Assembly: GCF_016495865.1 (NCBI RefSeq)
Contig: NZ_CP054706.1
Coordinates: 3,286,001-3,350,000 of the forward strand
DNA length: 64,000 nucleotides
Reading direction: 5' to 3'
Source: Salicibibacter cibi
Lineage (GTDB): Bacteria > Bacillota > Bacilli > Bacillales > Marinococcaceae
Below, piece after piece: positions 1-64,000 of this stretch (position 1 is the first letter of the stretch; every line of letters begins with the position of its first letter). The notes beneath the pieces were generated by a model. That model did no database searches and was not told the DNA's origin. It saw nothing but the letters and a program-made list of their open reading frames with translations. The position numbers and the translations under genes were made by a program.

Positions 1-802
1 TTTCCTGTTCAAACTCCCATCAACTTGTATGACTCATTCCATTGTTATGGTAGCTTCTTTCCGTTTCACCGTCAATCGAACAGGCTTACACCAAAACGGT
101 CTCATCAAAAATCCAAATATAAGCAGTGCGTCCGGTGCTTCTCGTTTCCGAGAAAGACGCACCTTACTTCGATCAATAAATTGTTGCACTTTGACTTTAC
201 CCTACTTAGGGATTGTTGAACAACTTGCAGCTATCAGCTGAAGCCGGGATGCCAGAAGTGCAAGGTTTTTTTGCTTATAGGATGGATTTCCTTGCATCCA
301 GCTTTGACAACACCAACGAAAAATGCTTATGTGCCAGTTTTTTTTCGTTATTCAGCAGTCCCTACTTACACCGAACTTGCACCGTTTCTTCTACACCCAT
401 TCACCGCAGTGTATGGAAATCAAAATAATCGAAACTATTTACCTCCATCTGAAACGTTTATTACAACCCCGGTGTATTATTTCACCTATCAGGAATGCAT
501 TGGCACTCCACATCGTACCCCGAACCCTCGTTTTTTCCCCTTCATAGGTATGTTAAGATCGCTTAAAAGGAACTGTTGTGTCAAGGTGCCGTGAATAACT
601 ATATCCATCCAAACCTTTCTACCCTTTTCTTCACAACACTCTTTCTTTTTTCGTAAGTGCACGCGATTGTTGTCTTCTATCCACTTAATCGTTATAATTT
701 AAAGAGTGTGTTCATGAACGTCTCATATCAGTACATTTGCTTTTGGGTATATTTTGTAACACTAAGCGAACTCGTGCATTTTTACCAAAGGAGTCCTTAA
801 GC
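1..802. other. Intergenic region upstream of yutJ
   Basis: No convincing gene is seen left of yutJ. Short open frames exist but lack ribosome binding sites and overlap a repeat. Positions 209-362 hold a MITE copy, listed separately. The remainder is AT-leaning non-coding sequence. A ribosome binding site (AAAGGAG, about 787-793) precedes yutJ. Confidence 0.6.
209..362. mobile_element. MITE, 154-bp internally deleted copy
   Basis: Left end GGGATTGTTGAACAAC is an imperfect inverted match to the right end, which ends in GTTATTCAGCAGTCCC. The element is flanked on both sides by TACTTA (203-208 and 363-368), a clean 6-bp target duplication. Compared with the 285-bp copies it lacks the GC-rich centre; the deletion joins two TGCC-like sites. 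It encodes no protein. Confidence 0.8.
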
Positions 803-1885
803 ATGCGAAAACTTGTAATAGTAGGCGGCGGCTACGGCGGGATGAAAGTCATGCAACAATTGAGCACTAAAGATTTGCCCCACGACTACGAGATTATCCT
901 TGTAGATAAACTGCCCTATCACTGCTTTAAAACCGAATATTATGCGTTAGCTGCAGGCACCGAATCGGATCATGAAATCCGTGTACCTTTTCCAAAACAT
1001 GTTCGCCACCAATTCGGGACAGTGCAAAACATTGATCTCGCAGAGAAAAAAATAAGTATAACTACCGATCAAGCGAAGAGTGAAGTTCTGGAGTACGATA
1101 AAATCGTGATCGGTCTCGGGGCAACAGACAAGTATCATGGCGTTCCGGGTGCGAAAGAACATACATTTAGCATCCAAAGCATGGAAAATACCCGTCGTAC
1201 ATATGAAGCCATCAGCAATCTTCCTCCCCATTCCAGTGTTTCCGTTGTCGGGGCGGGTTTGTCAGGGGTAGAATTAGCTGCCGAGTTACGGGAAAGCAGG
1301 CATGACCTTAACATCCGTCTTTTTGACCGCGGGGAAACGATTTTGCCGATGTTCCCAAGGCGGCTGAGTACATACGTAACTTCTTGGTTTCAAAAACATG
1401 ACGTAGAAATCGTTAGCAATTCCGACATTACACGTGTTTCTGCCGATGCGCTCTACAACCATGACGAGCGAATCAAAGCAGATGCAGTGATCTGGACCGC
1501 CGGTGTACAACCCTCTAACGTCACCCGCGAATTGGACGTTGAAAAAGACGATAAAAAACAAATTATCCTCACCAAGCATCATCATATTCCGGATTATCCC
1601 GATGCCTTTGTCGTTGGAGACTGTGCGAGCCTTCCCCACGCCCCAAGCGCACAACTTGCGGAAAAACAGGGCGAGCAAATTGTTGACATCCTGAAACTGC
1701 AATGGAAAGGTGAAAAACTTCCGGACACAATGCCTGACTTAAAATTGAAAGGCACGCTTGGATCTCTTGGAAAGAAAAAAGGATTCGGCACGATGATGGG
1801 AGAAAAGGCTGCCGTCACCGGACGTGTTGCCCGCCTCTTAAAAAGTGGTGTTTTATGGATGTACAAGTACCATTCCGGTGTTTAA
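803..1885 (+). CDS. yutJ: NAD(P)/FAD-dependent oxidoreductase, NDH-2-like (YutJ family)
   Basis: A 360-residue pyridine nucleotide-disulfide oxidoreductase fold protein of the type II NADH dehydrogenase family, expected to pass electrons from NADH to quinone at the inner membrane face. The N-terminus carries a dinucleotide-binding GGGYGG motif (residues 8-13). A second, GAGLSG, lies near residue 160, and the FAD-contacting VVGDCAS motif is near residue 285. The ATG at 803 is chosen because AAAGGAG lies 9 bases upstream; an in-frame ATG at 737 has none. The neighbours yuzD and yutI reproduce the B. subtilis yutJ locus, which supports YutJ over the close paralogue YumB. A strong terminator follows directly. 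The electron acceptor cannot be told from sequence. Confidence 0.85.
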   Translation: MRKLVIVGGGYGGMKVMQQLSTKDLPHDYEIILVDKLPYHCFKTEYYALAAGTESDHEIRVPFPKHVRHQFGTVQNIDLAEKKISITTDQAKSEVLEYDKIVIGLGATDKYHGVPGAKEHTFSIQSMENTRRTYEAISNLPPHSSVSVVGAGLSGVELAAELRESRHDLNIRLFDRGETILPMFPRRLSTYVTSWFQKHDVEIVSNSDITRVSADALYNHDERIKADAVIWTAGVQPSNVTRELDVEKDDKKQIILTKHHHIPDYPDAFVVGDCASLPHAPSAQLAEKQGEQIVDILKLQWKGEKLPDTMPDLKLKGTLGSLGKKKGFGTMMGEKAAVTGRVARLLKSGVLWMYKYHSGV

Positions 1886-1888
1886 TAC

Positions 1889-1923
1889 AGCAGCTTACCT
1901 CTGGGAGGTGAGCTGCTTTTATT
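1889..1923. terminator. Bidirectional terminator between yutJ and yuzD
   Basis: A 13-bp stem (AGCAGCTTACCTC paired with GAGGTGAGCTGCT) around a TGG loop is followed by a T run. The yuzD stop codon lies in the T run, so the hairpin serves the yutJ end and may also serve yuzD. Confidence 0.85.
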
Positions 1924-2227
1924 TCGCCAAATGATCGATTTTTGAGTATATATCCTTCAATTTCGGATTCCCTTCGGCAACAACATCTCCATTAATGGCA
2001 ACCAACGGGTACATTCGATCATCTTCAATAATTTGGTAAGCAAATTCTTCATGCCCTGCTTTCGGATCCTCAATGTCAATATATTCAAAAGCCAAGGCTT
2101 GGTTCTCATATTTCCTGTTGAGCAACGCCTCCAACCAATCTTTCGTTTCCAAAGCCGAGGGTAAATTCACACAACTTGCACATTTTTTCTCAGCACCGTA
2201 TACGGTAATGGTGATTGACATATCCAT
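1919..2227 (-). CDS. yuzD: YuzD family protein (DUF1462), thioredoxin-like
   Basis: A 102-residue protein of the YuzD/DUF1462 family. The function is unknown; the fold is thioredoxin-like, with a CASC motif in the first 20 residues, so a redox or metal-linked role is plausible. The conserved tail EGNPKLKDIYS is present. The ATG at 2227 has AAGGAAGGGGG just upstream; a second ATG six bases later (2221) is also possible, and an upstream in-frame ATG at 2254 lies before the ribosome binding site. It sits between yutJ and the NifU-like yutI as in B. subtilis, on the opposite strand, which hints at a shared link to Fe-S or redox balance. Confidence 0.85.
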   Translation of the reverse strand: MDMSITITVYGAEKKCASCVNLPSALETKDWLEALLNRKYENQALAFEYIDIEDPKAGHEEFAYQIIEDDRMYPLVAINGDVVAEGNPKLKDIYSKIDHLAK

Positions 2228-2294
2228 GCCCCCTTCCTTATAATCATTGTACAACGATTTAGGATAAAGTGAAACTCAGGCAGATTGTTTTCAG

Positions 2295-2345
2295 CAAGCG
2301 AAGCTTCATCTTCAGATTTCTGACCTCTGGCTTCTGAAATCTGAT
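2295..2345. repeat. Short TCTGA/CTTC-type palindromic repeat
   Basis: The arms TCAGATTTC and GAAATCTGA form an inverted repeat within TTC/TGA-rich sequence. A related stretch occurs at 9217-9305. This resembles short dispersed intergenic repeats seen in many Bacillaceae; no function can be read from it. Confidence 0.5.
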
Positions 2346-2441
2346 CTTTGGAATAAGCACTTTTTCCATAAAGATAAGTCCCCATCATAGATTTTTAACG
2401 TTCTGGGTATTATAATAGGTGTTAAGAAAGGAGTGTTTGCA

Positions 2442-2684
2442 ATGACAGAAGCTGTAGGAGACATCACTGGCCAAGTACGGGAAGTACTCGAAAAACTTCG
2501 TCCATTCCTTCTTCGGGACGGCGGCGACGTCGAACTGGTCGAAGTGGAAGATGGCATTGTAAAACTACGTTTAATGGGTGCGTGCGGCACTTGCCCATCC
2601 TCAACGATTACATTAAAAGCCGGAATTGAACGGGCACTCACAGAAGAGGTTCCCGGTGTCACGGAAATCGAACAGGTCTTTTAG
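2442..2684 (+). CDS. yutI: NifU C-terminal domain-like Fe-S scaffold/carrier (YutI)
   Basis: An 80-residue protein consisting only of the NifU C-terminal (Nfu) domain, which binds a [4Fe-4S] cluster and passes it to apo-proteins. The cluster-binding CGTC motif lies in GACGTCPSS near residue 48. The conserved [12 protein letters not shown] segment precedes it. The ATG at 2442 follows AAAGGAG by 8 bases; an in-frame GTG at 2433 is less well placed. It probably works with the SUF machinery encoded at 25-30 kb in this window. A strong terminator follows immediately. Confidence 0.92.
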
Positions 2685-2693
2685 ACTTTATGT

Positions 2694-2724
2694 AAAAAAG
2701 CTCCGACAGTGTCGGAGCTTTTTT
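2694..2724. terminator. Bidirectional terminator between yutI and thrB
   Basis: A perfect stem, AAAAAAGCTCCGACA with its complement ending in TTTTTT, separates the convergent yutI and thrB genes and has A/T runs on both sides. Confidence 0.9.
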
Positions 2725-3647
2725 TAAAGTGAAGCGACGGATTTTTCGGTAGCACCATAGACCTCAACGCCGGCGGTTGCCGGATGGGCCGCTTCTACAT
2801 GATATTGGACATAATCCGTCTGTATCGCGGCCGCAATTTCCTTTCCACGCCCCAAAGGAGCCAGACATAATACCGTTGGTCCTGCCCCACTTAAAGCAGC
2901 TCCGTAAACACCATAATGTTTAACATCTCGGAGAGCTTCAAAAAGGCCGGGAATTAACGAGCCCCGATATGGATGATGGTAACGGTCATCGCCCATCATT
3001 TCCCCGACGAGGGACCAGTTTCCGGTTAACAAGGCGGCCACAAGCACATTCCCACATGCGCCCGCCTTTACTGCGTCCCGATACTTTAACGTTTCCGGCA
3101 ACACTTGCCTGGCTTCCGATGTGAGCAATTCATCACCGGGTATCATTAAAACAAGATCCACGTTCGGATTCGACTGCTCAACGATCCGCGTCTTGCTATC
3201 GGTGTGCATCCCAATGGTCAAACCGCCATACAGGCAAGCGCCCACGTTGTCCGGATGTCCTTCCAAAATGCTTGCAAAACGTAGCTTTTCTTCTTTTGCC
3301 AAATCCAGCTCCAACAGACGATCAGCAAGTTCAATCGCCGCGATAATGGCAGCAGCACTGCTGCCAAGTCCGCGTGCCAAAGGGATGTCTGACGTCATAT
3401 GGATGTGGCATGGGGGGAGCGCCTTTTTTCTCGTTGCTGCCATTGCACGCGCTACTTGGTAAACCATGTTCCCCTTCCCTGTCGGGATCCCTTCAAGCTG
3501 AGAGGAAGAAGTTGTGAACATCCAACTATCTGCGTCATACACCTCTAATGTCAAGTAGCGATCGACGGCCAAGCCGACCGAATCAAACCCCGGCCCAAGG
3601 TTTGCGGAACTGGCCGGCACATGGATCGTCATTCGCTTTTCATCCAT
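2724..3647 (-). CDS. thrB: Homoserine kinase
   Basis: Homoserine kinase of the GHMP family, 307 residues, converts homoserine to O-phosphohomoserine in threonine synthesis. The N-terminal [13 protein letters not shown] motif is followed by the ATP-binding [12 protein letters not shown] loop (residues 89-100). The late SGAGPTVL motif is also present. The ATG at 3647 overlaps the end of thrC by eight bases, typical of translational coupling. It is the last gene of hom-thrC-thrB and ends in the bidirectional terminator shared with yutI. Confidence 0.95.
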
Positions 3648-4716
3648 GAGATCCCGCCCCCTCTTTCTGTTGCAAATGGGAAAGAAACGCTCCGGTTTCA
3701 TTCGGGATTCGAATCGGGGCTATATCATTCGTGTCAAGTGCGGTCGACGGGTCTTTCAGGCCATTGCCCGTGAGCACACAAGCGACCGTGCTTCCTTTTT
3801 TAATCTCCCCGGTTGCGATTTTTTTCTGCAAACCTGCGAGCGAAGCACAGGAAGCGGGTTCCGCGAAAACACCTTCGGTTTTTGCGAGGCCGCGATAAGC
3901 AGCAACAATTTCCTTATCCGTAACGGCATCAAACCCTCCGCCCGCTTGCTTCACCGATTCGAGCGCTGCCGACCAACTGGCGGGGTTGCCAATCCGTATC
4001 GCCGTCGCCAACGTCTCCGGATCCCGAACCGCTTTATTTTGCACAATCGCAGCTGCCCCTTCTGCTTCAAAGCCGAACAATTGAGGTTGGCCGGTGCCAT
4101 TAGCTTCATCGTATTCCTTAAATCCCTTCCCGTAAGAAGTGATATTTCCCGCATTCCCAACCGGGATGCACAACACATCCGGCGCTTTGCCCAGTGCGTC
4201 ACAGATCTCAAATGCGCCTGTTTTTTGTCCTTCGACCCGGTAAGGGTTGACGGAATTGACGAGCGTAACATCTTCTTTTTCGCTTACATCGCGAACCATG
4301 TCCAATGCCTGGTCAAAATTCCCTTCGATTTCAAATACTTCCGCCCCGTACATGCTTGCTTGCGCCAACTTCCCGAGCGCAACTTTTCCTTTCGGTATCA
4401 CAACGATCGTACGTAACCCCGCGCGGGTTCCGTAGGCCGCGGCCGCCGCAGATGTGTTGCCTGTCGAGGCGCAAATGATGGCTTTGCTTCCCGCTTGTTT
4501 CGCTTTTGCAACCGCCATTACCATGCCGCGGTCTTTAAAAGACCCGGTTGGATTTACACCTTCGGTTTTCACATATATATTTACCCCCCATTCTTCCGAC
4601 AATGCCGGAAGATGGATCAAAGGCGTATCCCCCTCGTGCAGAGTAAGCATTGGCGTCGCCGATGTCACCGGCAGATAGTTTTTATACGAGTGCAAGATCC
4701 CTTTGTTCGGGGACAT
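3640..4716 (-). CDS. thrC: Threonine synthase
   Basis: PLP-dependent threonine synthase, 358 residues, converts O-phosphohomoserine to threonine. The Schiff-base lysine is Lys61 in TGSFKDRGM, and the phosphate-binding region lies around PVGNAGNIT. The start is unusual: the ATG at 4716 lies 35 bases inside the 3' end of hom, but AAGGAGGAG stands right before it. The N-terminus [13 protein letters not shown] aligns with known ThrC proteins, so the long overlap appears real. It is the middle gene of the hom-thrC-thrB operon. Confidence 0.95.
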
Positions 4717-6016
4717 CAGCTTCTCCTCCTTCTACGCGATAACGGCTTTTTACCGTCTCAACGACGTCCAGGTTCTCTATATCGTTGATAATTTGTTCAA
4801 AGTTCGTACGGCTTGTTTCGTGGGTGACCATGACGACTTCCGCCAATTCTTCCGATTCCATTGGCAGCTGGATGAGTTTTTCAAAACTTACTTTGTTCGA
4901 CGTGAAAACGGAAGTGAGTGATTTAAACGCTCCCGCTACATCGCGGACATGAAGACGAATGAAATATTTTGCGCGGATGTCTTCTTCTTTTTTCAAAACG
5001 GTTTCCGATTTGTCTGCCACGTTCACCTGTGTCGCGGCCCCCAAACGAATCTGGCGGATAACACTCATCACATCGGAAACAACCGCTGTAGCGGTAGGGA
5101 GCGAACCCGCGCCCGGCCCATAAAACATCGTCTCTCCGACCGCTTCCCCGTAGACGTAAACGGCATTGTATTCATCGTGAACAGAAGCAAGGGGATGGTC
5201 TTCCGGAATAAACACAGGCTCCACAGACACCTCGATCCCTTCTTCATTTCTGTGGGCAATCCCGATCAATTTTAACGTATATCCCAATTGTTGGCCGAAA
5301 TCAATATCTTCGGCAGTGACTGCGTTCATCCCTTTAAGGTAAACGTCATCCAGCCGGACGGAAGCAGAAAAACCCAGCCGTGCCAAAATCACCATTTTTC
5401 TGGCCGCATCCAATCCTTCCAGGTCAGCAGTAGGATCACTTTCGGCAAAGCCTTGATCCTTCGCCTGTTGCAACGCTTCATCATAGCCAAGTTCTTCTTT
5501 CGTCATCTTCGTGAGCATATAATTCGTCGTGCCGTTTACAATCCCAATCATTTTCGTAATTCGGTCCGATGCCAATCCTTCCGTTAGTGACCGCAAAATC
5601 GGGATGCCTCCGGCAACGCTGGCTTCGTAAAGAAATTCCGCGTTATTCTCTTCGGCCAGGCTCAAGAGCTCATCCCCATGCAGCGCAATTAAATCTTTAT
5701 TTGCACTTACGATATGCTTTTTGTTTCTTAATGCCTTTTCAATGTATTGTTTGGCTTCATCGATCCCGCCCATCACTTCAATGACAAGATCGATGTTCGG
5801 ATCATCCAGCACATCCTCCGCCTTTGTTGTTACCATTTCTTTGTTGACGTTCTCGCCGCGTTGTTTTTCCAAATCACGAACGAGCACCTTCCGAACGGAT
5901 ACGTCCGTGGCGCCCGTCTTTGCGATCAATTCTTTTTTATGATGGTTTAGTATATGAATAATTCCGTTTCCTACCGTTCCGAGTCCTAATAACCCGATTT
6001 CGATGTTATTTTTCAT
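4682..6016 (-). CDS. hom: Homoserine dehydrogenase
   Basis: Homoserine dehydrogenase, 444 residues, reduces aspartate semialdehyde to homoserine, the branch point to threonine and methionine. The nucleotide-binding GLGTVG motif lies at residues 11-16. The catalytic domain follows ([12 protein letters not shown]). A C-terminal ACT domain from about residue 350 is the usual site of threonine feedback. The ATG at 6016 is used rather than the adjacent TTG because of its spacing to AAAGGGG. It is the first gene of the operon, with a sigma-A-like promoter at 6090-6118. Confidence 0.95.
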
Positions 6017-6089
6017 CAATATCTACCCCTTTACCCACACCGTTGTTATTTGTTTATCCGTGAAAAACAAATGTCTTTTTACTACGGAC

Positions 6090-6118
6090 ATTATAGTTGT
6101 TCTTTGCAAAAATAACAA
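6090..6118 (-). promoter_or_regulatory. Sigma-A-type promoter for hom-thrC-thrB
   Basis: On the minus strand TTGTTA (6113-6118) and TATAAT (6090-6095) are separated by 17 bases, about 75 bases before the hom start. No riboswitch or T-box sequence is visible in the short leader. Confidence 0.65.
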
Positions 6119-6197
6119 GGGAAAATCCTTTATTCAAACGTTTTTACATAAAAAAATTTAGAAACGGCAACGAATAAACGGAAAAGATGATCCGCCC

Positions 6198-7211
6198 TTA
6201 GTAAATGAATGCACGGTCTCTCATAAACCAATGGCCTTCCGATGCTCCCGGGAGTGTATCGAGCAAACATTGCGACATACGTTTCATGTACCGTTCCTCA
6301 CGTTCCAATAACTGTTCAAATTGTGCTTCTTCCACTTCCGAACGACCTTCATTTGTTCCTTCATTCAAATAGTGTTCTTCCATCAGTTCCACATAAGTTA
6401 ACGGGAATAACAACCTTGCTCCAACGAGCGCCCACATTTGGGGCTGTATCGATTGGCCGCGGGTGTACGCTTCCAGAAACTCCGTCGCTAAGGCTAAATC
6501 ATCTTGTTCATAACAATGGCGGAGGCACTCTCCTACATCCCGGGCAGGATGATCGTAAACAAATGACAAAGGAAGTTTCACTTGCGTTCGATTTTCATCG
6601 GCAACCATCCAAGCTCCCGGCTTGAATCGCGTATGGTTCACCGTGCCAAGGTATGGAGACAGGGTATGCTCGTGCCCCTCCTCGACGAGCCATTGCATAG
6701 CCGTTTCCGCCCTTCCGAGATAATAGGGAAACGTGTACAAAAATTGTTGGTCAAAAGCCGTCTTTTGGAATCGTTGATCAACAGTTCGATGATATGCTTC
6801 CAATTGCTCGATTCTCGTTTCCCAAAAGTCAAGCCAGTGTCCATATAAATGCAGGTCATTCACCTCGGGAACCCATCCCTTTCCCGATTCATGCATCATT
6901 GCCAACGTCTCTCCTTCGGATAAACCTGAGCGGTCCTCTTCCTCGGGAAATTGAAAAAGGAGCTGTTGCACCCCATCGACACGGGTCACTGCGTTGCCGC
7001 CCATATCAGTCACTAGTTCGGCAATTTGGGGAACCCCCTTGACTTTCAACCGTTCTGCCCATTCCAATTGTACCCATAAGTGATCATGCCGGCGCAACGA
7101 AGGCATAAGGACATAATATCGATTGCCTGACCGAAACCCTTCGTATTGACCAAATTGATACTTTTCGTCACAATAAAGTCCATATTGGTCATAAATATTT
7201 TTTTCAAACAT
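6198..7211 (-). CDS. yutH: Spore coat-associated kinase-like protein YutH
   Basis: A 337-residue member of the YutH/CotS group of aminoglycoside phosphotransferase-like proteins found with the spore coat. The aligned features are a tyrosine-rich N-terminus (FEKNIYDQYGLY), a predicted kinase-like fold and a long C-terminal helical region. Canonical catalytic kinase motifs are hard to see, so it may be a pseudokinase. The ATG at 7211 has GGGGGTG just upstream; earlier in-frame starts at 7247 lack a binding site. Its position next to yutG and yutF matches B. subtilis. A role in coat assembly is inferred from the family. Confidence 0.8.
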   Translation of the reverse strand: MFEKNIYDQYGLYCDEKYQFGQYEGFRSGNRYYVLMPSLRRHDHLWVQLEWAERLKVKGVPQIAELVTDMGGNAVTRVDGVQQLLFQFPEEEDRSGLSEGETLAMMHESGKGWVPEVNDLHLYGHWLDFWETRIEQLEAYHRTVDQRFQKTAFDQQFLYTFPYYLGRAETAMQWLVEEGHEHTLSPYLGTVNHTRFKPGAWMVADENRTQVKLPLSFVYDHPARDVGECLRHCYEQDDLALATEFLEAYTRGQSIQPQMWALVGARLLFPLTYVELMEEHYLNEGTNEGRSEVEEAQFEQLLEREERYMKRMSQCLLDTLPGASEGHWFMRDRAFIY

Positions 7212-7326
7212 TCCAGGCACCCCCATCTTCCTATCAGTGTATGGCAAATGGGGGCGATCTAGTCATCGCAGTTCCTTGCCAAGAAACGTTGAATAAAATA
7301 TTGAAGACAGGAAGGGAGAAAATAAA

Positions 7327-7809
7327 ATGATATCAACGGAGATAGCTATCCATACGTTGGAGGAGAGAGGCGTTACCATTAAAGATATCGCCGAACTCGT
7401 CTATGAATTGCAATCCCCTTACATCCATGACTTAACAAAAGATACGTGTGCAGCCAACATCAAAGCCGTGCTTGGTAAGCGCGAGGTGCAAAACGCTTTA
7501 TTAACAGGAATCGAACTTGACCGCCTTGCCGAAGAAAAAAAATTGAGTTCCCCGCTTCAGGAAATCATCGCTGCAGATGAGGGGCTATACGGCATCGATG
7601 AAATCATTGCTTTGGCCATCGTAAACGTATATGGTTCAATCGGGCTCACCAATTTCGGTTATGTCGATAAAATAAAGCCGGGAATCATCGCCGAACTTAA
7701 CGATCATGAACAAACGAAGTGCCACACGTTTCTCGATGATATCGTGGGCGCGATCGCGGCAGCTGCTTCCAGCCGCCTTGCCCATTCCAGCAAAGGCGTT
7801 GAGGGTTAA
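7327..7809 (+). CDS. yutG: PgpA-related phosphatidylglycerophosphatase-like protein YutG
   Basis: A 160-residue protein of the PgpA superfamily (YutG subgroup). PgpA enzymes dephosphorylate phosphatidylglycerol phosphate, but YutG members are soluble and lack the long membrane segments of E. coli PgpA. The sequence has the conserved YGSIGLTNFGYVDK and HTFLDDIVGAIAAAA blocks, with Asp residues likely to bind metal. GGGAG precedes the ATG. It converges on yutF, leaving nine bases between stop codons. The substrate is not certain. Confidence 0.8.
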   Translation: MISTEIAIHTLEERGVTIKDIAELVYELQSPYIHDLTKDTCAANIKAVLGKREVQNALLTGIELDRLAEEKKLSSPLQEIIAADEGLYGIDEIIALAIVNVYGSIGLTNFGYVDKIKPGIIAELNDHEQTKCHTFLDDIVGAIAAAASSRLAHSSKGVEG

Positions 7810-7818
7810 GCTTCACCT

Positions 7819-8595
7819 TTATCGTTCGAGCAGCGAGGCGTCCAGTTTCTCAATGGAAAACGTAGGCTTTTCCTCTTTTCCGGCAAGTGCTGCAGCTCTC
7901 GTTACCCCGGTATCCACATGCAACGTTGGAACGCCGGCTTGAAGGCCCGCAAGCATGTCCGTATCATAGTTGTCACCGATGAGCAGTGTTTCGGCTTTTG
8001 TGGTTTTTAAGATGGATAATGATTGTTCTACGATCCACTGCTCCGGTTTCCCGACAAACGTCGGTGCGGAGTCGCTCGCTTTTGCAATCGCGGCCACTAT
8101 TGACCCATTCCCCGGCATATAGCCATTTTCCGTTGGAATGGCATTATCTGCATTGGTGGCGAGCAACGTCGCGCCATTAAGAAGGGCAGTCTGTGCTTTT
8201 GCCAGTTTGTCATAGGTGAAGAATCGATCAATCCCGGCAATCACAACATGGGGGTTACGGTCCGTAAAATGCACTCCAATCTCTTCCAACGCGCGGACAA
8301 GTCCCCGTGACCCAATCACATAGGCACGTACGGGCCAATGCCAATGTTCACGCACGTAAGCAGCCATGGCCAGACTGCTCGTATAGATATGCCCGGAAGT
8401 CGACGGCACATTCATTCGCTTGAGCTTTTCAGCGATTTCTGCCGGTGTTCGGGAGGAATTGTTCGTCAAAAATACATAGGGGATTTGCCGATCGACAAGG
8501 GCATGCACAAAAGCGGCACTTTCCTCTATAACCTCTTTTCCCTTATAGATCGTTCCGTCCAAATCAATGATAAATCCTCGATAAGATGCTAACAT
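7819..8595 (-). CDS. yutF: HAD-superfamily phosphatase YutF (NagD-like)
   Basis: A 258-residue type IIA HAD hydrolase of the NagD-like/TIGR01457 family. Motif I is IDLDGTIYKG near the N-terminus, motif II is LTNNSSRTP, and the C-terminal motif is LLIGDNYDTDM. Family members dephosphorylate small sugar or nucleotide phosphates; the physiological substrate is unknown. The ATG at 8595 (MLASYRGF) matches family N-termini and has correct spacing to GAAAGG, while the preceding GTG and ATG overlap the end of yutE. It is probably coupled to yutE. Confidence 0.88.
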   Translation of the reverse strand: MLASYRGFIIDLDGTIYKGKEVIEESAAFVHALVDRQIPYVFLTNNSSRTPAEIAEKLKRMNVPSTSGHIYTSSLAMAAYVREHWHWPVRAYVIGSRGLVRALEEIGVHFTDRNPHVVIAGIDRFFTYDKLAKAQTALLNGATLLATNADNAIPTENGYMPGNGSIVAAIAKASDSAPTFVGKPEQWIVEQSLSILKTTKAETLLIGDNYDTDMLAGLQAGVPTLHVDTGVTRAAALAGKEEKPTFSIEKLDASLLER

Positions 8596-8600
8596 GCCCA

Positions 8601-9047
8601 TCACCTTTCATCCGGCAAAAATGCTGATACCGGTCCAAGCTCTTCCTCTAAATAAACCCGTACCGCATTCGGAAAATGTTCCATCTCCCGTTGATGCGCC
8701 CGTATTGTTGCCTCTATCTCCTCATGATTGACATTCAGGTAATCGTTCACGAGCGTTTTTCGCCAACGGAGCACGCTTTGTAATGCGTTTGCCGTTTGTT
8801 TCCCGATCACTTGCTCATCCTCAAGAATATCTATAATATCGCTATACCCTCCGGGGTCTCTCATAATAAAACCGTCAATCATTTGATTGCCAACATCAAT
8901 CATCGCTTCCAACCAACAATGGGCCATGCGTTCCAGCGCCATTTTTTCCAAGGGCTCGACCCATTCGTTTTGGTCGCGAAATGTCTTCAACAATTTTTCC
9001 ATATATTGGAGCCGTTTTTCAAGCAACGTCCGGTCGACGAAATACAT
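8601..9047 (-). CDS. yutE: DUF86 (HepT-like) family protein YutE
   Basis: A 148-residue helical protein of the DUF86/HepT superfamily, housekeeping YutE branch. Conserved family blocks include GNQMIDGFIMRDPG and DIIDILEDE. The HEPN RNase motif (R, four to six residues, then H) of HepT toxins is not present; the equivalent stretch reads RKTLVNDY, so RNase activity is doubtful. No MntA-type nucleotidyltransferase partner is adjacent, unlike true HepT loci. It lies directly before yutF with overlapping translation signals. AAGAGGTG precedes the ATG. Confidence 0.8.
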   Translation of the reverse strand: MYFVDRTLLEKRLQYMEKLLKTFRDQNEWVEPLEKMALERMAHCWLEAMIDVGNQMIDGFIMRDPGGYSDIIDILEDEQVIGKQTANALQSVLRWRKTLVNDYLNVNHEEIEATIRAHQREMEHFPNAVRVYLEEELGPVSAFLPDER

Positions 9048-9199
9048 ACCGATTCACCTCTTACCATTATTATGCCTAGTTTAACACAATGTCGAACCGT
9101 GAAAAGGAAACATTTCAAAGCCACTATCAATAGTGTTAGGATGAAGTGAAGTTTCCACTAGAGCGAGTTATTTTCACCCCTCTCTGGATAAGAGATGCT

Positions 9200-9312
9200 G
9201 GTCGCCCGCATAGACGGAAGTCGGATTTCAGATTCCAGAGGTCGGAAAAGGTTTTTTCAGGATCTTCCGATTTCCGGCTTCTGATCACTGACTTCCGAAA
9301 CAGCGGGCGCTT
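9200..9312. repeat. Imperfect inverted repeat, GCCCGC...CGGAAGTC ends
   Basis: Two arms (GCCCGCATAGACGGAAGTC and, inverted, GCCCGCTGTTTCGGAAGTC) enclose about 70 bases rich in TTCCG/CAGATT words. The layout is like a small non-autonomous element, but no target duplication was found. The inner sequence is related to 2295-2345. Confidence 0.5.
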
Positions 9313-9353
9313 ACCACCGGGATAAAAGGTGATCAAAATGGAGGAGATTAGAT

Positions 9354-10340
9354 ATGGAGCGAGAATTAGCGTTGGAATTGGTTCGCGTCACCGAGGCGGC
9401 CGCACTGGCAAGTGCCCAATGGCTTGGACGCGGCCAAAAAAACGAAGCGGATGATGCGGCAACAACCGCGATGCAATCGATGTTCCGATCCATCCATTGC
9501 GATGGGACGGTCGTTATCGGAGAAGGAGAAATGGACGAAGCACCCATGCTCTATATTGGTGAAAAAGTGGGGAACGGGCAGGGCCCGGAAGTGGACATAG
9601 CCGTCGATCCATTGGAAGGGACGAGCATTGTGGCCAAGGGACATCCGAACGCGATGGCGGTCATTGCCATTGGGGATAAAGGAACACTTTTGCACGCGCC
9701 GGACATGTACATGGAGAAAATCGTCGTCGGTCCCGAGGCGGCCGGACACATACATTTGGATGATCCCATCGAAACTTCCATTGGAACCGTCGCCAAAATG
9801 ATGAACAAACGGGTACGTGATGTAACGGTTATGATTCAGGAACGGGCACGTCACGAAGCACTCATCGAACGCGTTCGCCAGAAAGGTGCTCGGGTACAGC
9901 TTTTCGGCGACGGAGACGTAAGTGCATGCCTGGCAACCGCGACCACCGGTACCGGGGTCGATCTGTTTATCGGAACGGGAGGGGCTGCCGAAGGCGTGAT
10001 ATCAGCCGCAGCCGTGAAAGCACTCGCAGGCGACATGCAAGCGCGCCTTGCTCCCCGAGAGGAAGAAGAAACAAGACGGTGTAAAGAAATGGGCATCGAA
10101 GACCCGAACGCTCCTTTACAGCTAAACGAGCTTGTTCGTGGAGACGATGCTATCTTCGCAGCAACCGGCGTTTCTACGGGAGAGCTGCTCAACGGCGTTC
10201 GTTTTCTCGGGGATGATATTGCCGAGACAGACTCCATCGTCATGCGGGCAAAGACGCGCACCGTCCGCTCCGTAAACGCCCGTCATCATTTGCAACACAA
10301 GCCATCGTTTCCAAGAATTGAACCGATGGGCGATGAATAG
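9354..10340 (+). CDS. glpX: Class II fructose-1,6-bisphosphatase (GlpX)
   Basis: Class II FBPase, 328 residues, dephosphorylates fructose 1,6-bisphosphate in gluconeogenesis. The metal and substrate motifs are VVIGEGEMDEAPM (near residue 60) and DIAVDPLEGT (near residue 85). The FIGTGGAAEG block typical of GlpX follows. GGAGATTAGAT precedes the ATG. B. subtilis carries its glpX homologue elsewhere, so its place inside the yut cluster is a local rearrangement. Only a hypothetical protein follows before a terminator. Confidence 0.93.
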   Translation: MERELALELVRVTEAAALASAQWLGRGQKNEADDAATTAMQSMFRSIHCDGTVVIGEGEMDEAPMLYIGEKVGNGQGPEVDIAVDPLEGTSIVAKGHPNAMAVIAIGDKGTLLHAPDMYMEKIVVGPEAAGHIHLDDPIETSIGTVAKMMNKRVRDVTVMIQERARHEALIERVRQKGARVQLFGDGDVSACLATATTGTGVDLFIGTGGAAEGVISAAAVKALAGDMQARLAPREEEETRRCKEMGIEDPNAPLQLNELVRGDDAIFAATGVSTGELLNGVRFLGDDIAETDSIVMRAKTRTVRSVNARHHLQHKPSFPRIEPMGDE

Positions 10341-10393
10341 TCCAGCTGCTCCCCGACCATAGTATTACAAACGGGCTTTAGGGAGTGAAAATA

Positions 10394-10672
10394 ATGGTGG
10401 AAAAAAAGAACAAACAGAGATATCGTGACTTTGAATCGGTGGAATCACAAGAAAATGAACAAACGGCAGAAGAATTAACGGAAGGCTCCTATGGATCACC
10501 CTTCAAGGGAACACTCGGCAAATCTTCCCCATGGAAACCCGAACAACATATGATCTCCGCGTTTACGTATGAAAACCGCGAATTGCACGCAGGAGGCGGC
10601 CGCCTTTTTCCAAATACTCAAACCCACAAGGTCCACTCTAGCGAAGACGATGATAACGACGCTCATCGTTAG
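10394..10672 (+). CDS. Conserved hypothetical small hydrophilic protein
   Basis: A 92-residue charged protein without membrane segment or signal peptide. It begins VEKKKNKQRYRDFESVESQ and has a central glycine/proline region (GSYGSPFKGTLGKSSPWKPE), probably partly disordered. The ATG at 10394 is eight bases after GGGAG; a GTG at 10385 overlaps that site. I do not recognise a function. It may be co-transcribed with glpX, 54 bases away. Its stop codon TAG is the first base pairs of a partial hairpin repeat, and a terminator follows. Confidence 0.7.
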   Translation: MVEKKNKQRYRDFESVESQENEQTAEELTEGSYGSPFKGTLGKSSPWKPEQHMISAFTYENRELHAGGGRLFPNTQTHKVHSSEDDDNDAHR

Positions 10673-10696
10673 AAAACTTGGCTTTTCGCCAAGCTT
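10670..10696 (+). repeat. Hairpin element, partial copy A
   Basis: Only the first 27 bases of the 95-bp element are present (TTAGAAAACTTGGCTTTTCG onward to AAGCTT). It forms the small AACTTGGC/GCCAAGCTT stem and lies immediately after the preceding stop codon. Confidence 0.7.
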
Positions 10697-10697
10697 G

Positions 10698-10730
10698 AGC
10701 CCTCACCAAATCCGGTGAGGCTATTTTATT
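10698..10730 (+). terminator. Terminator after the glpX-hypothetical pair
   Basis: The stem AGCC(C)TCACC...GGTGAGGCT is followed by TATTTTATT. Confidence 0.75.
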
Positions 10731-10757
10731 CAGGAAAAGACGTTACATCTCAGACGC

Positions 10758-11822
10758 TCAAGACGGTTGCTTGGCCACTTTGCCCCGGTTTAAATAAAAG
10801 AAAGCCGTCGGCAATCCGCCAAAACGGATAAACCGTTTTGCCGTTCTTTTCAATTCCTTATTTTCCTGCACTTTTTTATCCGAAAGATACAAGGCGGGCA
10901 GCCCTTTGGTAACCATCTGGTGAAATTTTGCGTCCGGCAGTTTCTGAACGCTGTGCTCGGCATGCTCTTTAATATACCGAAAACGTTTCACCATTTGTTC
11001 TTCGCTCTCATAGTAAAAAACAAAGTTCAAGTCCCCTTCTTGCCGATCCTCTACTTGATCGATAAAATAATCGAGCATAATATGGAGACCTTGAACCCAA
11101 GGAAAATAGGCATCCTTGATTTCTTCCACTTCTTGAGCGATCATTTTCCGCTTGGAAGCATAAGCGGAAAGGCAAAATATCCCGAGCGTGGATCCGGCAC
11201 AAGCGGAAAATTCATACCAAGTCATGGGTGGGAATTCCTGCTTATGTCCTGCAAACCAATCTTCTAATTTTTCCTCCCGCTTGCTTTCATCAATATGTTT
11301 GTAAACTTGCAAGTCACAATAAACAGCGGATAAGTCCCGCATGGCAGCCTGCGCATCCATAAATCCGGGCAGCTTTTCCAAAACATTCTGGCACGTCATA
11401 ACGAGGGAAGCTAAGTATCCGCCATCCTCCTGCTCATCACGAAACTCATAATAGTTATCCGGCGTTTCTCCCGGTGTTAAGGCATGGTACATGGAACGAT
11501 GCAGGGAGCGAAAATCCCGTTCTTCCAAAGATGTGCTTCGATCGCAAAGGTTGTCCAGATAATCACTGATCGTCTGATAAGCGACGATAAAACGTATCAC
11601 ATCGCGACGGCGGGCATCAGTAGCCACTAATCCAAAAATTGTGCCGCCTTCACAGTGGAAGGTTTTTGCCTTAATACTCGCCAGCGCTTGCTCCCGCAAT
11701 TCCGCATTCGGAATTTCATCGGCTTTTTTCGTCCATTCATTTAAAAACTCATGCGCAACAGGAAGTGTCTCCTGTTTAATTTTATATAACAATGTCCACG
11801 GTTTTGTCGGCACCTTCACCAT
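10758..11822 (-). CDS. ytpB: Tetraprenyl-beta-curcumene synthase family protein (YtpB, DUF2600)
   Basis: A 354-residue protein of the YtpB/DUF2600 family. B. subtilis YtpB converts all-E-heptaprenyl diphosphate to tetraprenyl-beta-curcumene, precursor of spore sesquarterpenes. Asp-rich segments suited to metal-diphosphate binding are visible (QTISDYLDNLCDR near residue 90 and LDYFIDQVEDR near residue 255). The conserved RRRDVIRFIVAYQ block lies just before the first. The ATG at 11822 is near GAAGGGG. B. subtilis has this gene in the ytp region, so the position is a rearrangement. It stands alone on the minus strand. Confidence 0.88.
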   Translation of the reverse strand: MVKVPTKPWTLLYKIKQETLPVAHEFLNEWTKKADEIPNAELREQALASIKAKTFHCEGGTIFGLVATDARRRDVIRFIVAYQTISDYLDNLCDRSTSLEERDFRSLHRSMYHALTPGETPDNYYEFRDEQEDGGYLASLVMTCQNVLEKLPGFMDAQAAMRDLSAVYCDLQVYKHIDESKREEKLEDWFAGHKQEFPPMTWYEFSACAGSTLGIFCLSAYASKRKMIAQEVEEIKDAYFPWVQGLHIMLDYFIDQVEDRQEGDLNFVFYYESEEQMVKRFRYIKEHAEHSVQKLPDAKFHQMVTKGLPALYLSDKKVQENKELKRTAKRFIRFGGLPTAFFYLNRGKVAKQPS

Positions 11823-11967
11823 TAACACCCCTTCTACGCACTAAGTCTGATCATCTTCTACGTATAGCATACCTAACAACAAATAAGTGGGCAAGGACAA
11901 AATCAGCTGACTATTATGAATCTCTAGTCATTGAAATGATTAAAGATCGACAGGCGCCCAAACGGTT

Positions 11968-12003
11968 TAAAAACCACCAGCACAAACGCTGATGGTTTTT
12001 ATG
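11968..12003. terminator. Terminator at the yutD 3' end
   Basis: AAACCACCAGC pairs with GCTGATGGTTT around ACAAAC, with A and T runs on both sides. It serves yutD on the minus strand and overlaps its last codons. Confidence 0.8.
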
Positions 12004-12271
12004 TGACTTTTTTCACGATAAAATATGGGCAACCGAAATTACAGTATTCATACAGGTAGTCATAGATGGTGCTTACTTTGGCGTCAACGCTTGCTTTTTT
12101 GTTGTTGTCATGAAAAAAACCGCGAAGACGCAACTGCTCATGTCCCCAGTCGCCAACAATGTAGTCATACTTATCAAGGATTTCGCTATATCGCTTTAAA
12201 AAAGCCTCTTCATCCCAACCGGACTTTGATTCTTCGACGAGCTCAAACCGTTGATGATGGGTTTGGACCAT
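11999..12271 (-). CDS. yutD: YutD family protein (DUF1027)
   Basis: A 90-residue protein of the YutD family, conserved beside lipA in Firmicutes. It has the characteristic ILDKYDYIVGDWGHEQLRLRG block and a CNFGCPYF motif near the C-terminus; the two cysteines could bind metal or form a disulfide. The ATG at 12271 has GAGGTGA upstream and lies 16 bases after the lipA stop, so the two genes form an operon. The function is unknown; the tight lipA link suggests a role in lipoylation or its regulation. Confidence 0.88.
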   Translation of the reverse strand: MVQTHHQRFELVEESKSGWDEEAFLKRYSEILDKYDYIVGDWGHEQLRLRGFFHDNNKKASVDAKVSTIYDYLYEYCNFGCPYFIVKKVT

Positions 12272-12286
12272 CAAGCATCACCTCGC

Positions 12287-13207
12287 TCACACAGATGCCT
12301 CGTTGCCTTGGTATTTGGCGGCTTCTTGCCATACCTGTGCTTTATTAACCTGTTCATCGGCGTGATAAGAAGAACGAACGAGGGGTCCTGCCTCACAATG
12401 ACGGAACCCTTTTTGCATAGCAATTTCTTTAAACCGCGCAAATTCCTCGGGTGTGTAGTATTTTTGCACATCCAAATGTTTCTTCGTCGGCTGCAAATAT
12501 TGTCCGATCGTCATAATATCCACATCGTGGGCACGCAAATCATCCATGACTTCTTCGATTTCTTCGGGCGTTTCCCCGAGGCCGATCATAAGACTTGATT
12601 TCGTCGGAATATCGGGATGCAATTCCTTGGAATAGCGAAGAAATTCCAAAGAACGATCATACGTCGCGCGTGCACGAACTTTCTTCGTTAAGCGCCGGAC
12701 CGTTTCAATATTGTGGTTCAATATATTCGGGCGAGCCTCCATGAGCGTTTGTAAATTGTCGTGCAACCCCATCATATCCGAAGGCAATACTTCAATCGTC
12801 GTAAGCGGATTGCGGCGACGGACGGCGCGAACTGTTTCTGCGTACACCCGTGAACCTCCGTCTTTAAGGTCATCACGGGCAACAGCCGTAATAACGACGT
12901 GTTTCAAGCCCATTTGTTCCACGGACTCGGCAACTCGTTCCGGCTCGCCCCAATCAAGTTCATTGGGAAGTCCGGTTTTCACCGCACAAAATCGGCACCC
13001 GCGCGTGCATACATCCCCGAGGATCATAAATGTGGCCGTTTTTCTTACTGCCCAGCATTCATGAATATTTGGACAGCGCGCTTCTTCACAGACCGTATGT
13101 AATTTCTTTTCGCGCATCATCTTCTTAAGGCCTTTATAGGATTCATTTGTATTTAATTTTATTTTTAGCCAATCCGGTTTGCGAACATGCGCTTCTTTTT
13201 TCCCCAT
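12287..13207 (-). CDS. lipA: Lipoyl synthase
   Basis: A radical SAM lipoyl synthase of 306 residues that inserts two sulfurs into the octanoyl chain of lipoyl domains such as GcvH, which is encoded at 39 kb. The auxiliary [4Fe-4S] cluster ligands are Cys40, Cys45 and Cys51 ([12 protein letters not shown]). The radical SAM cluster ligands are Cys67, Cys71 and Cys74 (CTRGCRFC). The C-terminal RSSYHA motif, which holds the serine ligand, is present. It is first in an operon with yutD. Confidence 0.96.
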
Positions 13208-13416
13208 TTGATCACATCCTTTCCCTTTACTTTAACACACCGCCGGTACGGTTCCAAATGTAACAGATGGTGGATATTCCCTATAAAAGACAACATTGGC
13301 GCTTATAATTCTGCGAAATTGTTGCAAGTTAAAAGAAAGCCGCTGATCGAATGGAACAACTGAGATTGTCCATTTACACTTTCGCACTCGAAAACGCCAG
13401 AGAGAGGAGAAGTGCA

Positions 13417-14412
13417 ATGAACAAACGAACGCTACCCCTCCTTTTACTCGTTATCAGCTTTTCACTAACATTTTTACCGGAAATGGATGCCGCTGAAGAT
13501 AGGGATACCGTTGACGTTGATCATGAGCGGATGATGATTTACAAAGAAATGGATGGAATCACCCATGTTCCCTGGTATTGGCTTGCGGCCATCGATGCGC
13601 ATGAACGCGGATTGAATGTAGCCCGTAACGATCGAAGCAAAAACGAAGGTCTGATTGATATCTACTATTCCCCGCGTGACTGGGTAGGAGCATTAAATCC
13701 GGATCTTGAAGATAATGACGCGGCGCGTATCAGCGTATTTGGCGGTGTTGGTCTTGACGGAGATGATGATGGAGAAGCAAATCGCCAAGAAGATCGGGAT
13801 GTCCTGTACACAATGGCACGGCAAATTTCTACTTATGGTTATGATGATGAGAACATTCGCATCGCATTATGGGAGCATTATCAACGCGATCAAGCTGTTC
13901 GTATTATTAGTGGCCATGCGCAACTTTTCAAGGAATACGGAACGATTGCTTTGGATGAAACAGCTTTTCCCGTTCCTCTCGAATATAATTACACGTACCA
14001 TAGTACATGGGGCGACACGCGAGGATGGGGAGGCAAAAGAATTCATGAAGGAACGGATATTTTTGCGGGCCATAGCACCCCCGTGCGGGCAACGAAGTAC
14101 GGGGTCGTTGAATTAAAAGGGTGGAACACCTACGGCGGTTGGCGGATCGGCATTCGTGATTTAGATAATGTGTATCATTATTACGCCCATCTCAGCAGCT
14201 TTGCAGAAGGCATTGATGAAGGTAGCATTGTTGAGCCCGGGATGGAAATCGGAAAGGTCGGAAGCTCCGGCTATGGAAAACCCGGAACGGAAGGAAAATT
14301 TCCGCCCCACCTCCACTATGGGCTTTATCGGGACAACGGGTATTCCGAATGGTCGTTTGACCCGTTTCCATTCTTGAACTCCTGGGAAAAGAAAGAGCGG
14401 CAAAAGAATTGA
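13417..14412 (+). CDS. lytH: M23 family peptidase, spore cortex L-Ala-D-Glu endopeptidase (LytH/YunA)
   Basis: A 331-residue secreted peptidase with an N-terminal hydrophobic signal (residues 4-20). The middle domain (about 35-185) is of unknown fold. The C-terminal LytM/M23 domain has zinc ligands His210 and Asp214 (HEGTDIF) and the His298-Leu-His300 pair. In B. subtilis LytH trims peptides of spore cortex peptidoglycan. Its place between lipA-yutD and yunB matches B. subtilis yunA. The ATG at 13417 has GAGAGGAG upstream. The gene is divergent from lipA and probably under a late mother-cell sigma factor, which I could not confirm from the promoter sequence. Confidence 0.9.
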   Translation: MNKRTLPLLLLVISFSLTFLPEMDAAEDRDTVDVDHERMMIYKEMDGITHVPWYWLAAIDAHERGLNVARNDRSKNEGLIDIYYSPRDWVGALNPDLEDNDAARISVFGGVGLDGDDDGEANRQEDRDVLYTMARQISTYGYDDENIRIALWEHYQRDQAVRIISGHAQLFKEYGTIALDETAFPVPLEYNYTYHSTWGDTRGWGGKRIHEGTDIFAGHSTPVRATKYGVVELKGWNTYGGWRIGIRDLDNVYHYYAHLSSFAEGIDEGSIVEPGMEIGKVGSSGYGKPGTEGKFPPHLHYGLYRDNGYSEWSFDPFPFLNSWEKKERQKN

Positions 14413-14436
14413 CCAATTTGGATACGGGAGAAAATG

Positions 14437-14520
14437 GTTGGCGTTGACTGGGCAACAATGACACCATGAAAGTTCCTACGCCTGATTATGATGGCGTCAA
14501 AAATGAAAAGACAATGGCTT
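14437..14520 (-). repeat. GACGCCAT dyad repeat, single unit
   Basis: Read on the minus strand, TTGACGCCATCATAATCAGG continues to ATGGTGTCATTG. It is clearly related to the first unit of the tandem array at 31520-31676, which reads TTGACGCCATCCTAATCAAA and then ATGGTGTCATTG. The GACGCCAT and ATGGTGTC ends form an eight-base dyad. Confidence 0.65.
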
Positions 14521-14832
14521 TCGTTCACCATATATTTCCATGAAATTACGCGTGCCCTGCTCAGAAGAAAACCACGTCAAATGACGGCCAATCACCGAAT
14601 TTGAACATTGACAGATGAAGACACATGTCCATCATTTTGCTTTAACGGAAAAAAGGACGATAAATGTCATTAGATTTTAAACTGTCATGGCTGGGATTTA
14701 TGATTTTGGCATTGGCACTAAGGCATTCATGAGGACCGAAAAAGCCATTGGTTCTCGCCTTCGGGAACCATGACCGCTTCATGGCGCCCGTGGAAGCCGG
14801 ACTCGATCAAGTTCGGGCGCTATGGACTCGCA
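14521..14832. other. Intergenic, no gene seen
   Basis: Non-coding stretch of about 300 bases between the dyad repeat and hairpin copy B. It contains a local GGTTCTC/GGGAACC hairpin near 14750 and no open frame with translation signals. Confidence 0.5.
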
Positions 14833-14925
14833 TTAGAAAACTTGGCTTTCGCCAAGCTTTGATGGCCGAAAGCCTTAGTTACACTTATACAGGTAAGAAA
14901 GGTGATTTCTACTTTCTTACCTGCC
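14833..14925 (+). repeat. Hairpin element, full copy B
   Basis: A complete 93-bp copy. Stem 1 is GGCTTTCGCCA with TGGCCGAAAGCC; stem 2 is ACAGGTAAGAAAGGT...ACTTTCTTACCTG. It abuts the terminator of the downstream transporter gene. Confidence 0.8.
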
Positions 14926-14968
14926 AAAAAACATCCGCCGTGATATTGTTTATCACGGCGGATGTTTT
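14926..14968. terminator. Terminator of the NSS transporter gene
   Basis: A 15-bp perfect stem (ACATCCGCCGTGATA and complement, loop TTGT) is flanked by A6 on the left, which is T6 on the minus strand. Confidence 0.9.
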
Positions 14969-14981
14969 CTATCTTTGTTTG

Positions 14982-16337
14982 CTATGCTTCGATACCGAAA
15001 AAGTTCGCAAGGAGAATAACGATGATCATGAGCGGCGCGACAAACCGGATCAAGAAAAGCCATGTCTTTGCCACAGCCTCATTTTTAAAGTCCGCTTCTT
15101 CAAACGCCGCTTTGCTTTTCCATCCCCAGCCGACGAAAAGAACAACAATTAAACCGCCAATCGGAAGGAAATAGCTATCAGTAAGAACATCGATAAAATC
15201 AAGGAATGGCAGACCGGCGATTGTGAAATCACTGAGCGGGCCGCCTTGGCTCAACGTTGAAGGAATCCCCAATAGTGTGATCAAACCCCCGACAATAAGC
15301 ACCGCTTTTTTTCTGGTTAATTTCACTTGCCGTATCGCAAACGATATGCTGACTTCCGCCAATGAAATGGCCGAAGACAATCCGGCGATAAAAACAAGGA
15401 AGAAGAAAAATACGGCAAAGAATGTTCCGCCTGCCGCCATCTGATTAAACACTTCCGGCAAGACGACAAAGATTAACGCCGGCCCTTGATCCGTATCGGC
15501 GCCTATCGTAAATACAGCTGTAAAAATCACCACTGCGACCAAAATCGCGAACAGCGTGTCCAGAAGCACGATGCCCGTTGCAGTGCTCGGCAAACGGTTG
15601 CCTGTTTGTTTTGAGAGATAACCGCCATATGTGACCATAATCCCCATTCCCAGGGATAGCGTAAAAAACGCCTGGCCGATAGCTGCCAGATAAAGGGAAG
15701 GATCGCCTAATGCGCTCCAGTCGGGAACGAACAAAAATGACATACCCTCTCCTGCGCCATCCAATGTTAGCCCGTATCCTGCCAAAATCAAAAGGACAAC
15801 GGCAAGCAAGGGCATGAAAATTTTACTGCTAAGTTCAATCCCTTTTTGAACCCCGAAATACAAAATACCAACAATAATAGCCATTACAATCAATTGCCAA
15901 ATCACGGGGAGGATTGCATCTCCGGTGAACCCGCCGAAATATTCTTCGACTCCCCCGGTCTCCACTTGCTGTATGCTTCCCGTTAAATAACTGAACATGT
16001 AATACAAAACCCAACCGGTAATAACAGCGTAAAATGAGACAATTAAAAAGGACGTGATAACGCCCAGCCAACCGCCAATGACCCATGGTTTAGCAGGTGC
16101 GGTTTTGGAAAATGAGCCAACGGCATCAAGTTGCCCCCGTTTCCCAATGGAAAACTCCGCAATCATTGTAGGCAAACCGATAATGAAAATACAGACGAGG
16201 TACACGATTAAAAAAGAAGCGCCCCCATACTCCCCGGCGATGTAGGGGAAACGCCATATGTTCCCCAGACCGACGGCCGAGCCTACAGCTGCTAGCATGA
16301 AACCGACACGCGTCGCCCATTGTTCTCTCCCTTGCAT
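14982..16337 (-). CDS. Sodium-dependent transporter, NSS (SNF) family
   Basis: A 451-residue polytopic membrane protein of the neurotransmitter:sodium symporter family, similar to B. subtilis YocR/YhdH. The signature GSAVGLGNIWRFPY occupies TM1 (about residues 18-31), including residues that form the sodium and substrate sites. Eleven to twelve hydrophobic segments follow. Substrates of bacterial members are amino acids (LeuT, TnaT) and cannot be predicted here. GGAGGTC precedes the ATG. The gene is monocistronic, with a strong terminator. It interrupts the lytH-yunB order of B. subtilis together with the island that follows. Confidence 0.92.
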   Translation of the reverse strand: MQGREQWATRVGFMLAAVGSAVGLGNIWRFPYIAGEYGGASFLIVYLVCIFIIGLPTMIAEFSIGKRGQLDAVGSFSKTAPAKPWVIGGWLGVITSFLIVSFYAVITGWVLYYMFSYLTGSIQQVETGGVEEYFGGFTGDAILPVIWQLIVMAIIVGILYFGVQKGIELSSKIFMPLLAVVLLILAGYGLTLDGAGEGMSFLFVPDWSALGDPSLYLAAIGQAFFTLSLGMGIMVTYGGYLSKQTGNRLPSTATGIVLLDTLFAILVAVVIFTAVFTIGADTDQGPALIFVVLPEVFNQMAAGGTFFAVFFFFLVFIAGLSSAISLAEVSISFAIRQVKLTRKKAVLIVGGLITLLGIPSTLSQGGPLSDFTIAGLPFLDFIDVLTDSYFLPIGGLIVVLFVGWGWKSKAAFEEADFKNEAVAKTWLFLIRFVAPLMIIVILLANFFGIEA

Positions 16338-16492
16338 CGAAAGACCTCCTCAAAAAGGAATATTTATAAAATTATAATTAAAATATGTTCAAATGTCAAA
16401 AATATGAATGCTTTTTGTTAAGGACTTTAGACATTTTTCATATTGGTTTGTTGTCATCAACTTTTCCTGCTTCGTTTTCTATAATTTACGTT

Positions 16493-16716
16493 CTATAATT
16501 GATTTAGCAAATTCGTGATTTTTTCTTTTAATAGTGGCATCTCGTTTTCAACCGCATTCCAAACGATATCGTTATCCACCCCAAAATATTCGTGCGTCTC
16601 TGATTCCTGCCATTTTTCGCTAAGGCATGTGTGAATGTTGCTCTCAAAAAGCCTTTTGAAACACGTTTTGTAGCTTTTCCAATGATCTCTAAATTACGAA
16701 TCACCGCATCTTGGAT
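16493..16716 (-). pseudogene. HepT/DUF86 toxin relic, frameshifted
   Basis: On the minus strand one frame reads IQDAVIRNLEIIGKATKRVS, a hallmark of DUF86/HepT proteins. A different frame then reads HEYFGVDNDIVWNAVENEM and ends LLNQL before a TAG, matching the family C-terminus. The two parts are out of frame, the region between them is too short, and no start codon is seen. HepT is the HEPN RNase toxin of MntA-HepT systems. The relic lies next to the Abi_2 gene. Confidence 0.75.
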
Positions 16717-16830
16717 TCACTTTGAACGAAATAAGTTCCCCACTCCATTCGGAAGATACAATTGAACCTCTACAACTAAATTGAAGATTTTGATGGGGCA
16801 TTCCTTATCTTAAATACGACTCAATATCTC

Positions 16831-16851
16831 GTAGTTCCCTTCGGGAACTAC
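16831..16851. other. Perfect hairpin in the AT-rich island
   Basis: GTAGTTCCC-TTC-GGGAACTAC is a 9-bp perfect stem with a 3-base loop. There is no T run, so it is not a standard terminator. Confidence 0.5.
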
Positions 16852-17097
16852 TGCACCAGATGAAATTATTTCTTAAAATTCCGATTATTTCATTTATAAT
16901 TTTATACTTTTAAAGCATTTCAATGTTTTCAAACATCATCGGCACTTTTATGTATCCATGGAGATGCAACCTATTCGTTCTTGTAAAATTAAAAGAGAAC
17001 CAGACGCATCCAGTCCCCTTAAGTGTATGCCGAAGCAATACACCGCGATTATTATATATTATGTTATCACAACATGAATTATTCGTAAAGAGTAAGA

Positions 17098-18072
17098 TTA
17101 AACAAACACTCTTAACTTCCCTAGCTTTGTTTTCATGTCTGAGCCCATAATTGAGGTATGAGCGTTAACCGGAATAGCATTACGCAATTTTTCTGATTCC
17201 ATACTAAACTGCTTGATCACTTTTCTTATCTCTGCTTTTGAAACGCCTAAATTCTTCAATAAAAAAATGGTTACCACAAGATAATCTATTATATTCTCGA
17301 AAGTGATTCCTGAGATATTTGTTTCATTCTCAATATATCCTTTTAATCTAGCTGGAGGACTTGTTTTTTGAAACCGACAATCAAATATAACAGAATTGTG
17401 AGCGACTGAATTTCGTAATTCTTTGATCAGAAATATCATATCTTCAACGATTCTTCCATTTTGATTATAATTTGTAGAATGCACATTTAAATCCTGTGCA
17501 ATTGTCTTTCGAACTTCCTCATTTAAACACATGACAAAGAATCCAAAGTCACCAAAGTTAATGATCTCAAAAATTGCCCATAAAGGAATAGGTTTATTTG
17601 TATGAAAGAAGTGCTCAATTACATCACGCTTATTATTATAATGATAAGCGATACTATTGTTAACGGCATTACGAAGGTCTAGCTTCCTTTTTACAGCTTT
17701 CCTGTATTTTGAACTACCTACATCATGTTTTTTATAATCATTTAATAGCTGTCGATAAATATAATCAAAATCAGCCTGCCCATAACCGATCAAAGTATCG
17801 AGCGTATGGTTTTTTAAAGCAGTTTCTATAAACATAATATGTGGATAAAATAATGTTTTCAGTTGGACATCGAATTGATAAATCGCAACAATTTCATCAA
17901 AATCAGTATATGGAATTCTGTCATTTGATTTTTTTATAAACCGATAACCTTTATAACCGTGATAATAACCCATATTTAAAAGATCTTTCTTATTTTTACT
18001 TCCCTCAATCGATATTCCATGAACGTCCCTTAAATGTTTCATCAAACCATTTGTTCTTTTCCCGTAAACCAT
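17098..18072 (-). CDS. Abi family (Abi_2/AbiD-AbiF-like) abortive infection protein
   Basis: A 324-residue protein resembling the Abi_2 family of abortive infection proteins (AbiD, AbiF), which make phage-infected lactococci die or stop phage growth. It opens KRTNGLMKHLRDVHGISI and continues with a helical core (YTDFDEIVAIYQFDVQLKTL, IMFIETALKN). The likely HEPN RNase motif is ELRNSVAHN near residue 235 (R, four residues, H). The ATG at 18072 follows AGGGG. Codons and bases are strongly AT-rich relative to neighbours, and the gene is absent from the B. subtilis locus, so horizontal acquisition is likely. It stands alone beside a HepT relic. Confidence 0.75.
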   Translation of the reverse strand: MVYGKRTNGLMKHLRDVHGISIEGSKNKKDLLNMGYYHGYKGYRFIKKSNDRIPYTDFDEIVAIYQFDVQLKTLFYPHIMFIETALKNHTLDTLIGYGQADFDYIYRQLLNDYKKHDVGSSKYRKAVKRKLDLRNAVNNSIAYHYNNKRDVIEHFFHTNKPIPLWAIFEIINFGDFGFFVMCLNEEVRKTIAQDLNVHSTNYNQNGRIVEDMIFLIKELRNSVAHNSVIFDCRFQKTSPPARLKGYIENETNISGITFENIIDYLVVTIFLLKNLGVSKAEIRKVIKQFSMESEKLRNAIPVNAHTSIMGSDMKTKLGKLRVFV

Positions 18073-18141
18073 ACAACAACCCCTGTAAAAATTTAAGAAT
18101 AACAACTGGTTCCAAGTATAGAATTTTAAAAAACCTTATAA

Positions 18142-19002
18142 TCACGGAACATTTGCTTCGTCCTCCTCATCGGAAGGCGTTTCCTCGATTTCGGCATCCG
18201 GGTCCTGCATCTCCACCCCTTCTTCATCTCCGCTCGGGGTTATGGCCGGAATCGGCATTCCGCCGCCTTCACCATAATAATCGGGCACATCTCCGGGCAC
18301 GAACACCATCCCTACCGGAACGAATGTGGTTGCCGTTTCTTGTTCCGTACCAAACGGGATCACGACACGGATATCCATTTCAATGGAAAGGCCGATACGC
18401 AACCATGTATTATTAATGCCAACATTTTCTATCCGTTCTTCCATGTCCACATGGGGATCACCGACGGCAGAAAAGCTGACCGGCACCTGTGGGCCAAGCT
18501 GTGCAAGCAAAGCGTTATTTGTCGCCATACCGAGCGGAATATTGTAAATCCCGCCGTCTTCCACACGACCAACCCCCGCGTCCTCAATCTCCGCTTCCAA
18601 TTCACTAGGGAGTTCCCCTTCCGTCATCCCCGATTCCACTTCTTGCAAATAGGAATGAATGAGATCGATCGCATCTTCAAGGACTTGATTATAGATAGAT
18701 GCATCAAAAGCCAAAGATGAAATATCGCCGTCTTCCGTCGTTTCCATCAACACAAGCTCATCCAGATGTTCCTGATCCGTCAAATCCCGTGATACTGCTT
18801 GATTGATCGCTTGCGTTGAGATCCTCTGCGTTTCGATAGTAGCAATCGTCATTAAAGCCGGTCGAACATGTTGGTCAATGAAATAGAGCCCTTGTGCCGT
18901 TAAAAAAATAAAAATCACAAATGAAATAAGCAAAACATAGCGAAAAGGGAGCGGACCGCCCCTGCGCTGTTTTTTTCCATTGCTCGGCAATTTTAAAGCC
19001 AT
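18142..19002 (-). CDS. yunB: Sporulation protein YunB
   Basis: A 286-residue protein with a single N-terminal membrane anchor (about residues 22-42) and an outer domain. YunB is a SigE-regulated sporulation protein in B. subtilis, related in its second half to SpoIIR/YunB lumenal proteins. Core motifs are IYNIPLGMATNNALLAQLGP and NVGINNTWLRIGLSIEMDIR. The acidic C-terminal tail (about residues 245-286, rich in E, D and P) goes beyond the usual family length of about 254. The upstream region at 19003-19073 is short. Conservation of synteny supports the call. Confidence 0.88.
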   Translation of the reverse strand: MALKLPSNGKKQRRGGPLPFRYVLLISFVIFIFLTAQGLYFIDQHVRPALMTIATIETQRISTQAINQAVSRDLTDQEHLDELVLMETTEDGDISSLAFDASIYNQVLEDAIDLIHSYLQEVESGMTEGELPSELEAEIEDAGVGRVEDGGIYNIPLGMATNNALLAQLGPQVPVSFSAVGDPHVDMEERIENVGINNTWLRIGLSIEMDIRVVIPFGTEQETATTFVPVGMVFVPGDVPDYYGEGGGMPIPAITPSGDEEGVEMQDPDAEIEETPSDEEDEANVP

Positions 19003-19073
19003 ACTTCCCCCTCCCCTGCTATATACATATGCAACAGAGGACGGGTTAACCTTATTTATTGTTTACGATTGTA

Positions 19074-19562
19074 TTAATTCCTGCGTTCAAAAATCTGAAA
19101 CCAATAGTCATACGGGTTTTTATCATTTTTTATCCCTTTTTCTTGCCATATAAGCTCCCAGTCATTTTGAGCAAACGCGGGGAAAAAACGATCCACCTCA
19201 AACGATTCATCAATATAAGTAACGTAAAGCCGATCCACAAACGGAAAAGCTTGTTCGTACACGCGACTCCCGCCGAGAATGACCCATTCTTCATCTGCCC
19301 GGTCATTTTCTGAAATAACCGTTTCAATCGCATGCACCGTTTCGATGCCTTCAACTTCGAAATCTTTTTGCGTCGTTAAAACGATGTTCCTACGCTTCGG
19401 CAATGGCCTCCCAATCGCTTCAAATGTAGCTCTTCCCATCACAATCGTCTTGCCGACTGTATTTTTTTTTAAAAAAGAAAGATCTGCCGGCAAATGCCAA
19501 GGCATTGCATTGTTTTTTCCAATTCCACGGTCCCGGTCGTGGGCAACCATCATGGATAACAT
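19074..19562 (-). CDS. dfrA: Dihydrofolate reductase
   Basis: A 162-residue dihydrofolate reductase that regenerates tetrahydrofolate with NADPH. Typical motifs are IGKNNAMPWHLPADLSF near the N-terminus, IVMGRATFEAIGRPLP and the NADPH-binding VILGGSRVY. It begins 13 bases after thyA with GGGGGAAG before the ATG, so the two genes form the classic thyA-dfrA pair. The ThyA reaction makes dihydrofolate, which this enzyme recycles. Confidence 0.95.
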   Translation of the reverse strand: MLSMMVAHDRDRGIGKNNAMPWHLPADLSFLKKNTVGKTIVMGRATFEAIGRPLPKRRNIVLTTQKDFEVEGIETVHAIETVISENDRADEEWVILGGSRVYEQAFPFVDRLYVTYIDESFEVDRFFPAFAQNDWELIWQEKGIKNDKNPYDYWFQIFERRN

Positions 19563-19575
19563 CGGACTTCCCCCT

Positions 19576-20532
19576 TTATACTGCGATTGGTGCGCGAATC
19601 GCCGAATGTGGCTCGTAATCTTTTAACGTAATGTCATCTGCCTCCAGGTCGAAAATCGATTGTGGCCGGCCGGAAACAGAAACAGTCGGCAATGTGCGCG
19701 GCTCGCGTGAAATTTGGGTTCGCGCTTGCTCGAGATGGTTTTGATAAAGGTGGGCATCTCCCAACGTATGGACGAATGTGCCGACGGCAAGCCCGCATTC
19801 TCGGGCGATTAACTGGGTGAGAAGCGCGTAACTCGCAATGTTGAATGGAACGCCTAAAAACATGTCTGCGCTCCGCTGATATAGCTGACAGGAAAGTTTC
19901 CCGTCTGCCACATAGAATTGAAATAATGTATGGCAAGGTGGAAGAGCCATCGTTGGAACGTCTTCGGGATTCCAGGCGGAAACGATCAGACGCCGGGAAT
20001 CAGGATTCTTTTTAATCATCTCGATCACATCTGCAAGTTGATCAATCATTTCTCCTCTCGACGTTTTCCAAGTGCGCCACTGACGGCCGTAGATATTGCC
20101 CAGATCGCCATGCTTTTCGGCAAAAGCATGTTCATTGAGGATGCGTTGTTTAAACGTGTTCATTTCTTTTTCATAGCGCCTACGAAATTCATCATCCTGC
20201 AAAGAACGGCGGCCGAAATCCGTCATATCCGGCCCTTGGTAATCATCACTTTCCACATAACGTTGGAACGCCCACTCATTCCAAATATTATTATTATGCT
20301 TTAGTAAGTATCGAATGTTGGTGTCCCCTTTTATAAACCACAACAGTTCACTTTTAATTAACGAAAAAGGAACGCGTTTTGTCGTGATCAACGGAAAGCC
20401 TTCGCTCAAGTCGAATCGCATTTGACGGCCAAAGGTCGAACGCGTGCCTGTGCCTGTCCGATCCATTTTGTGATCCCCGTTTTCAAGAATATCCGTGAGA
20501 AGATCGAGGTATTGCTGTTCACTTCGACTCAT
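19576..20532 (-). CDS. thyA: Thymidylate synthase (ThyA)
   Basis: Thymidylate synthase of 318 residues that methylates dUMP with methylenetetrahydrofolate. It is the long form seen in Lactobacillus casei and Staphylococcus, with an insertion of about 50 residues near positions 90-140 compared with the 264-residue E. coli enzyme. The active-site cysteine lies in [32 protein letters not shown] and [12 protein letters not shown] are present. The ATG at 20532 has AAGGAGG upstream. The pair thyA-dfrA sits between yunB and yunC, unlike in B. subtilis. Confidence 0.95.
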
Positions 20533-20553
20533 CCTATTTTTCCTCCTTGAATG

Positions 20554-20582
20554 AATGCTCCCGTGCAAAGCACGGAAGCATT
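20554..20582. other. Stem-loop between yunC and thyA
   Basis: AATGCT(C)CCGTGC-AAA-GCACGG(A)AGCATT forms a 13-bp stem with one mismatch and no T run. It may be a processing site or weak terminator between yunC and thyA. Confidence 0.55.
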
Positions 20583-20585
20583 CGA

Positions 20586-20891
20586 TCATTCCTGCATCCT
20601 TAACAAAGCTTCACGACCACTCATCCCTGCGTGAATGCCCCGGGCTTCAGCTGCAATCGTCACCGATTCCAAAGGAGCCTCCAACAGTTGGTCCACCGTT
20701 CGCACACCAACCGCTCGGCCCGCAACAATTTCACGATCGGCCAATTTTTCATTCAACAACTGCACATCTAAAGCGCCGCACATAATGTAACCAACATCGT
20801 TGGTCACCGCCATGAAATTCGTTTTCGGCAGTTTCATCGTCACCACCTGAAAGCCTACACCATCAATATTCACCGGTTCCATACTCAACAT
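20586..20891 (-). CDS. yunC: YunC family protein (DUF1805)
   Basis: A 101-residue protein of the YunC/DUF1805 family, for which structures exist but no function is established. The core [24 protein letters not shown] is followed by [18 protein letters not shown] and a GMSGREAL tail. The start at 20891 lies downstream of AAAGGATGG. It is divergent from nothing nearby and heads toward thyA-dfrA; a stem-loop separates it from thyA. The order yunB...yunC-yunD is preserved apart from the inserted thyA-dfrA. Confidence 0.9.
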
Positions 20892-21036
20892 CGTTCAACA
20901 ACCATCCTTTCTGGATACTCCCTCCAGTGTATGTGCGAATGCCATCAAATGTAAGGATGATTTAACCAAACGTTTTAGCTCTTCACCAAAATTTATGGTT
21001 GATATAAGTGGATGATTATGGTAATTATACTAGCCT

Positions 21037-21092
21037 AGCGGAGGAAACCCACGGAGACTCCTGTGGGAAAGCGCGGCCCACGGAAAGCGTCG
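21037..21092. repeat. Bacillaceae GGAGACTCCTG-type intergenic repeat, partial
   Basis: The stretch GGAGACTCCTGTGGGAAAGC with nearby CGGAAAGCG matches the common Bacillaceae repeat that reads CTTTCCGC...GGAGTCTC in the other direction. A copy of that repeat forms the core of the long MITEs at 24792 and 55919. The 270 bases from 20892 to 21165 contain no gene. Confidence 0.6.
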
Positions 21093-21165
21093 TGTTTTTC
21101 CGTAGCGTTTATCATCAAATGCACCTATTTGTCAACTGTATGTTTTAGTGTTGAGACCCAACGTT

Positions 21166-22566
21166 TTAGACCGGATTTTCATTTTTCAAGCCCCAAGTAA
21201 TGAGATCTCGGATAAATTCCGGTGTGAAGTAACGTTTATCTTTAGCTGCGGCAATCGAAGGATATAATGTACCAAAGGTTAACATATCAGCCGTAGCCAC
21301 TTCATAATCTTCGTTTTCATCAATTTTCCTGTCTTTGAAATAAACCCCGTTCACTCGATAGAAGCCTGTCGTTGACTTTTCAACATCAACGTCCAACCCC
21401 GCAAACGCTAAACGGCCAAGTTTATGCCCACGAAAACCGTACCCTTTTAATGGGAGATGAATCATTTTTTCCGTAAACGATTGATGAATGGCTTCCGTAA
21501 GTTGATGCCCTTTGACATGGACGACACAAGGGTTGATCGGATGAGGGCAAAGTCGGTGCAGATCATGTTTTGTGACATTGCCTTCCCGTAACGATGCCAA
21601 CAGCAAGCCCGAATGGACCATAGCGATCTCCGTCCGACACCAACTTCTTAATTGCCGGGCGAGGAATGTGGAAAAAGCGGACGGTTCGGTCCATGATACG
21701 GCAAGCGGTTCTTCCCGGTTCGCAACCACTTCATTTAGGTTTCGATCCGCTTCCGTTTGCAATTCCTGCAATTTCTTTGTGATATGCCCTGCCTTTGGGG
21801 CATCCCTTCCCAAGGATACAAGCGTTCCGGAAGCCTCGGCCATTTCTTTTTTCCCGGTGTCATACGTGAGCTGTATTTTTCCTACATGCGTGCCTAACTT
21901 ACCGGCTTGTGCAATCAGCGTATCGTTAACCACAGGAGCGGGGTCTAAGCGATGGTGGGTATGCGATCCCAGAATAACATCAATATCACGGGAAGCAGCG
22001 ATTTGTTCATCACGAAATAACCCCAGGTGGGAAAGGAGTACGACGATATCCGCCTGTTCCCGGATCATCGGCAATTCTTCGTCCAAAATCATAAGCGGGT
22101 CTTGGATATCCCAGCCCATTGCATAATAAAAAGGGTAAAAGGAAGCTGTCAGCCCGATCATTCCGATGACAAGGCCATGCGTTTTCACCGTCATGGCCGG
22201 CTTGGCCCATGATGGCAGCTCCCCTTGTTCATTATATAAATTGCTCAGAAGGACATCAAAATTGGCAGGCAAGTACAGATGTTCCAATGTATTTTTCGCA
22301 AATGTAACCCCTTCGTTATTCCCTATCGTTGCATATTGAATGGGAGAGGCATTAATCACATCGATATTCCCTCTCCCCAACGTCGCTTCTGTTATTGGAT
22401 TCACTCGATCGGCATGATCGCCGATATCAAAAAACAAAGCATGTTCTCCACGCGATAGGTGATGCTGTTTTTGTTGTTCCAGATAATGCACGATTTTCGG
22501 CCATTGGTTCAGCTGGCTATGCAAATCGTTCGTATGATAAATGTACAGTTGTTTTTGTTCGACCAT
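21166..22566 (-). CDS. yunD: 5'-nucleotidase-family metallophosphatase YunD
   Basis: A 466-residue protein of the UshA/5'-nucleotidase family with an N-terminal calcineurin-like metallophosphatase domain. Metal motifs are YHTNDLHSQ, FDIGDHADR, TIGNNEG and ILGSHTHHRLD. The C-terminal 5'-nucleotidase domain covers about residues 300-460. Unlike UshA it has no signal peptide, so it is probably cytoplasmic, as for B. subtilis YunD. The substrate is unknown. A near-canonical start follows GTGATGG. It is the last conserved yun gene before the repeat-rich zone. Confidence 0.88.
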   Translation of the reverse strand: MVEQKQLYIYHTNDLHSQLNQWPKIVHYLEQQKQHHLSRGEHALFFDIGDHADRVNPITEATLGRGNIDVINASPIQYATIGNNEGVTFAKNTLEHLYLPANFDVLLSNLYNEQGELPSWAKPAMTVKTHGLVIGMIGLTASFYPFYYAMGWDIQDPLMILDEELPMIREQADIVVLLSHLGLFRDEQIAASRDIDVILGSHTHHRLDPAPVVNDTLIAQAGKLGTHVGKIQLTYDTGKKEMAEASGTLVSLGRDAPKAGHITKKLQELQTEADRNLNEVVANREEPLAVSWTEPSAFSTFLARQLRSWCRTEIAMVHSGLLLASLREGNVTKHDLHRLCPHPINPCVVHVKGHQLTEAIHQSFTEKMIHLPLKGYGFRGHKLGRLAFAGLDVDVEKSTTGFYRVNGVYFKDRKIDENEDYEVATADMLTFGTLYPSIAAAKDKRYFTPEFIRDLITWGLKNENPV

Positions 22567-22950
22567 GAATTGCCATCACCGTCCCTTGCAGGCACACGAT
22601 TAACCTTCCATTCACACAGACTCGGCCGGCGCGGCGCTAAAACTTAAAATAGATATCTGCAAGCTTGAAAAATGAATGCGCATTGCCTGCCGCCGGAATT
22701 AATGTTGAAGATGATAACGCAGAAACTCCTGTACATCGTGATCAAAATTGTTCGTCGCCAGTTTGACAGCGTTCATCTTCCCTTTGTCAACGGGAGAATT
22801 CTAGCGTCTCTTGAAACTCTACAGTGATTTTATCACGGAAAGGCAAATAAGGCTAAATAAAATAACCGGAAAGCAACGGGATTATGTTTCATCACATTGG
22901 TGCGGGGTAGGCCATAGCCTCTTCTTGAATGGATCGGCTTATGCAATTTC
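22567..22950. other. Intergenic, one possible 25-residue microORF
   Basis: The only translation-like signal is on the minus strand. AAAGGGA precedes an ATG at 22776, and an open frame of 25 codons to 22699 begins MNAVKLATNNFD and ends RYHLQH. It may be the tail of a lost gene. Otherwise nothing is seen. Confidence 0.3.
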
Positions 22951-22990
22951 TTTGAAAACTTGGCTTTTCGCTAAGCTTTTATGGCGAAAG
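22951..22990 (+). repeat. Hairpin element, partial copy C
   Basis: Only the stem 1 half is present: GGCTTTTCGCTA...TGGCGAAAG. It directly precedes a terminator. Confidence 0.7.
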
Positions 22991-22993
22991 ACA

Positions 22994-23033
22994 TCGAAAA
23001 GACCTCTCACTATCATTGGCGAGAGGTCTTTCA
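22994..23033. terminator. Terminator of the HNH-repeat gene
   Basis: AAAGACCTCTC pairs with GAGAGGTCTTT around ACTATCATTGGC, downstream of the minus-strand gene at 23046. Confidence 0.8.
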
Positions 23034-23045
23034 AACGTGATGAGA

Positions 23046-23288
23046 TTATGACGATCGCCCTAACCTTTTATCCGCTGAAGCCAACCTTAATTTTTGCATT
23101 GCTCGCTCAAAACTCCCGCATTTACCCTCTATTTCAGAAATAGCAGGGAGTACAGAAGCGATGATTTCACATTCCTGAACCATGTTCCTAAAATGATCGT
23201 AAGTACCCTGATCGATTGTCGTTTCACCAAGTTCTTCGCATACCAATTGAATGGCATGCATACAATCTTTTCTTGAAAAATCATTCAT
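23046..23288 (-). CDS. Small protein with a homing-endonuclease-associated (HNH_repeat-like) domain
   Basis: An 80-residue protein. Its pattern (SRKDCMHAIQLVCEELGET, then a helical middle, then CGSFERAMQKLRLA) resembles the HNH_repeat/homing-endonuclease-associated helical repeat that binds DNA in some HNH enzymes. No nuclease motif is present. The ATG at 23288 follows GGGGG by seven bases; an upstream start at 23330 would add residues with no binding site. It may be a relic of a larger mobile endonuclease or a standalone small DNA-binding protein. Surrounding sequence is repeat-rich and AT-rich. Confidence 0.45.
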   Translation of the reverse strand: MNDFSRKDCMHAIQLVCEELGETTIDQGTYDHFRNMVQECEIIASVLPAISEIEGKCGSFERAMQKLRLASADKRLGRSS

Positions 23289-23330
23289 GAACCATCCCCC
23301 GCAAATAACTTGTCCTTCCCGCTCTGTCAT

Positions 23331-24011
23331 CTTTTTATAAGCAATTATCGTTTAGCTGCTAAACAATCGGGTTCATCTATCTTCTTCCAAAAATATACTT
23401 TCCCGTTTATTTGCAAAACAAAACACATCATTGACGAGTGAATAACAAATCATTAGCTGTTTGACCGCCACACGGCTGCTCCGGTGATACCAGCGAAAGA
23501 CATTTCGCACATAAATAGCAAGAGGACTTTTCATCTGTTATTTAACCGATCGAACCTTCCATCTCTAAGCGGGGGAATCAATGGTTCAAAATATCTCGCA
23601 CGTCGGATCAATATTAATATTAATGTTAATGTTAAATTCAGACTTATCCGTAAATTTTTCCACTTGGTTAAGTTAAAGCTTTGCTCAATTAAGTTATAAG
23701 TTTCTTCTTCTTAATCGGTACGATCTAAAACAAACGAAATTTAGTGTCCCTTGTCCATATAATACCCAGGCAAAATATTTCGTCTGTTTCTTAAACCCCG
23801 ATTAATTCAGGAGGACATTTTAGATTCAGAATATCTATTTCTTCCAATCTAATCCTAATTTTTCAGGGGGGTACTTTCATTACAAGACCACACCAGTTTC
23901 GATTGAATGCATGTCTCAAAGCATAGGTTGGAAATTTGAACGGGTAATCAGGCGATGTAGCATAGTTTTCTTTGACGTACTTGAAAATATTTTCTTTAGG
24001 TACATGAAAAA
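23331..24011. other. AT-rich intergenic zone with relics
   Basis: About 680 bases without a supported gene. It contains the sufB 3'-end relic (23518-23565) and a short run of AATATT/TTAATG hexamers near 23609-23636. The rest shows no translation signal. Confidence 0.55.
23518..23565 (-). pseudogene. Relic of the sufB 3' end with its terminator arm
   Basis: 48 bases closely match 25111-25159, which hold the right terminator arm, the stop codon and the last codons of sufB. Both contain TTAACCGATCGAACCTTCC followed by ATCTC. There are a few substitutions and one indel. The match stops abruptly at 23566. Confidence 0.75.
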
Positions 24012-24458
24012 TTATACAGATTCACGTCTTAATGTTCGTATTGCTACTTCATGGTCGCCTAAAACCTCATGGATGGATTTTTGTTCCGTTAAAAGGTGGT
24101 CAACCTTTTGATCTGTTCCTCTCAACAAGTTGCTCATATCCAGAATGGATTTCTTCATATAAGGATATTCTTCTTTTATTTCGCTCACATCCTTTTTAAT
24201 CCCATTCACTTCCGTTTCAAGACTCTCAATTTTTGTTTCAACCCCTGCTACCCTTGTTTCAACCTTATCTACCTTTGCTTCAACCCCTGCTACCCTCGTT
24301 TCAATTTTGTCTACCTTCGCTTCAACCCCTCCTATCCTTGTTTCTACCCTGTCTACCTTTGTTTCAATGCCTGTTACCCTGCTTTCCATGCCCGACATTC
24401 TTTTCTCCGTATCGGTCACTTTTTCCAATATCATTTCCAACATTTTTCGATCCTCCAT
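24012..24458 (-). CDS. Coiled-coil protein with 14-residue repeats
   Basis: A 148-residue soluble protein dominated by heptads. From about residue 22 to 85 it repeats a 14-residue unit of the type VETRVAGVEAKVDK, encoded by 42-bp DNA repeats (about 24238-24400 on the plus strand, pyrimidine-rich). The C-terminal 55 residues (MKKSILDMSNLLRGTDQKVD onward) are also helical and end near TLRRESV. It has no membrane segment. The ATG at 24458 has GGGAGGAG upstream. Similar small coiled-coil proteins are common in Bacillaceae, but no function is recognised. Confidence 0.65.
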   Translation of the reverse strand: MEDRKMLEMILEKVTDTEKRMSGMESRVTGIETKVDRVETRIGGVEAKVDKIETRVAGVEAKVDKVETRVAGVETKIESLETEVNGIKKDVSEIKEEYPYMKKSILDMSNLLRGTDQKVDHLLTEQKSIHEVLGDHEVAIRTLRRESV

Positions 24459-24762
24459 CATTGCTCCTCCCTTATCCCTTCTATTTTTCACACATACAAG
24501 TTCTTGTTTTCATTATATACTATATTCTCTTAGCAATGAACAATGTTCCTGCATCTTATTCATATATTTTATTTAGTTCCCTCACCAAACCGCTCCCTAT
24601 AACTCATAACCATCATCATTTCGTTCAACCGTTCACCTATTAATGATACGGGTTTTTGGCCGAACGCATCGCTTCATTTATAATAGCAGTCTCTAATCTT
24701 TTTCAGACAAGGGTTTTCACCTTTTTGTTTTCCCGCGCAAGTATTTGACGTTTTTAAAATAC

Positions 24763-24791
24763 AGGCGAAAAGCCTTCGCCCAACTTATGTA
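24763..24791 (+). repeat. Hairpin element, partial copy D
   Basis: The GGCGAAAAGCCTTCGCCC...ACTTATGTA segment of the element is present and ends exactly at the MITE. Copy F at 36630-36659 is identical over this part. Confidence 0.65.
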
Positions 24792-25078
24792 GGGATTGTC
24801 GAACAACATGCAGCTATCAGCTGAAGCCGGGATGCCGCTTCCATGGCTTCGCTTTCCGCGGACGAACGGTCAAGCCTCCTCGCGCAAAACCGGCGCTGCG
24901 GGGTCTTGGACGCGTCCGTTTTTCCGCTGGAGTCTCGCCATTGCAGCACCGTCCCTCCTTACATTGCCAGAAGTGCAAGGGTTTTTTTGCTTATAGGATG
25001 GATTTCCTTGCATCCAGCTTTGACAACATCAACGGAAAATGCTTATGTACCAGTCTTTTTCCGTTATTCAGCAGTCCC
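24792..25078. mobile_element. MITE, 287-bp long copy
   Basis: The ends GGGATTGTCGAACAAC and GTTATTCAGCAGTCCC are imperfect inverted repeats. The centre holds a GC-rich Bacillaceae repeat (CTTTCCGCGGACGAACGGTC region). Flanks are TATGTA on the left and TAGTTA on the right, so the target duplication is not exact. There is no coding capacity for a transposase. Confidence 0.8.
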
Positions 25079-25089
25079 TAGTTACCAAT

Positions 25090-25126
25090 AAAAAACCTCT
25101 CGCCAATGACAGCGAGAGGTTTTTTA
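25090..25126 (-). terminator. Terminator of the SUF operon
   Basis: AACCTCTCGC pairs with GCGAGAGGTT around CAATGACA, with A5 and T6 flanks, eight bases after the sufB stop. Confidence 0.9.
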
Positions 25127-25135
25127 TCTGTTTCC

Positions 25136-26533
25136 TTAACCGATCGAACCTTCCATCTCAAACCTAATCAAACGGTTCATTTCGACGGCATATTCCATCG
25201 GCAGCTCTTTTGTGAACGGTTCAATGAAGCCCATGACGATCATTTCTGTCGCTTCTTCCTCGTTCAAGCCACGGCTCATCAAATAGAAGAGTTGTTCTTC
25301 GGATACTTTTGATACCGTTGCTTCGTGTTCGAGTGCGATATCATCGCTCATGATCTCATTGTACGGAATCGTGTCTGACGTAGAATCTTTATCCATAATC
25401 AACGTGTCGCATTCAATCTTGGATTTCGATCCTTGCGCTTTACGTCCGAAGTGGGAAAGTCCGCGATACGAAACTTTTCCGCCATGCTTGGAAATCGATT
25501 TGGAAACAAGCGTTGACGAACAATTTGGTGCCAAATGGTACGCCTTAGCGCCTGCATCTTGGTGTTGATTTTTCCCAGCAATAGCAATGGAAAGAACATT
25601 GCCACGCGCCCCTTCGCCTTTCATGAGGATCGAAGGATATTTCATCGTTAGCTTAGAACCAAGGTTTCCATCAACCCATTCCATCGTCGCGTTTTCATCA
25701 GCGGTGGCACGTTTCGTTACAAGGTTGTAAATGTTTGGTGCCCAATTCTGGATCGTTGTATAGCGGCAATAAGCATCTTTTTTCACGATGATCTCAACTA
25801 CTGCACTATGAAGGGAATCCGTTGAAAAAATAGGCGCAGTGCAACCTTCAACGTAATGCACGGAGCTTCCCTCATCGGCAATAATCAGCGTACGCTCAAA
25901 TTGTCCCATATTTTCGGAGTTGATACGGAAATACGCCTGAAGCGGCGAATCGGCTTTTACACCTTTTGGCATGTAGATAAACGAACCGCCGGACCATACC
26001 GCTGCATTTAAGGCTGAAAATTTGTTATCACTTGGCGGTATGACCGTTCCGAAGTGTTTGCGGAAAAGATCTTCGTTTTCTTTTAACGCCGTGTCTGTAT
26101 CTTTAAAAATGATCCCTTGTTCTTCAAGGTCTTCCTGCATGTTATGGTAAACAACTTCGGATTCATATTGAGCGGAAACACCGGCCAAATATTTTTGTTC
26201 TGCTTCCGGAATGCCCAATTTGTCGAACGTGTTTTTTATCTCTTCCGGAACTTCATCCCAAGATTTTTCCGTGCGTTCCGACGGCTTCACGTAATACGTA
26301 ATGTCATCGAAGTTCAGTTCTGACAGGTCACCGCCCCATTGAGGCATCGGCTTTTTATAAAATTGCTCCAATGCTTTCAACCGGTATTCAAGCATCCATT
26401 CCGGCTCTTCTTTCATCTTGGAGATATCCCTTACAATATCTTCAGTCAGGCCACGTTCTGAACGGTATACAGAAACATCCTTATCATGAAAACCGTATTG
26501 GTATTCTTCTAGTTCAGGCATTTTCTTTGCCAT
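25136..26533 (-). CDS. sufB: Fe-S cluster assembly protein SufB
   Basis: SufB, 465 residues, is the scaffold subunit of the SufBCD complex on which new Fe-S clusters form in the cytoplasm. The beta-helix core contains [13 protein letters not shown] with the cysteine that accepts sulfur, and [19 protein letters not shown]. The C-terminal [20 protein letters not shown] is shared with SufD. It is the last gene of sufC-D-S-U-B, 50 bases after sufU, and is followed by a strong terminator. A 48-bp copy of its 3' end lies 1.6 kb downstream. Confidence 0.96.
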
Positions 26534-26583
26534 GTGAATGACCTCCTTTTAGTAGTGCAGGATGAAACATCCTTTACCCCAAA

Positions 26584-29550
<2,967 letters not shown>

Positions 29551-29569
29551 CGTTTGTCACCTCCTACCT

Positions 29570-30361
29570 TTACGCTTCTTGACTGTGCCCTACACGCTCA
29601 TCTTCAATGCCGAGTTCTTCCTTGATCCAGTCGTAGCCTTCATTTTCAAGACGTTGGGCAAGCGTTGCATCCCCAGACTTAACAATGCGCCCTTGCATGA
29701 TAACGTGTACGTAATCTGGTTCGATGTAGTTAAGCAAACGCTGATAGTGGGTAATAATTAAGCAACCGAAGTTATCCGAACGCATGCTGTTTACGCCTTT
29801 CGAAACAACTTTCAAAGCGTCAATGTCAAGGCCGGAGTCCACTTCGTCCAAAATCGCAATTTTCGGCTCCAACATAAGAAGCTGTAAAATTTCATTCCGC
29901 TTTTTCTCCCCGCCGGAGAAGCCTTCGTTTAAATAACGGGTAGAGAAGGATTCATCCATATCGAGCGTTTGCATTTGTTTATCCATCTTTTTAATAAACT
30001 TCATCAATGGAATTTGATCGCCTTCTTCGCGATTCGCGTTAATCGATGTACGCAGGAAATCAGATGTTGTAACACCTGTCACTTCACTTGGATATTGCAT
30101 GGCAAGGAACATGCCGGCCCGCGCACGCTCGTCCACTTCCATTTCAAGGACGTCTTCGCCATCGAGTTCGACACTTCCCTGTGTAATTTCATAACTTGGA
30201 TGGCCCATGATAGCCGAAGCAAGGGTTGATTTCCCCGTGCCGTTCGGACCCATAATGGCATGAATTTCACCGCCATTTATTTCTAAATCGAAACCTTTAA
30301 TGATTTCAGTTCCTTCAATTTCAACGTGTAGATCTTTAATTTTCAACGTTGATCCAGCCAT
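29570..30361 (-). CDS. sufC: Fe-S assembly ATPase SufC
   Basis: SufC, 263 residues, is the ABC-type ATPase of the SufBCD complex. Walker A is GPNGTGKST, the signature is FSGGEKKR, and Walker B is IAILDEVDSGLDID. The start at 30361 (MAGSTLKIKDLHVEIEG) has GGAGG upstream; an earlier frame opening at 30415 lies in leader sequence. It is the first gene of the operon. The leader holds a CAACG-AATTC-CGTTG dyad just before the binding site. Confidence 0.96.
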   Translation of the reverse strand: MAGSTLKIKDLHVEIEGTEIIKGFDLEINGGEIHAIMGPNGTGKSTLASAIMGHPSYEITQGSVELDGEDVLEMEVDERARAGMFLAMQYPSEVTGVTTSDFLRTSINANREEGDQIPLMKFIKKMDKQMQTLDMDESFSTRYLNEGFSGGEKKRNEILQLLMLEPKIAILDEVDSGLDIDALKVVSKGVNSMRSDNFGCLIITHYQRLLNYIEPDYVHVIMQGRIVKSGDATLAQRLENEGYDWIKEELGIEDERVGHSQEA

Positions 30362-30616
30362 TCTAAAACCTCCGTTTATCGTACTGCAACGAATTCCGTT
30401 GCGAATGTTTCTCAATCTATCATCATTATTAGTTTATAACAAATTCAATCTTCGTTCAAGGGATTTCGCCTATATCTTCAACAGATCACATCTCCTTTCT
30501 TTACAGCCAATGTTTTAAAATAAAACAGCCCCTAACATATTATTAGACTGCCGTTCCCCTAGTATGAAGGTTTTTAAGTTACGTTTCAAACAATAACCGC
30601 TGTAATGGCAAAAAAT
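30362..30616. other. Leader and promoter region of the SUF operon
   Basis: AT-rich intergenic sequence with no gene. A possible minus-strand promoter is TTGAAC with TATAAA 15 bases downstream, a short spacing. No Fur box was recognised. Confidence 0.45.
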
Positions 30617-30653
30617 AAAACGTCTGACCCAAAGGTTACCAGACGCGTTTTCT
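30617..30653 (-). terminator. Terminator of yurZ
   Basis: AAAACGTCTG...CAGACGCGTTTT forms a stem whose loop also contains an ACC/GGT pair, downstream of the minus-strand yurZ. Confidence 0.7.
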
Positions 30654-30687
30654 AATTCTCATTCATTATCAATTATCTGTTTCTGTT

Positions 30688-31047
30688 TCATGAACCGGTG
30701 TCGAACGTTTCGATGGCGTCTCGCACCACCGTGACCGCTTGGCTTAAAGCCGCGTCTCCCCGAAAGGAAACCGCCACCGCAACAGCCTCCATGATTTCCT
30801 CTTCACTGCAATCTTCATCGATACAATTTTTCGCATGGTTAATGATCGAATATTCTTCATTCATACAGACACTAATTGCAAGCGCAATGAGATATTTGTC
30901 TTTCGCTTTTAATTCCCCTTCCGCAAAGCACGCGTCTGTAAACGCATTGAATTTTCGTGTAAGTTTCGGCAGTTGCCCCGATAAATAGTTCATACCATCT
31001 TTATATTCCTGCAAGGCTTCCTCGATGAATGTCTCGTCCTGTGCCAT
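30688..31047 (-). CDS. yurZ: Carboxymuconolactone decarboxylase family protein (YurZ)
   Basis: A 119-residue protein of the CMD/AhpD-like family, next to the SUF operon as in B. subtilis yurZ. The AhpD-like core includes KDKYLIALAISVCMNEEY and INHAKNCIDEDCSEEE, with cysteine and histidine residues that could support peroxidase or redox chemistry. The start at 31047 (MAQDETFIEE) has GGGAGATG upstream. Family members range from decarboxylases to peroxiredoxin partners; the activity here is unknown. Confidence 0.85.
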   Translation of the reverse strand: MAQDETFIEEALQEYKDGMNYLSGQLPKLTRKFNAFTDACFAEGELKAKDKYLIALAISVCMNEEYSIINHAKNCIDEDCSEEEIMEAVAVAVSFRGDAALSQAVTVVRDAIETFDTGS

Positions 31048-31074
31048 CGGTTCATCTCCCTTTTTGCAGCTAAG

Positions 31075-31392
31075 TTGTTTTTCCCGATTAGCATGTGCAG
31101 GAAAAGGAAAAAAATACATATCAAGAAAAACAACGTCCATTTCGCCCCGGAAAAAGCAGCAAACGCCGGCGATGTAGCAGTTTCATCGCTAGAAATGGCC
31201 CTGGATAACATGGGTTTCTCACGGTCCTTTGAAGAAGTGGACGGAAGAATTCGTGAAATTTTGAAAAATATCCATGGTAACAGCACAGAAGCTGCCGAAA
31301 CGTATAATTGTGCCGGCGACTTGGTCATCGGCGTATAAATTTCCGGCTTCCTAAAAGTTGCCGACGCCATGATTCCACAAGGGGTTGTGTAA
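31075..31392 (+). pseudogene. gdhA: C-terminal fragment of NADP-type glutamate dehydrogenase, with internal stop
   Basis: The plus strand encodes HFAPEKAANAGDVAVSSLEM and then EEVDGRIREILKNIH, which match the C-terminus of hexameric glutamate dehydrogenase. A TAA at 31336-31338 interrupts it. After the stop the same frame continues ISGFLKVADAMIPQGVV to a TAA ending at 31392, which is the normal family end. About three quarters of the gene is missing on the left, where yurZ begins on the other strand. It is a relic. Confidence 0.88.
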
Positions 31393-31519
31393 GTATATGA
31401 ATAAAATTCTCGGTGCATTAATAACGGATATCCACGGATGTCTGGGAAAAAAACCGTTTTGATGCAGTCCAGACACATTTGTGAAATAAGCGCCCGATGC
31501 AAGCGGACGAATGTCGGTT
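31393..31519. other. Intergenic, nothing recognised
   Basis: No gene or motif could be supported between the gdhA relic and the dyad array. Confidence 0.4.
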
Positions 31520-31676
31520 GACGCCATCCTAATCAAAAGTTGGACCTTTTATGGTGTCATTGTCGTCAATGGACGCCATTAAATGTATAAATTGAGTTGT
31601 TTTATGGCGTCATCACTATCCGATGACGCCATGATATGTAAGTTTCTGTAGATTCATGGCACTCAAACGATTGCAA
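31520..31676 (+). repeat. Tandem array of GACGCCAT/ATGGCGTC dyads
   Basis: Three units start at 31520, 31572 and 31625, a period of 52-53 bases. Each unit begins GACGCCAT and has ATGGYGTCAT (or ATGGC) about 24 bases later, so each can fold on its own. The inner sequences differ. A related unit lies at 14437-14520 in the opposite orientation. Confidence 0.7.
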
Positions 31677-31746
31677 GCTGACATATATGGGGGATACACA
31701 CACTTCTCAGTAATGTTCCGCTGCTCTCGTTGTTTCTTACCTACTG

Positions 31747-31790
31747 AAAAAAACGTCCCTCCGAAGGGTTTGCCGCCTTCGAAGGGACGC
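31747..31790 (-). terminator. Terminator of metNPQ
   Basis: CGTCCCTCCGAAGG pairs with CCTTCGAAGGGACG (one mismatch), followed on the minus strand by T7. Confidence 0.88.
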
Positions 31791-31800
31791 TATTAAACAA

Positions 31801-32670
31801 TTACTCTTCGACGGGAACGACTGCTCCATCATACTCTTCTTCCATAAAATCCTGAACTTCCGGCGATTGTAAAACGTCCACAAGGGTAGCAATAGCTTCA
31901 TCATCTTCATCCTCGCTATTTACCACAACCACATTCACATACGGGTTATCGGCACCCGCTGATTCTGATGCGATCGAATCTTCAAGAGGTAACAAGTCAT
32001 GGTCGATGGCAAAGTTGGAATTAATCAAAACCGCGTCTCCTTCACCATTTTCGTAAGCCTGCGGCAACAAAGCCGGTTCATACTGCGGCTCGAAATCGAA
32101 GTCATGGGGGTTTTCTTCAATATCGTCCAACGTCGCTTCGACCCCTTCACCTTCCGCCAATTCGATCAGCCCTTCCTCTTCGAACATCGTCAAGACACGG
32201 CCATGATCCGCAACGGAGTCACTCATAAGGATGGTCGCGCCTTCCGGCAATTCATCGAGGCTATCGTAATCTTGGCTGTATACGCCGATCGGTTCGATAT
32301 GAACACCGCCAACATCAACGAAATCAAACCCAAACTCGTCAATGTGATCTTCAAGAAATGGGATATGTTGATAAAAATTGGCGTCTAAATCGCCGTTATC
32401 CAACGCCTCGTTAGGAATGACATAGTCATTGAATGTTTCGATTTGCATATCAACTCCCTCTTCTTCGAGTAGGTCTTCCGCAAACTCAAGAATTTCAGCG
32501 TGAGGTACGTTTGTGGCACCAACGACTAATTCAGATGGCTCTTCATCATCTGCGGCTTCGGTACTTTCACCTTCTTCCGCTTCATCACCTGCTTCTTCAT
32601 CATCTGCTCCGCAGGCGACAAGTACGGTTGTCAGTGTCCCTAAAGCAATCAGTTTATAAAACTTATTCAT
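31801..32670 (-). CDS. metQ: Methionine ABC transporter substrate-binding lipoprotein MetQ
   Basis: A 289-residue NlpA/MetQ-family lipoprotein that binds methionine outside the membrane and hands it to MetP. The signal peptide ends in the lipobox LVAC near residue 18. An acidic linker (about 20-45) follows. The mature domain has VGATNVPHAEILEFAEDLL and NDYVIPNEALDNGDLDANFY, typical of MetQ. The ATG at 32670 follows AAGGGGA. It is the last gene of metN-metP-metQ. Confidence 0.94.
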   Translation of the reverse strand: MNKFYKLIALGTLTTVLVACGADDEEAGDEAEEGESTEAADDEEPSELVVGATNVPHAEILEFAEDLLEEEGVDMQIETFNDYVIPNEALDNGDLDANFYQHIPFLEDHIDEFGFDFVDVGGVHIEPIGVYSQDYDSLDELPEGATILMSDSVADHGRVLTMFEEEGLIELAEGEGVEATLDDIEENPHDFDFEPQYEPALLPQAYENGEGDAVLINSNFAIDHDLLPLEDSIASESAGADNPYVNVVVVNSEDEDDEAIATLVDVLQSPEVQDFMEEEYDGAVVPVEE

Positions 32671-32683
32671 TTCAATTCTCCCC

Positions 32684-33367
32684 TTATCTTTTATCAATTT
32701 TTCGTGTGATAACATCACCGATTCCTTGAATAATAAACACGATGACCGAGATGATGACCGTCGCAACGATCGTCACATCCGAGCTGTTACGCTGAAAACC
32801 GTCACGAAACGCCAGATCCCCTAACCCGCCGGCGCCGATGACGCCTGCCATCGCCGTATAGCTGACGAGCAATATCGCAGTGACCGTAACGCCGGACACG
32901 AGCGCAGGCAACGACTCGGGAATAAATACCTTGAAAATGATTTGCTTTTGGTTCGCGCCCATAGACCTGGCTGCTTCCACGACACCTTTATCCACCTCAC
33001 GCAAGCCGATTTCCACAAGGCGGGCATAAAAAGCCGCGGAACCGATCACGAGTGCCGGTAAAGCTGCGTTCGGGCCAAGCATTGTTCCCATCACAACATT
33101 CGTAAACGGAATGAGCAAAATAATTAAAATGATGAATGGCACGGAACGAAAAATATTTACAAATCCAGTGGTAACAATGTTTACAATTTTATTTTCCCAG
33201 AGCTGTCCTTTTGAAGATAAGAAAAGAATGAGACCAAGAATGATACCTAAGAAAAAAGTAAACAAGATCGCGACCCCACTCATATAGAGGGTCTCCCACG
33301 TGGCTTCCAGCATGTTTCCCCAATCAACGTTTTCTAGCATGTTTTCCCGATCGATTTCATCAAGCAT
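32684..33367 (-). CDS. metP: Methionine ABC transporter permease MetP
   Basis: A 227-residue MetI/MetP permease with five hydrophobic segments. The EAA loop that docks on the ATPase is EAARSMGANQKQIIFKVFIP, followed by SGVTVTAILLVSYTAMAGVIG. The start at 33367 overlaps the metN stop by eight bases. It forms the membrane channel for methionine import. Confidence 0.94.
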   Translation of the reverse strand: MLDEIDRENMLENVDWGNMLEATWETLYMSGVAILFTFFLGIILGLILFLSSKGQLWENKIVNIVTTGFVNIFRSVPFIILIILLIPFTNVVMGTMLGPNAALPALVIGSAAFYARLVEIGLREVDKGVVEAARSMGANQKQIIFKVFIPESLPALVSGVTVTAILLVSYTAMAGVIGAGGLGDLAFRDGFQRNSSDVTIVATVIISVIVFIIQGIGDVITRKIDKR

Positions 33368-34382
33368 CGGCAATCACCTCTGCTTCCACCCGGTGGCCGT
33401 AAAGAAATTGAATGGCTTCTTTTAATTGCGCTCCATCCCCTTCGATGGAAACGTATAAACTGCCATAGCTCCCGTGCTGCGTTTTGGCAATATTTCCTTG
33501 TAAAATATTCACCGTTACGCCAAACGAACGGATTAATTCGGATACGACCGGTTTTTCCGCGTCATCCCCGACAAACGTTAAGCGAATGACGGTCCCCTTT
33601 TCTCGCTTGAGCTGCTCTTCAATGGCTTCATTGGAATCTTCCGGGTCGGTGACTTGCTTGACGAATGTTTTCGTAATCTCTTGTTGAGGATCTCTAAAGA
33701 CATCCAACACATTTCCCAACTCAACAATTTTGCCATCTTCCATCACGGCAACACGCGAACAAATTTTTTGCACCACTTGCATTTCGTGGGTAATGATGAC
33801 AATCGTGAGCCCTAATTTTTGGTTGATATCGTGGAGCAAATCAAGAATCGCGCCAGTCGTTCGCGGGTCAAGCGCGGAGGTCGCCTCATCACACAAGAGC
33901 ACTTTCGGTTCATTGGCAAGCGCCCGGGCAATGCCGACCCGTTGCTTCTGCCCGCCGCTCAGTTGCGATGGATAAGACGCTTCCCGCCCTTTCAAACCAA
34001 CGAGTTCGATCAACTCTTCCACACGCTCGTTACGTTTTGCTTTTGCAATACCGGCAACTTCAAGGGGGAAAGCAATGTTTTCCCGAACGGTTCGCGACCA
34101 TAGGAGGTTAAAATGTTGAAAGATCATGCTGATTTCTTGCCTTGCGCCCCTTAAGTCTCGATTGGATAGATCCAAAATGTCACGATCTGCAATTTTTAAT
34201 GTGCCGGTCGTGGGCGTTTCCAATCGATTAAGGAGACGTACGAGCGTGCTTTTCCCCGCACCGCTGTAACCGACAATTCCGAAAATCTCTCCCTTTTCAA
34301 TATCTAAATTAATCTCTTTTACCGCTTCGATGGATTGTCCTTTTAATTGAAACGTTTTCGAGATGTTATTCAGATGTATCAG
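33360..34382 (-). CDS. metN: Methionine ABC transporter ATP-binding protein MetN
   Basis: A 340-residue ATPase with Walker A GYSGAGKST, signature LSGGQKQRVGIARA and Walker B VLLCDEATSALD. A C-terminal NIL domain from about residue 265 senses methionine. The start is odd: homology places the first residue at a CTG (34380-34382) followed by IHLNNISKTF, eight bases after AAAGGAGG. No ATG, GTG or TTG is available nearby. Translation from the hairpin element upstream would add 37 unrelated residues and skip the binding site. A SAM-I riboswitch controls the operon. Confidence 0.9.
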   Translation of the reverse strand: MIHLNNISKTFQLKGQSIEAVKEINLDIEKGEIFGIVGYSGAGKSTLVRLLNRLETPTTGTLKIADRDILDLSNRDLRGARQEISMIFQHFNLLWSRTVRENIAFPLEVAGIAKAKRNERVEELIELVGLKGREASYPSQLSGGQKQRVGIARALANEPKVLLCDEATSALDPRTTGAILDLLHDINQKLGLTIVIITHEMQVVQKICSRVAVMEDGKIVELGNVLDVFRDPQQEITKTFVKQVTDPEDSNEAIEEQLKREKGTVIRLTFVGDDAEKPVVSELIRSFGVTVNILQGNIAKTQHGSYGSLYVSIEGDGAQLKEAIQFLYGHRVEAEVIADA

Positions 34383-34441
34383 TGGATGGACCTCCTTTCT
34401 TTTTATTCCTACTATCCTGATAGGCTCAGTGTTTTTTCGTT

Positions 34442-34535
34442 TAGAAAACTTGGCTTTTCGCCAAGCTTTTATGGCGAAAAGCCCTAGTTGCACTTATGTA
34501 GGAAAGAAAGTTGATTTATACTTTCTTTCCTACCA
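34442..34535 (+). repeat. Hairpin element, full copy E, inside the metN leader
   Basis: Stem 1 is GGCTTTTCGCCA...TGGCGAAAAGCC; stem 2 is GTAGGAAAGAAAGT...ACTTTCTTTCCTAC. Stem 2 carries paired changes relative to copies F and H, keeping all pairs. It lies between the riboswitch terminator and the metN binding site. Confidence 0.85.
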
Positions 34536-34575
34536 AAAAAATAACCCTTTAGCCCTACGATGAGCAGAAAGGTTA
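34536..34575 (-). terminator. Riboswitch terminator (SAM-I expression platform)
   Basis: On the minus strand AACCTTT...AAAGGGTT closes a stem and is followed by A and T7. It is the OFF-state terminator of the SAM riboswitch. Confidence 0.8.
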
Positions 34576-34587
34576 CGCATCATTTCT

Positions 34588-34697
34588 GTCTCATCTTCCA
34601 AGGATGAACACCTTGCAGGAATTGGCACCTTTGTAATTCGCCATTACCGGTTGCCGGGCTTCATCGGGCCAGTCCCTCCACCGCTCCAGATAAGAAT
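34588..34697 (-). promoter_or_regulatory. SAM-I (S-box) riboswitch
   Basis: The minus strand reads TTCTTATCTGGAGCGGTGGA, then GGGACTGGCCCGATGAAGCC and CGGCAACC, then GGTGCCAATTCCTGC and GATGAGAC-like closing sequence. These are the conserved P1-P4 and kink-turn elements of the S-box. SAM binding is expected to favour the terminator and shut off metNPQ. Confidence 0.96.
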
Positions 34698-34717
34698 AGT
34701 ATTCTATGAATGCGTTT

Positions 34718-34746
34718 ATTTTAGCACCGGCCCCCTATGCTGTCAA
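34718..34746 (-). promoter_or_regulatory. Sigma-A-type promoter of metNPQ
   Basis: TTGACA (34741-34746) and TAAAAT (34718-34723) on the minus strand are 17 bases apart. Transcription would start about 14 bases before the riboswitch. Confidence 0.85.
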
Positions 34747-34902
34747 CGTATACGATTCATCGGGCATGCGTTGTTGTCATGCGGCATGGACCGGTTTCGG
34801 GCATCTTATGGTCTCGTTTCCGAATCCCAATATAGCAATAGTCAAGTTTGGCGCGTTACAATAGATATATGTAGCTATGTCACCGAGAGGAGTTTTCCTA
34901 TC

Positions 34903-36555
34903 ATGTATGAGCAGTTGGCAACGCTGTGTGAAGCAGAGCAGGCGGAATGGTTAACGATGAAGCTCGTTGCTCTCGATAGCACGAACGGGAGCGCGGGCGA
35001 AATTGAAATATCCGATTATCTACATAAGCTTATTCGTTCCTTCCCATATTTCCAAAAACATCCCGAGCACATATGGTTACAGACGATCCCAAATGACAAG
35101 CGCAAGAATGTGTTTGCTTTTTTACCGGGAAAGGCGAACGCAAAAGAAACGATCCTTTTTCATGCCCATTATGACACCGTGGGCATTGAAGATTATGGGA
35201 CACTGAGTGCGCATGCTTTCGATCCGGAGGCGTTGCTCGCCTATTTTTCCGATGATGTGACAAATACAGAAATCAGGGAAGATGCTGCAACCGGCGATTG
35301 GTTGTTCGCTCGCGGATCAGCGGATATGAAAAGCGGCATTGCGGTTCACCTCGTGAACCTGCTCCGATTCGCGGAACACGAACGGCCGACAGGCAATATC
35401 CTCCTGCTCATCACCGCTGACGAAGAAAGCGAACACGCAGGGATGAAGGCTGCAATCACAGAGTTGCAATATCTCCGAAACGAATGGAGGATCCACTACA
35501 AGGCGGCCATCAACAATGATTATATTTCTCCGCAATATGAAGGGGACAGCACGCGCTATATGTACACGGGCACATGCGGGAAAGTTTTGCCGTGTTTTTA
35601 TGTAGCCGGAAAAGAAAGCCATGTCGGCGACACGATGACGACGGTGAATCCAACATCGATAGCCTCCAAATTAAACTTGGAACTTCATAACAATGTTGAG
35701 ATCGCCGAACAAATGAAAGAGGAATTCATTTTGCCGCCGACATGCTTATATCAACGGGATAACAAGCAAACGTATGACGTGCAAACAGCAACGAGCGCTT
35801 ACATCTATTTTAATTTTTGTTTATATGAACGTACTGTACACGAAGCAACGACACGGTTGTTGGAAATCGCGCGAAGATCGGCAGAAGAAGTGTCAAAAGA
35901 ATACGAAAGCCGCTATCAAGCTTTTACAAAACAAATGGGCAGGGATCCGAAAAACCTCGATTGGTCCGTCGAAGTCACTACGTTTGAAGCTTTCAAAAAG
36001 GAATTGGAAGCATTGAACGCTCCCGTTGCCGATACGATCGAACAAACCGCACACACCTTTCGGCACCTCGACATCCGCGAACGTTTTTTCAAAATCGTGG
36101 AAGCCATGCAAATGTTGGATCCTGCCCGCAAACCGAGAGTCGTTCTTTTTTACGCTCCTCCGTTCCTACCCCATAATCACTTGCAGGAAGGGGCGAAAGA
36201 CCATGACCACTTATTAAAAACACTTGACGAAGCGCTTGCCGCATCTGAAAAGATAAGCGGTGAAACCTATCGCATCCGCCGTTTTTTTCCTTTTATATCC
36301 GATAGCAGTTATCTTGCAATCCAAGAAAGCGATGACGAACTGGCAGCGCTTATTGATAACTTTCCCAGATGGGGCAAAGATTACGAGGTGCCCCTTTCCG
36401 AGATACGCAAACTGAGCATCCCCGCCCTCAACATGGGGGTATATGGCAAAGACGCTCATCAATGGAGCGAACGGTTGTATAAACCATTTAGTTTCCGGGT
36501 TTTACCGGGGTTGATTCGAGACGTGACCGCACGGGCATTTGGCAACTCATCCTGA
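34903..36555 (+). CDS. rocB: M20 family peptidase, RocB-like
   Basis: A 550-residue M20 metallopeptidase-fold protein of the RocB group, which belongs to the arginine/ornithine utilisation regulon in B. subtilis but has no defined reaction. Metal motifs are FHAHYDTVG near residue 90, ARGSADMKSGIA near 145 and ITADEESEHAG near 175. The length fits RocB (about 566) rather than ordinary M20 peptidases (about 400). The ATG at 34903 has GAGAGGAG upstream; further upstream the frame lies in the metN leader. It is monocistronic here and no rocA/rocC genes are nearby. Confidence 0.87.
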   Translation: MYEQLATLCEAEQAEWLTMKLVALDSTNGSAGEIEISDYLHKLIRSFPYFQKHPEHIWLQTIPNDKRKNVFAFLPGKANAKETILFHAHYDTVGIEDYGTLSAHAFDPEALLAYFSDDVTNTEIREDAATGDWLFARGSADMKSGIAVHLVNLLRFAEHERPTGNILLLITADEESEHAGMKAAITELQYLRNEWRIHYKAAINNDYISPQYEGDSTRYMYTGTCGKVLPCFYVAGKESHVGDTMTTVNPTSIASKLNLELHNNVEIAEQMKEEFILPPTCLYQRDNKQTYDVQTATSAYIYFNFCLYERTVHEATTRLLEIARRSAEEVSKEYESRYQAFTKQMGRDPKNLDWSVEVTTFEAFKKELEALNAPVADTIEQTAHTFRHLDIRERFFKIVEAMQMLDPARKPRVVLFYAPPFLPHNHLQEGAKDHDHLLKTLDEALAASEKISGETYRIRRFFPFISDSSYLAIQESDDELAALIDNFPRWGKDYEVPLSEIRKLSIPALNMGVYGKDAHQWSERLYKPFSFRVLPGLIRDVTARAFGNSS

Positions 36556-36599
36556 ACCATGGAGGCGATCATGTTGGCGGGTTTAAATTGTAATTATTG

Positions 36600-36783
36600 T
36601 TAGAAAACTTGGCTTTTCGCCAAGCTTTTATCGCGAAAAGCCTTCGCCCAACTTATGTAGGGAATGCTGAACAACTTGCAGCTATCAGCTGAAGCCGGGA
36701 TGCCGCTTCCATGGCTTCGCTTTCCGCTATTCAGCAATCCCTATGTAGGTAAGAAAGTTGATTTATACTTTCTTACCTACCAA
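36600..36783 (+). repeat. Hairpin element, copy F, split by a MITE
   Basis: The left part (36600-36659) and right part (36742-36783) together make one full element. The MITE at 36660-36741 interrupts it at TATGTA, which is duplicated on both sides. Stem 2 of this copy is GTAGGTAAGAAAGT...ACTTTCTTACCTAC. Confidence 0.85.
36660..36741. mobile_element. MITE, 82-bp deleted copy inserted in the hairpin element
   Basis: Ends GGGAATGCTGAACAAC and CTATTCAGCAATCCC. Exact 6-bp duplication TATGTA at 36654-36659 and 36742-36747. It retains the left end and part of the CTTCCATGGCTTCGCTTTCC core only. Confidence 0.85.
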
Positions 36784-37060
36784 GAAAAAAATACCGTACC
36801 GAACACGCGCCAAGAAACGATTAAAAGACACCGAGCTCATTTGTCCCAACTGCTATCGGGAGAATGAGCTTGATAAAGCACTGATCAACTTGAGTCGATT
36901 GATCTTTTATGTGACGGTAAGTTTTTTTCTTGCTACCCTTGTTTACGGTTTCATGAGTAATTGGATAGCGGATCCACTGTTTAGCTTTTATCTCGGATTA
37001 ATCCCGGCAATCATTTATCCGTTGTTATCGATGTTTTTAATTCGAGTGGAACCAGATTGA
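36758..37060 (+). CDS. Possible small zinc-ribbon membrane protein, N-terminus lost in repeat
   Basis: An open frame of 100 codons. The last 75 residues look genuine: LICPNCYRENELDKALINL (a single CxxC) is followed by two membrane segments (FYVTVSFFLATLVYGF and FSFYLGLIPAIIYPLLSMFL). The first residues come from the hairpin element, and the only start there is a TTG (36758) with no binding site. The gene may have been truncated by the repeat, or it may start at an unrecognised codon. The function is unknown. Confidence 0.4.
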   Translation: MIYTFLPTKKKIPYRTRAKKRLKDTELICPNCYRENELDKALINLSRLIFYVTVSFFLATLVYGFMSNWIADPLFSFYLGLIPAIIYPLLSMFLIRVEPD

Positions 37061-37125
37061 AAATATGTAACACTTACAACTGGAATACGTCACATTTAAA
37101 AAGAGTGCATTAAAGGAGGGGGAGC

Positions 37126-38037
37126 GTGGTTCGTCGATTTTTTTATTCTTTCGTTTTTCTTATAGGATTCGCGGTCGCGGGATGCAGCGATGATGAAACG
37201 GCCCAGCACGAGCGAGCGGACACGCACAGTAATGATGAAGCCGAGTTTGCAGTCGAAGAAGCCGACGACACGGGAGACTCCGAAGGTGAGGTTTCAACGA
37301 CTGACGAAGAAACGAACGACAGCACGGAAGACATAACAGACGTTGATGTGTCGGATCAAATGATTATTTACAACGGGGATATTTCTATTGAAGTGGATCA
37401 ATTCGATGATGCCCAACGTCAAATTGAAGAGCACGCGGAACAAATGGACGGCTATGTCGTTGAATCCAACGTTCATGACCGTGATGATGAAGCAGGAAAC
37501 CGGAGCGGAACGTTTTCGGTGCGGATCCCACAGGAAAACTTCACCTCGTTTTTGGATGAATTGGAAGCCATAGGGACGGAAGTGTTGGAACGTTCCACTT
37601 ACGGAGATGATGTCACAGAGGAATACGTCGATTTAGAATCACGCCTCCAATCCAAGGAGACGGTTGAAGAACGCCTGCTTGCGTTTATGGAAGAAGCAGA
37701 AAACACAGAAGATCTTCTCGATATTTCCGATGATCTAGCTTCCACCCAAGAAGAAATCGAACAAATCGAGGGACGTATGAATTATTTGGAAAATCACGTC
37801 GCATATTCTACGGTGAACATTGATATACAAGAGGTTGCCGCTTCCACCTTACAAGATCGGGAATCATTGAATATATGGGGGCAAGCAACAAGTCTTTTCA
37901 CGGATACAGTGAATGTGCTGGTTTCCCTCTTCTCCGGATTGGTCATATTCATGATCGGTTTGTCCCCTGTGATTATACCCTTGCTGGTGATAGGAGCAGC
38001 CGTCTTGTTTTTCCTGAAAAGAAGACAGAAGCGTTAA
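37126..38037 (+). CDS. DUF4349 domain-containing lipoprotein
   Basis: A 303-residue lipoprotein. The signal peptide leads to the lipobox VAGC near residue 20. An acidic, probably disordered linker (about 23-78) precedes the DUF4349 domain (about 80-270). This has a MIIYNGDISIEVDQF strand, a coiled-coil middle (RLQSKETVEERLLAFMEEAE) and YLENHVAYSTVNIDIQE. A C-terminal membrane segment (about 270-295) ends in RRQKR. The start is GTG at 37126, after GGAGGGGGA. Such proteins are widespread and uncharacterised; the two anchors suggest a bridge at the membrane surface. Confidence 0.85.
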   Translation: MVRRFFYSFVFLIGFAVAGCSDDETAQHERADTHSNDEAEFAVEEADDTGDSEGEVSTTDEETNDSTEDITDVDVSDQMIIYNGDISIEVDQFDDAQRQIEEHAEQMDGYVVESNVHDRDDEAGNRSGTFSVRIPQENFTSFLDELEAIGTEVLERSTYGDDVTEEYVDLESRLQSKETVEERLLAFMEEAENTEDLLDISDDLASTQEEIEQIEGRMNYLENHVAYSTVNIDIQEVAASTLQDRESLNIWGQATSLFTDTVNVLVSLFSGLVIFMIGLSPVIIPLLVIGAAVLFFLKRRQKR

Positions 38038-38082
38038 GTTATCATTCAACCTCGCGCCCATCCGAGAAACCATCGGAGACGT

Positions 38083-38934
38083 TCAAACCTCTAAATGAAT
38101 ACGATTCCCTGAAGGGTCCGTCGTGACAAAAACCCCATTTTCTTTTGTCACAGCAGCTCCGATTTTTTCAACATTTGCTACGACGCGTTCCCTCGTTGCT
38201 TCATCCGGCAAATTTATCGTGAAAAATTTCAAGCCGGGGCTTTTATCCGGTGGCGCGGGCGCACCCACCCCAGTCCAAGTATTCAAGCCTATATGATGAT
38301 GATAGTTACCACTGGAGATGAAAAGGGCTTGATCCCCGAGTTTGCTCACAATATCAAAACCGAGCCCTTCGGTATAAAAAGGCTTCGTCTTTTGCAAATC
38401 TGCCACATGTAAATGGATATGGCCCATAACAGTGCCGGCAGGCAATCCTTTCCATAACTCTCCTTCTTTCTTTTCGGAAAGAATACCGGGAACATTGAGC
38501 GGGTCCACGGCCATCGCTACTTGCCCGTTCTCCCAATCCCATTCCGACGAATCACGGTCTGCATAAATTTCTATCCCATTTCCATCCGGATCCGATAAAT
38601 AAAGAGATTCACTGACCCAATGGTCCGAGGAACCGACACGGACGCCTTTTTCAATAAAGTAGTTAATGATATTCGCCAAATCGGCACGACGAGGTAACAG
38701 TAAAGCGAAGTGATACAACCCTGTCGATCTGCTTGGTTTTGGTAGTGCTTTTTTAAGTTGTTCGATTGAGACAAGACTGGTTTTTCCATCTGCCGTTAAC
38801 TGAGCGGTTGTTTTTGTTTGTTCTAGAACCTTAAAGCCAATGACCTCTTTATAAAATTGAATGGAACGTGCCAAATTTTCTACTTTAATCGTCACGTGCT
38901 CAACAAACGTTGTCGGTTTGTTATGAAAACCCAT
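38083..38934 (-). CDS. catE: VOC family extradiol dioxygenase (CatE-like)
   Basis: A 283-residue protein with two vicinal-oxygen-chelate modules (about 10-130 and 165-280). The likely Fe/Mn ligands are an N-terminal-module-like HxH region (MGHIHLHVAD near 170), a central histidine pair (YHHHIGLNTW) and a late glutamate (GNRIHLEV at the end). It resembles B. subtilis CatE (YfiE), catechol 2,3-dioxygenase, and related proteins of unknown substrate. The ATG at 38934 has AAGGAGAAGAG upstream. It is monocistronic and convergent with the DUF4349 gene. No other catechol gene is nearby. Confidence 0.8.
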   Translation of the reverse strand: MGFHNKPTTFVEHVTIKVENLARSIQFYKEVIGFKVLEQTKTTAQLTADGKTSLVSIEQLKKALPKPSRSTGLYHFALLLPRRADLANIINYFIEKGVRVGSSDHWVSESLYLSDPDGNGIEIYADRDSSEWDWENGQVAMAVDPLNVPGILSEKKEGELWKGLPAGTVMGHIHLHVADLQKTKPFYTEGLGFDIVSKLGDQALFISSGNYHHHIGLNTWTGVGAPAPPDKSPGLKFFTINLPDEATRERVVANVEKIGAAVTKENGVFVTTDPSGNRIHLEV

Positions 38935-38983
38935 ATTCTCTTCTCCTTGTAAAAAAAGCCTATATTGTATACTCAGCATTGTA

Positions 38984-39018
38984 CAAAAAGCCACTCCCCA
39001 TTGGGAGTAGCTCCTTTT
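38984..39018 (-). terminator. Terminator of gcvH
   Basis: AGCCACTCCC pairs with GGGAGTAGCT (one mismatch) around CATT; on the minus strand T5 follows. Confidence 0.8.
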
Positions 39019-39402
39019 TTATTCTTCACCAACCATTTCATCATACGCCTCAGCACTCATCAATTCGTCCAATTCAGCTTTATCGGCAGGCTCGACGACG
39101 ACCATCCAAGCTTTGTCGTATGGAGATTCATTGACGAATTCCGGAGAATCTTCAAGTTCTTCGTTGATTTCCACCACTTTGCCGCTTATCGGCGCGTAAA
39201 GTTCGGAGACGGTTTTTACCGATTCCACACTGCCAAATGGCTCATTCACTTCAATTTGATCGCCCACTTCCGGAAGTTCAACGAATACGATGTCGCCAAG
39301 TTCGTCTTGCGCGAAGGATGTAATCCCAATTCGAACCTTGTCCCCTTCTTCTTTTACCCATTCATGTTCTTCCGAATACTTTAATTCTTTTGGTGACGCC
39401 AT
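39019..39402 (-). CDS. gcvH: Glycine cleavage system H protein
   Basis: GcvH, 127 residues, is the lipoyl carrier of the glycine cleavage system and, in Bacilli, also the hub for lipoate relay to other enzymes. The lipoylated lysine is Lys63 in [11 protein letters not shown]. The fold begins [17 protein letters not shown]. It needs LipA, encoded at 12.3 kb. No gcvT or gcvP is adjacent, as in B. subtilis yusH. AAGGAGG precedes the ATG. Confidence 0.96.
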
Positions 39403-39426
39403 AATATCTCCTCCTTATCAAATAGT

Positions 39427-39780
39427 TTACTTCCAGTTATCGAGAAACGTTGCTTCCTTAAACCCAAGTGTGACGGTTTTTCCATCGGTCACAATCGGCC
39501 GTTTAATAAGCATGCCATCCGACGATAACCAATCGATGATTGTTTCTTCATTTGCTTCCGGAAGCTTGTCCTTTAAACCCATTTCACGATATTTTTTTCC
39601 GCTCGTATTAAAGAACTTCTTCCATTCCAGGCCACTCTTTTCCTTTAGGTCCTTGAGTTCCTCACGTGTCGGCGGTTCCTTAACAATATGTCTCTCTTCA
39701 TAAGGTACGTCATGGGCATCCAACCATTTCTTTGCTTTTTGGCAAGTGCCGCATGGCGGATAACTAAAAACGGTAAGCAA
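39427..39780 (-). CDS. yusI: ArsC/Spx family protein YusI
   Basis: A 117-residue thioredoxin-fold protein of the ArsC/Spx superfamily with a CGTC motif (residues 10-13) and the conserved LIKRPIVTDGKTVTLGF block. Spx regulators keep a CxxC switch and bind RNA polymerase, while ArsC enzymes reduce arsenate. YusI belongs to a third branch without known function. It is located 24 bases upstream of gcvH, matching B. subtilis, so the two may be co-transcribed. Confidence 0.9.
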   Translation of the reverse strand: MLTVFSYPPCGTCQKAKKWLDAHDVPYEERHIVKEPPTREELKDLKEKSGLEWKKFFNTSGKKYREMGLKDKLPEANEETIIDWLSSDGMLIKRPIVTDGKTVTLGFKEATFLDNWK

Positions 39781-39933
39781 ATCTTAACCCCCTTTATGTA
39801 CCGTAAGGTTCACTCATCATTATACGATATTTTTGAAAACGTTTATACTATAGAGATTGAAAAATTTCCCCGTTTCAGCGAGTAAATATATTATAATAGG
39901 AACACCTCTCAACAAAAAGGAGCTTTTCCTATC

Positions 39934-40860
39934 ATGGCAACCCGAGCGCTAACCATCATCCAAGGAAGTTGGCAATTGTTGCGACTTATGGCTGTCGCCT
40001 CTTCAAGTTTTTCGACTATTCTATCTACCATGCTTCCACTCATCTTATTTTACTCGATCTCAACGGATACCGTCCTCTCTCTTTTTATGATGCTAACCGT
40101 CGGTGCGCTCTTCTTCCACGGTGTGCTCACCCATATGTTAAATGATGTATCCGATTATAAATCAGGCACGGATGCACACAGTCCGGCAATTCTCTCGGGC
40201 GGAAGCCGCGTCACGCAAGATGGGTATTTTTCTGTTGAGGACCTGGAAAAGCTCGGCGACCGCCTGATTTATGCCATTATTTTTGCCTGTATCGCGCTTG
40301 TTTTCCTTGGATTCTATGAAATTTCCATGTTGTTATTAATCGGTGTATGGGCTGCCGCCTCCTATTCACGGGTTCCCCTCCAACTCAGTTACCGCCCGTT
40401 TGCAGGTGAAGTATTTAGTTTGTTTCCATCTATGCTGGCGCTTGGATTAGCCGGCGCGTGGCTAGCATTGGATGCCATTCCCTTGTGGGCATGGCAAAAC
40501 GCTACGATCAACGCCCTCTTTTGCGTGTCATGGGTCATGGTTCACCATATCCCTGACCGGATTGCCGACCAGCACGCTGCGCCAAAGAAACGAACATCTG
40601 TCGTATGGGCAATGGAAACATTCGGCCAATCGTTTAGCCGTTTGCCGGCTCTGTTTTATCTTTTTTTAACCGGAGTATGCATTTTTTGGATGGGAACGGA
40701 ACGGCTATGGGCAGCCTTAGGGGTGCTCGTATTTGTCGCCGCTTCCGCCATTCTTGTTACTAAAATGAACATCGATGATAATCAGCAAGTTTCTACATGT
40801 GAAAAAATAATGCTGCTGCTCGCGATCGTTAACGCGATCTGGCTGGGTGTTTTTATGTAA
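39934..40860 (+). CDS. UbiA-family prenyltransferase-like membrane protein
   Basis: A 308-residue polytopic protein with seven to nine hydrophobic segments. The first Asp-rich motif NDVSDYKSGTD (near residue 70) fits the UbiA/MenA pattern for binding Mg-prenyl diphosphate. A second possible motif is HHIPDRIADQH near 210. Family members attach prenyl chains to aromatic rings in quinone, haem or lipid synthesis. This one is divergent and lies alone, so the acceptor is unknown. AAAAAGGAG precedes the ATG at 39934. Confidence 0.78.
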   Translation: MATRALTIIQGSWQLLRLMAVASSSFSTILSTMLPLILFYSISTDTVLSLFMMLTVGALFFHGVLTHMLNDVSDYKSGTDAHSPAILSGGSRVTQDGYFSVEDLEKLGDRLIYAIIFACIALVFLGFYEISMLLLIGVWAAASYSRVPLQLSYRPFAGEVFSLFPSMLALGLAGAWLALDAIPLWAWQNATINALFCVSWVMVHHIPDRIADQHAAPKKRTSVVWAMETFGQSFSRLPALFYLFLTGVCIFWMGTERLWAALGVLVFVAASAILVTKMNIDDNQQVSTCEKIMLLLAIVNAIWLGVFM

Positions 40861-41010
40861 CGACGATGTCCCAGGAACACTTTTGATTAATTTTGGGTGC
40901 CTAAGAGGCAACAAATAAAAGGTATAAGTGCTAACCAAGTGAGTTTCCGGCGTTACCTGTATGGGGAAGGGGAAACTGCATCCCCCAAATTGAAAGTTTT
41001 TTGCTTTTCA
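40861..41010. other. Intergenic, nothing recognised
   Basis: No gene or clear terminator could be supported after the UbiA-like gene. Confidence 0.4.
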
Positions 41011-41130
41011 GGGACGCCAGAAATGCAAGGGTTTTGTTGCTTATAGGATGGATTTCCTTGCATCCAGTTTTGACAACACCAACGGAAAATGCTTATGTGC
41101 CAGTCTTTTTCCGTTATTCAGCAGTCCCTA
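41011..41130. mobile_element. MITE remnant, left end missing
   Basis: The right 120 bases of the MITE (GACGCCAGAAATGCAAGGG onward to TTATTCAGCAGTCCC) are present. The left inverted repeat has been lost, so it is an immobile relic. Confidence 0.8.
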
Positions 41131-41157
41131 TTTAAGATTGGAGCGAATGAAGAAGTT

Positions 41158-41457
41158 ATGTCTTGGATACTGGGTTATCTGTTACTTGCGTTTATTCCAA
41201 GCTATATTTTTTATAAATTTTTTAAAACAGACTGGTTCGTTTATATCCCCATGTTAGTTACATCAGGAATTATCTTCTTGCTAATTCTTTTGGGGGGTTA
41301 TGAATGGGGGACGGCAGATTTCATTCACTGTGAGGATCATGGGTTTAACTGTGCGTCTGTGGCTTATTTATTACTTATATTCATTGGCCCTTACTTTATA
41401 GCAACGATTGCAGTTGGATCTGCATTGTATAACCTTAAGCTTAAACGAGGGACATAA
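41158..41457 (+). CDS. Small hypothetical membrane protein
   Basis: A 99-residue protein with three hydrophobic segments (LGYLLLAFIPSYIFY, YIPMLVTSGIIFLLILLG, ASVAYLLLIFIGPYFIATIA). A charged loop contains two cysteines (HCEDHGFNCASV). The ATG at 41158 has only a weak AAGAAG upstream, and the MITE remnant ends 27 bases before it, so the original control region may have been replaced. The family is not recognised. Confidence 0.6.
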   Translation: MSWILGYLLLAFIPSYIFYKFFKTDWFVYIPMLVTSGIIFLLILLGGYEWGTADFIHCEDHGFNCASVAYLLLIFIGPYFIATIAVGSALYNLKLKRGT

Positions 41458-41504
41458 CAATAAACTTTGACTTCGCCATAAACGAGGCTTAAACACCGAC
41501 AACC

Positions 41505-41545
41505 TCAAAAACCCGCGCCATCCGAACGGCGCGGGTTGATTTTCT
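41505..41545 (-). terminator. Terminator of the fad operon
   Basis: AACCCGCGCC pairs with GGCGCGGGTT around ATCCGAAC, followed on the minus strand by T4. Confidence 0.88.
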
Positions 41546-43329
41546 TATACCTCATACCTTTTCTTGTCGATGACTCTGTCGGCGATTTCCCGCTTTACGC
41601 CAATCACGTTGACCGGTGTGCGGCGGGTAAGTTTTCTTACCATGGAAAGCATGGTGCGCAAATTGTCTCCTTCTTCCATGTGGATGAGGGATTCTTTGAC
41701 ATCTGCTTCAATGTTTTGCAACCCTTCTTCGCAAATAACTTGGGTAAGCGAAAGTTTCATCGCTTCGTTTTCCACGCCATTTTGCTCAATCGCTTTTTCC
41801 GTACGCGCGATTGCCGATTCCATGTTGTAAATCTCATTTACAATATCCGCCGTATTCAAAAGAAGTTCTTGTTCATCTTCGATTTTCTCTCCGTATTTTT
41901 GCATGGCATTTCCCGTTCCCATGAGAAATAATTTCTTCGCATTGGCGAGAAGATATTTCTCTTTTTCCAGCGGCTCATCTCCAGGTTCTTCCGGCATGAA
42001 AGCCATGAGTTCTTCTTGAAGGCCTTTTGCCTTATCGAGGAAAGGAAGTTCCCCTTTCATCGTTTTCCGGATTAACGTCCCGGGAACAAGGAGGCGGTTA
42101 ATTTCGTTCGTTCCTTCAAAAATACGGTTAATACGGGAGTCACGATACATACGCTCTACTTCATATTCCGCCATAAAGCCGTAGCCGCCATGGATTTGAA
42201 CGGCTTCATCCGTCGTATAATCCAAGGTTTCCGAACCGGCGACTTTCGTTAATGAACACTCAATGGCGTACTCGGCAATGCCTTTTGCGATTCGTGAACC
42301 ATCCTCTTGTTCTTCTTCCGTCAGCTCGCCCAATTGCTTCTCGAACAGTCCGCCGGTGCGGTAGATGGAACTTTCAAGGGCATACGTTTTCGCCGCCATC
42401 GAAGCCAATTTTTCCTGGATCGTTGTAAAACGGGCAATTGGCGTATTAAATTGCTTCCGCTCAGTGGCGTAGCTCGCCGCTAATTCAATTGCGCGTTTGC
42501 TCCCCCCGAGACAGCCGACACCAAGTTTGTAACGGCCCATGTTCAGAATATTAAAAGCAATGATATGCCCGCGCCCGATTTCACCGAGCACATTCTCTTT
42601 CGGCACCTGAACATCTTCAAGAATAAGCGTCCGCGTCGAGGATCCTTTGATGCCCATTTTCTTCTCTTCAGGACCGGTCGAGACGCCGTCATATTCACGC
42701 TCCACAATAAATGCAGTAAATTTGTCGCCATCGAGTTGCGCGTAAACGACGAATACATCAGCGAAAGCGGAGTTTGTGATCCATTGTTTTTCCCCGTTCA
42801 AAACGTAGTGGGTTCCTGCATCGTTCAGAACGGCCGTTGTTTTCGCACTAAGCGCATCGGAACCGGAACTTGGTTCGGTCAACGCATAAGCCGCAATTTT
42901 TCTTCCGCTCGCGAGATCCGGAAGATACCTTTTCTTTTGTTCTTCATTCCCGAAAAATACAATCGGTTGGGAACCAATGCCAACGTGGGCGCCGTGACTG
43001 AGCGAGAAACCACCGGCTCGGAAAAACTTCTCGGTAATGAGGGTTGAACTGATTTTATCGAGGCTCAGCCCTTCATATTTCTCAGGTACATCCGCACCGA
43101 GCAGCCCAAGTTCTCCGGCTTTCGTTAAAAGATCCCGGGAAACGTCAAATTCATGGTTTTCAATGCGATCAATCTGTGGACCCACATCTCCTACAACGAA
43201 GTCTTCCGTCGTTTTCGCGATCATAGTGTGTTCTTCCGTAAATTCCTCCGGTGTAAACACATCCTCCTTGTCCACTTCATCCAGTAAAAAGCCGCCGCCT
43301 TTAATGCTTGTTTTCATGGTTTCTGCCAT
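41545..43329 (-). CDS. fadE: Acyl-CoA dehydrogenase (FadE/YusJ)
   Basis: A 594-residue acyl-CoA dehydrogenase performing the first, FAD-dependent step of beta-oxidation. The ACAD signatures AYALTEPSSGSDA (near 152) and QIHGGYGFMAEYEVERMYRD (near 390) are present, the latter with the region of the catalytic glutamate. The C-terminal extension of about 180 residues beyond the ~390-residue core is typical of the YusJ type. It is the last gene of the fadN-fadA-fadE operon. Confidence 0.94.
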   Translation of the reverse strand: MAETMKTSIKGGGFLLDEVDKEDVFTPEEFTEEHTMIAKTTEDFVVGDVGPQIDRIENHEFDVSRDLLTKAGELGLLGADVPEKYEGLSLDKISSTLITEKFFRAGGFSLSHGAHVGIGSQPIVFFGNEEQKKRYLPDLASGRKIAAYALTEPSSGSDALSAKTTAVLNDAGTHYVLNGEKQWITNSAFADVFVVYAQLDGDKFTAFIVEREYDGVSTGPEEKKMGIKGSSTRTLILEDVQVPKENVLGEIGRGHIIAFNILNMGRYKLGVGCLGGSKRAIELAASYATERKQFNTPIARFTTIQEKLASMAAKTYALESSIYRTGGLFEKQLGELTEEEQEDGSRIAKGIAEYAIECSLTKVAGSETLDYTTDEAVQIHGGYGFMAEYEVERMYRDSRINRIFEGTNEINRLLVPGTLIRKTMKGELPFLDKAKGLQEELMAFMPEEPGDEPLEKEKYLLANAKKLFLMGTGNAMQKYGEKIEDEQELLLNTADIVNEIYNMESAIARTEKAIEQNGVENEAMKLSLTQVICEEGLQNIEADVKESLIHMEEGDNLRTMLSMVRKLTRRTPVNVIGVKREIADRVIDKKRYEV

Positions 43330-43349
43330 TTGTAATCGCTCCCTTACAA

Positions 43350-44528
43350 TTATAGTAATTCAAACACGCCTGCTGCACCCATGCCGCCGCCGATGCACAT
43401 CGTGACGATGCCAAACTGTTCATTCCTACGCTTCATTTCATGAATCAATGAAAGCGTGAGCTTCGTGCCCGTGCAACCGAGCGGATGTCCAAGCGCAATC
43501 GCTCCGCCATTGACATTCACTTTGTCGTGATCAATGCCCAGTTCGCGAATCACTTGCAAGGATTGGGAAGCAAACGCTTCATTTAATTCGAAAAGGCCAA
43601 TATCACCTTTTTCCAATCCGACAATATCAAGCACTTTCGGAATCGCTTCTACGGGGCCGATGCCCATCACTTCGGGACGTACACCGGAAACAGCCATCCC
43701 GCGAAACTTGGCAAGGGGTTTGAGGCCATCGGTTTCAGCCATCTCTCGGTCCATGACAAGGACGGAAGCAGCGCCATCACTCGTTTGCGAGGCGTTCCCC
43801 GCGGTCACGCTCCCTTTCGGATGAAACACCGGACGCAAGCCGCTCAGTTTTTCTGCCGTCGTATCCGGGCGAACCCCTTCATCACGGGAAAACGTAATCG
43901 TGTTCTCCTGCAACTTATTGTCACTTCCGACCGAGCGTTGTTTGACCTCCACCGGAACGATTTCGTCGTCGAATCGACCTGCATCAATCGCTGCCGCTGC
44001 CCGCTTATGACTTTCTGCCGCAAACGCATCTTGATCCTCGCGACTCACATCAAATTCTTGCGCTACTTGTTCAGCGGTATGGCCCATTTGCATGTAATAT
44101 TCCGGAGCCTCTTCCACAAGTTTCGGGTTTGGAGCGATCACGTGTCCGCCCATCGGAATAAGACTCATCGATTCCGTCCCGCCGGCAATCGCCGCTTTCG
44201 AGTGTCCGAGCATAATGCGTTCTGCCGCGTAACTGATGCTTTGCAAACCCGAAGCGCAGTAACGATTAATCGTTGCGGCAGGTACGGTATGCGGCAATTC
44301 TGCCAACGCGGAAATACTCCGTGCCACGTTCATCCCTTGTTCTGCTTCAGGCATGGCGCACCCGATCACGACATCATCGATCTTTGAGGCGTCATAATCC
44401 CCTGCCCGTTTTAACGTTTCTTTAATCGTGGCCGCTGCATAGTCATCCGGCCTTGTATTCGCAAGCGTTCCTTTTTTCGCTTTTCCTACGGGTGTCCGTG
44501 CTCCAGCTACAATAACCGCTTCTTTCAA
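43350..44528 (-). CDS. fadA: Acetyl-CoA C-acyltransferase (FadA/YusK)
   Basis: A 392-residue thiolase that carries out the last step of beta-oxidation. The active-site cysteine is Cys91 in NRYCASGLQS. The C-terminal motifs GGAIALGHPLGCTG and CIGGGMGAAG hold the catalytic histidine and second cysteine. The start is TTG at 44528 (KEAVIVAGARTPVG follows), six bases after GGGAGGGG. An upstream ATG at 44564 would add 12 residues not found in homologues and would bury the binding site. Confidence 0.93.
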   Translation of the reverse strand: MKEAVIVAGARTPVGKAKKGTLANTRPDDYAAATIKETLKRAGDYDASKIDDVVIGCAMPEAEQGMNVARSISALAELPHTVPAATINRYCASGLQSISYAAERIMLGHSKAAIAGGTESMSLIPMGGHVIAPNPKLVEEAPEYYMQMGHTAEQVAQEFDVSREDQDAFAAESHKRAAAAIDAGRFDDEIVPVEVKQRSVGSDNKLQENTITFSRDEGVRPDTTAEKLSGLRPVFHPKGSVTAGNASQTSDGAASVLVMDREMAETDGLKPLAKFRGMAVSGVRPEVMGIGPVEAIPKVLDIVGLEKGDIGLFELNEAFASQSLQVIRELGIDHDKVNVNGGAIALGHPLGCTGTKLTLSLIHEMKRRNEQFGIVTMCIGGGMGAAGVFELL

Positions 44529-44582
44529 CAGCTTCCCCTCCCAATCTTTGTACCTTTCTTTCATAGACCAAGTATTTTCCGA

Positions 44583-46973
44583 TTAATTACGCAAAGGCTT
44601 TCCGGTTTTTAACATATGCTGCATACGCTGTTGCGTTTTTGGTTCGGCAATTAAACTTAAAAATGCTTCCCTTTCAAGGTCTAACAAATAATCCTCATCA
44701 ACGTTCGTTCCTTTAGGCACACGTCCGCCGGCGATTAGAAACGCAAGTTTACCGGCGATTTTTAAGTCGTGGTCACTGATTTGGCCGCCGGTCCGCATAG
44801 ACTTGGCACCAAGCAACATCGTTGCATATCCGGTTTCGCCGACAACCGGAATGGCTTGGCGAACCGGAGGCTGATATCCTTTTTCATGCAGTTCCTGTAC
44901 CTTTTGTTTCGCGTACCAAACCGTGTGGTTGCTATTGGCGATAATGGCATCACGATCGCTCATAAATCCGTTTTCCGCTGATTCTTGTGCCGATGTCCCC
45001 ACTTTGGCCATAGCGATTTTTTCAAAGACGGCATTCGCTACCGGTTGCAAGTCAATGTCGGCATCCTCGGGGATTTTTTCAAGTTCGCGAATGTATAATT
45101 CTTTATTTCCGCCTCCCCCGGGAATAAGTCCTACGCCGGTTTCCACCAAGCCCATGTACGTTTCCGTTGAAGCCTGGATACTCGCCGAAGGCAAGCAAAT
45201 TTCCGCTCCGCCGCCGAGGGTCATTTGGAAAGGTGCGGCAATGACCGGTTTTTTGCTGTAACGAATACGCGATGTCATGCCTTGGAAGCGTCGAATAACC
45301 ATATCGAGCTCATCAAATGCATCATCTTGCGCTTCCATGAGCATCATCATAAGATTTGCGCCGACACAGAAATTCTTTCCTTTGTTGGCAATGACGAGTC
45401 CTTTGTAATTTTTCTCCACTTCATCAAGTGCTTTATTCACCATTTGGATAACGTCTAACCCAATTGAATTGTTCGGGGATGTGAAGGTCAGGGCTGCTAC
45501 ATCATCACCGAGGTCGGTAAGAACAGCTCCCGCGTTTTTCGTGATGACGTTCGCTTCGTTTTTCAGAAGCGTTGCTACGTCAATCTCTTTCTCATTAATG
45601 TCCGGTTTTTGATAAGCGCCTTTGTGATAAAAGTCACCGGCGGCGTTGTAAAAGCTTTTATAGCCGGCGTTGAGCATGTTTTTTACCCACGCGGGCATAT
45701 TTTCGCCTTCTTCTTCCATCTTTTTAACAGAACGTTCGACATCAAGGGCATCCCAAACTTCGAAGGGGCCTAGATCCCAACCGAATCCCCATTTCATGGC
45801 GTTATCAATCGACGCGATGTCATTGGCGATTTCATCGCTTTTTTCCGCCGAATAAATCAACGAGGCCTTTAATGTGTCCCACGTAAATTCCCCGGCTTTA
45901 TCATCAGCATACGCGAGTGCTTGAATTTTCGCCGCTTTTCCCTTTGCTTGTTCCGCCGCTTGGACAGAGGGTGCTTTTAATTTTTGGCCTTGGCGGTACT
46001 CCATTGTTTCAGGATCAAGTTCCAAAATTTCTTTGTTTTCGCCCTTCCCTTTTTTCAAATAAAAGCCTTGCCCTGCTTTTGCGCCGATCCAACCCTTTTC
46101 CGCCATGTCTTTTAAAAATTGGGGAGGATCAAAAATGTCTCGTTCTTCGCCTTCCACTTGCTCGTAGACATTGCGGGCTACATGCACAAATGTGTCCAGA
46201 CCAACGACATCAAGCGTTCGGAACGTGGCGCTTTTCGGACGGCCGATCAACGGGCCCGTAATGGAGTCAACCTCGGTGATGGACAGCCCCATTCCCTTCA
46301 TTTTCCGGGCACTGACGAGAAGGCCGTAGGTCCCGATACGGTTGCCGATGAAATTTGGCGTGTCTTTCGCCTCCACAACACCTTTCCCAAGCACTTCTTC
46401 CGCAAACGTTTTCATATTAGCCAGCACATCGGCATCGGTATCTTTTGTCGGGATAACCTCAAGCAAGTGAAGGTAACGAGGCGGGTTGAAAAAATGAGTG
46501 CCCATGAAATGGCGCCGGAATTCTTCACTCCGTCCTTCAGACATGGCATTGACTGAAATCCCGGATGTATTTGACGTCACGATGGTGCCGGGCGAGCGAT
46601 GTTGCTCCACTTTTTCAAAAAGTTGCTGTTTGACCTCCAATTTTTCCACGACGACTTCAATAATCCAGTCCACGTCGGCAAGACGTCCAATGTCATCTTC
46701 AAAATTCCCGACTTCAATTTTGTTTGCATTCTTTTTTGATGCAAGCGGTGCGGGGTTTTGTTTGAACAATTTTTTCTTGTTCTCGGCCGCGAGCCTATTG
46801 CGGACAGCGCGATCGTCTAAGGTTAATCCTTTTGCTTTTTCATCATCGGTTAATTCATTAGGGACAATATCAAGGAGCAATACCGGAATGCCTACGTTAG
46901 CAAGATGCGCGGCAATACCGGAGCCCATCACACCGGAACCCAGTACTGCTGCACGTTGGATATTTTTCTTCAT
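44583..46973 (-). CDS. fadN: Bifunctional enoyl-CoA hydratase / 3-hydroxyacyl-CoA dehydrogenase (FadN/YusL)
   Basis: A 796-residue protein with N-terminal NAD-binding dehydrogenase modules (GSGVMGSGIA near residue 12; HFFNPPRYLHLLEVIP near 150). A crotonase-type hydratase domain lies at about 460-720 (GLVIANKGKNFCVGANL, GGGAEICLPS, GLIPGGGG). It catalyses the hydration and NAD-dependent oxidation steps of beta-oxidation. The start at 46973 has GGGAGG upstream. It is the first gene of the operon, with a FadR operator directly before it. Confidence 0.94.
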   Translation of the reverse strand: MKKNIQRAAVLGSGVMGSGIAAHLANVGIPVLLLDIVPNELTDDEKAKGLTLDDRAVRNRLAAENKKKLFKQNPAPLASKKNANKIEVGNFEDDIGRLADVDWIIEVVVEKLEVKQQLFEKVEQHRSPGTIVTSNTSGISVNAMSEGRSEEFRRHFMGTHFFNPPRYLHLLEVIPTKDTDADVLANMKTFAEEVLGKGVVEAKDTPNFIGNRIGTYGLLVSARKMKGMGLSITEVDSITGPLIGRPKSATFRTLDVVGLDTFVHVARNVYEQVEGEERDIFDPPQFLKDMAEKGWIGAKAGQGFYLKKGKGENKEILELDPETMEYRQGQKLKAPSVQAAEQAKGKAAKIQALAYADDKAGEFTWDTLKASLIYSAEKSDEIANDIASIDNAMKWGFGWDLGPFEVWDALDVERSVKKMEEEGENMPAWVKNMLNAGYKSFYNAAGDFYHKGAYQKPDINEKEIDVATLLKNEANVITKNAGAVLTDLGDDVAALTFTSPNNSIGLDVIQMVNKALDEVEKNYKGLVIANKGKNFCVGANLMMMLMEAQDDAFDELDMVIRRFQGMTSRIRYSKKPVIAAPFQMTLGGGAEICLPSASIQASTETYMGLVETGVGLIPGGGGNKELYIRELEKIPEDADIDLQPVANAVFEKIAMAKVGTSAQESAENGFMSDRDAIIANSNHTVWYAKQKVQELHEKGYQPPVRQAIPVVGETGYATMLLGAKSMRTGGQISDHDLKIAGKLAFLIAGGRVPKGTNVDEDYLLDLEREAFLSLIAEPKTQQRMQHMLKTGKPLRN

Positions 46974-46990
46974 CATTAGCCTCCCTTTTT

Positions 46991-47008
46991 TGAATGAATG
47001 TTCATTCA
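46991..47008 (-). promoter_or_regulatory. FadR (TetR-type) operator upstream of fadN
   Basis: TGAATGAA-TG-TTCATTCA is an 18-bp perfect palindrome with a 2-base centre. It matches the B. subtilis FadR (YsiA) consensus TGAATGANTANTCATTCA. It ends 17 bases before the fadN start, so FadR would block elongation or initiation until acyl-CoA releases it. No fadR gene is in the window. Confidence 0.88.
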
Positions 47009-47178
47009 TTAAAGCTCAATAAGGATTCACAAACAGCGCATTTGCTTTTTGTGATAAACATGAAATCAGTATCTGTCTATACTATAAAAGATTTTTCCTG
47101 ACTTAGCAACACATATTGCATATTTCCTTTTCGTTTGGTGAAGCTAGCAACTAGTCTAGGATAAAGGAGGAACGGAGA

Positions 47179-47433
47179 ATGGATATGCAACAACAACCCG
47201 GGCAATCAGGGCAGCAAAACATGATGATGGAACCGCCTAAAGTGCTTTCCACAAAAGATCAGCTTTATCTGTCCGATATGTTGAACTGGAACCTTACCGC
47301 CACAAAGAAGGCAAACTTTTATGCAGGGCAGTGCAACGACAACGATATTAAAAGTGCTTGCCAACGTGTTGCGCAAATGCATGAAAACCATTATCAAACG
47401 CTTCTTTCTCTCTTACAACAACACACGCAATAA
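47179..47433 (+). CDS. Small spore coat-like protein
   Basis: An 84-residue protein with a Gln/Met-rich N-terminus (MDMQQQPGQSGQQNMMM) and a helical C-terminus (LSTKDQLYLSDMLNWNLTAT; NHYQTLLSLLQQ). The pattern resembles the short CotF-like coat proteins that occur near yusN in Bacilli. AAAGGAGG precedes the ATG. It is followed at once by a second, related gene, with which it probably forms an operon. Confidence 0.7.
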   Translation: MDMQQQPGQSGQQNMMMEPPKVLSTKDQLYLSDMLNWNLTATKKANFYAGQCNDNDIKSACQRVAQMHENHYQTLLSLLQQHTQ

Positions 47434-47438
47434 AGGAG

Positions 47439-47780
47439 ATGAGAACCATTTCAGGGCAAAAAATACAAAACCCCCAAACAAACGTCCCAAAAACACAACA
47501 AATGAACGATAAAGATTTTATTACCGATCTTTTGTCCACAGAAAAATACATGACTTCTTCGTATGGCACAGCCATGAATGAAGCTAGCCATATGCAACTA
47601 TACCAAGAAATCAATTCCATCTGTAACGACACCGATCAATGCGCGCGTGATTTATTCAACACCATGTTTCAAAAGGGATGGTATGCCCTTGAAGGAGCTC
47701 CACAACAAACGATTCAACAAACGTTCCAGGAATATTCGGGCATGACAAGTCAACTTCCTTCCGGAAGCATGCCGCACTAA
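47439..47780 (+). CDS. Spore coat protein, CotF-like
   Basis: A protein of about 113 residues of the coat F-like helical family. Key segments are QMNDKDFITDLLSTEKYMTSS, MNEASHMQLYQEI and FNTMFQKGWYALEGAP. The ATG at 47439 directly abuts AAAGGAG with no spacing. An ATT at 47448, nine bases after that site, would also give a plausible start, so the exact N-terminus is uncertain. It pairs with the preceding coat-like gene, and a terminator follows. Confidence 0.78.
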   Translation: MRTISGQKIQNPQTNVPKTQQMNDKDFITDLLSTEKYMTSSYGTAMNEASHMQLYQEINSICNDTDQCARDLFNTMFQKGWYALEGAPQQTIQQTFQEYSGMTSQLPSGSMPH

Positions 47781-47785
47781 TGATG

Positions 47786-47814
47786 AAAGGCCCCGGATAA
47801 AGGGGCCTTTTTTT
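47786..47814. terminator. Terminator after the coat-like pair
   Basis: AAAGGCCCC pairs with GGGGCCTTT around GGATAAA, followed by T run. Confidence 0.88.
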
Positions 47815-48019
47815 ACATTTGCAATTTTTCTTCTTCATACAATTCCTTTTTCGTTCTCTTGCTCAACAAACCATACAAGCTTGTAAAAACAATCCCACAA
47901 AAACCTAGAACCTGGGCGATCGTACTAATGGCTTCCACAGAAGTAATGAGACCGAAAAAGAAAAAGAATATTGAGGCAGTCATCGCGCTCAATATCAACA
48001 ACAAACGTTGCATTTTCAT
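47813..48019 (-). CDS. Small hypothetical membrane protein
   Basis: A 68-residue protein with two membrane segments (LLLILSAMTASIFFFFFGLI and TIAQVLGFCGIVFTSLYGLL) and a charged C-terminal tail (KRTKKELYEEEKL). The ATG at 48019 lies after GGAAGGTG. It converges on the coat-like pair. The family is not recognised; similar YrhC/YtpI-like small proteins are common in Bacillaceae. Confidence 0.65.
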   Translation of the reverse strand: MKMQRLLLILSAMTASIFFFFFGLITSVEAISTIAQVLGFCGIVFTSLYGLLSKRTKKELYEEEKLQM

Positions 48020-48399
48020 ATTTGTCACCTTCCAATATTTCTATCATTATCCTTATGTGCATCACACGCTTCCTATTCATTTTTAATAATTTTCAATATT
48101 GAATAAATATAGAGGGAGAGATCAAAAGGATGTTAGTTTTATTATTAAACCATTGAATAGGTTATTTGTCAAGCTTTTTTTGCTTCAATTTGTGCGCGAA
48201 TGGAGGTGACGGTGGTCATGGCGACCAAAATGACCTACCTCCATTGATTTCGGGCTCCATAGGTAGCTCAGTCGTATGTCTTCCCGGCTTGCAATTTTTT
48301 CTTCTAGGAATTATAATTTTAGAACAAATGTTCGTTTCATGTTGAAAAAAGCTCCTCAATTTTCCTTTCTGCACTATAGACAAAAGGGAGGGTGAGTCA
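48020..48399. other. Intergenic, one large dyad
   Basis: AT-rich sequence of 380 bases. The only clear feature is an inverted repeat with arms AATGGAGGT (48199-48207) and ACCTCCATT (48237-48245) and an inner GGTC/GACC pair. It could be an operator or RNA hairpin in front of the sigma-factor cassette. No tRNA was found. Confidence 0.5.
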
Positions 48400-49002
48400 A
48401 TGAATCACGACACGATAGAGCAACTCAAAAAAGAATGCCCTCGGATGGCCATATTTTTCGACAACAATCCTCAACTGGCCAAACAGCAAATCTTTCAAGG
48501 TTTTCTTGAATACGATGAATATCAGCACATTTTCATACAAGCGGTTTGTTTTCCCAATCACGGTGCATTCCGGGCACTGAACGAAGCATTCAAGGACCAT
48601 TATGCGAATGTGCAGTTTACGTACTATTTAACAAAAACACTGTATTGGACTTCCGTCCAATATGACCAACGCCGACGGGAACAAAGGGATAACCAGCGTC
48701 TCATGATGGACAACCTCCACGAAACCGGAACCATTTGGTATCCATGTGAAAATATGCCCGATATCATCACCGAAACGAGCGACCTTGGCACATGGAGTGA
48801 AGACGTTGAACTGACGAACGCATTGCGCCAATTAACAGCTAAACAACAAATCGTTATTATTGAACGATATGGCTACGAGCGAACAAACAATGAAATCGCG
48901 CGCTTATTGAACGTAAGCCCGCAAGCCATTTCCCGAACGCATTCGCACGCGCTTAAACGTCTTCGCACTATTTTGCAAAGGAAGTGGGAAAATGATGCTT
49001 GA
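48400..49002 (+). CDS. sigO: Sigma-O-like RNA polymerase sigma factor
   Basis: A 200-residue sigma-70-family protein. The C-terminus is a clear region 4 (LTNALRQLTAKQQIVIIERY, then a helix-turn-helix EIARLLNVSPQAISRTHSHA). The N-terminal half lacks a canonical region 2. In B. subtilis SigO (YvrI) likewise supplies region 4, while a separate protein RsoA supplies region 2. The following genes yvrJ and rsoA complete that cassette here. GGAGGGTGAG precedes the ATG. B. subtilis SigO-RsoA drives oxalate decarboxylase; no oxdC is present here. Confidence 0.78.
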   Translation: MNHDTIEQLKKECPRMAIFFDNNPQLAKQQIFQGFLEYDEYQHIFIQAVCFPNHGAFRALNEAFKDHYANVQFTYYLTKTLYWTSVQYDQRRREQRDNQRLMMDNLHETGTIWYPCENMPDIITETSDLGTWSEDVELTNALRQLTAKQQIVIIERYGYERTNNEIARLLNVSPQAISRTHSHALKRLRTILQRKWENDA

Positions 49003-49129
49003 ATTTTTAGGACAATTCGGTTTGCCATTTTTGTTCGCCGTTTATCTCTTTTATCGATTTGAAAGGCGTATTGAGCGATTGGAAAATATCCTCCACAACG
49101 AGGCAGCACAAGAAAGGAGAAATCGCTAA
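48992..49129 (+). CDS. yvrJ: YvrJ family small membrane protein
   Basis: A 45-residue protein (MMLEFLGQFGLPFLFAVYLF, then a charged helix YRFERRIERLENIL). It has one membrane segment and a basic/acidic cytoplasmic tail, as in the YvrJ family. It overlaps the sigO stop by eleven bases and ends one base before rsoA, so the three genes are translationally coupled. B. subtilis also has yvrJ with sigO-rsoA. The function is unknown; anchoring or sensing for the sigma pair is possible. Confidence 0.8.
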   Translation: MMLEFLGQFGLPFLFAVYLFYRFERRIERLENILHNEAAQERRNR

Positions 49130-49366
49130 ATGATCCGTCACTATGTAAAAGAAGCACAACGCGGCGACCGGGAAAAACTCGCAACGTTGATCCATCAGTT
49201 TGAACCGAAAATAAGAAATTGCCTATGGCAAACGACTCCCGGGGAAAGAGACGACCTGCGCCAAGAATTGATGCTCAAGCTAATCGAAATCACGCTCCAT
49301 TACGATCCGGAAAAAGCTCCCACCTTCACCGAATTCAACACATCCCTCCACGTTAAAAAAACTTGA
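49130..49366 (+). CDS. rsoA: RsoA-like co-sigma factor (region 2 subunit)
   Basis: A 78-residue protein resembling RsoA, the small partner that provides the sigma region 2 function to SigO. The segment REKLATLIHQFEPKIRNCLW followed by ERDDLRQELMLKLIEI matches region 2 helices of ECF-type factors. The start directly follows the yvrJ stop. The last residues (about SLHVKKT) are encoded by the start of a hairpin element, so the C-terminus may have been altered by that repeat. Confidence 0.75.
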   Translation: MIRHYVKEAQRGDREKLATLIHQFEPKIRNCLWQTTPGERDDLRQELMLKLIEITLHYDPEKAPTFTEFNTSLHVKKT

Positions 49367-49446
49367 CTTCTCGCCAAAAATGGCGAAAGTGTTAGTTGCA
49401 CTTATGCAGGTGAGAAAGTTGATTTATACTTTCTTACCTGCAAAAA
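49353..49446 (+). repeat. Hairpin element, full copy G
   Basis: A diverged copy with stem 1 shortened (TCGCCAAAAATGGCGA). Stem 2 is GCAGGTGAGAAAGT...ACTTTCTTACCTGC, where one G-T pair replaces a T-A pair. It overlaps the last codons of rsoA. Confidence 0.75.
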
Positions 49447-49470
49447 AAGCCGTGAACGACGGCTTTTTTC
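49443..49470 (-). terminator. Terminator of the thioredoxin-reductase-like gene
   Basis: AAAAAAGCCGT pairs with ACGGCTTTTTT around GAACG, at the 3' end of the minus-strand gene. Confidence 0.88.
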
Positions 49471-50371
49471 AAGATTCTTCTTGCATTAGCGACCGTTGAA
49501 CCCAAACGGCTGCCTGCGCCCCTTCCCCCATGGCAATGGCCACCTGTTCGGAATGCACGGCGAGATCACCGGCAGCCCATACCCCCGGAATGTTCGTCAT
49601 TTTTGTACGGGTATCATTAAGAACGTGATGATTTTCCAAGCGTTCGACTCCAATTTGCTTCCCTAAATCCGAATGAACAACATTGCCGGGAAAAGCAATA
49701 AACGCTTTTTCTGCCTGCAACGCTGTGCCATCATCAAGCGTCACTCCGGCAAATTGATCCCCTTCCAGATGAACGCGCTCAATCCTTCCTTCATGAAGGC
49801 CAATGCCGGCTTCCGACAATTGTCTTTTTTCCTCTTCGGCAACAGGCGACTGACTTCCATGGCTCACATACGTCAACCGATCCGTCCAACGCACAAGATC
49901 GAACGCCATCCGCACACCTGCACGCCCGGACCCAAGCACAAGGGTACGTTTTTCTTTAATTTCATAACCATCACAATCCGGACAGATGTATACACTCATG
50001 CCGAAACAAGGCTCAAGTTCCGGAAATGGGTTAGCGTCAGTCACCCCCGTAGCCAGTATCAGCTTCTTTCCGTGATACGTACCCCCGTCTTCCGTTTCTG
50101 CTCGAAATCCCGATCGCTCCTTTCCCAATCGGATAACTTTTTCATCCATAAAATCAACATCATAGTTGCTCGCATGTTTCCGTCCTGCTTTGCGAAGTTC
50201 CCTTCCGCTGATCCCGTCCGGCCAACCGAGAAGATTTCGATATTGCCGGCAAAGCATAGAACGGCCGCTCCCCTCATCAATCACCGTCACCTTGCGCTCA
50301 TAACGCCCTAATTGAATCGCTGCTTGCAACCCCGCGATCCCCCCGCCGATAATCATGACATCTGCTTGCAC
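49469..50371 (-). CDS. Thioredoxin-reductase-like NAD(P)/FAD oxidoreductase
   Basis: A 300-residue flavoprotein of the thioredoxin reductase-like family. The FAD motif is IIGGGIAGLQAA near the N-terminus, the redox pair is CPDC near residue 135, and a second nucleotide motif is VLGSGRAGVRMA. The C-terminal GVWAAGDLAVHSEQ is present. The start is GTG at 50371, seven bases after GGAGGTG. The protein is closer to stand-alone family members than to TrxB itself, so its partner (thioredoxin, bacilliredoxin or other) is unknown. Confidence 0.82.
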   Translation of the reverse strand: MQADVMIIGGGIAGLQAAIQLGRYERKVTVIDEGSGRSMLCRQYRNLLGWPDGISGRELRKAGRKHASNYDVDFMDEKVIRLGKERSGFRAETEDGGTYHGKKLILATGVTDANPFPELEPCFGMSVYICPDCDGYEIKEKRTLVLGSGRAGVRMAFDLVRWTDRLTYVSHGSQSPVAEEEKRQLSEAGIGLHEGRIERVHLEGDQFAGVTLDDGTALQAEKAFIAFPGNVVHSDLGKQIGVERLENHHVLNDTRTKMTNIPGVWAAGDLAVHSEQVAIAMGEGAQAAVWVQRSLMQEES

Positions 50372-50521
50372 ACCAAAACACCTCCATGCCAATAGCATTC
50401 GTCAAACCAACAAAAAAATGCCCAGGTTCGCAGCTGGAACCCAAGCAATTTTATCCCGATGGCAAGCGCTATGCATCACTTCTCAACACTGTTACACTGA
50501 TTAAAAAAAGGAGACCTCAAA

Positions 50522-50830
50522 TTGGATCAAACAGACATCGAAAAACAAGTCGTTGACCAATACCGGCAAGATGAAAACATGATGATCCTCGTCTTCGCCC
50601 AATGGTGCGTCAACCAAGACCTGGACCCGCACAACTTATACAAACGCGCCCACCCGGACCAACCGATAAACGGAGAATTGGAAAAAACACTGGAATTAAC
50701 CGTTCCAAAAAAAGAAGCCGGTGAAATCGAAGACGAGACCATCCTCGGCGTCCTCTCCATGTTTGGAAACAGCGACCTGGCAATGGCCGTGACCGAAGAA
50801 ATCGAGAAAAGAGACAGGCAAAAACGTTGA
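50522..50830 (+). CDS. Conserved hypothetical acidic protein
   Basis: A 102-residue soluble helical protein starting MDQTDIEKQVVDQYRQDENM with the block ILVFAQWCVNQDLDP and an acidic C-terminal half. The start is TTG at 50522 after AAAAGGAGA. The family appears widespread in Bacillaceae but has no assigned function. It converges on thiF with a 24-base gap. No motif suggests catalysis. Confidence 0.65.
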   Translation: MDQTDIEKQVVDQYRQDENMMILVFAQWCVNQDLDPHNLYKRAHPDQPINGELEKTLELTVPKKEAGEIEDETILGVLSMFGNSDLAMAVTEEIEKRDRQKR

Positions 50831-50854
50831 GCCAAACAACGCATCAGGCATATC

Positions 50855-51883
50855 TTAATCGATCAATGCCAAAACGTGTTCGTACACCCTCTCTGCCCGA
50901 TCTCCTTCGTCAATGCCGTGCAAGAGCGCCCGACCGTCTTTGAACAAGACGACCCGACAACCTTCATAATTAAGGGTCGCGACATCTTCGTGCAAACGTA
51001 CGGAAGAGAGCGTTGAATGCTTTACGTTTTGCAGCTTTTCCACCTGCACTTCTTTTCGCTCCCGCGGTCGGACATGTACGGTGTCACCACCGCACAACAC
51101 TCGAATTTGCTTCCCTTTTTTCTCACCAAAAAGGGCAGGATAAGTCGGATTGGGCCCACAGGTGGGACAATGTTCGTCTTTTAAGCGGCCGGCATCGATC
51201 GCCGCAGTTTCATTTTTCCAAAGATCAAACGACCGCAACCGTTCGGAAACCGCTTCTTTGTTTCCGCTAACGATTTTTATCGCTTCCGCACTTTGCATCG
51301 CCGTCACCATTTGGACAGCAGGTGCGATCACCCCATCGTTATCACACGTTTCATCTAAAGATAGATACGGACTCAAACACCGGAGGCAAGGACCGTCATC
51401 CAACATAAAGGAACGCGACAGCCCATAGCTGCCGACAACGCCACCGTAAATCCAAGGAACACCGTAACGATAAGCCGCATCATTTACTAGCATCCGAACT
51501 TCAAAATTGTCGGAGCCATCCATGACCAAGTCAACCTCGGGCACAAACTTGGCCGCTTCTTCCACCTGAAAATCAAGGACGTAGGCGTCTATCTCCACAT
51601 CCGTATTCACTTTCTTAAGATAACGGGCGACAGCCTTGGCTTTGGCCACTTTGTATTGTGCATCTTCTTCTGTGAAAAGCCGCTGGCGGTGGAGATTATG
51701 AAGCTCCACGTAATCACGGTCAATGATGGTGATTTTGCCTATTCCCGCTCTCACAAGGGTGTCCGCAATGGACGTGCCGAGCGCGCCGCAACCGACGAGC
51801 AGCACATGCGCCGTGCGAATGCGGTCTTGCCCTTCTGTTCCTAGCGGCTCAAAACGTGTTTGCCGATCATAGCGATCAACCAT
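50855..51883 (-). CDS. thiF: ThiF-type adenylyltransferase
   Basis: A 342-residue E1-like enzyme that adenylates the C-terminus of ThiS for thiazole synthesis. The nucleotide motif is [11 protein letters not shown] near residue 35, and the zinc cysteines are CLRC (near 165) and CPTC (near 245). The extra C-terminal domain (about 270-342) is a rhodanese-like relic as in MoeB/ThiF fusions. The ATG at 51883 overlaps the thiG stop by eight bases. It is the last gene of the operon; thiD is not adjacent. Confidence 0.92.
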
Positions 51884-52640
51884 GAAACACACCTTCCTGA
51901 GGACTGCTTGCCTTCGCAAAACGCTTCACCGGAATACGTCCGGCTTCGTAACTTAAGCGCCCGGCTTGAATGGCTAATTTCATCGCCTCCGCCATTTTTA
52001 CAGGATCATCTGCTTGCGAAACCGCACGATTCAATAGCACGGCATCCGCACCCATTTCCATCGCCAATGAAGCATGGGAAGGCGCACCGATTCCGGCATC
52101 GACAATAACCGGAACGTTCGCTTGTTCCACAATGTAGGATAAATGAAGCGGGTTCAATATCCCGCGCCCTGTACCGATGGGCGCAGCCCCCGGCATCACC
52201 GCATGCGCACCCAACTCTTCCAACTTGCGGGCAAGCACGGGGTCATCAGCAATATACGGCAGAGTGATAAACCCTTCTTCCAAAAGCATTTCTGTCGCCC
52301 GATACGTTTCAACGGCATCAGGCAAAAGGGTTTGATCATCCCCAATCACTTCAACCTTCACCATGTCACTCAATCCAGACGTGCGAGCTAGTTTTGCAAT
52401 GCGAACGGCTTCTTCCGCCGTTTTTGCCCCAGCCGTGTTCGGTAACATGGAAAATGTATCCGGTTGAAATTCCGAAACGAGATCATCATCACTGTCATCC
52501 AAATTCATTTTGGCAACGGCAAACGTCAAAATTTCCGTCTCCGACGCTTGCACGGCTTTACGTTGCACATCAACATCCGGAAACGTTCCGGTTCCCAATA
52601 ACAATCTTGAACGGAACGTTCGATCCCCTATTCTCAACAT
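51876..52640 (-). CDS. thiG: Thiazole synthase ThiG
   Basis: ThiG, 254 residues, is a TIM-barrel that makes the thiazole phosphate from deoxyxylulose phosphate, dehydroglycine and ThiS-thiocarboxylate. The Schiff-base lysine lies in MVKVEVIGD near residue 95. Phosphate-binding [10 protein letters not shown] and [11 protein letters not shown] motifs are present. It starts two bases after thiS and overlaps thiF at its end. Confidence 0.95.
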
Positions 52641-52642
52641 TT

Positions 52643-52846
52643 TTACCCTCCTCCCACAAAACGGACAACGAATATCTGATCGCCCTCGGCGAGCGCCGTT
52701 TTTTTATATTCGTCGGGCTTGAGCGCGACCTCGTTGTGTTCGATCATTGCCTTTTTATCTGCCAAATTAGCATGCACACGGAAATCTTCAATCGTTTTCA
52801 CATCTGCAGGGACGTCCATCGTTTCTTCGTTTACTTTGATATGCAT
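52643..52846 (-). CDS. thiS: Sulfur carrier protein ThiS
   Basis: ThiS, 67 residues, is a ubiquitin-like sulfur carrier. It ends in FVGGG, whose terminal glycine is activated by ThiF and converted to a thiocarboxylate. It starts 13 bases after thiO and abuts thiG. Confidence 0.92.
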
Positions 52847-52859
52847 GATTTATTCCCCC

Positions 52860-53972
52860 TTAATGATTTCGATTAGGCCGAAACGCCTGTAAAGCTTCCA
52901 TCTTTCCACTCGTGATCGTGGCAACCATTTCCTTCCCGGAAGCCGGCGCCAATAAAATACCATTGCGTCCGTGACCGCCACAGAGCCAACATCCGCGGAT
53001 CGAAGGATGAGGCCCCATCAAGGGAAGGCCATCCGTCGTTTGCGGACGAATACCCGCCCACATTTTCGAGATTTTCGCGTGCGCAACTTCAGGGAGCAAC
53101 TGTTGCGCACGCTGGAGTACTTCGCCGATGCCTTGCACCGTTGTTCTCCGATCCCGCGATAACTCGGACGTCGCCCCGATTAGTGTTTCGCCATTTGGCT
53201 TCGGCACGAAATAGAAATGTTCATGATAGAGCGTCTTCGTGACGAGCGGATGCTTCCCTTGCACGCGAATCGCCTCTCCTTTTATCCCTTCAATCGGTAG
53301 CACACTTCGATCCGCGGAAAGCTCAAACAAATCAGAACCGGTTGCCAGAACGACATGTTCGCTATAAAATTCCTCGCCGCTCGCCGAAAGGACCCCTTCG
53401 CAATGATCGCCATTTTGAAGCAGAGCGCGCACGCCGGTATACGTTTTCAATTCAGCGCCTTGAAGCACCGCTGCTTGTCGGAAGGCAGAAGCTGTTTGCA
53501 CAGGTTCCACGTGCGCTTCTTCAGGAAAATAAAGGGCACCCTCTGCCCCATCGGCGAGGAAGGGAAGGTGTTCGTACAATTGTGCAGCCGTTAAACATTG
53601 CACCGATTCCCCGGCTGCCGTTTGCCATCGTTCAATTTCATTTAATTTTTTCCATTCTTCCGATGAAAAAGCCGGTTTAATCGCGCCGGAAACCGTTCGG
53701 CCGATGGATGTCCCCGTTTGCGCCATCAACTCCTCAGCCAATTGCGCGTACAATTCCCGGCTCTTTTTCGCGAGAGGATACAGAGGCGTTCGGGATTGCA
53801 GTTCCACTTGGACCCCCAACATACCGGCGGCGGCCGATGTCGTGCCGTTTCCTGCATCCCCACGGTCAAGAATAAGTGTTTTTAACCCTGCCCGTGTTCC
53901 GTAATACGCGATCGCGAGCCCTATGATCCCTGCGCCGACAATAATGAGATCATACGATTCATGTCGTTTCAT
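52860..53972 (-). CDS. thiO: Glycine oxidase ThiO
   Basis: A 370-residue FAD-dependent glycine oxidase of the DAO family that makes dehydroglycine for ThiG. The FAD motif is IIVGAGIIGLAIAYY (residues 10-24). The C-terminal GLPLMGPHPSIRGCWLCGGHGRNGI contains the expected FAD contacts. It overlaps the tenI stop by a few bases. Confidence 0.93.
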   Translation of the reverse strand: MKRHESYDLIIVGAGIIGLAIAYYGTRAGLKTLILDRGDAGNGTTSAAAGMLGVQVELQSRTPLYPLAKKSRELYAQLAEELMAQTGTSIGRTVSGAIKPAFSSEEWKKLNEIERWQTAAGESVQCLTAAQLYEHLPFLADGAEGALYFPEEAHVEPVQTASAFRQAAVLQGAELKTYTGVRALLQNGDHCEGVLSASGEEFYSEHVVLATGSDLFELSADRSVLPIEGIKGEAIRVQGKHPLVTKTLYHEHFYFVPKPNGETLIGATSELSRDRRTTVQGIGEVLQRAQQLLPEVAHAKISKMWAGIRPQTTDGLPLMGPHPSIRGCWLCGGHGRNGILLAPASGKEMVATITSGKMEALQAFRPNRNH

Positions 53973-54573
53973 AATTCATCTGCCCAAAACGATTAAATTG
54001 GATGGCCTCTTCTTCCGGTTTTTCCGCTTCCCAAAAACCTGAAATTAGCGCAATGCCCGAAGCACCGGTGCGGGATATTTCGCCTAAACGGTCCCGGGTG
54101 ATGCCTCCGATCGCAAGCACGGGGATGCGAACCGATTGCACAACCGATTGCAGTGCCGCAGTCCCACGGGGCGGGACGTCGGGTTTACTCGCGCTCGGAT
54201 ATATATGTCCATAATAAAGGTAGTCCACCCCTTCTTCAGCCCGGGCTTTTGCTTCCTCGAGGTTGTGCACCGACGCCCCCACTTGCAGATTCGGCGCCTT
54301 GTTTTTCACGTCTTTTGCCGTCAGCGAGGAATTGCTCGGCAAGTGAACACCCCCCAAGTCCCACGCGGCCGCTGCTTCCGCATGTTCATTAAGAACAATT
54401 CGCTCGCGTCGTAGTCCAATTTTACAAAGCTGGTCAATTTGTTGTTTTAACCGTTGCAGCGAAGCTTCCTTATCGCGAATATGAACGATGTCAATATTTT
54501 TCAATGCGTGTCGCAACTGCCTTACTTGAATGTGAAACGGGCAGTTGTTCGTCGTGATTAAATGCCAGGTCAC
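53959..54573 (-). CDS. tenI: TenI family thiazole tautomerase
   Basis: A 204-residue ThiE/TenI-family barrel. In this operon position (tenI-thiO-thiS-thiG-thiF) it is expected to be TenI, which aromatises the ThiG product, rather than ThiE. The phosphate-binding IGGITRDRLGEI and HLPSNSSL segments are visible. The start is GTG at 54573 (VTWHLITTNNCPFH) with GGGAGG six bases upstream. An earlier in-frame start lies in the hairpin element and has no binding site. The tenA gene that precedes tenI in B. subtilis is missing. Confidence 0.86.
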   Translation of the reverse strand: MTWHLITTNNCPFHIQVRQLRHALKNIDIVHIRDKEASLQRLKQQIDQLCKIGLRRERIVLNEHAEAAAAWDLGGVHLPSNSSLTAKDVKNKAPNLQVGASVHNLEEAKARAEEGVDYLYYGHIYPSASKPDVPPRGTAALQSVVQSVRIPVLAIGGITRDRLGEISRTGASGIALISGFWEAEKPEEEAIQFNRFGQMNYETT

Positions 54574-54594
54574 GGTTAGCCTCCCTACCAATCT

Positions 54595-54689
54595 TTTAGA
54601 AAACGTGGCTTTTCGCCAAGCTTTTATAGCGAAAAGCCTTAGTTGCACTTATGCAGGTAAGAAAGTTGATTTGTACTTTCTTACCTGCC
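54595..54689 (+). repeat. Hairpin element, full copy H, inside the tenI leader
   Basis: Stem 1 is GGCTTTTCGCCA...TAGCGAAAAGCC; stem 2 is GCAGGTAAGAAAGT...ACTTTCTTACCTGC. It lies between the TPP riboswitch and the tenI start, in the same orientation as copy E in the metN leader. Confidence 0.85.
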
Positions 54690-54756
54690 AAGCAACGACA
54701 AAAAGCCGCCCTAAGACAGCAAAGGACAGCAGAAAGAATGGTATCCGTTCTTCATC

Positions 54757-54846
54757 TACTTTCCTCCGCTGGCTTTATCGTCCAGATCAGGTTCCAAGGG
54801 TTCGAGGTTCTCCTCATCTCAGCCCCGGCAGGGCACCCCCAGTAGA
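54757..54846 (-). promoter_or_regulatory. TPP (THI-box) riboswitch
   Basis: The minus strand reads CTACTGGGGGTGCC...GGGGCTGAGATGAGGAGAAC then ACCCTTGGAACCTGATCTGG and CCAGCGGAGG. These are the conserved CUGAGA, ACCUGAUCUGG and closing helix of the thi-box. A GGGCGGCTTTTT stretch downstream on the minus strand may be part of the terminator. It controls the tenI-thiO-thiS-thiG-thiF operon. Confidence 0.96.
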
Positions 54847-54863
54847 AATACTTATTTAATTAT

Positions 54864-54893
54864 ATTATACACGCAGCCGAGAAAATACGTCAA
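54864..54893 (-). promoter_or_regulatory. Sigma-A-type promoter of the thiamine operon
   Basis: TTGACG (54888-54893) and TATAAT (54864-54869) on the minus strand are 18 bases apart, just upstream of the riboswitch. Confidence 0.85.
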
Positions 54894-54897
54894 TTTT

Positions 54898-54972
54898 TAG
54901 CAGTCGAAACCGGGCGTTTATCAGCGAAAAACAACGGGATATCAGCCGAAACTGACGATTTATCAGCCAAAT
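54898..54972. repeat. Three short TATCAGCC-type direct repeats
   Basis: TTATCAGCGAAA, ATATCAGCCGAAA and TTATCAGCCAAA recur at intervals of about 24 bases with varying spacers. This type of intergenic repeat is common in Bacillaceae. The function is unknown. Confidence 0.55.
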
Positions 54973-54976
54973 ACCG

Positions 54977-55465
54977 TCAACGCACCTCTTCCTCCATGTC
55001 CCAAGCCCCCTGCTGTTTGCGAATAAATACAATTTGTCCAATATGATAGCTCGTATGGATCATCATATTTGCAAGCACCGTCCCCCACGTCTCCCCGCTT
55101 TCTCCATGGACGGGCGCTCTCCAATCAGATTCCGTTGTTCCATCAATGATGTGCAGCCATTCATCCATCATCGTTGTTAACTGGGCCACGGTGACAGACC
55201 AATCCCGATTTTCACCGCTTCGAAAAGTAGCTTCATTTCCTTCTTCAATTGGAGGGACTGGTTCTCCTTTGAAGCGCTCCAGACAACGATTATTATATAC
55301 AATAAGATGATTGACGATTTCATGGATACTATGGTCGGCTGCCTCCCGTTTCCAATTCGCCTGCTCATCCGTGACCCCCGCGAGCGCCTGCTGAAGGCAT
55401 GCAAACCAATGGTTCTCATCATGACAAGCGGATAATTGCCGATAAAAAACTTGTTTTACCCCCAT
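54977..55465 (-). CDS. DinB family protein
   Basis: A 162-residue DinB-like four-helix-bundle protein. Metal-binding histidines are likely in IHEIVNHLIVYN (near 55) and HTSYHIGQIVFIR (near 140). DinB-like proteins include bacillithiol transferases and many of unknown activity. The ATG at 55465 has GGGGAGGATC upstream; earlier in-frame ATGs lie in noncoding sequence. It is monocistronic. Confidence 0.82.
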   Translation of the reverse strand: MGVKQVFYRQLSACHDENHWFACLQQALAGVTDEQANWKREAADHSIHEIVNHLIVYNNRCLERFKGEPVPPIEEGNEATFRSGENRDWSVTVAQLTTMMDEWLHIIDGTTESDWRAPVHGESGETWGTVLANMMIHTSYHIGQIVFIRKQQGAWDMEEEVR

Positions 55466-55566
55466 CAATGATCCTCCCCGTTTATGCTTAATGATTATGG
55501 CTTCGCCATTTAAAACAAAAATCCTGCAAAAAAATAAAAAAATGCAGCCAACACCGGCCACATTTT

Positions 55567-55866
55567 TTAGTAAATCACCCAATGGATCTCGTACCAATAT
55601 CCATCGGAGTCATATTCCAAATCCAATTGATATTCTCCGGGTCCATCGTCGGTTTCCATTTGCCCTTGCACCAAATAGTGATCTTCGCCCTCCTCCATGA
55701 TAGAAGTGGCTTCTTGTGAAGCAATATCGATTCCTGTCACTCCTTCGGCTTGAAGTTCACGCGTCAACACTTCCTCCGCATCCTCATACGCAACGTCCGC
55801 ATTCACCCCAAAACAACCGGCCAAACATAATGCCACGACGAACAACAGACAGAAGGTCTTTTTCAC
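55567..55866 (-). CDS. Small acidic lipoprotein, hypothetical
   Basis: A 99-residue lipoprotein with signal peptide and lipobox CLAGC at residues 14-18. The mature part is acidic and beta-rich (EDHYLVQGQMETDDGPGEYQ, SDGYWYEIHWVIY). The start is GTG at 55866 after GGGAGAGGG. The family is not recognised. It lies upstream of a MITE. Confidence 0.7.
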   Translation of the reverse strand: MKKTFCLLFVVALCLAGCFGVNADVAYEDAEEVLTRELQAEGVTGIDIASQEATSIMEEGEDHYLVQGQMETDDGPGEYQLDLEYDSDGYWYEIHWVIY

Positions 55867-55918
55867 TTAATCCCTCTCCCTCACATAATCTTCATTTCGA
55901 ACATATTTTCATTACTTA

Positions 55919-56203
55919 GGGATTGCTGAACAACTTGCAGCTATCAGCTGAAGCCGGGATGTCGCTTCCATGGCTTCGCTTTCCGCGGACGAACGGTCAA
56001 GCCTCCTCGCGCAAAACCGGCGCTGCGGGGGCTTGACGCGTCCGTTTTTCCGCTGGAGTCTCGCCATTGCAGCACCATCCCTCCGTACGTTTCCAGAAGT
56101 GCAAGGGTTTTTTGCTTATAGGATGGATTTCCTTGCATCCAGTTTTGACAACACCAACGGAAAATGCTTATGTGCCAGTCTTTTTCTATTATTCAGCAGT
56201 CCC
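55919..56203. mobile_element. MITE, 285-bp full copy with target duplication
   Basis: Ends GGGATTGCTGAACAAC and TTATTCAGCAGTCCC. The 6-bp duplication TACTTA is exact at 55913-55918 and 56204-56209. It is the best reference copy; the core carries the Bacillaceae CTTTCCGC...GGAGTCTC repeat. Confidence 0.88.
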
Positions 56204-56209
56204 TACTTA

Positions 56210-56822
56210 TTACTCCTTTTACTTATGTAGATTTACATGTACATATGCTGTTCTACACCCCGAACAAGCTGTAATAATTGCAGCGAGGCAGGCGCGTTGA
56301 TTTACCTTAAAATACCTTCTGGCATGGAAAAGAAAACTGTTTAGTATCAGATAAGTCCTTTCGAACATGATCTGCGGACTCAAATCGCCGCTCAGGAGCC
56401 AATGGAGTCCTCTGGAACATGATCTGCGGACTCAAATCGCCGCTCAGAAGTCAATGGAGTCCTCAGGTCCGGGTTTTGGGGAGCCGTAATGGCTGTCGAA
56501 TGCCAAATTAGTCCGCAAATGTATGTAACATAACACGGTATGTTTAATATCCTTTTCGTCTAAACCCTTTCATTGGAAAAATACGGATAATTAACACGCC
56601 TGGCAGCGAGGGCATGAACGTGTTTACATTGTGAATTTATGGGCTTATTATCCTATTTTTTATTGTGGATTGGATGTAGCTTTTCGTCTTTTTTCCCTTA
56701 TTTATTCTTTTAAATCATGACTAAACGACGGATTCATTTTTTTTGGCTAAAAATGACTTCTAATTATGATATATTATAACTATTAGTCTTATATATAGAA
56801 AGATTTGGGAAGGGGAATAATT
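56210..56822. other. Intergenic region with a tandem repeat
   Basis: About 600 bases without a supported gene. A 52-bp unit is tandemly repeated at 56354-56468. The 3' half is AT-rich and probably contains the promoter for the DUF4064 gene. Confidence 0.5.
56354..56468. repeat. Tandem duplication of a 52-bp unit
   Basis: Units start at 56354 and 56406, with the first bases of a third at 56458. They share GATCTGCGGACTCAAATCGC and CGCTCAG, and differ at a few positions. Each contains AGTCC and GGACT words that can pair. Confidence 0.8.
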
Positions 56823-57266
56823 TTGAAACGAACAGGCGAAATGGCATTAGGGATCATTGGAGTAGTTATCACTTTTGTCATAGGCTTATTAGTGGTTATC
56901 GGCACCATTGGATTTCAGTCATTCATGGGAATGGTAGAACAAGAAATGATGCAGGATCCGACATTGTCCGCCCAGGAGGCAGAAGCAGGTGCATGGGCCT
57001 TAGGAATGTTCGGTTCCTTCGGTTGGTGGATCTTTGTGATGCACATCATTGGGCTTGTCATAGGAATCATCGCCGTTATCAAGCTCAACAGTAACGCAAA
57101 ATTGGCCGGAATTTTATTTCTCGTATCGGGAGGAGCTATGCTCATTTTGACCTTTGGCACATCCATTATTCAATCGGTACTTTTGATCATCGCGGGCATC
57201 ATGTGCCTTGTACGAAAACCACCGGTATCTTTGGAAGAGGAAAAGCATGTGGAAACACCATTGTAG
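56823..57266 (+). CDS. DUF4064 domain membrane protein
   Basis: A 147-residue protein with four hydrophobic segments (GIIGVVITFVIGLLVVIGTI, MFGSFGWWIFVMHIIGLVIG, AKLAGILFLVSGGAMLILTF, QSVLLIIAGIMCLV) in the DUF4064 pattern. The start is TTG at 56823, seven bases after AAGGGG; the in-frame ATG at 56805 lies upstream of that site. It precedes a related membrane protein, and the pair recurs in Bacilli without known function. Confidence 0.8.
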   Translation: MKRTGEMALGIIGVVITFVIGLLVVIGTIGFQSFMGMVEQEMMQDPTLSAQEAEAGAWALGMFGSFGWWIFVMHIIGLVIGIIAVIKLNSNAKLAGILFLVSGGAMLILTFGTSIIQSVLLIIAGIMCLVRKPPVSLEEEKHVETPL

Positions 57267-57308
57267 TCAGGTGACACATGTTGAAAAAATTAATATGAGG
57301 TGGAACAT

Positions 57309-58139
57309 ATGTGGACGGTTTTAGGTATTATAGGGTTTATCTTTTTAGCGTTAGTGGGTCTTGTATTCATCATATTAGGGTCCATTAATCCGAAATGGGC
57401 CATGATGAAAAGTAGAGGGCCCGTTTATGCGATTTTTGCCCCGATTTTGGCCATTGGCGTTATCGGTCCAATAGTAATGATCGTTATGGCTATTATGAAT
57501 GCAGAGCCGACAGCTTCAGAAGAGATCGAATCTGTGGAGGAGCCTCCGATTGAAGAGGAAGAACCTCCGATGGACTCTGAAACACCTCCGTTGGAAGAGG
57601 AAGATCCGCTTGAGTTGGATGAAGAAGAAGAAAATTTTGATGAGGAAGAAGTCGCTTCCCGTGACAACCCCGCTTATCCGGGTGAAATGATTACATTTGT
57701 GTTGGAGCACTATACTTATGGCCTTATGGAAGTGGATGTAACACTGCTTGATACCATCCGCGGCGAAGAAGCATGGGAAATGATCGAAGAAGCCGATGAA
57801 TATAACGAACCACCCGAAGATGGCATGGAATATTTCATCGCCTATTTTGACATTGATTTGAACCAGATTGAAGAAGACCCGTTTAATCTCAGTTCATTTG
57901 AGTTTGATCTCGTGTCATCAGAAGGGAACGTATACAATGATGACACATATGTTACAGGTCTAGATGATCCGATTGATGCCGATTTATATGAAGGGGCAGG
58001 CAGTGAAGGGCACGTCGTTTTCCAAGTCGACGAAGACGATCCATCCCCTTATGTCGTGTTTCTCCGGGACCTTGATGGAGTTTGGTATCAGACAGAAGAA
58101 GGAGCAGACATCGATTTGGAAACCGAAGAGTCGGTTTAA
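57309..58139 (+). CDS. Membrane-anchored protein with C-terminal DUF4352-like domain
   Basis: A 276-residue protein. Two N-terminal membrane segments (about 2-22 and 42-62) are followed by a very acidic Glu/Pro linker (about 70-115). The outer beta-rich domain (DNPAYPGEMITFVLEHYTYG to the end) resembles DUF4352-like immunoglobulin folds found outside the cell. The start at 57309 follows GAGGTGG. It is probably co-transcribed with the DUF4064 gene 42 bases upstream. A terminator follows. The function is unknown. Confidence 0.72.
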   Translation: MWTVLGIIGFIFLALVGLVFIILGSINPKWAMMKSRGPVYAIFAPILAIGVIGPIVMIVMAIMNAEPTASEEIESVEEPPIEEEEPPMDSETPPLEEEDPLELDEEEENFDEEEVASRDNPAYPGEMITFVLEHYTYGLMEVDVTLLDTIRGEEAWEMIEEADEYNEPPEDGMEYFIAYFDIDLNQIEEDPFNLSSFEFDLVSSEGNVYNDDTYVTGLDDPIDADLYEGAGSEGHVVFQVDEDDPSPYVVFLRDLDGVWYQTEEGADIDLETEESV

Positions 58140-58141
58140 GC

Positions 58142-58181
58142 AAAAACAACCCAGGCATTTTATAGCCTGGGTTGTTTTTGC
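58142..58181. terminator. Terminator after the DUF4064 pair
   Basis: AAAAACAACCCAGGC pairs with GCCTGGGTTGTTTTT around ATTTTATA. It separates the pair from the convergent lipoprotein gene. Confidence 0.88.
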
Positions 58182-58192
58182 ATGGTATAAAT

Positions 58193-59173
58193 TTAAAGAT
58201 CCAAATCTTCCTCTTCCAGATCTTCTAACTCTTCCATTTCACTTTCCAAGTCGATCGCATCATCGATGGCCTCTTGCGGAATTTCAATTTCATCGATTTC
58301 ATCAAAGTCGGAGAAAGTCCCTTGCATTTCTTGAGATAGTTCCATGGTCTGTCCTTCTTCTTCCATTTCCATCTCCATATTCATTTCCAGTTCGTCTTGA
58401 TAGAATGTTTCCTTGTCAATATGCATGACATAGTCCAGGGCATTGATTTCCATCTGCCCTAATACTTGATCCATTTCGGCCTCCATCTGAGGATCTCCCT
58501 GCATCGTTGCAAATTCTCTACTGAGCTCAATTAGCTCATCACCGGAACCTTCAATCGTTAAAGCATAGTGGTCCTCTTCTTCTTCCACGGTGAGTTCACT
58601 CGAAAATTCCTGGAGCATTTCAAGCTGTTCTTGCGGGGACATTTCCAAATCTTGAATGTCCTCCATTCCCATGGAACCTCCATCCATCATGATCCATTCA
58701 TCGTCTTCCGGTTCTAACATATAAATCGTGCCATCTTCGTCCATGTATTGTTCGATCTCCATATCTTCTTCCGTTACTGGATCAGGTGTTGTCATTGTTT
58801 GCGAAAAAGCCATCGGATCCAATACAACATCCATACTCATCGTCATATCCATGGGCATTTCTTCACCGTCTACGTTTATGGACTGATTTATATCCATTTC
58901 CGAGCTGTAACTGTTTAGTTGATCCATCGCTTCTATAGACTGGCTTAATACTTCTTCTGCACTCAATTCTTCTTCCGTTGCGTCTCCTTCAGCACTGTCG
59001 TCGGTACCATCTTCCTCGCCATTTTCATCTGCAGCTTCCGAGTCCGCCGTCTCGCCTTCCTCAACTTCTTCCGTATCGTTCTCCGCTTCCTCGGTATCCG
59101 CGTCTCCTTCTCCACAAGCTGCTAACATCAGCATACAGGCAGAGACCGCTACAAATCCTTTCGTTTTCAACAT
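58193..59173 (-). CDS. DUF6612-like acidic lipoprotein
   Basis: A 326-residue lipoprotein. The signal peptide ends in LAAC near residue 20. A long acidic linker (about 22-75) precedes a LolA/LppX-like domain that resembles the DUF6612 family (SQSIEAMDQLNSYSSEMDIN, YMDEDGTIYMLEPEDDEW). The protein contains more than 20 percent Glu plus Asp. The ATG at 59173 has AAGGAGG upstream. The terminal inverted repeat of the adjacent insertion sequence begins 24 bases upstream of the start, so the native promoter has probably been replaced. Confidence 0.82.
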   Translation of the reverse strand: MLKTKGFVAVSACMLMLAACGEGDADTEEAENDTEEVEEGETADSEAADENGEEDGTDDSAEGDATEEELSAEEVLSQSIEAMDQLNSYSSEMDINQSINVDGEEMPMDMTMSMDVVLDPMAFSQTMTTPDPVTEEDMEIEQYMDEDGTIYMLEPEDDEWIMMDGGSMGMEDIQDLEMSPQEQLEMLQEFSSELTVEEEEDHYALTIEGSGDELIELSREFATMQGDPQMEAEMDQVLGQMEINALDYVMHIDKETFYQDELEMNMEMEMEEEGQTMELSQEMQGTFSDFDEIDEIEIPQEAIDDAIDLESEMEELEDLEEEDLDL

Positions 59174-59196
59174 GAATAAATCCTCCTTGATATGTA

Positions 59197-61061
59197 AATA
59201 GCCTCTCGGCATTCGCCAAGGCTGGCGCGGCAAGGGATTCCTTGTCGCACCCATTTTGCTATCCTCCTACCTTCGGTAGGAGATTTTTATCTTTTCAATT
59301 TTAAATCCAGTCATGTGAATCACGAAAATTTCTTTTATAATTGGGTCTGTAAGCCCTTGACTTTTTCAAATCACCCTCATAATCGCCGGTGAAGGGAATG
59401 TATTTTCCTTTACTACGATTTTTGGGGGTTTTCTTTTGAAACCAACGGTTTTTCCTCATGACACGTATCAAACCTTTGTCCTTGAACAACTTCAGGAACA
59501 CTACGGACGCTCCATTATCCATTTGAGTCAGGATTGGCCGCTCATCCTCAAATGTTGGCAAGCCGACCTTTCAGGCATTACCGGCCAACTGATGGAGCAG
59601 TATGCGGATCAAGGGCCAGAACCCCGCGATCCGGCTTCCATGTTGCGTTCCTATCTCGTCTTTTTGTTCACAAATCCCGGCATCGGGATCACCCAATGGA
59701 TCAACGAAATGAAACGCACACCTATTTACGCGATCTTGAGCGGCTTTTCTCCTGATGATATCCCCGGGGTTGGCACGTTCTATGAGTTTATCGAGCGCCT
59801 CTGGCCCGAGGCGACCAAAAACTTAAAACCCAAGAAGCAAAAACCGAAAAAGAACAAGAAGAAGGGCCAAAAAGGAAAGAAAGGCCAAAAAGCCAATTAC
59901 AAACCGGGTAAAGTCGAACGCTTCGCACGATGGTCGGAACGCCATATGGACATCGTCAAACCATTGCCCGGCGACCCACTTTTTCAGTTTTTCGAACAGA
60001 ATATCTTAAAGGTTTCTGCGGACCTAGGCCTGATCGGAGATCCTGATGCGCTCAGTGTCGCCGGGGATGGTACGCCTGTTGTCACGCAAGCTTACCGGCG
60101 AAGCAAACCGACCTGTGATTGTCGCGCGAACGGGATTTATGGCTGCCATCATCATCGCATCTATTCCCAGCCGGATTGTGACGGTGGATGGGACAGCTCC
60201 CGTGAGAAGTACTTTAACGGCTATCATCTCTATATGTTAGCGGCCGCGGACAGCCCGCATGACCTGCCATTGTATCCACGTCTGCATCCGGCATCCCGGC
60301 ATGATGCCGTCAGTTTGGTCGCGAGCGCGGTTGAATTCAACCAACGCTACACCTTGGGATCCGTGAATCGTATGCTTCTCGATGCCGCTCATGACGCCGA
60401 GGCTATCTATGAGCTCTTGGATAAGCAAGGTACCGAGCCTTTCATCGATTTGAACAACAGAAGCAAAAAGAATATCGAAACGAACAGTGATATTCAGATT
60501 TCACCCGAGGGCATTCCCATCTGCCCCAACGGTCGTGAAATGAAACCAAATGGCTTCGACAAATCCCAGAATCGCAGGAAGTGGCGCTGCACGCCATCCT
60601 GCGGGTGTTCGGACGCGACATACGGCCGGACCTATCACACGAAATCAAGTGACAACCTGCGTTTGTTTCCCAAAACGCCACGCGATTCTCAAGCGTGGAA
60701 AGACATCTACAAACGCCGCACTTCAAGCGAACGGACAAACAAACGCGAGAAGAATGATTATCAACTGGAAGCCGGTCGACACCGATCAACGATGATGTGG
60801 TACATGCGTATTTATGGCATTATGATCTGCCAACACATAGACGCCTGGTATGAAAGCCAAAAAGACGACTGGAACCAGCTCAAAACGACTATCTGCCCTG
60901 CCGCTGCTTAAGTTTTAAAAAACGACATCCAAAATTCTGCACGTATGCCCTTTTTTGAAAATGGTTTTCATTTCCATATGCTTCAAACCATTTTAGGCCT
61001 ATTGTCTATCCGTTTCTTGCCTCGAACCACCCCCGTCGCCTTCTAATTCCGAGAGGCTATT
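59197..61061. mobile_element. Complete insertion sequence, 1865 bp
   Basis: Left end AATAGCCTCTCGGCATT (59197-59213) and right end AATTCCGAGAGGCTATT (61045-61061) are 17-bp inverted repeats with one mismatch. GTA on both sides is a possible 3-bp duplication. It contains one transposase gene (59436-60911), intact. A strong CTCCTACC/GGTAGGAG hairpin lies between the left end and the gene. It appears recent because no internal damage is visible. Confidence 0.85.
59436..60911 (+). CDS. DDE-type transposase of the insertion sequence
   Basis: A 491-residue transposase. The first half has a helical DNA-binding region (HDTYQTFVLEQLQEHYG; NPGIGITQWINEM). A lysine-rich stretch lies at about 130-155. 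The catalytic region includes VAGDGTPVVTQAY (likely first D) and YFNGYHLYMLAAADSPHDLP. A zinc-ribbon-like segment (CTPSCGCSDATYGRTY) lies near 395, and the C-terminal RTSSERTNKREKNDYQLEAG holds the likely last E. The start is TTG at 59436 after GGGGG. The IS family could not be assigned with certainty. Confidence 0.82.
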   Translation: MKPTVFPHDTYQTFVLEQLQEHYGRSIIHLSQDWPLILKCWQADLSGITGQLMEQYADQGPEPRDPASMLRSYLVFLFTNPGIGITQWINEMKRTPIYAILSGFSPDDIPGVGTFYEFIERLWPEATKNLKPKKQKPKKNKKKGQKGKKGQKANYKPGKVERFARWSERHMDIVKPLPGDPLFQFFEQNILKVSADLGLIGDPDALSVAGDGTPVVTQAYRRSKPTCDCRANGIYGCHHHRIYSQPDCDGGWDSSREKYFNGYHLYMLAAADSPHDLPLYPRLHPASRHDAVSLVASAVEFNQRYTLGSVNRMLLDAAHDAEAIYELLDKQGTEPFIDLNNRSKKNIETNSDIQISPEGIPICPNGREMKPNGFDKSQNRRKWRCTPSCGCSDATYGRTYHTKSSDNLRLFPKTPRDSQAWKDIYKRRTSSERTNKREKNDYQLEAGRHRSTMMWYMRIYGIMICQHIDAWYESQKDDWNQLKTTICPAAA

Positions 61062-61168
61062 GTAAGTTTCTTTTTTCTAAGACTCTCTAAATCATAGCGG
61101 AAAATACTTATAATCTCAAATCATTTCATATACGAAAATTAGTAGTGTGATTGTGATTATCGCACGAG
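61062..61168. other. Intergenic, nothing recognised
   Basis: Short AT-rich gap between the insertion sequence and the lipoprotein gene; no terminator is clear. Confidence 0.4.
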
Positions 61169-61663
61169 TTACAACGTTTCACCAGTATATTTTTCCAATA
61201 CGACTAAAAAATCATCCCAATTCGGTGGGAAATCATTACTGCCACCCTTATGCATCTCCCGATCTTCAGGAAATTGAATGGTTACATACCATTGTATTCC
61301 GTCCATGATGTCAAGATCATGATAACTATCATCCCATTGATCAATGCTCAACGCTGTCAACGCTTCTAACAAACGATCCCATTCTTCGGAAGTCAAAATA
61401 ATCTCTGTTATTTCCTGACCCGACTCAAGCTCATCTTCGGGTGTGTCATGAATATCAAATGGGAGGCTTCCGAGCTCACTATACCCATACTTTATACTTT
61501 TGTTGCCGGCATCAATGTATATCTGATGATCATTTGCATCATATCCCCCTTTGGAAAATTCCAATGATGTCATCGTTTCTAGTTCGGGATTGCTGCAAGC
61601 ACTCACGACCATAAATAAAAAGGATGATAATAATAAGCTTGGCATCAATCGATTCATATTCAT
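61169..61663 (-). CDS. Small hypothetical lipoprotein
   Basis: A 164-residue lipoprotein with signal peptide and lipobox VVSAC near residue 21. The mature domain is acidic, with strands such as NDHQIYIDAGNKSIKYGYSE and MDGIQWYVTIQFPEDREMHK. The start at 61663 is one of two near ATGs (61663 and 61657) after GTAGAGAGA. No family is recognised. Confidence 0.68.
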   Translation of the reverse strand: MNMNRLMPSLLLSSFLFMVVSACSNPELETMTSLEFSKGGYDANDHQIYIDAGNKSIKYGYSELGSLPFDIHDTPEDELESGQEITEIILTSEEWDRLLEALTALSIDQWDDSYHDLDIMDGIQWYVTIQFPEDREMHKGGSNDFPPNWDDFLVVLEKYTGETL

Positions 61664-61824
61664 TCTCTCTACTTTCCATAGTAATTTCATATATGCCTCT
61701 ATTTCCCTTTGTTGCTTCTGCTCCATTCGTATCGTCATTAGACTCAGTAGTTTTATTTTTATTTTTGAAAATTCGATTCACCTACACACTTATTCGATAC
61801 TATATATGTAGGGAGGTGTTCGTT

Positions 61825-61983
61825 ATGGAATACAACATGAAAAGAAAACAATTTCATATGACAGATGATGAAAAAATATTAAAAGAATTGGCTTAAATAA
61901 AAGGGATGTCCGAAGCTGAAATTGTAAGAGATTCCCTTCGTGCATATGCTGCGAAAGTGAGAGGTACAACAGGTTATTTTTAA
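61825..61983 (+). pseudogene. Ribbon-helix-helix regulator gene with an in-frame stop
   Basis: GGGAGGTG precedes an ATG at 61825. The frame reads MKRKQFHMTDDEKILKELA, then TAA at 61894-61896, then IKGMSEAEIVRDSLRAYAAK to a TAA at 61981. Without the stop this is an intact 52-residue RHH (CopG/Arc-like) protein such as an antitoxin or repressor. A single AAA-to-TAA change would explain it. No toxin gene is adjacent. Confidence 0.82.
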
Positions 61984-61999
61984 AACTGCCTCGTTTTTT

Positions 62000-62112
62000 G
62001 CCAGAAGTATAAGGGTTTTTCTGTTTATAGGACTGATCTTCTTGCATCTAGCTTTGACAAAATCCACAGAAAATGCTTATGTGCTAGTCTTTTTCCGTTA
62101 TTCAGCAGTCCT
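62000..62112. mobile_element. MITE remnant, left end missing
   Basis: The right 113 bases of the MITE (GCCAGAAGTATAAGGG to TTCAGCAGTCC) are present, diverged from the other copies. It follows the broken RHH gene. Confidence 0.78.
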
Positions 62113-62142
62113 TGAATAAACACAGAAATCCACCTCAATTTA

Positions 62143-62172
62143 AAAGAGGGACGGTTAAAACCGCCCCAATCC
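62143..62172 (-). terminator. Terminator of the surface protein gene
   Basis: On the minus strand GGGGCGGTT pairs with AACCGTCCC around TT, followed by CTCTTTT. Confidence 0.75.
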
Positions 62173-62174
62173 TT

Positions 62175-64000
62175 TTAACTAGTCATGACGAATTTCTTAC
62201 GTAAAGCCAACGCCGTCACACCAGCTGCAGCAATCAAAGTACCAATGAGTACCATAAGCATGCTGTTGCCTGCAGTATCCGGCAGTTCGCCGCCTACTTC
62301 GTCACCAGTTCCGCGGTCATCGGTACCAGTGGACGTATCATCGCTTGCATCTCTGTCTTCAGACGGGTCAGTGTCTTTCGTACCGTTGTCGTCATCGGTT
62401 CCATTTCCGTTATCTGTACCATTTTCTCCATTGCCCGTGCCGTTTTCTCCGTCTCCGTCTCCATCGCCGTTACCATTCTCTCCGTTACCCGGATCTGGTT
62501 CCGGTTCAGGGTCCGGATCTGGCTCAGGATCCGGGTCTGGTTCTGGTTCAGGGGCTGGCTCTCCGCCATCATAACCCACCAACTCAAATGGCACATCAAT
62601 TTCCATTACTTCTTCGTCACCATCTCTAAAAAGCGTAACGGTCGCCGTCAAATTTTCTAGTTCTTCGAGCGCTTGGCTACTTTCCCCGATGGCGTTGAAA
62701 AACCCTTGATAGCCGACACCACCTTCAAGTGTGTCTAAATCTATGGACGCTGTATTGCCATCCCATTCAATATCAAGGGATTCACCCATGCCAAAACCTT
62801 CATCGTCAAAAAAGTCCTCAAGGTCCTCAGGAATCTCGCCTTCTTCGTACTCATCCGGTTCATATACGGTAATCTCGTCCGGAACATCAAATTCAATGTT
62901 TACACCATCAACATTGTCCCATGTTATATTTTGCACATCGAAACCAAAGTTCATTCCAAATTCATCCTCATTTAAACCTGGGAAATCCGGAACAATTTGG
63001 CTTGCCGCGTCAAAATACCATTCATCCCCCATTTCCGAGAAATCAACACTGGCTGAGACATCGGTTGGGCCAAGATCTTCAAATAGGCCATCAACAACAT
63101 AGGCATTTAGATTTTCTTCGTTTACAGATTCAGATGTTTGCCCGTATACCGGAATCTCGTATGTTACCTCACCGTCTCCTTCGGGTAGCTGAAGACCAAG
63201 GATTTCAACACCTTCATCATCAAGGAGCTCCACGCCTTCGATCGTATCGTCAGCTAAGCTAACCCCTTCCGGGAGCTCAAATCCGGTGTAAAGACTTTCG
63301 ATTTCTTCCTCTGTATTATTGGCTGTGTCTACGGTTACGTCAAGGGTATACTGTCGTTCATCACTGTCGAACGCAGATACAGATCCATCTACGGAACCTT
63401 CAATGTCTAATTCCGGAAGCTCGGGATCCTCTGGATCTTCAGGATCTCCAGGTTCTTCTTCATCCATCTCTGAAAAATCAATGTTTCTTTCATTTTGGAT
63501 TGCTCCAAGATTTTGAGCATCATCTTCCTCTACGTTGATATCAAAAAGATATAGACTGTAGTTCGGATCAGGATCAGCAGGATCCCCTTCTAACGGAATA
63601 TCAGGATATGAAAATCCATATTCATTCGACCCCGATGGTATATCCGGTAATTTCACGGCAAGTCCATCATTACCATTGTCTAAAGTAATCGGGTAAACAC
63701 CATCCGGCATATGGCCGTCAGGAACGTCTACATCAGCTGGCAACTCAAATGCAATCCACATATCATCCAAATCGTCATCTGAGTAGTTGTGCACGCCAGC
63801 TTGTAACTCGAGAACATAGTAGCCAATTTCATCATCATAACCACTGCTGCTTCTTTGATTTACCACTCCATTGAGGTTTTCAAGACCAAATTCTTCATTT
63901 AATGTGTTGACATCATCGTCTTCACCTTCAGTTGTAGCATCCCCGTCGTCTTCTTCTGTCGCCTCTTCTGAATCTTCCGTGCCTTCTTCAACTTCATTAT
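62175..64000 (-). CDS. LPXTG-type wall-anchored acidic surface protein, 5' end outside the window
   Basis: At least 608 residues are encoded; the frame is open to the window edge, so the N-terminus is missing. Three related beta-rich modules can be seen, each closing on a segment like IDFSEMDEEEP or VDFSEMGDEWYF. A low-complexity spacer follows (PEPEPDPDPEPDPDPEPEPD, then repeated GNGENG). The C-terminus has the sorting signal LPDTA, a hydrophobic segment (SMLMVLIGTLIAAAGVTALA) and basic tail RKKFVMTS. It is presumably displayed on the cell wall by a sortase. Confidence 0.88.
   Translation of the reverse strand, partial: NEVEEGTEDSEEATEEDDGDATTEGEDDDVNTLNEEFGLENLNGVVNQRSSSGYDDEIGYYVLELQAGVHNYSDDDLDDMWIAFELPADVDVPDGHMPDGVYPITLDNGNDGLAVKLPDIPSGSNEYGFSYPDIPLEGDPADPDPNYSLYLFDINVEEDDAQNLGAIQNERNIDFSEMDEEEPGDPEDPEDPELPELDIEGSVDGSVSAFDSDERQYTLDVTVDTANNTEEEIESLYTGFELPEGVSLADDTIEGVELLDDEGVEILGLQLPEGDGEVTYEIPVYGQTSESVNEENLNAYVVDGLFEDLGPTDVSASVDFSEMGDEWYFDAASQIVPDFPGLNEDEFGMNFGFDVQNITWDNVDGVNIEFDVPDEITVYEPDEYEEGEIPEDLEDFFDDEGFGMGESLDIEWDGNTASIDLDTLEGGVGYQGFFNAIGESSQALEELENLTATVTLFRDGDEEVMEIDVPFELVGYDGGEPAPEPEPDPDPEPDPDPEPEPDPGNGENGNGDGDGDGENGTGNGENGTDNGNGTDDDNGTKDTDPSEDRDASDDTSTGTDDRGTGDEVGGELPDTAGNSMLMVLIGTLIAAAGVTALALRKKFVMTS

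Follow-up and report, generated by a model that had tools for sequence, protein, structure and literature searches.

The left hairpin of IS200/IS605 elements is subterminal. Group IIC introns (bacterial class C) are reported to insert at intrinsic terminators (PMC4424553). SPRITE of Streptococcus pneumoniae is presented as a short dispersed repeat that resembles a Rho-independent terminator and is enriched near gene 3' ends; it is described as a single 18-bp duplex whose ends are AAAA/TTTT, scarcely occurs in species other than pneumococcus and S. mitis, and yielded its authors no comparable empty site (PMC3049150). Here we describe a dispersed repeat of about 93 nt with two hairpins, found in a 64-kb stretch of the Salicibibacter cibi genome (the window). 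Its working strand is the minus strand, on which it reads G(C/T)AGG...TTTTCTAA. The repeat is a mobile element. Our preferred reading, to which we give a probability of about 0.75, is that it is non-autonomous, prefers terminators and would be moved by an HUH-like single-strand mechanism.

Identity and fold of the element

The dispersed two-hairpin repeat of the original prediction is real: a 26-base 3'-end pattern, searched with up to 3 mismatches, has 112 matches genome-wide, and the reversed pattern, used as a control, has none. The genome holds at least 112 copies with the element 3' end, of which 108 lie outside genes as delimited by a heuristic gene caller. Truncated and split copies are common, and 47 of the 112 lack the 5' end. 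The 5' truncation was considered as a sign of reverse transcription, an idea given up because many short copies result from an internal hairpin deletion or from splitting by other elements. An Rfam scan of the window at gathering scores matched only two riboswitches and no family at the element, and a relaxed scan of one element copy matched no intron family. No paper on the element was found by sequence string, or by word searches among the listed titles and abstracts.

At least five full copies had been predicted in the window. Those at 14833, 34442, 49353 and 54595 are uninterrupted, and the one at 36600 is split by another inserted repeat (Table 1). Two of the three predicted partial copies are 3'-end fragments; the third, at 24763, is only a short middle remnant that adjoins that same inserted repeat and failed E 1e-3 in the copy search. 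The hairpins had also been denied the status of normal terminators, given the missing T run on the plus strand. This holds for the plus strand, but that is the wrong strand for the argument: TTTTCTAA or TTTTCTTT follows the second hairpin when the minus strand is read. As read from the sequence, the element ends in a terminator-like hairpin and T-rich tail that resemble its own target, and upstream of it there is usually a T-run or another terminator. The copy behind the SAM riboswitch starts one base behind the T-run of the putative leader terminator, and its entire fold has an energy of -44.6 kcal/mol (z -10.6).

Table 1. Copies of the element and neighbouring features in the window
Feature	Position	Strand	Context or basis
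Full copy, 93 nt, GTAGG...TTTTCTAA	34441..34533	-	Between SAM riboswitch with terminator and MetN-like ORF
5' hairpin (stem 2 of the original prediction), 14 bp, from the element's first base	34498..34533	-	Fold, covariation
3' hairpin (stem 1 of the original prediction, lengthened by AACT/AGTT)	34447..34489	-	Fold, lineage comparison
T-rich tail AGTTTTCTAA, element end	34441..34450	-	Sequence; boundary by analogy with empty sites elsewhere
Hairpin and T-run, apparent SAM-riboswitch leader terminator	34535..34575	-	Read from sequence
SAM riboswitch, upstream of the 34441..34533 copy	34588..34696	-	Rfam RF00162, 89.2 bits
Full copy, between TPP riboswitch and thiamine-related ORF	54596..54688	-	Empty in five relatives
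TPP riboswitch, upstream of the 54596..54688 copy	54744..54850	-	Rfam RF00059, 69.4 bits
Full copy, 92 nt, immediately behind hairpin and T-run	14833..14924	-	Sequence
Diverged copy, immediately behind hairpin and T-run	49350..49441	-	Aligned 49358-49439; ends extrapolated
Split copy, pieces 36600-36664 and 36742-36783	36600..36783	-	Second inverted-repeat element inside, about 36665-36741
Fragment, 3' end only	10669..10696	-	Copy search
Fragment, 3' end only	22951..22989	-	Copy search, sequence

The paired changes originally named in stem 2 are present in the printed copies. Covariation was assessed in 83 copies (64 from the own genome, 19 from other genera) of the 91 references listed. Stem 2 together with the short 3' hairpin contained 40 cells with two-sided change, against 12.6 +/- 3.0 in shuffled alignments, none of 500 being as high; 39 of the 40 fall in stem 2, and a single pair holds 19. 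A weaker measure, the number of pairs with two-sided change, gave 8 against 5.1, a value that 20 of 500 shuffles and some slid controls also reached. Stem 1 as originally drawn showed no covariation by itself in the 83 copies (2 cells against 1.6) and little in the 3' part of 32 lineage representatives (2 against 0.8). Inside the genus, then, stem 2 has the backing of the pair counts and stem 1 does not. Distant lineages, compared by script and by eye, appear to support both: the 5' hairpin is strongly divergent in sequence and has a fold z below -2 in 16 of 26 representatives, and the 3' hairpin, parsed in 22 of 30, has stems such as GGCTTATCGCC/GGCGATAAGCC, GGCATTCGCCA/TGGCGAATGCC, CGTC/GACG and CGCC/GGCG. 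The folded form is therefore conserved across lineages, but selection by the host need not follow, because spreading of a mobile element may itself need the fold and because copies inherit paired changes from their parent copies.

Insertion sites and distribution

Clean empty sites in relatives show that insertion is exact: the target is not duplicated and loses no bases. All five relatives with a match at the TPP locus have an exact empty site there. Fifteen further loci were queried, of which five were clean (in at least one congener each), three were nearly clean, and the others were shared, unclear or unaligned. In the 83-copy alignment, the element ends, GYAGG... and ...TTTTCTAA, are without terminal inverted repeats. 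A classical MITE, mobilised by a cut-and-paste insertion sequence, would also be small, multi-copy and intergenic; however, that reading is contradicted by the empty sites, which lack a target duplication, as well as by the missing inverted repeats, and we give it almost no weight.

The 5' junction is T-rich, reading TTTG, TTTA or CTTG in 42 of 64 copies and not fixed in the other 22; T occupies position -3 in 59 of 64, and G or A position -1 in 57 of 64. A T-run of at least 5 lies upstream of 37 of 65 copies, compared with 3.5% of random positions. Of 64 own copies, 26 have a terminator hairpin with T-tract on the 5' side and 2 have one on the far side; the same test is passed by 84 of 1500 control positions and, in six genomes of other genera, by 24 of 34 copies. 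Intrinsic terminators are preferred as insertion sites but not obligatory. One relative (G006) has eight identical copies in unrelated surroundings; each ends in TTTTCTTT followed by A, the T-rich sequence upstream of them ends in TTG or TTA, and 6 of the 8 pass the terminator test. Virgibacillus litoralis carries tandem copies, with TTTTCTAA directly followed by GCAG at the junction.

Less than half of the full copies in the own genome pass the terminator test; for some, the site is a plain T-run resembling a reversed ribosome-binding site.

Among 397 genomes sampled from the order, 48 carry related elements. No match was obtained with two elements as queries against 72,556 plasmids, with one element against 50,697 phages, or with three exact patterns in viral contigs. 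Where both neighbouring genes lie on one strand, the element follows their direction in 60 of 77 contexts; its orientation is 5:5 where both flanking genes oppose the presumed replication direction, for which origin and terminus were assumed, not mapped. The gene-direction bias would suit a regulatory RNA or terminator cassette that serves the host, with hairpins that stop or tune transcription and copies kept for that purpose, as would the strong folding of six copies (z -6.4 to -10.6) and the two window copies between a riboswitch and its gene. We nevertheless judge such a role improbable, given that copy positions vary among species of one genus, that so many copies are truncated or split, and that the ten window proteins near copies have mixed names, two having none.

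Candidate enzymes and group II introns

For the terminator-preferring mobile element that we favor, the mover would most likely be a single-strand HUH enzyme, as for IS200/IS605-type elements. Such an enzyme would cut after a hairpin with a T-rich tail, both at the right end of the element and at its targets, and the folded strand would be pasted at the cut target. The element inserts in one orientation behind T-rich stretches, with T-tracts of intrinsic terminators preferred, as empty sites and flank statistics show, and any regulation of host genes would be a side effect. Tandem arrays and mostly intergenic placement would follow from cutting after the hairpin and T-rich tail at both sites.

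A non-exhaustive search of Y1 and TnpB loci in the own and some related genomes found no autonomous partner with the element ends. Y1 transposase matches in the own genome are remnants, the element-rich genome G341 has none at E 1e-3, and the element ends were not found around Y1 loci in other relatives. A Y2 transposase was present in 1 of 10 genomes. TnpB was present in 6 of 7 and absent from G341, and none of the 30 TnpB loci obtained, of 37 rows, is enclosed by the element. Searching for a parent with element halves or a covariance model around Y1, reverse-transcriptase and TnpB loci likewise gave no enclosing element: neither the whole copies near TnpB (L385, L383) or a reverse transcriptase (L356) nor the weak partial matches (L370, L391, L397) enclose the genes, and split matches around two reverse transcriptases (L350, L368) are group II introns inserted into the element.

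Some relatives have Y1 genes of RAYT-like length, two of which (L251, L263) lie within 1 kb of a copy, which we read as chance. A REP-type palindrome moved by a RAYT transposase would account for these neighbours and for the high copy number and the intergenic, palindromic character of the repeat. Several of these Y1 genes are, however, flanked by a different repeat, GTGACAGGCACC...TTTGTCGAA, and together with the state of Y1 in the own genome and in G341, this makes a RAYT-moved palindrome very unlikely.

One group II intron was inside the element in all 10 copies fetched. Seven of its copies are at least 99.8% identical while their host elements differ, which suggests that it invaded later. 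Another intron of the same genus (439-aa) carries T-tracts at the 5' junction, both in all 4 copies of G003 and in the own-genome copy, and one of its copies (L366) lies between a T-tract and an A-family element copy. Both observations would fit a SINE-like origin, in which the reverse transcriptase of a group IIC intron might copy the folded RNA into terminator sites, the target reported for these introns (PMC4424553). Yet the element matches no ribozyme, encodes no reverse transcriptase and does not begin with a GUGYG-type motif, and the intron inside it appears to have arrived later. A reverse transcriptase match (RVT_1) was obtained in 15 of 17 element-bearing genomes, the exceptions being G170 and G195, and in 7 of 13 genomes without the element; its presence does not separate the groups. 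We therefore regard a SINE-like origin as unlikely, though the least so of the alternatives.

A broader proposal, at somewhat less than even odds, is a new mobility system of Bacillales, in which an enzyme would read the intrinsic terminator (hairpin and T-tail) as target and as donor end, with the 93-nt element as its smallest passenger. A group II intron would have adapted to this passenger, which gives it landing sites scattered over the genome. If so, any segment ending in a terminator mimic could hop between terminators.

Comparison with known systems

With this habit the element offers a safe-site strategy; it also serves as a natural terminator marker, supplies additional terminators, including inside riboswitch leaders, and gives a group II intron a dispersed homing site. 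It makes testable which enzyme reads terminators as targets, whether the intermediate is ssDNA or RNA, and how an added terminator affects riboswitch-controlled operons.

As in PATE, which derive from IS200/IS605 elements and insert behind a short fixed oligonucleotide (PMC7290912), there are no inverted repeats and no target duplication, hairpins lie at the ends, and insertion is 3' of a short oligonucleotide. The element differs in that its left hairpin starts with the element's first base, its target is a T-tract, often a terminator, and the non-exhaustive search of the own and some related genomes found no insertion sequence or other autonomous element with the same ends. It resembles REP/REPIN as high-copy intergenic palindromes, but has a fixed order of two hairpins, an exact 3' end and no RAYT association. 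With SPRITE, it shares a short dispersed form and a terminator-like structure, whereas the end sequences differ, as judged from the published description of SPRITE (PMC3049150). Finally, it is like group IIC introns in its insertion at terminators and in the kind of junction it shares with an intron of the same genus, and unlike them in its 93-nt length and in lacking a ribozyme match and a reverse transcriptase. Terminator-directed insertion is already known for group IIC introns; here, a tiny element free of protein and ribozyme does much the same.

Copies, anatomy and fold of the element

The originally predicted 95-bp two-hairpin repeat is real: four uninterrupted copies, one split copy and two 3'-end fragments were recovered in the window, which account for seven of the eight places proposed; at the eighth, 24763, lies a short remnant whose match falls short of E 1e-3. 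Across the genome, a search for a 26-base pattern that allowed three mismatches gave 112 matches (57 forward and 55 reverse; 100 of the 112 places were listed), and the reversed control pattern gave no match in the same genome at this stringency. The DNA around these matches and the BLAST places contains 112 distinct copies that retain the 3' end; the 5' end is reached in 65, and 64 copies contain both. Rather than lying mostly within genes, 108 of the 112 fall outside them, as judged by a heuristic gene caller. One of the four exceptions is the window copy at 34442, where the caller had stretched a MetN-like frame upstream.

Read on the minus strand, the element consists of G(C/T)AGGTAAGAAAGTATAAATCAACTTTCTTACCT(G/A)C, ATAAGTGCAACTAA, GGCTTTTCGCCATAAAAGCTTGGCGAAAAGCC and AAGTTTTCTAA, in that order, with stem 2 forming the 5' hairpin and stem 1 the 3' hairpin. 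Folding z-scores were -6.4 to -10.6 for six copies as RNA and -7.6 to -11.1 for three as DNA, and AACT/AGTT extends the 3' hairpin in most of these folds. The same 3' arm can be used by a shorter hairpin, CTTGGC/GCCAAG, followed by a T-rich tail, which in sequence looks like an intrinsic terminator. The earlier view that neither hairpin is a normal terminator refers to the plus strand, and the element faces the other way.

Both riboswitches found in the window carry a copy before their downstream gene. The copy at the SAM riboswitch begins one base after the leader's T-run; that at the TPP riboswitch begins about ten bases after a T-run, at CTTG, and has one altered base within the stem (GCCACG versus GCCAAG). 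Several element copies contain a second dispersed repeat, which has the ends GGGATTGCTGAA/TTCAGCAATCCC and a probable 6-bp duplication (TACATA); those at L083 and L063 contain a third inverted-repeat element, with ends GGGTCAACACTAAAATC....

Coordinates of the element-associated and neighboring features (window positions, or positions in numbered loci)
Feature	Location	Remark
SAM riboswitch	34588-34696	element copy between its region and downstream gene
TPP riboswitch	54744-54850	element copy between its region and downstream gene
Element copy at TPP riboswitch	54596-54688	
Element copy split by another repeat		1 in window
Element copies	L065:1505-1599, L072:1506-1599	5' hairpin loop inverted relative to other copies
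Group II intron in element	L368, L401-L408, L350	three genomes
439-aa intron, probably class C	L417 (own genome, ~259.2-261.3 kb), L366, L409-L411	behind T-tracts
Second dispersed repeat	36665-36741, 24785-25084, 55906-56209, 196-368, 41016-41134, 62000-62118	
52-bp tandem pair	56354-56457	
21-bp tandem repeat array	24214-24381	
Short hairpin with element core (GCAACTAAGTCTTTCGCC) and long T-run	L397:2206-2280	looks like an element remnant turned terminator

Empty sites and target preference

At the TPP riboswitch, all five matching relatives lack the element and their flanks abut, reading CTTG/AAG in relative G001 against CTTG/GCAGG...TTTTCTAA/AAG here (slashes mark junctions). The flanks of 15 further loci were joined and searched in three species of the genus, and alignments were attempted for ten loci. 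A clean empty site was present in at least one species at five (L002, L078, L013, L095 and L066), with neither target duplication nor base loss; the junction at L098 had a one-base difference, L044 and L077 were empty with substitutions nearby, L035 kept element remnants, and L052 gave no alignment. The L077 insertion falls close to a reading frame's 3' end, and the element supplies this frame with an in-frame TAA. Sequence comparison suggests that some copies (e.g. L022, L052 and L013) are common to this genome and relative G003, in which 93-97 bases separate the flanks. In Natribacillus halophilus, eight copies of 93 nt are identical and their flanks unrelated, indicating recent movement, and Virgibacillus litoralis contains head-to-tail copies with the junction TTTTCTAA/GCAG.

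The 64 copies with both ends are preceded by T at -3 in 59 cases and by G or A at -1 in 57, the four bases just before the element being TTTG (22), TTTA (14) or CTTG (6). T-runs of at least five precede 37 of 65 copies, compared to 3.5% of random positions. An upstream hairpin that closes on a T-tract with an energy of -9 kcal/mol or better was found at 26/64 own copies versus 84/1500 intergenic controls, and at 2/64 on the far side of the element. The same test was passed by 24/34 stretches from six genomes of other genera (6 of 40 being dropped as truncated, tandem, mis-centred or with shared flanks) and by six of the eight identical N. halophilus copies (L304 and L306 fail). A stricter stem rule retained 16/64 own copies, against 4.1% of controls and 12% with the stem region shuffled, and 22/36 in other genera. 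Plain T-runs, some resembling a ribosome-binding site in reverse, precede part of the own copies, so that the T-tract counts, with the hairpin as a preference. The element's own right end resembles the target; all eight identical N. halophilus copies end TTTTCTTT, then A.

Paired changes in the two hairpins

We aligned 83 copies, 64 own and 19 from other genera, after excluding 8 of 91 listed references (mostly near-duplicate Oceanobacillus copies). Stem 2 and the short 3' hairpin (20 pairs) contain 40 cells with two-sided changes versus 12.6 in shuffles, with 0/500 shuffles as high and a maximum of 16 in slid controls. Stem 2 holds 39 of these cells and a single pair 19, which may represent one subfamily split. 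Eight pairs show any two-sided change, a number matched by 20/500 shuffles and some slides. Stem 1 alone is at background level (2 versus 1.6) and gives a weak signal when the 3' part is compared over 32 lineage representatives (2 versus 0.8); for the short 3' hairpin, 97.9% of the cells are paired and one two-sided change occurs. In these pair counts, the paired change originally proposed as evidence for the fold is borne out in stem 2 and not in stem 1; more distant lineages, compared by eye, support both.

Thirty elements were compared by script (26 from the lineage representatives, a further N. halophilus copy and three window copies); the AACT/AGTT hairpin was parsed in 22, with eight unparsed. 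Inner stems vary yet pair (GGCTTTTCGCC/GGCGAAAAGCC, GGCTTATCGCC/GGCGATAAGCC, GGCATTCGCCA/TGGCGAATGCC, CGTC/GACG and CGCC/GGCG), and many others have only 4-6 unbroken inner pairs. The 5' hairpin is strongly divergent across lineages, with z below -2 in 16/26 representatives, some of the remainder being cut at the wrong place by the script. Such covariation need not reflect host selection, because copies inherit parental changes and palindromes can self-correct.

Distribution, candidate enzymes and group II introns

Exact matches to a 24-base piece are present in 51 named-genome stretches from Oceanobacillus, Virgibacillus, Lentibacillus, Geomicrobium, Natribacillus, Thalassobacillus and Pullulanibacillus. 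A roughly calibrated covariance model found relatives in 48/397 sampled genomes and 36/136 genera of the order (E 1e-3), and the queries tried gave no matches among plasmids, phages and viral contigs. Among L102-L152, the loci from Oceanobacillus halotolerans show the element within a larger repeat (CCCCTCGAGGTCTTAAGTCAATCC...), and the two seem to have spread jointly.

No mobilising enzyme was found among the genomes and families examined (Y1, RAYT, Y2, TnpB and reverse transcriptase). Y1 transposases are remnants in the own genome; relatives have intact genes that are not bordered by the element's ends, and the element-rich genome G341 gave no hit at E 1e-3. RAYT-like genes in several relatives go with a different repeat; such genes lie at L246, L247, L251, L258 and L262, several flanked by GTGACAGGCACC...TTTGTCGAA repeats. 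Y2 was present in 1/10 genomes and TnpB in 6/7, with none in G341; none of the 30 TnpB loci obtained of 37 is enclosed by the element, and reverse transcriptase presence does not track it. By analogy, the exact insertion, lack of duplication, end hairpins and short 5' target point tentatively to a HUH-like single-strand mechanism, which we place at somewhat below even odds.

A group II intron lies within the element, always after GGCTT(T/C)CG and before CC, in all ten fetched copies (7/7 in genome G002, 2/2 in G003 and 1/1 in N. halophilus). Its reverse transcriptase is 445 aa in G002 and G003 and broken in N. halophilus, and L350 and L368 match Rfam RF02005. The two G003 copies occupy, as judged by eye, the antisense arm of the hairpin of an A-family element copy. 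Across the seven G002 copies the intron is 99.8-100% identical while the host elements differ, which argues that it homes into pre-existing elements. Related introns at L344, L361 and L365 showed no element. Another group II intron, of 439 aa and probably of class C, follows T-tracts at the 5' junction; four copies from G003 and one from the own genome show this. At L366 it lies between the T-tract and an A-family copy; thus, this intron and the element use the same spot.

Our literature searches found no publication on this element, and we compared it with known kinds as described in passages of PMC4424553, PMC3733652, PMC7290912 and PMC3049150. On these passages, three kinds come closest: the element works like PATE, although no matching insertion sequence was found for it (PMC7290912); it shares its target with group IIC introns but differs from them in nature (PMC4424553); and, like SPRITE, it is a terminator-like repeat (PMC3049150).
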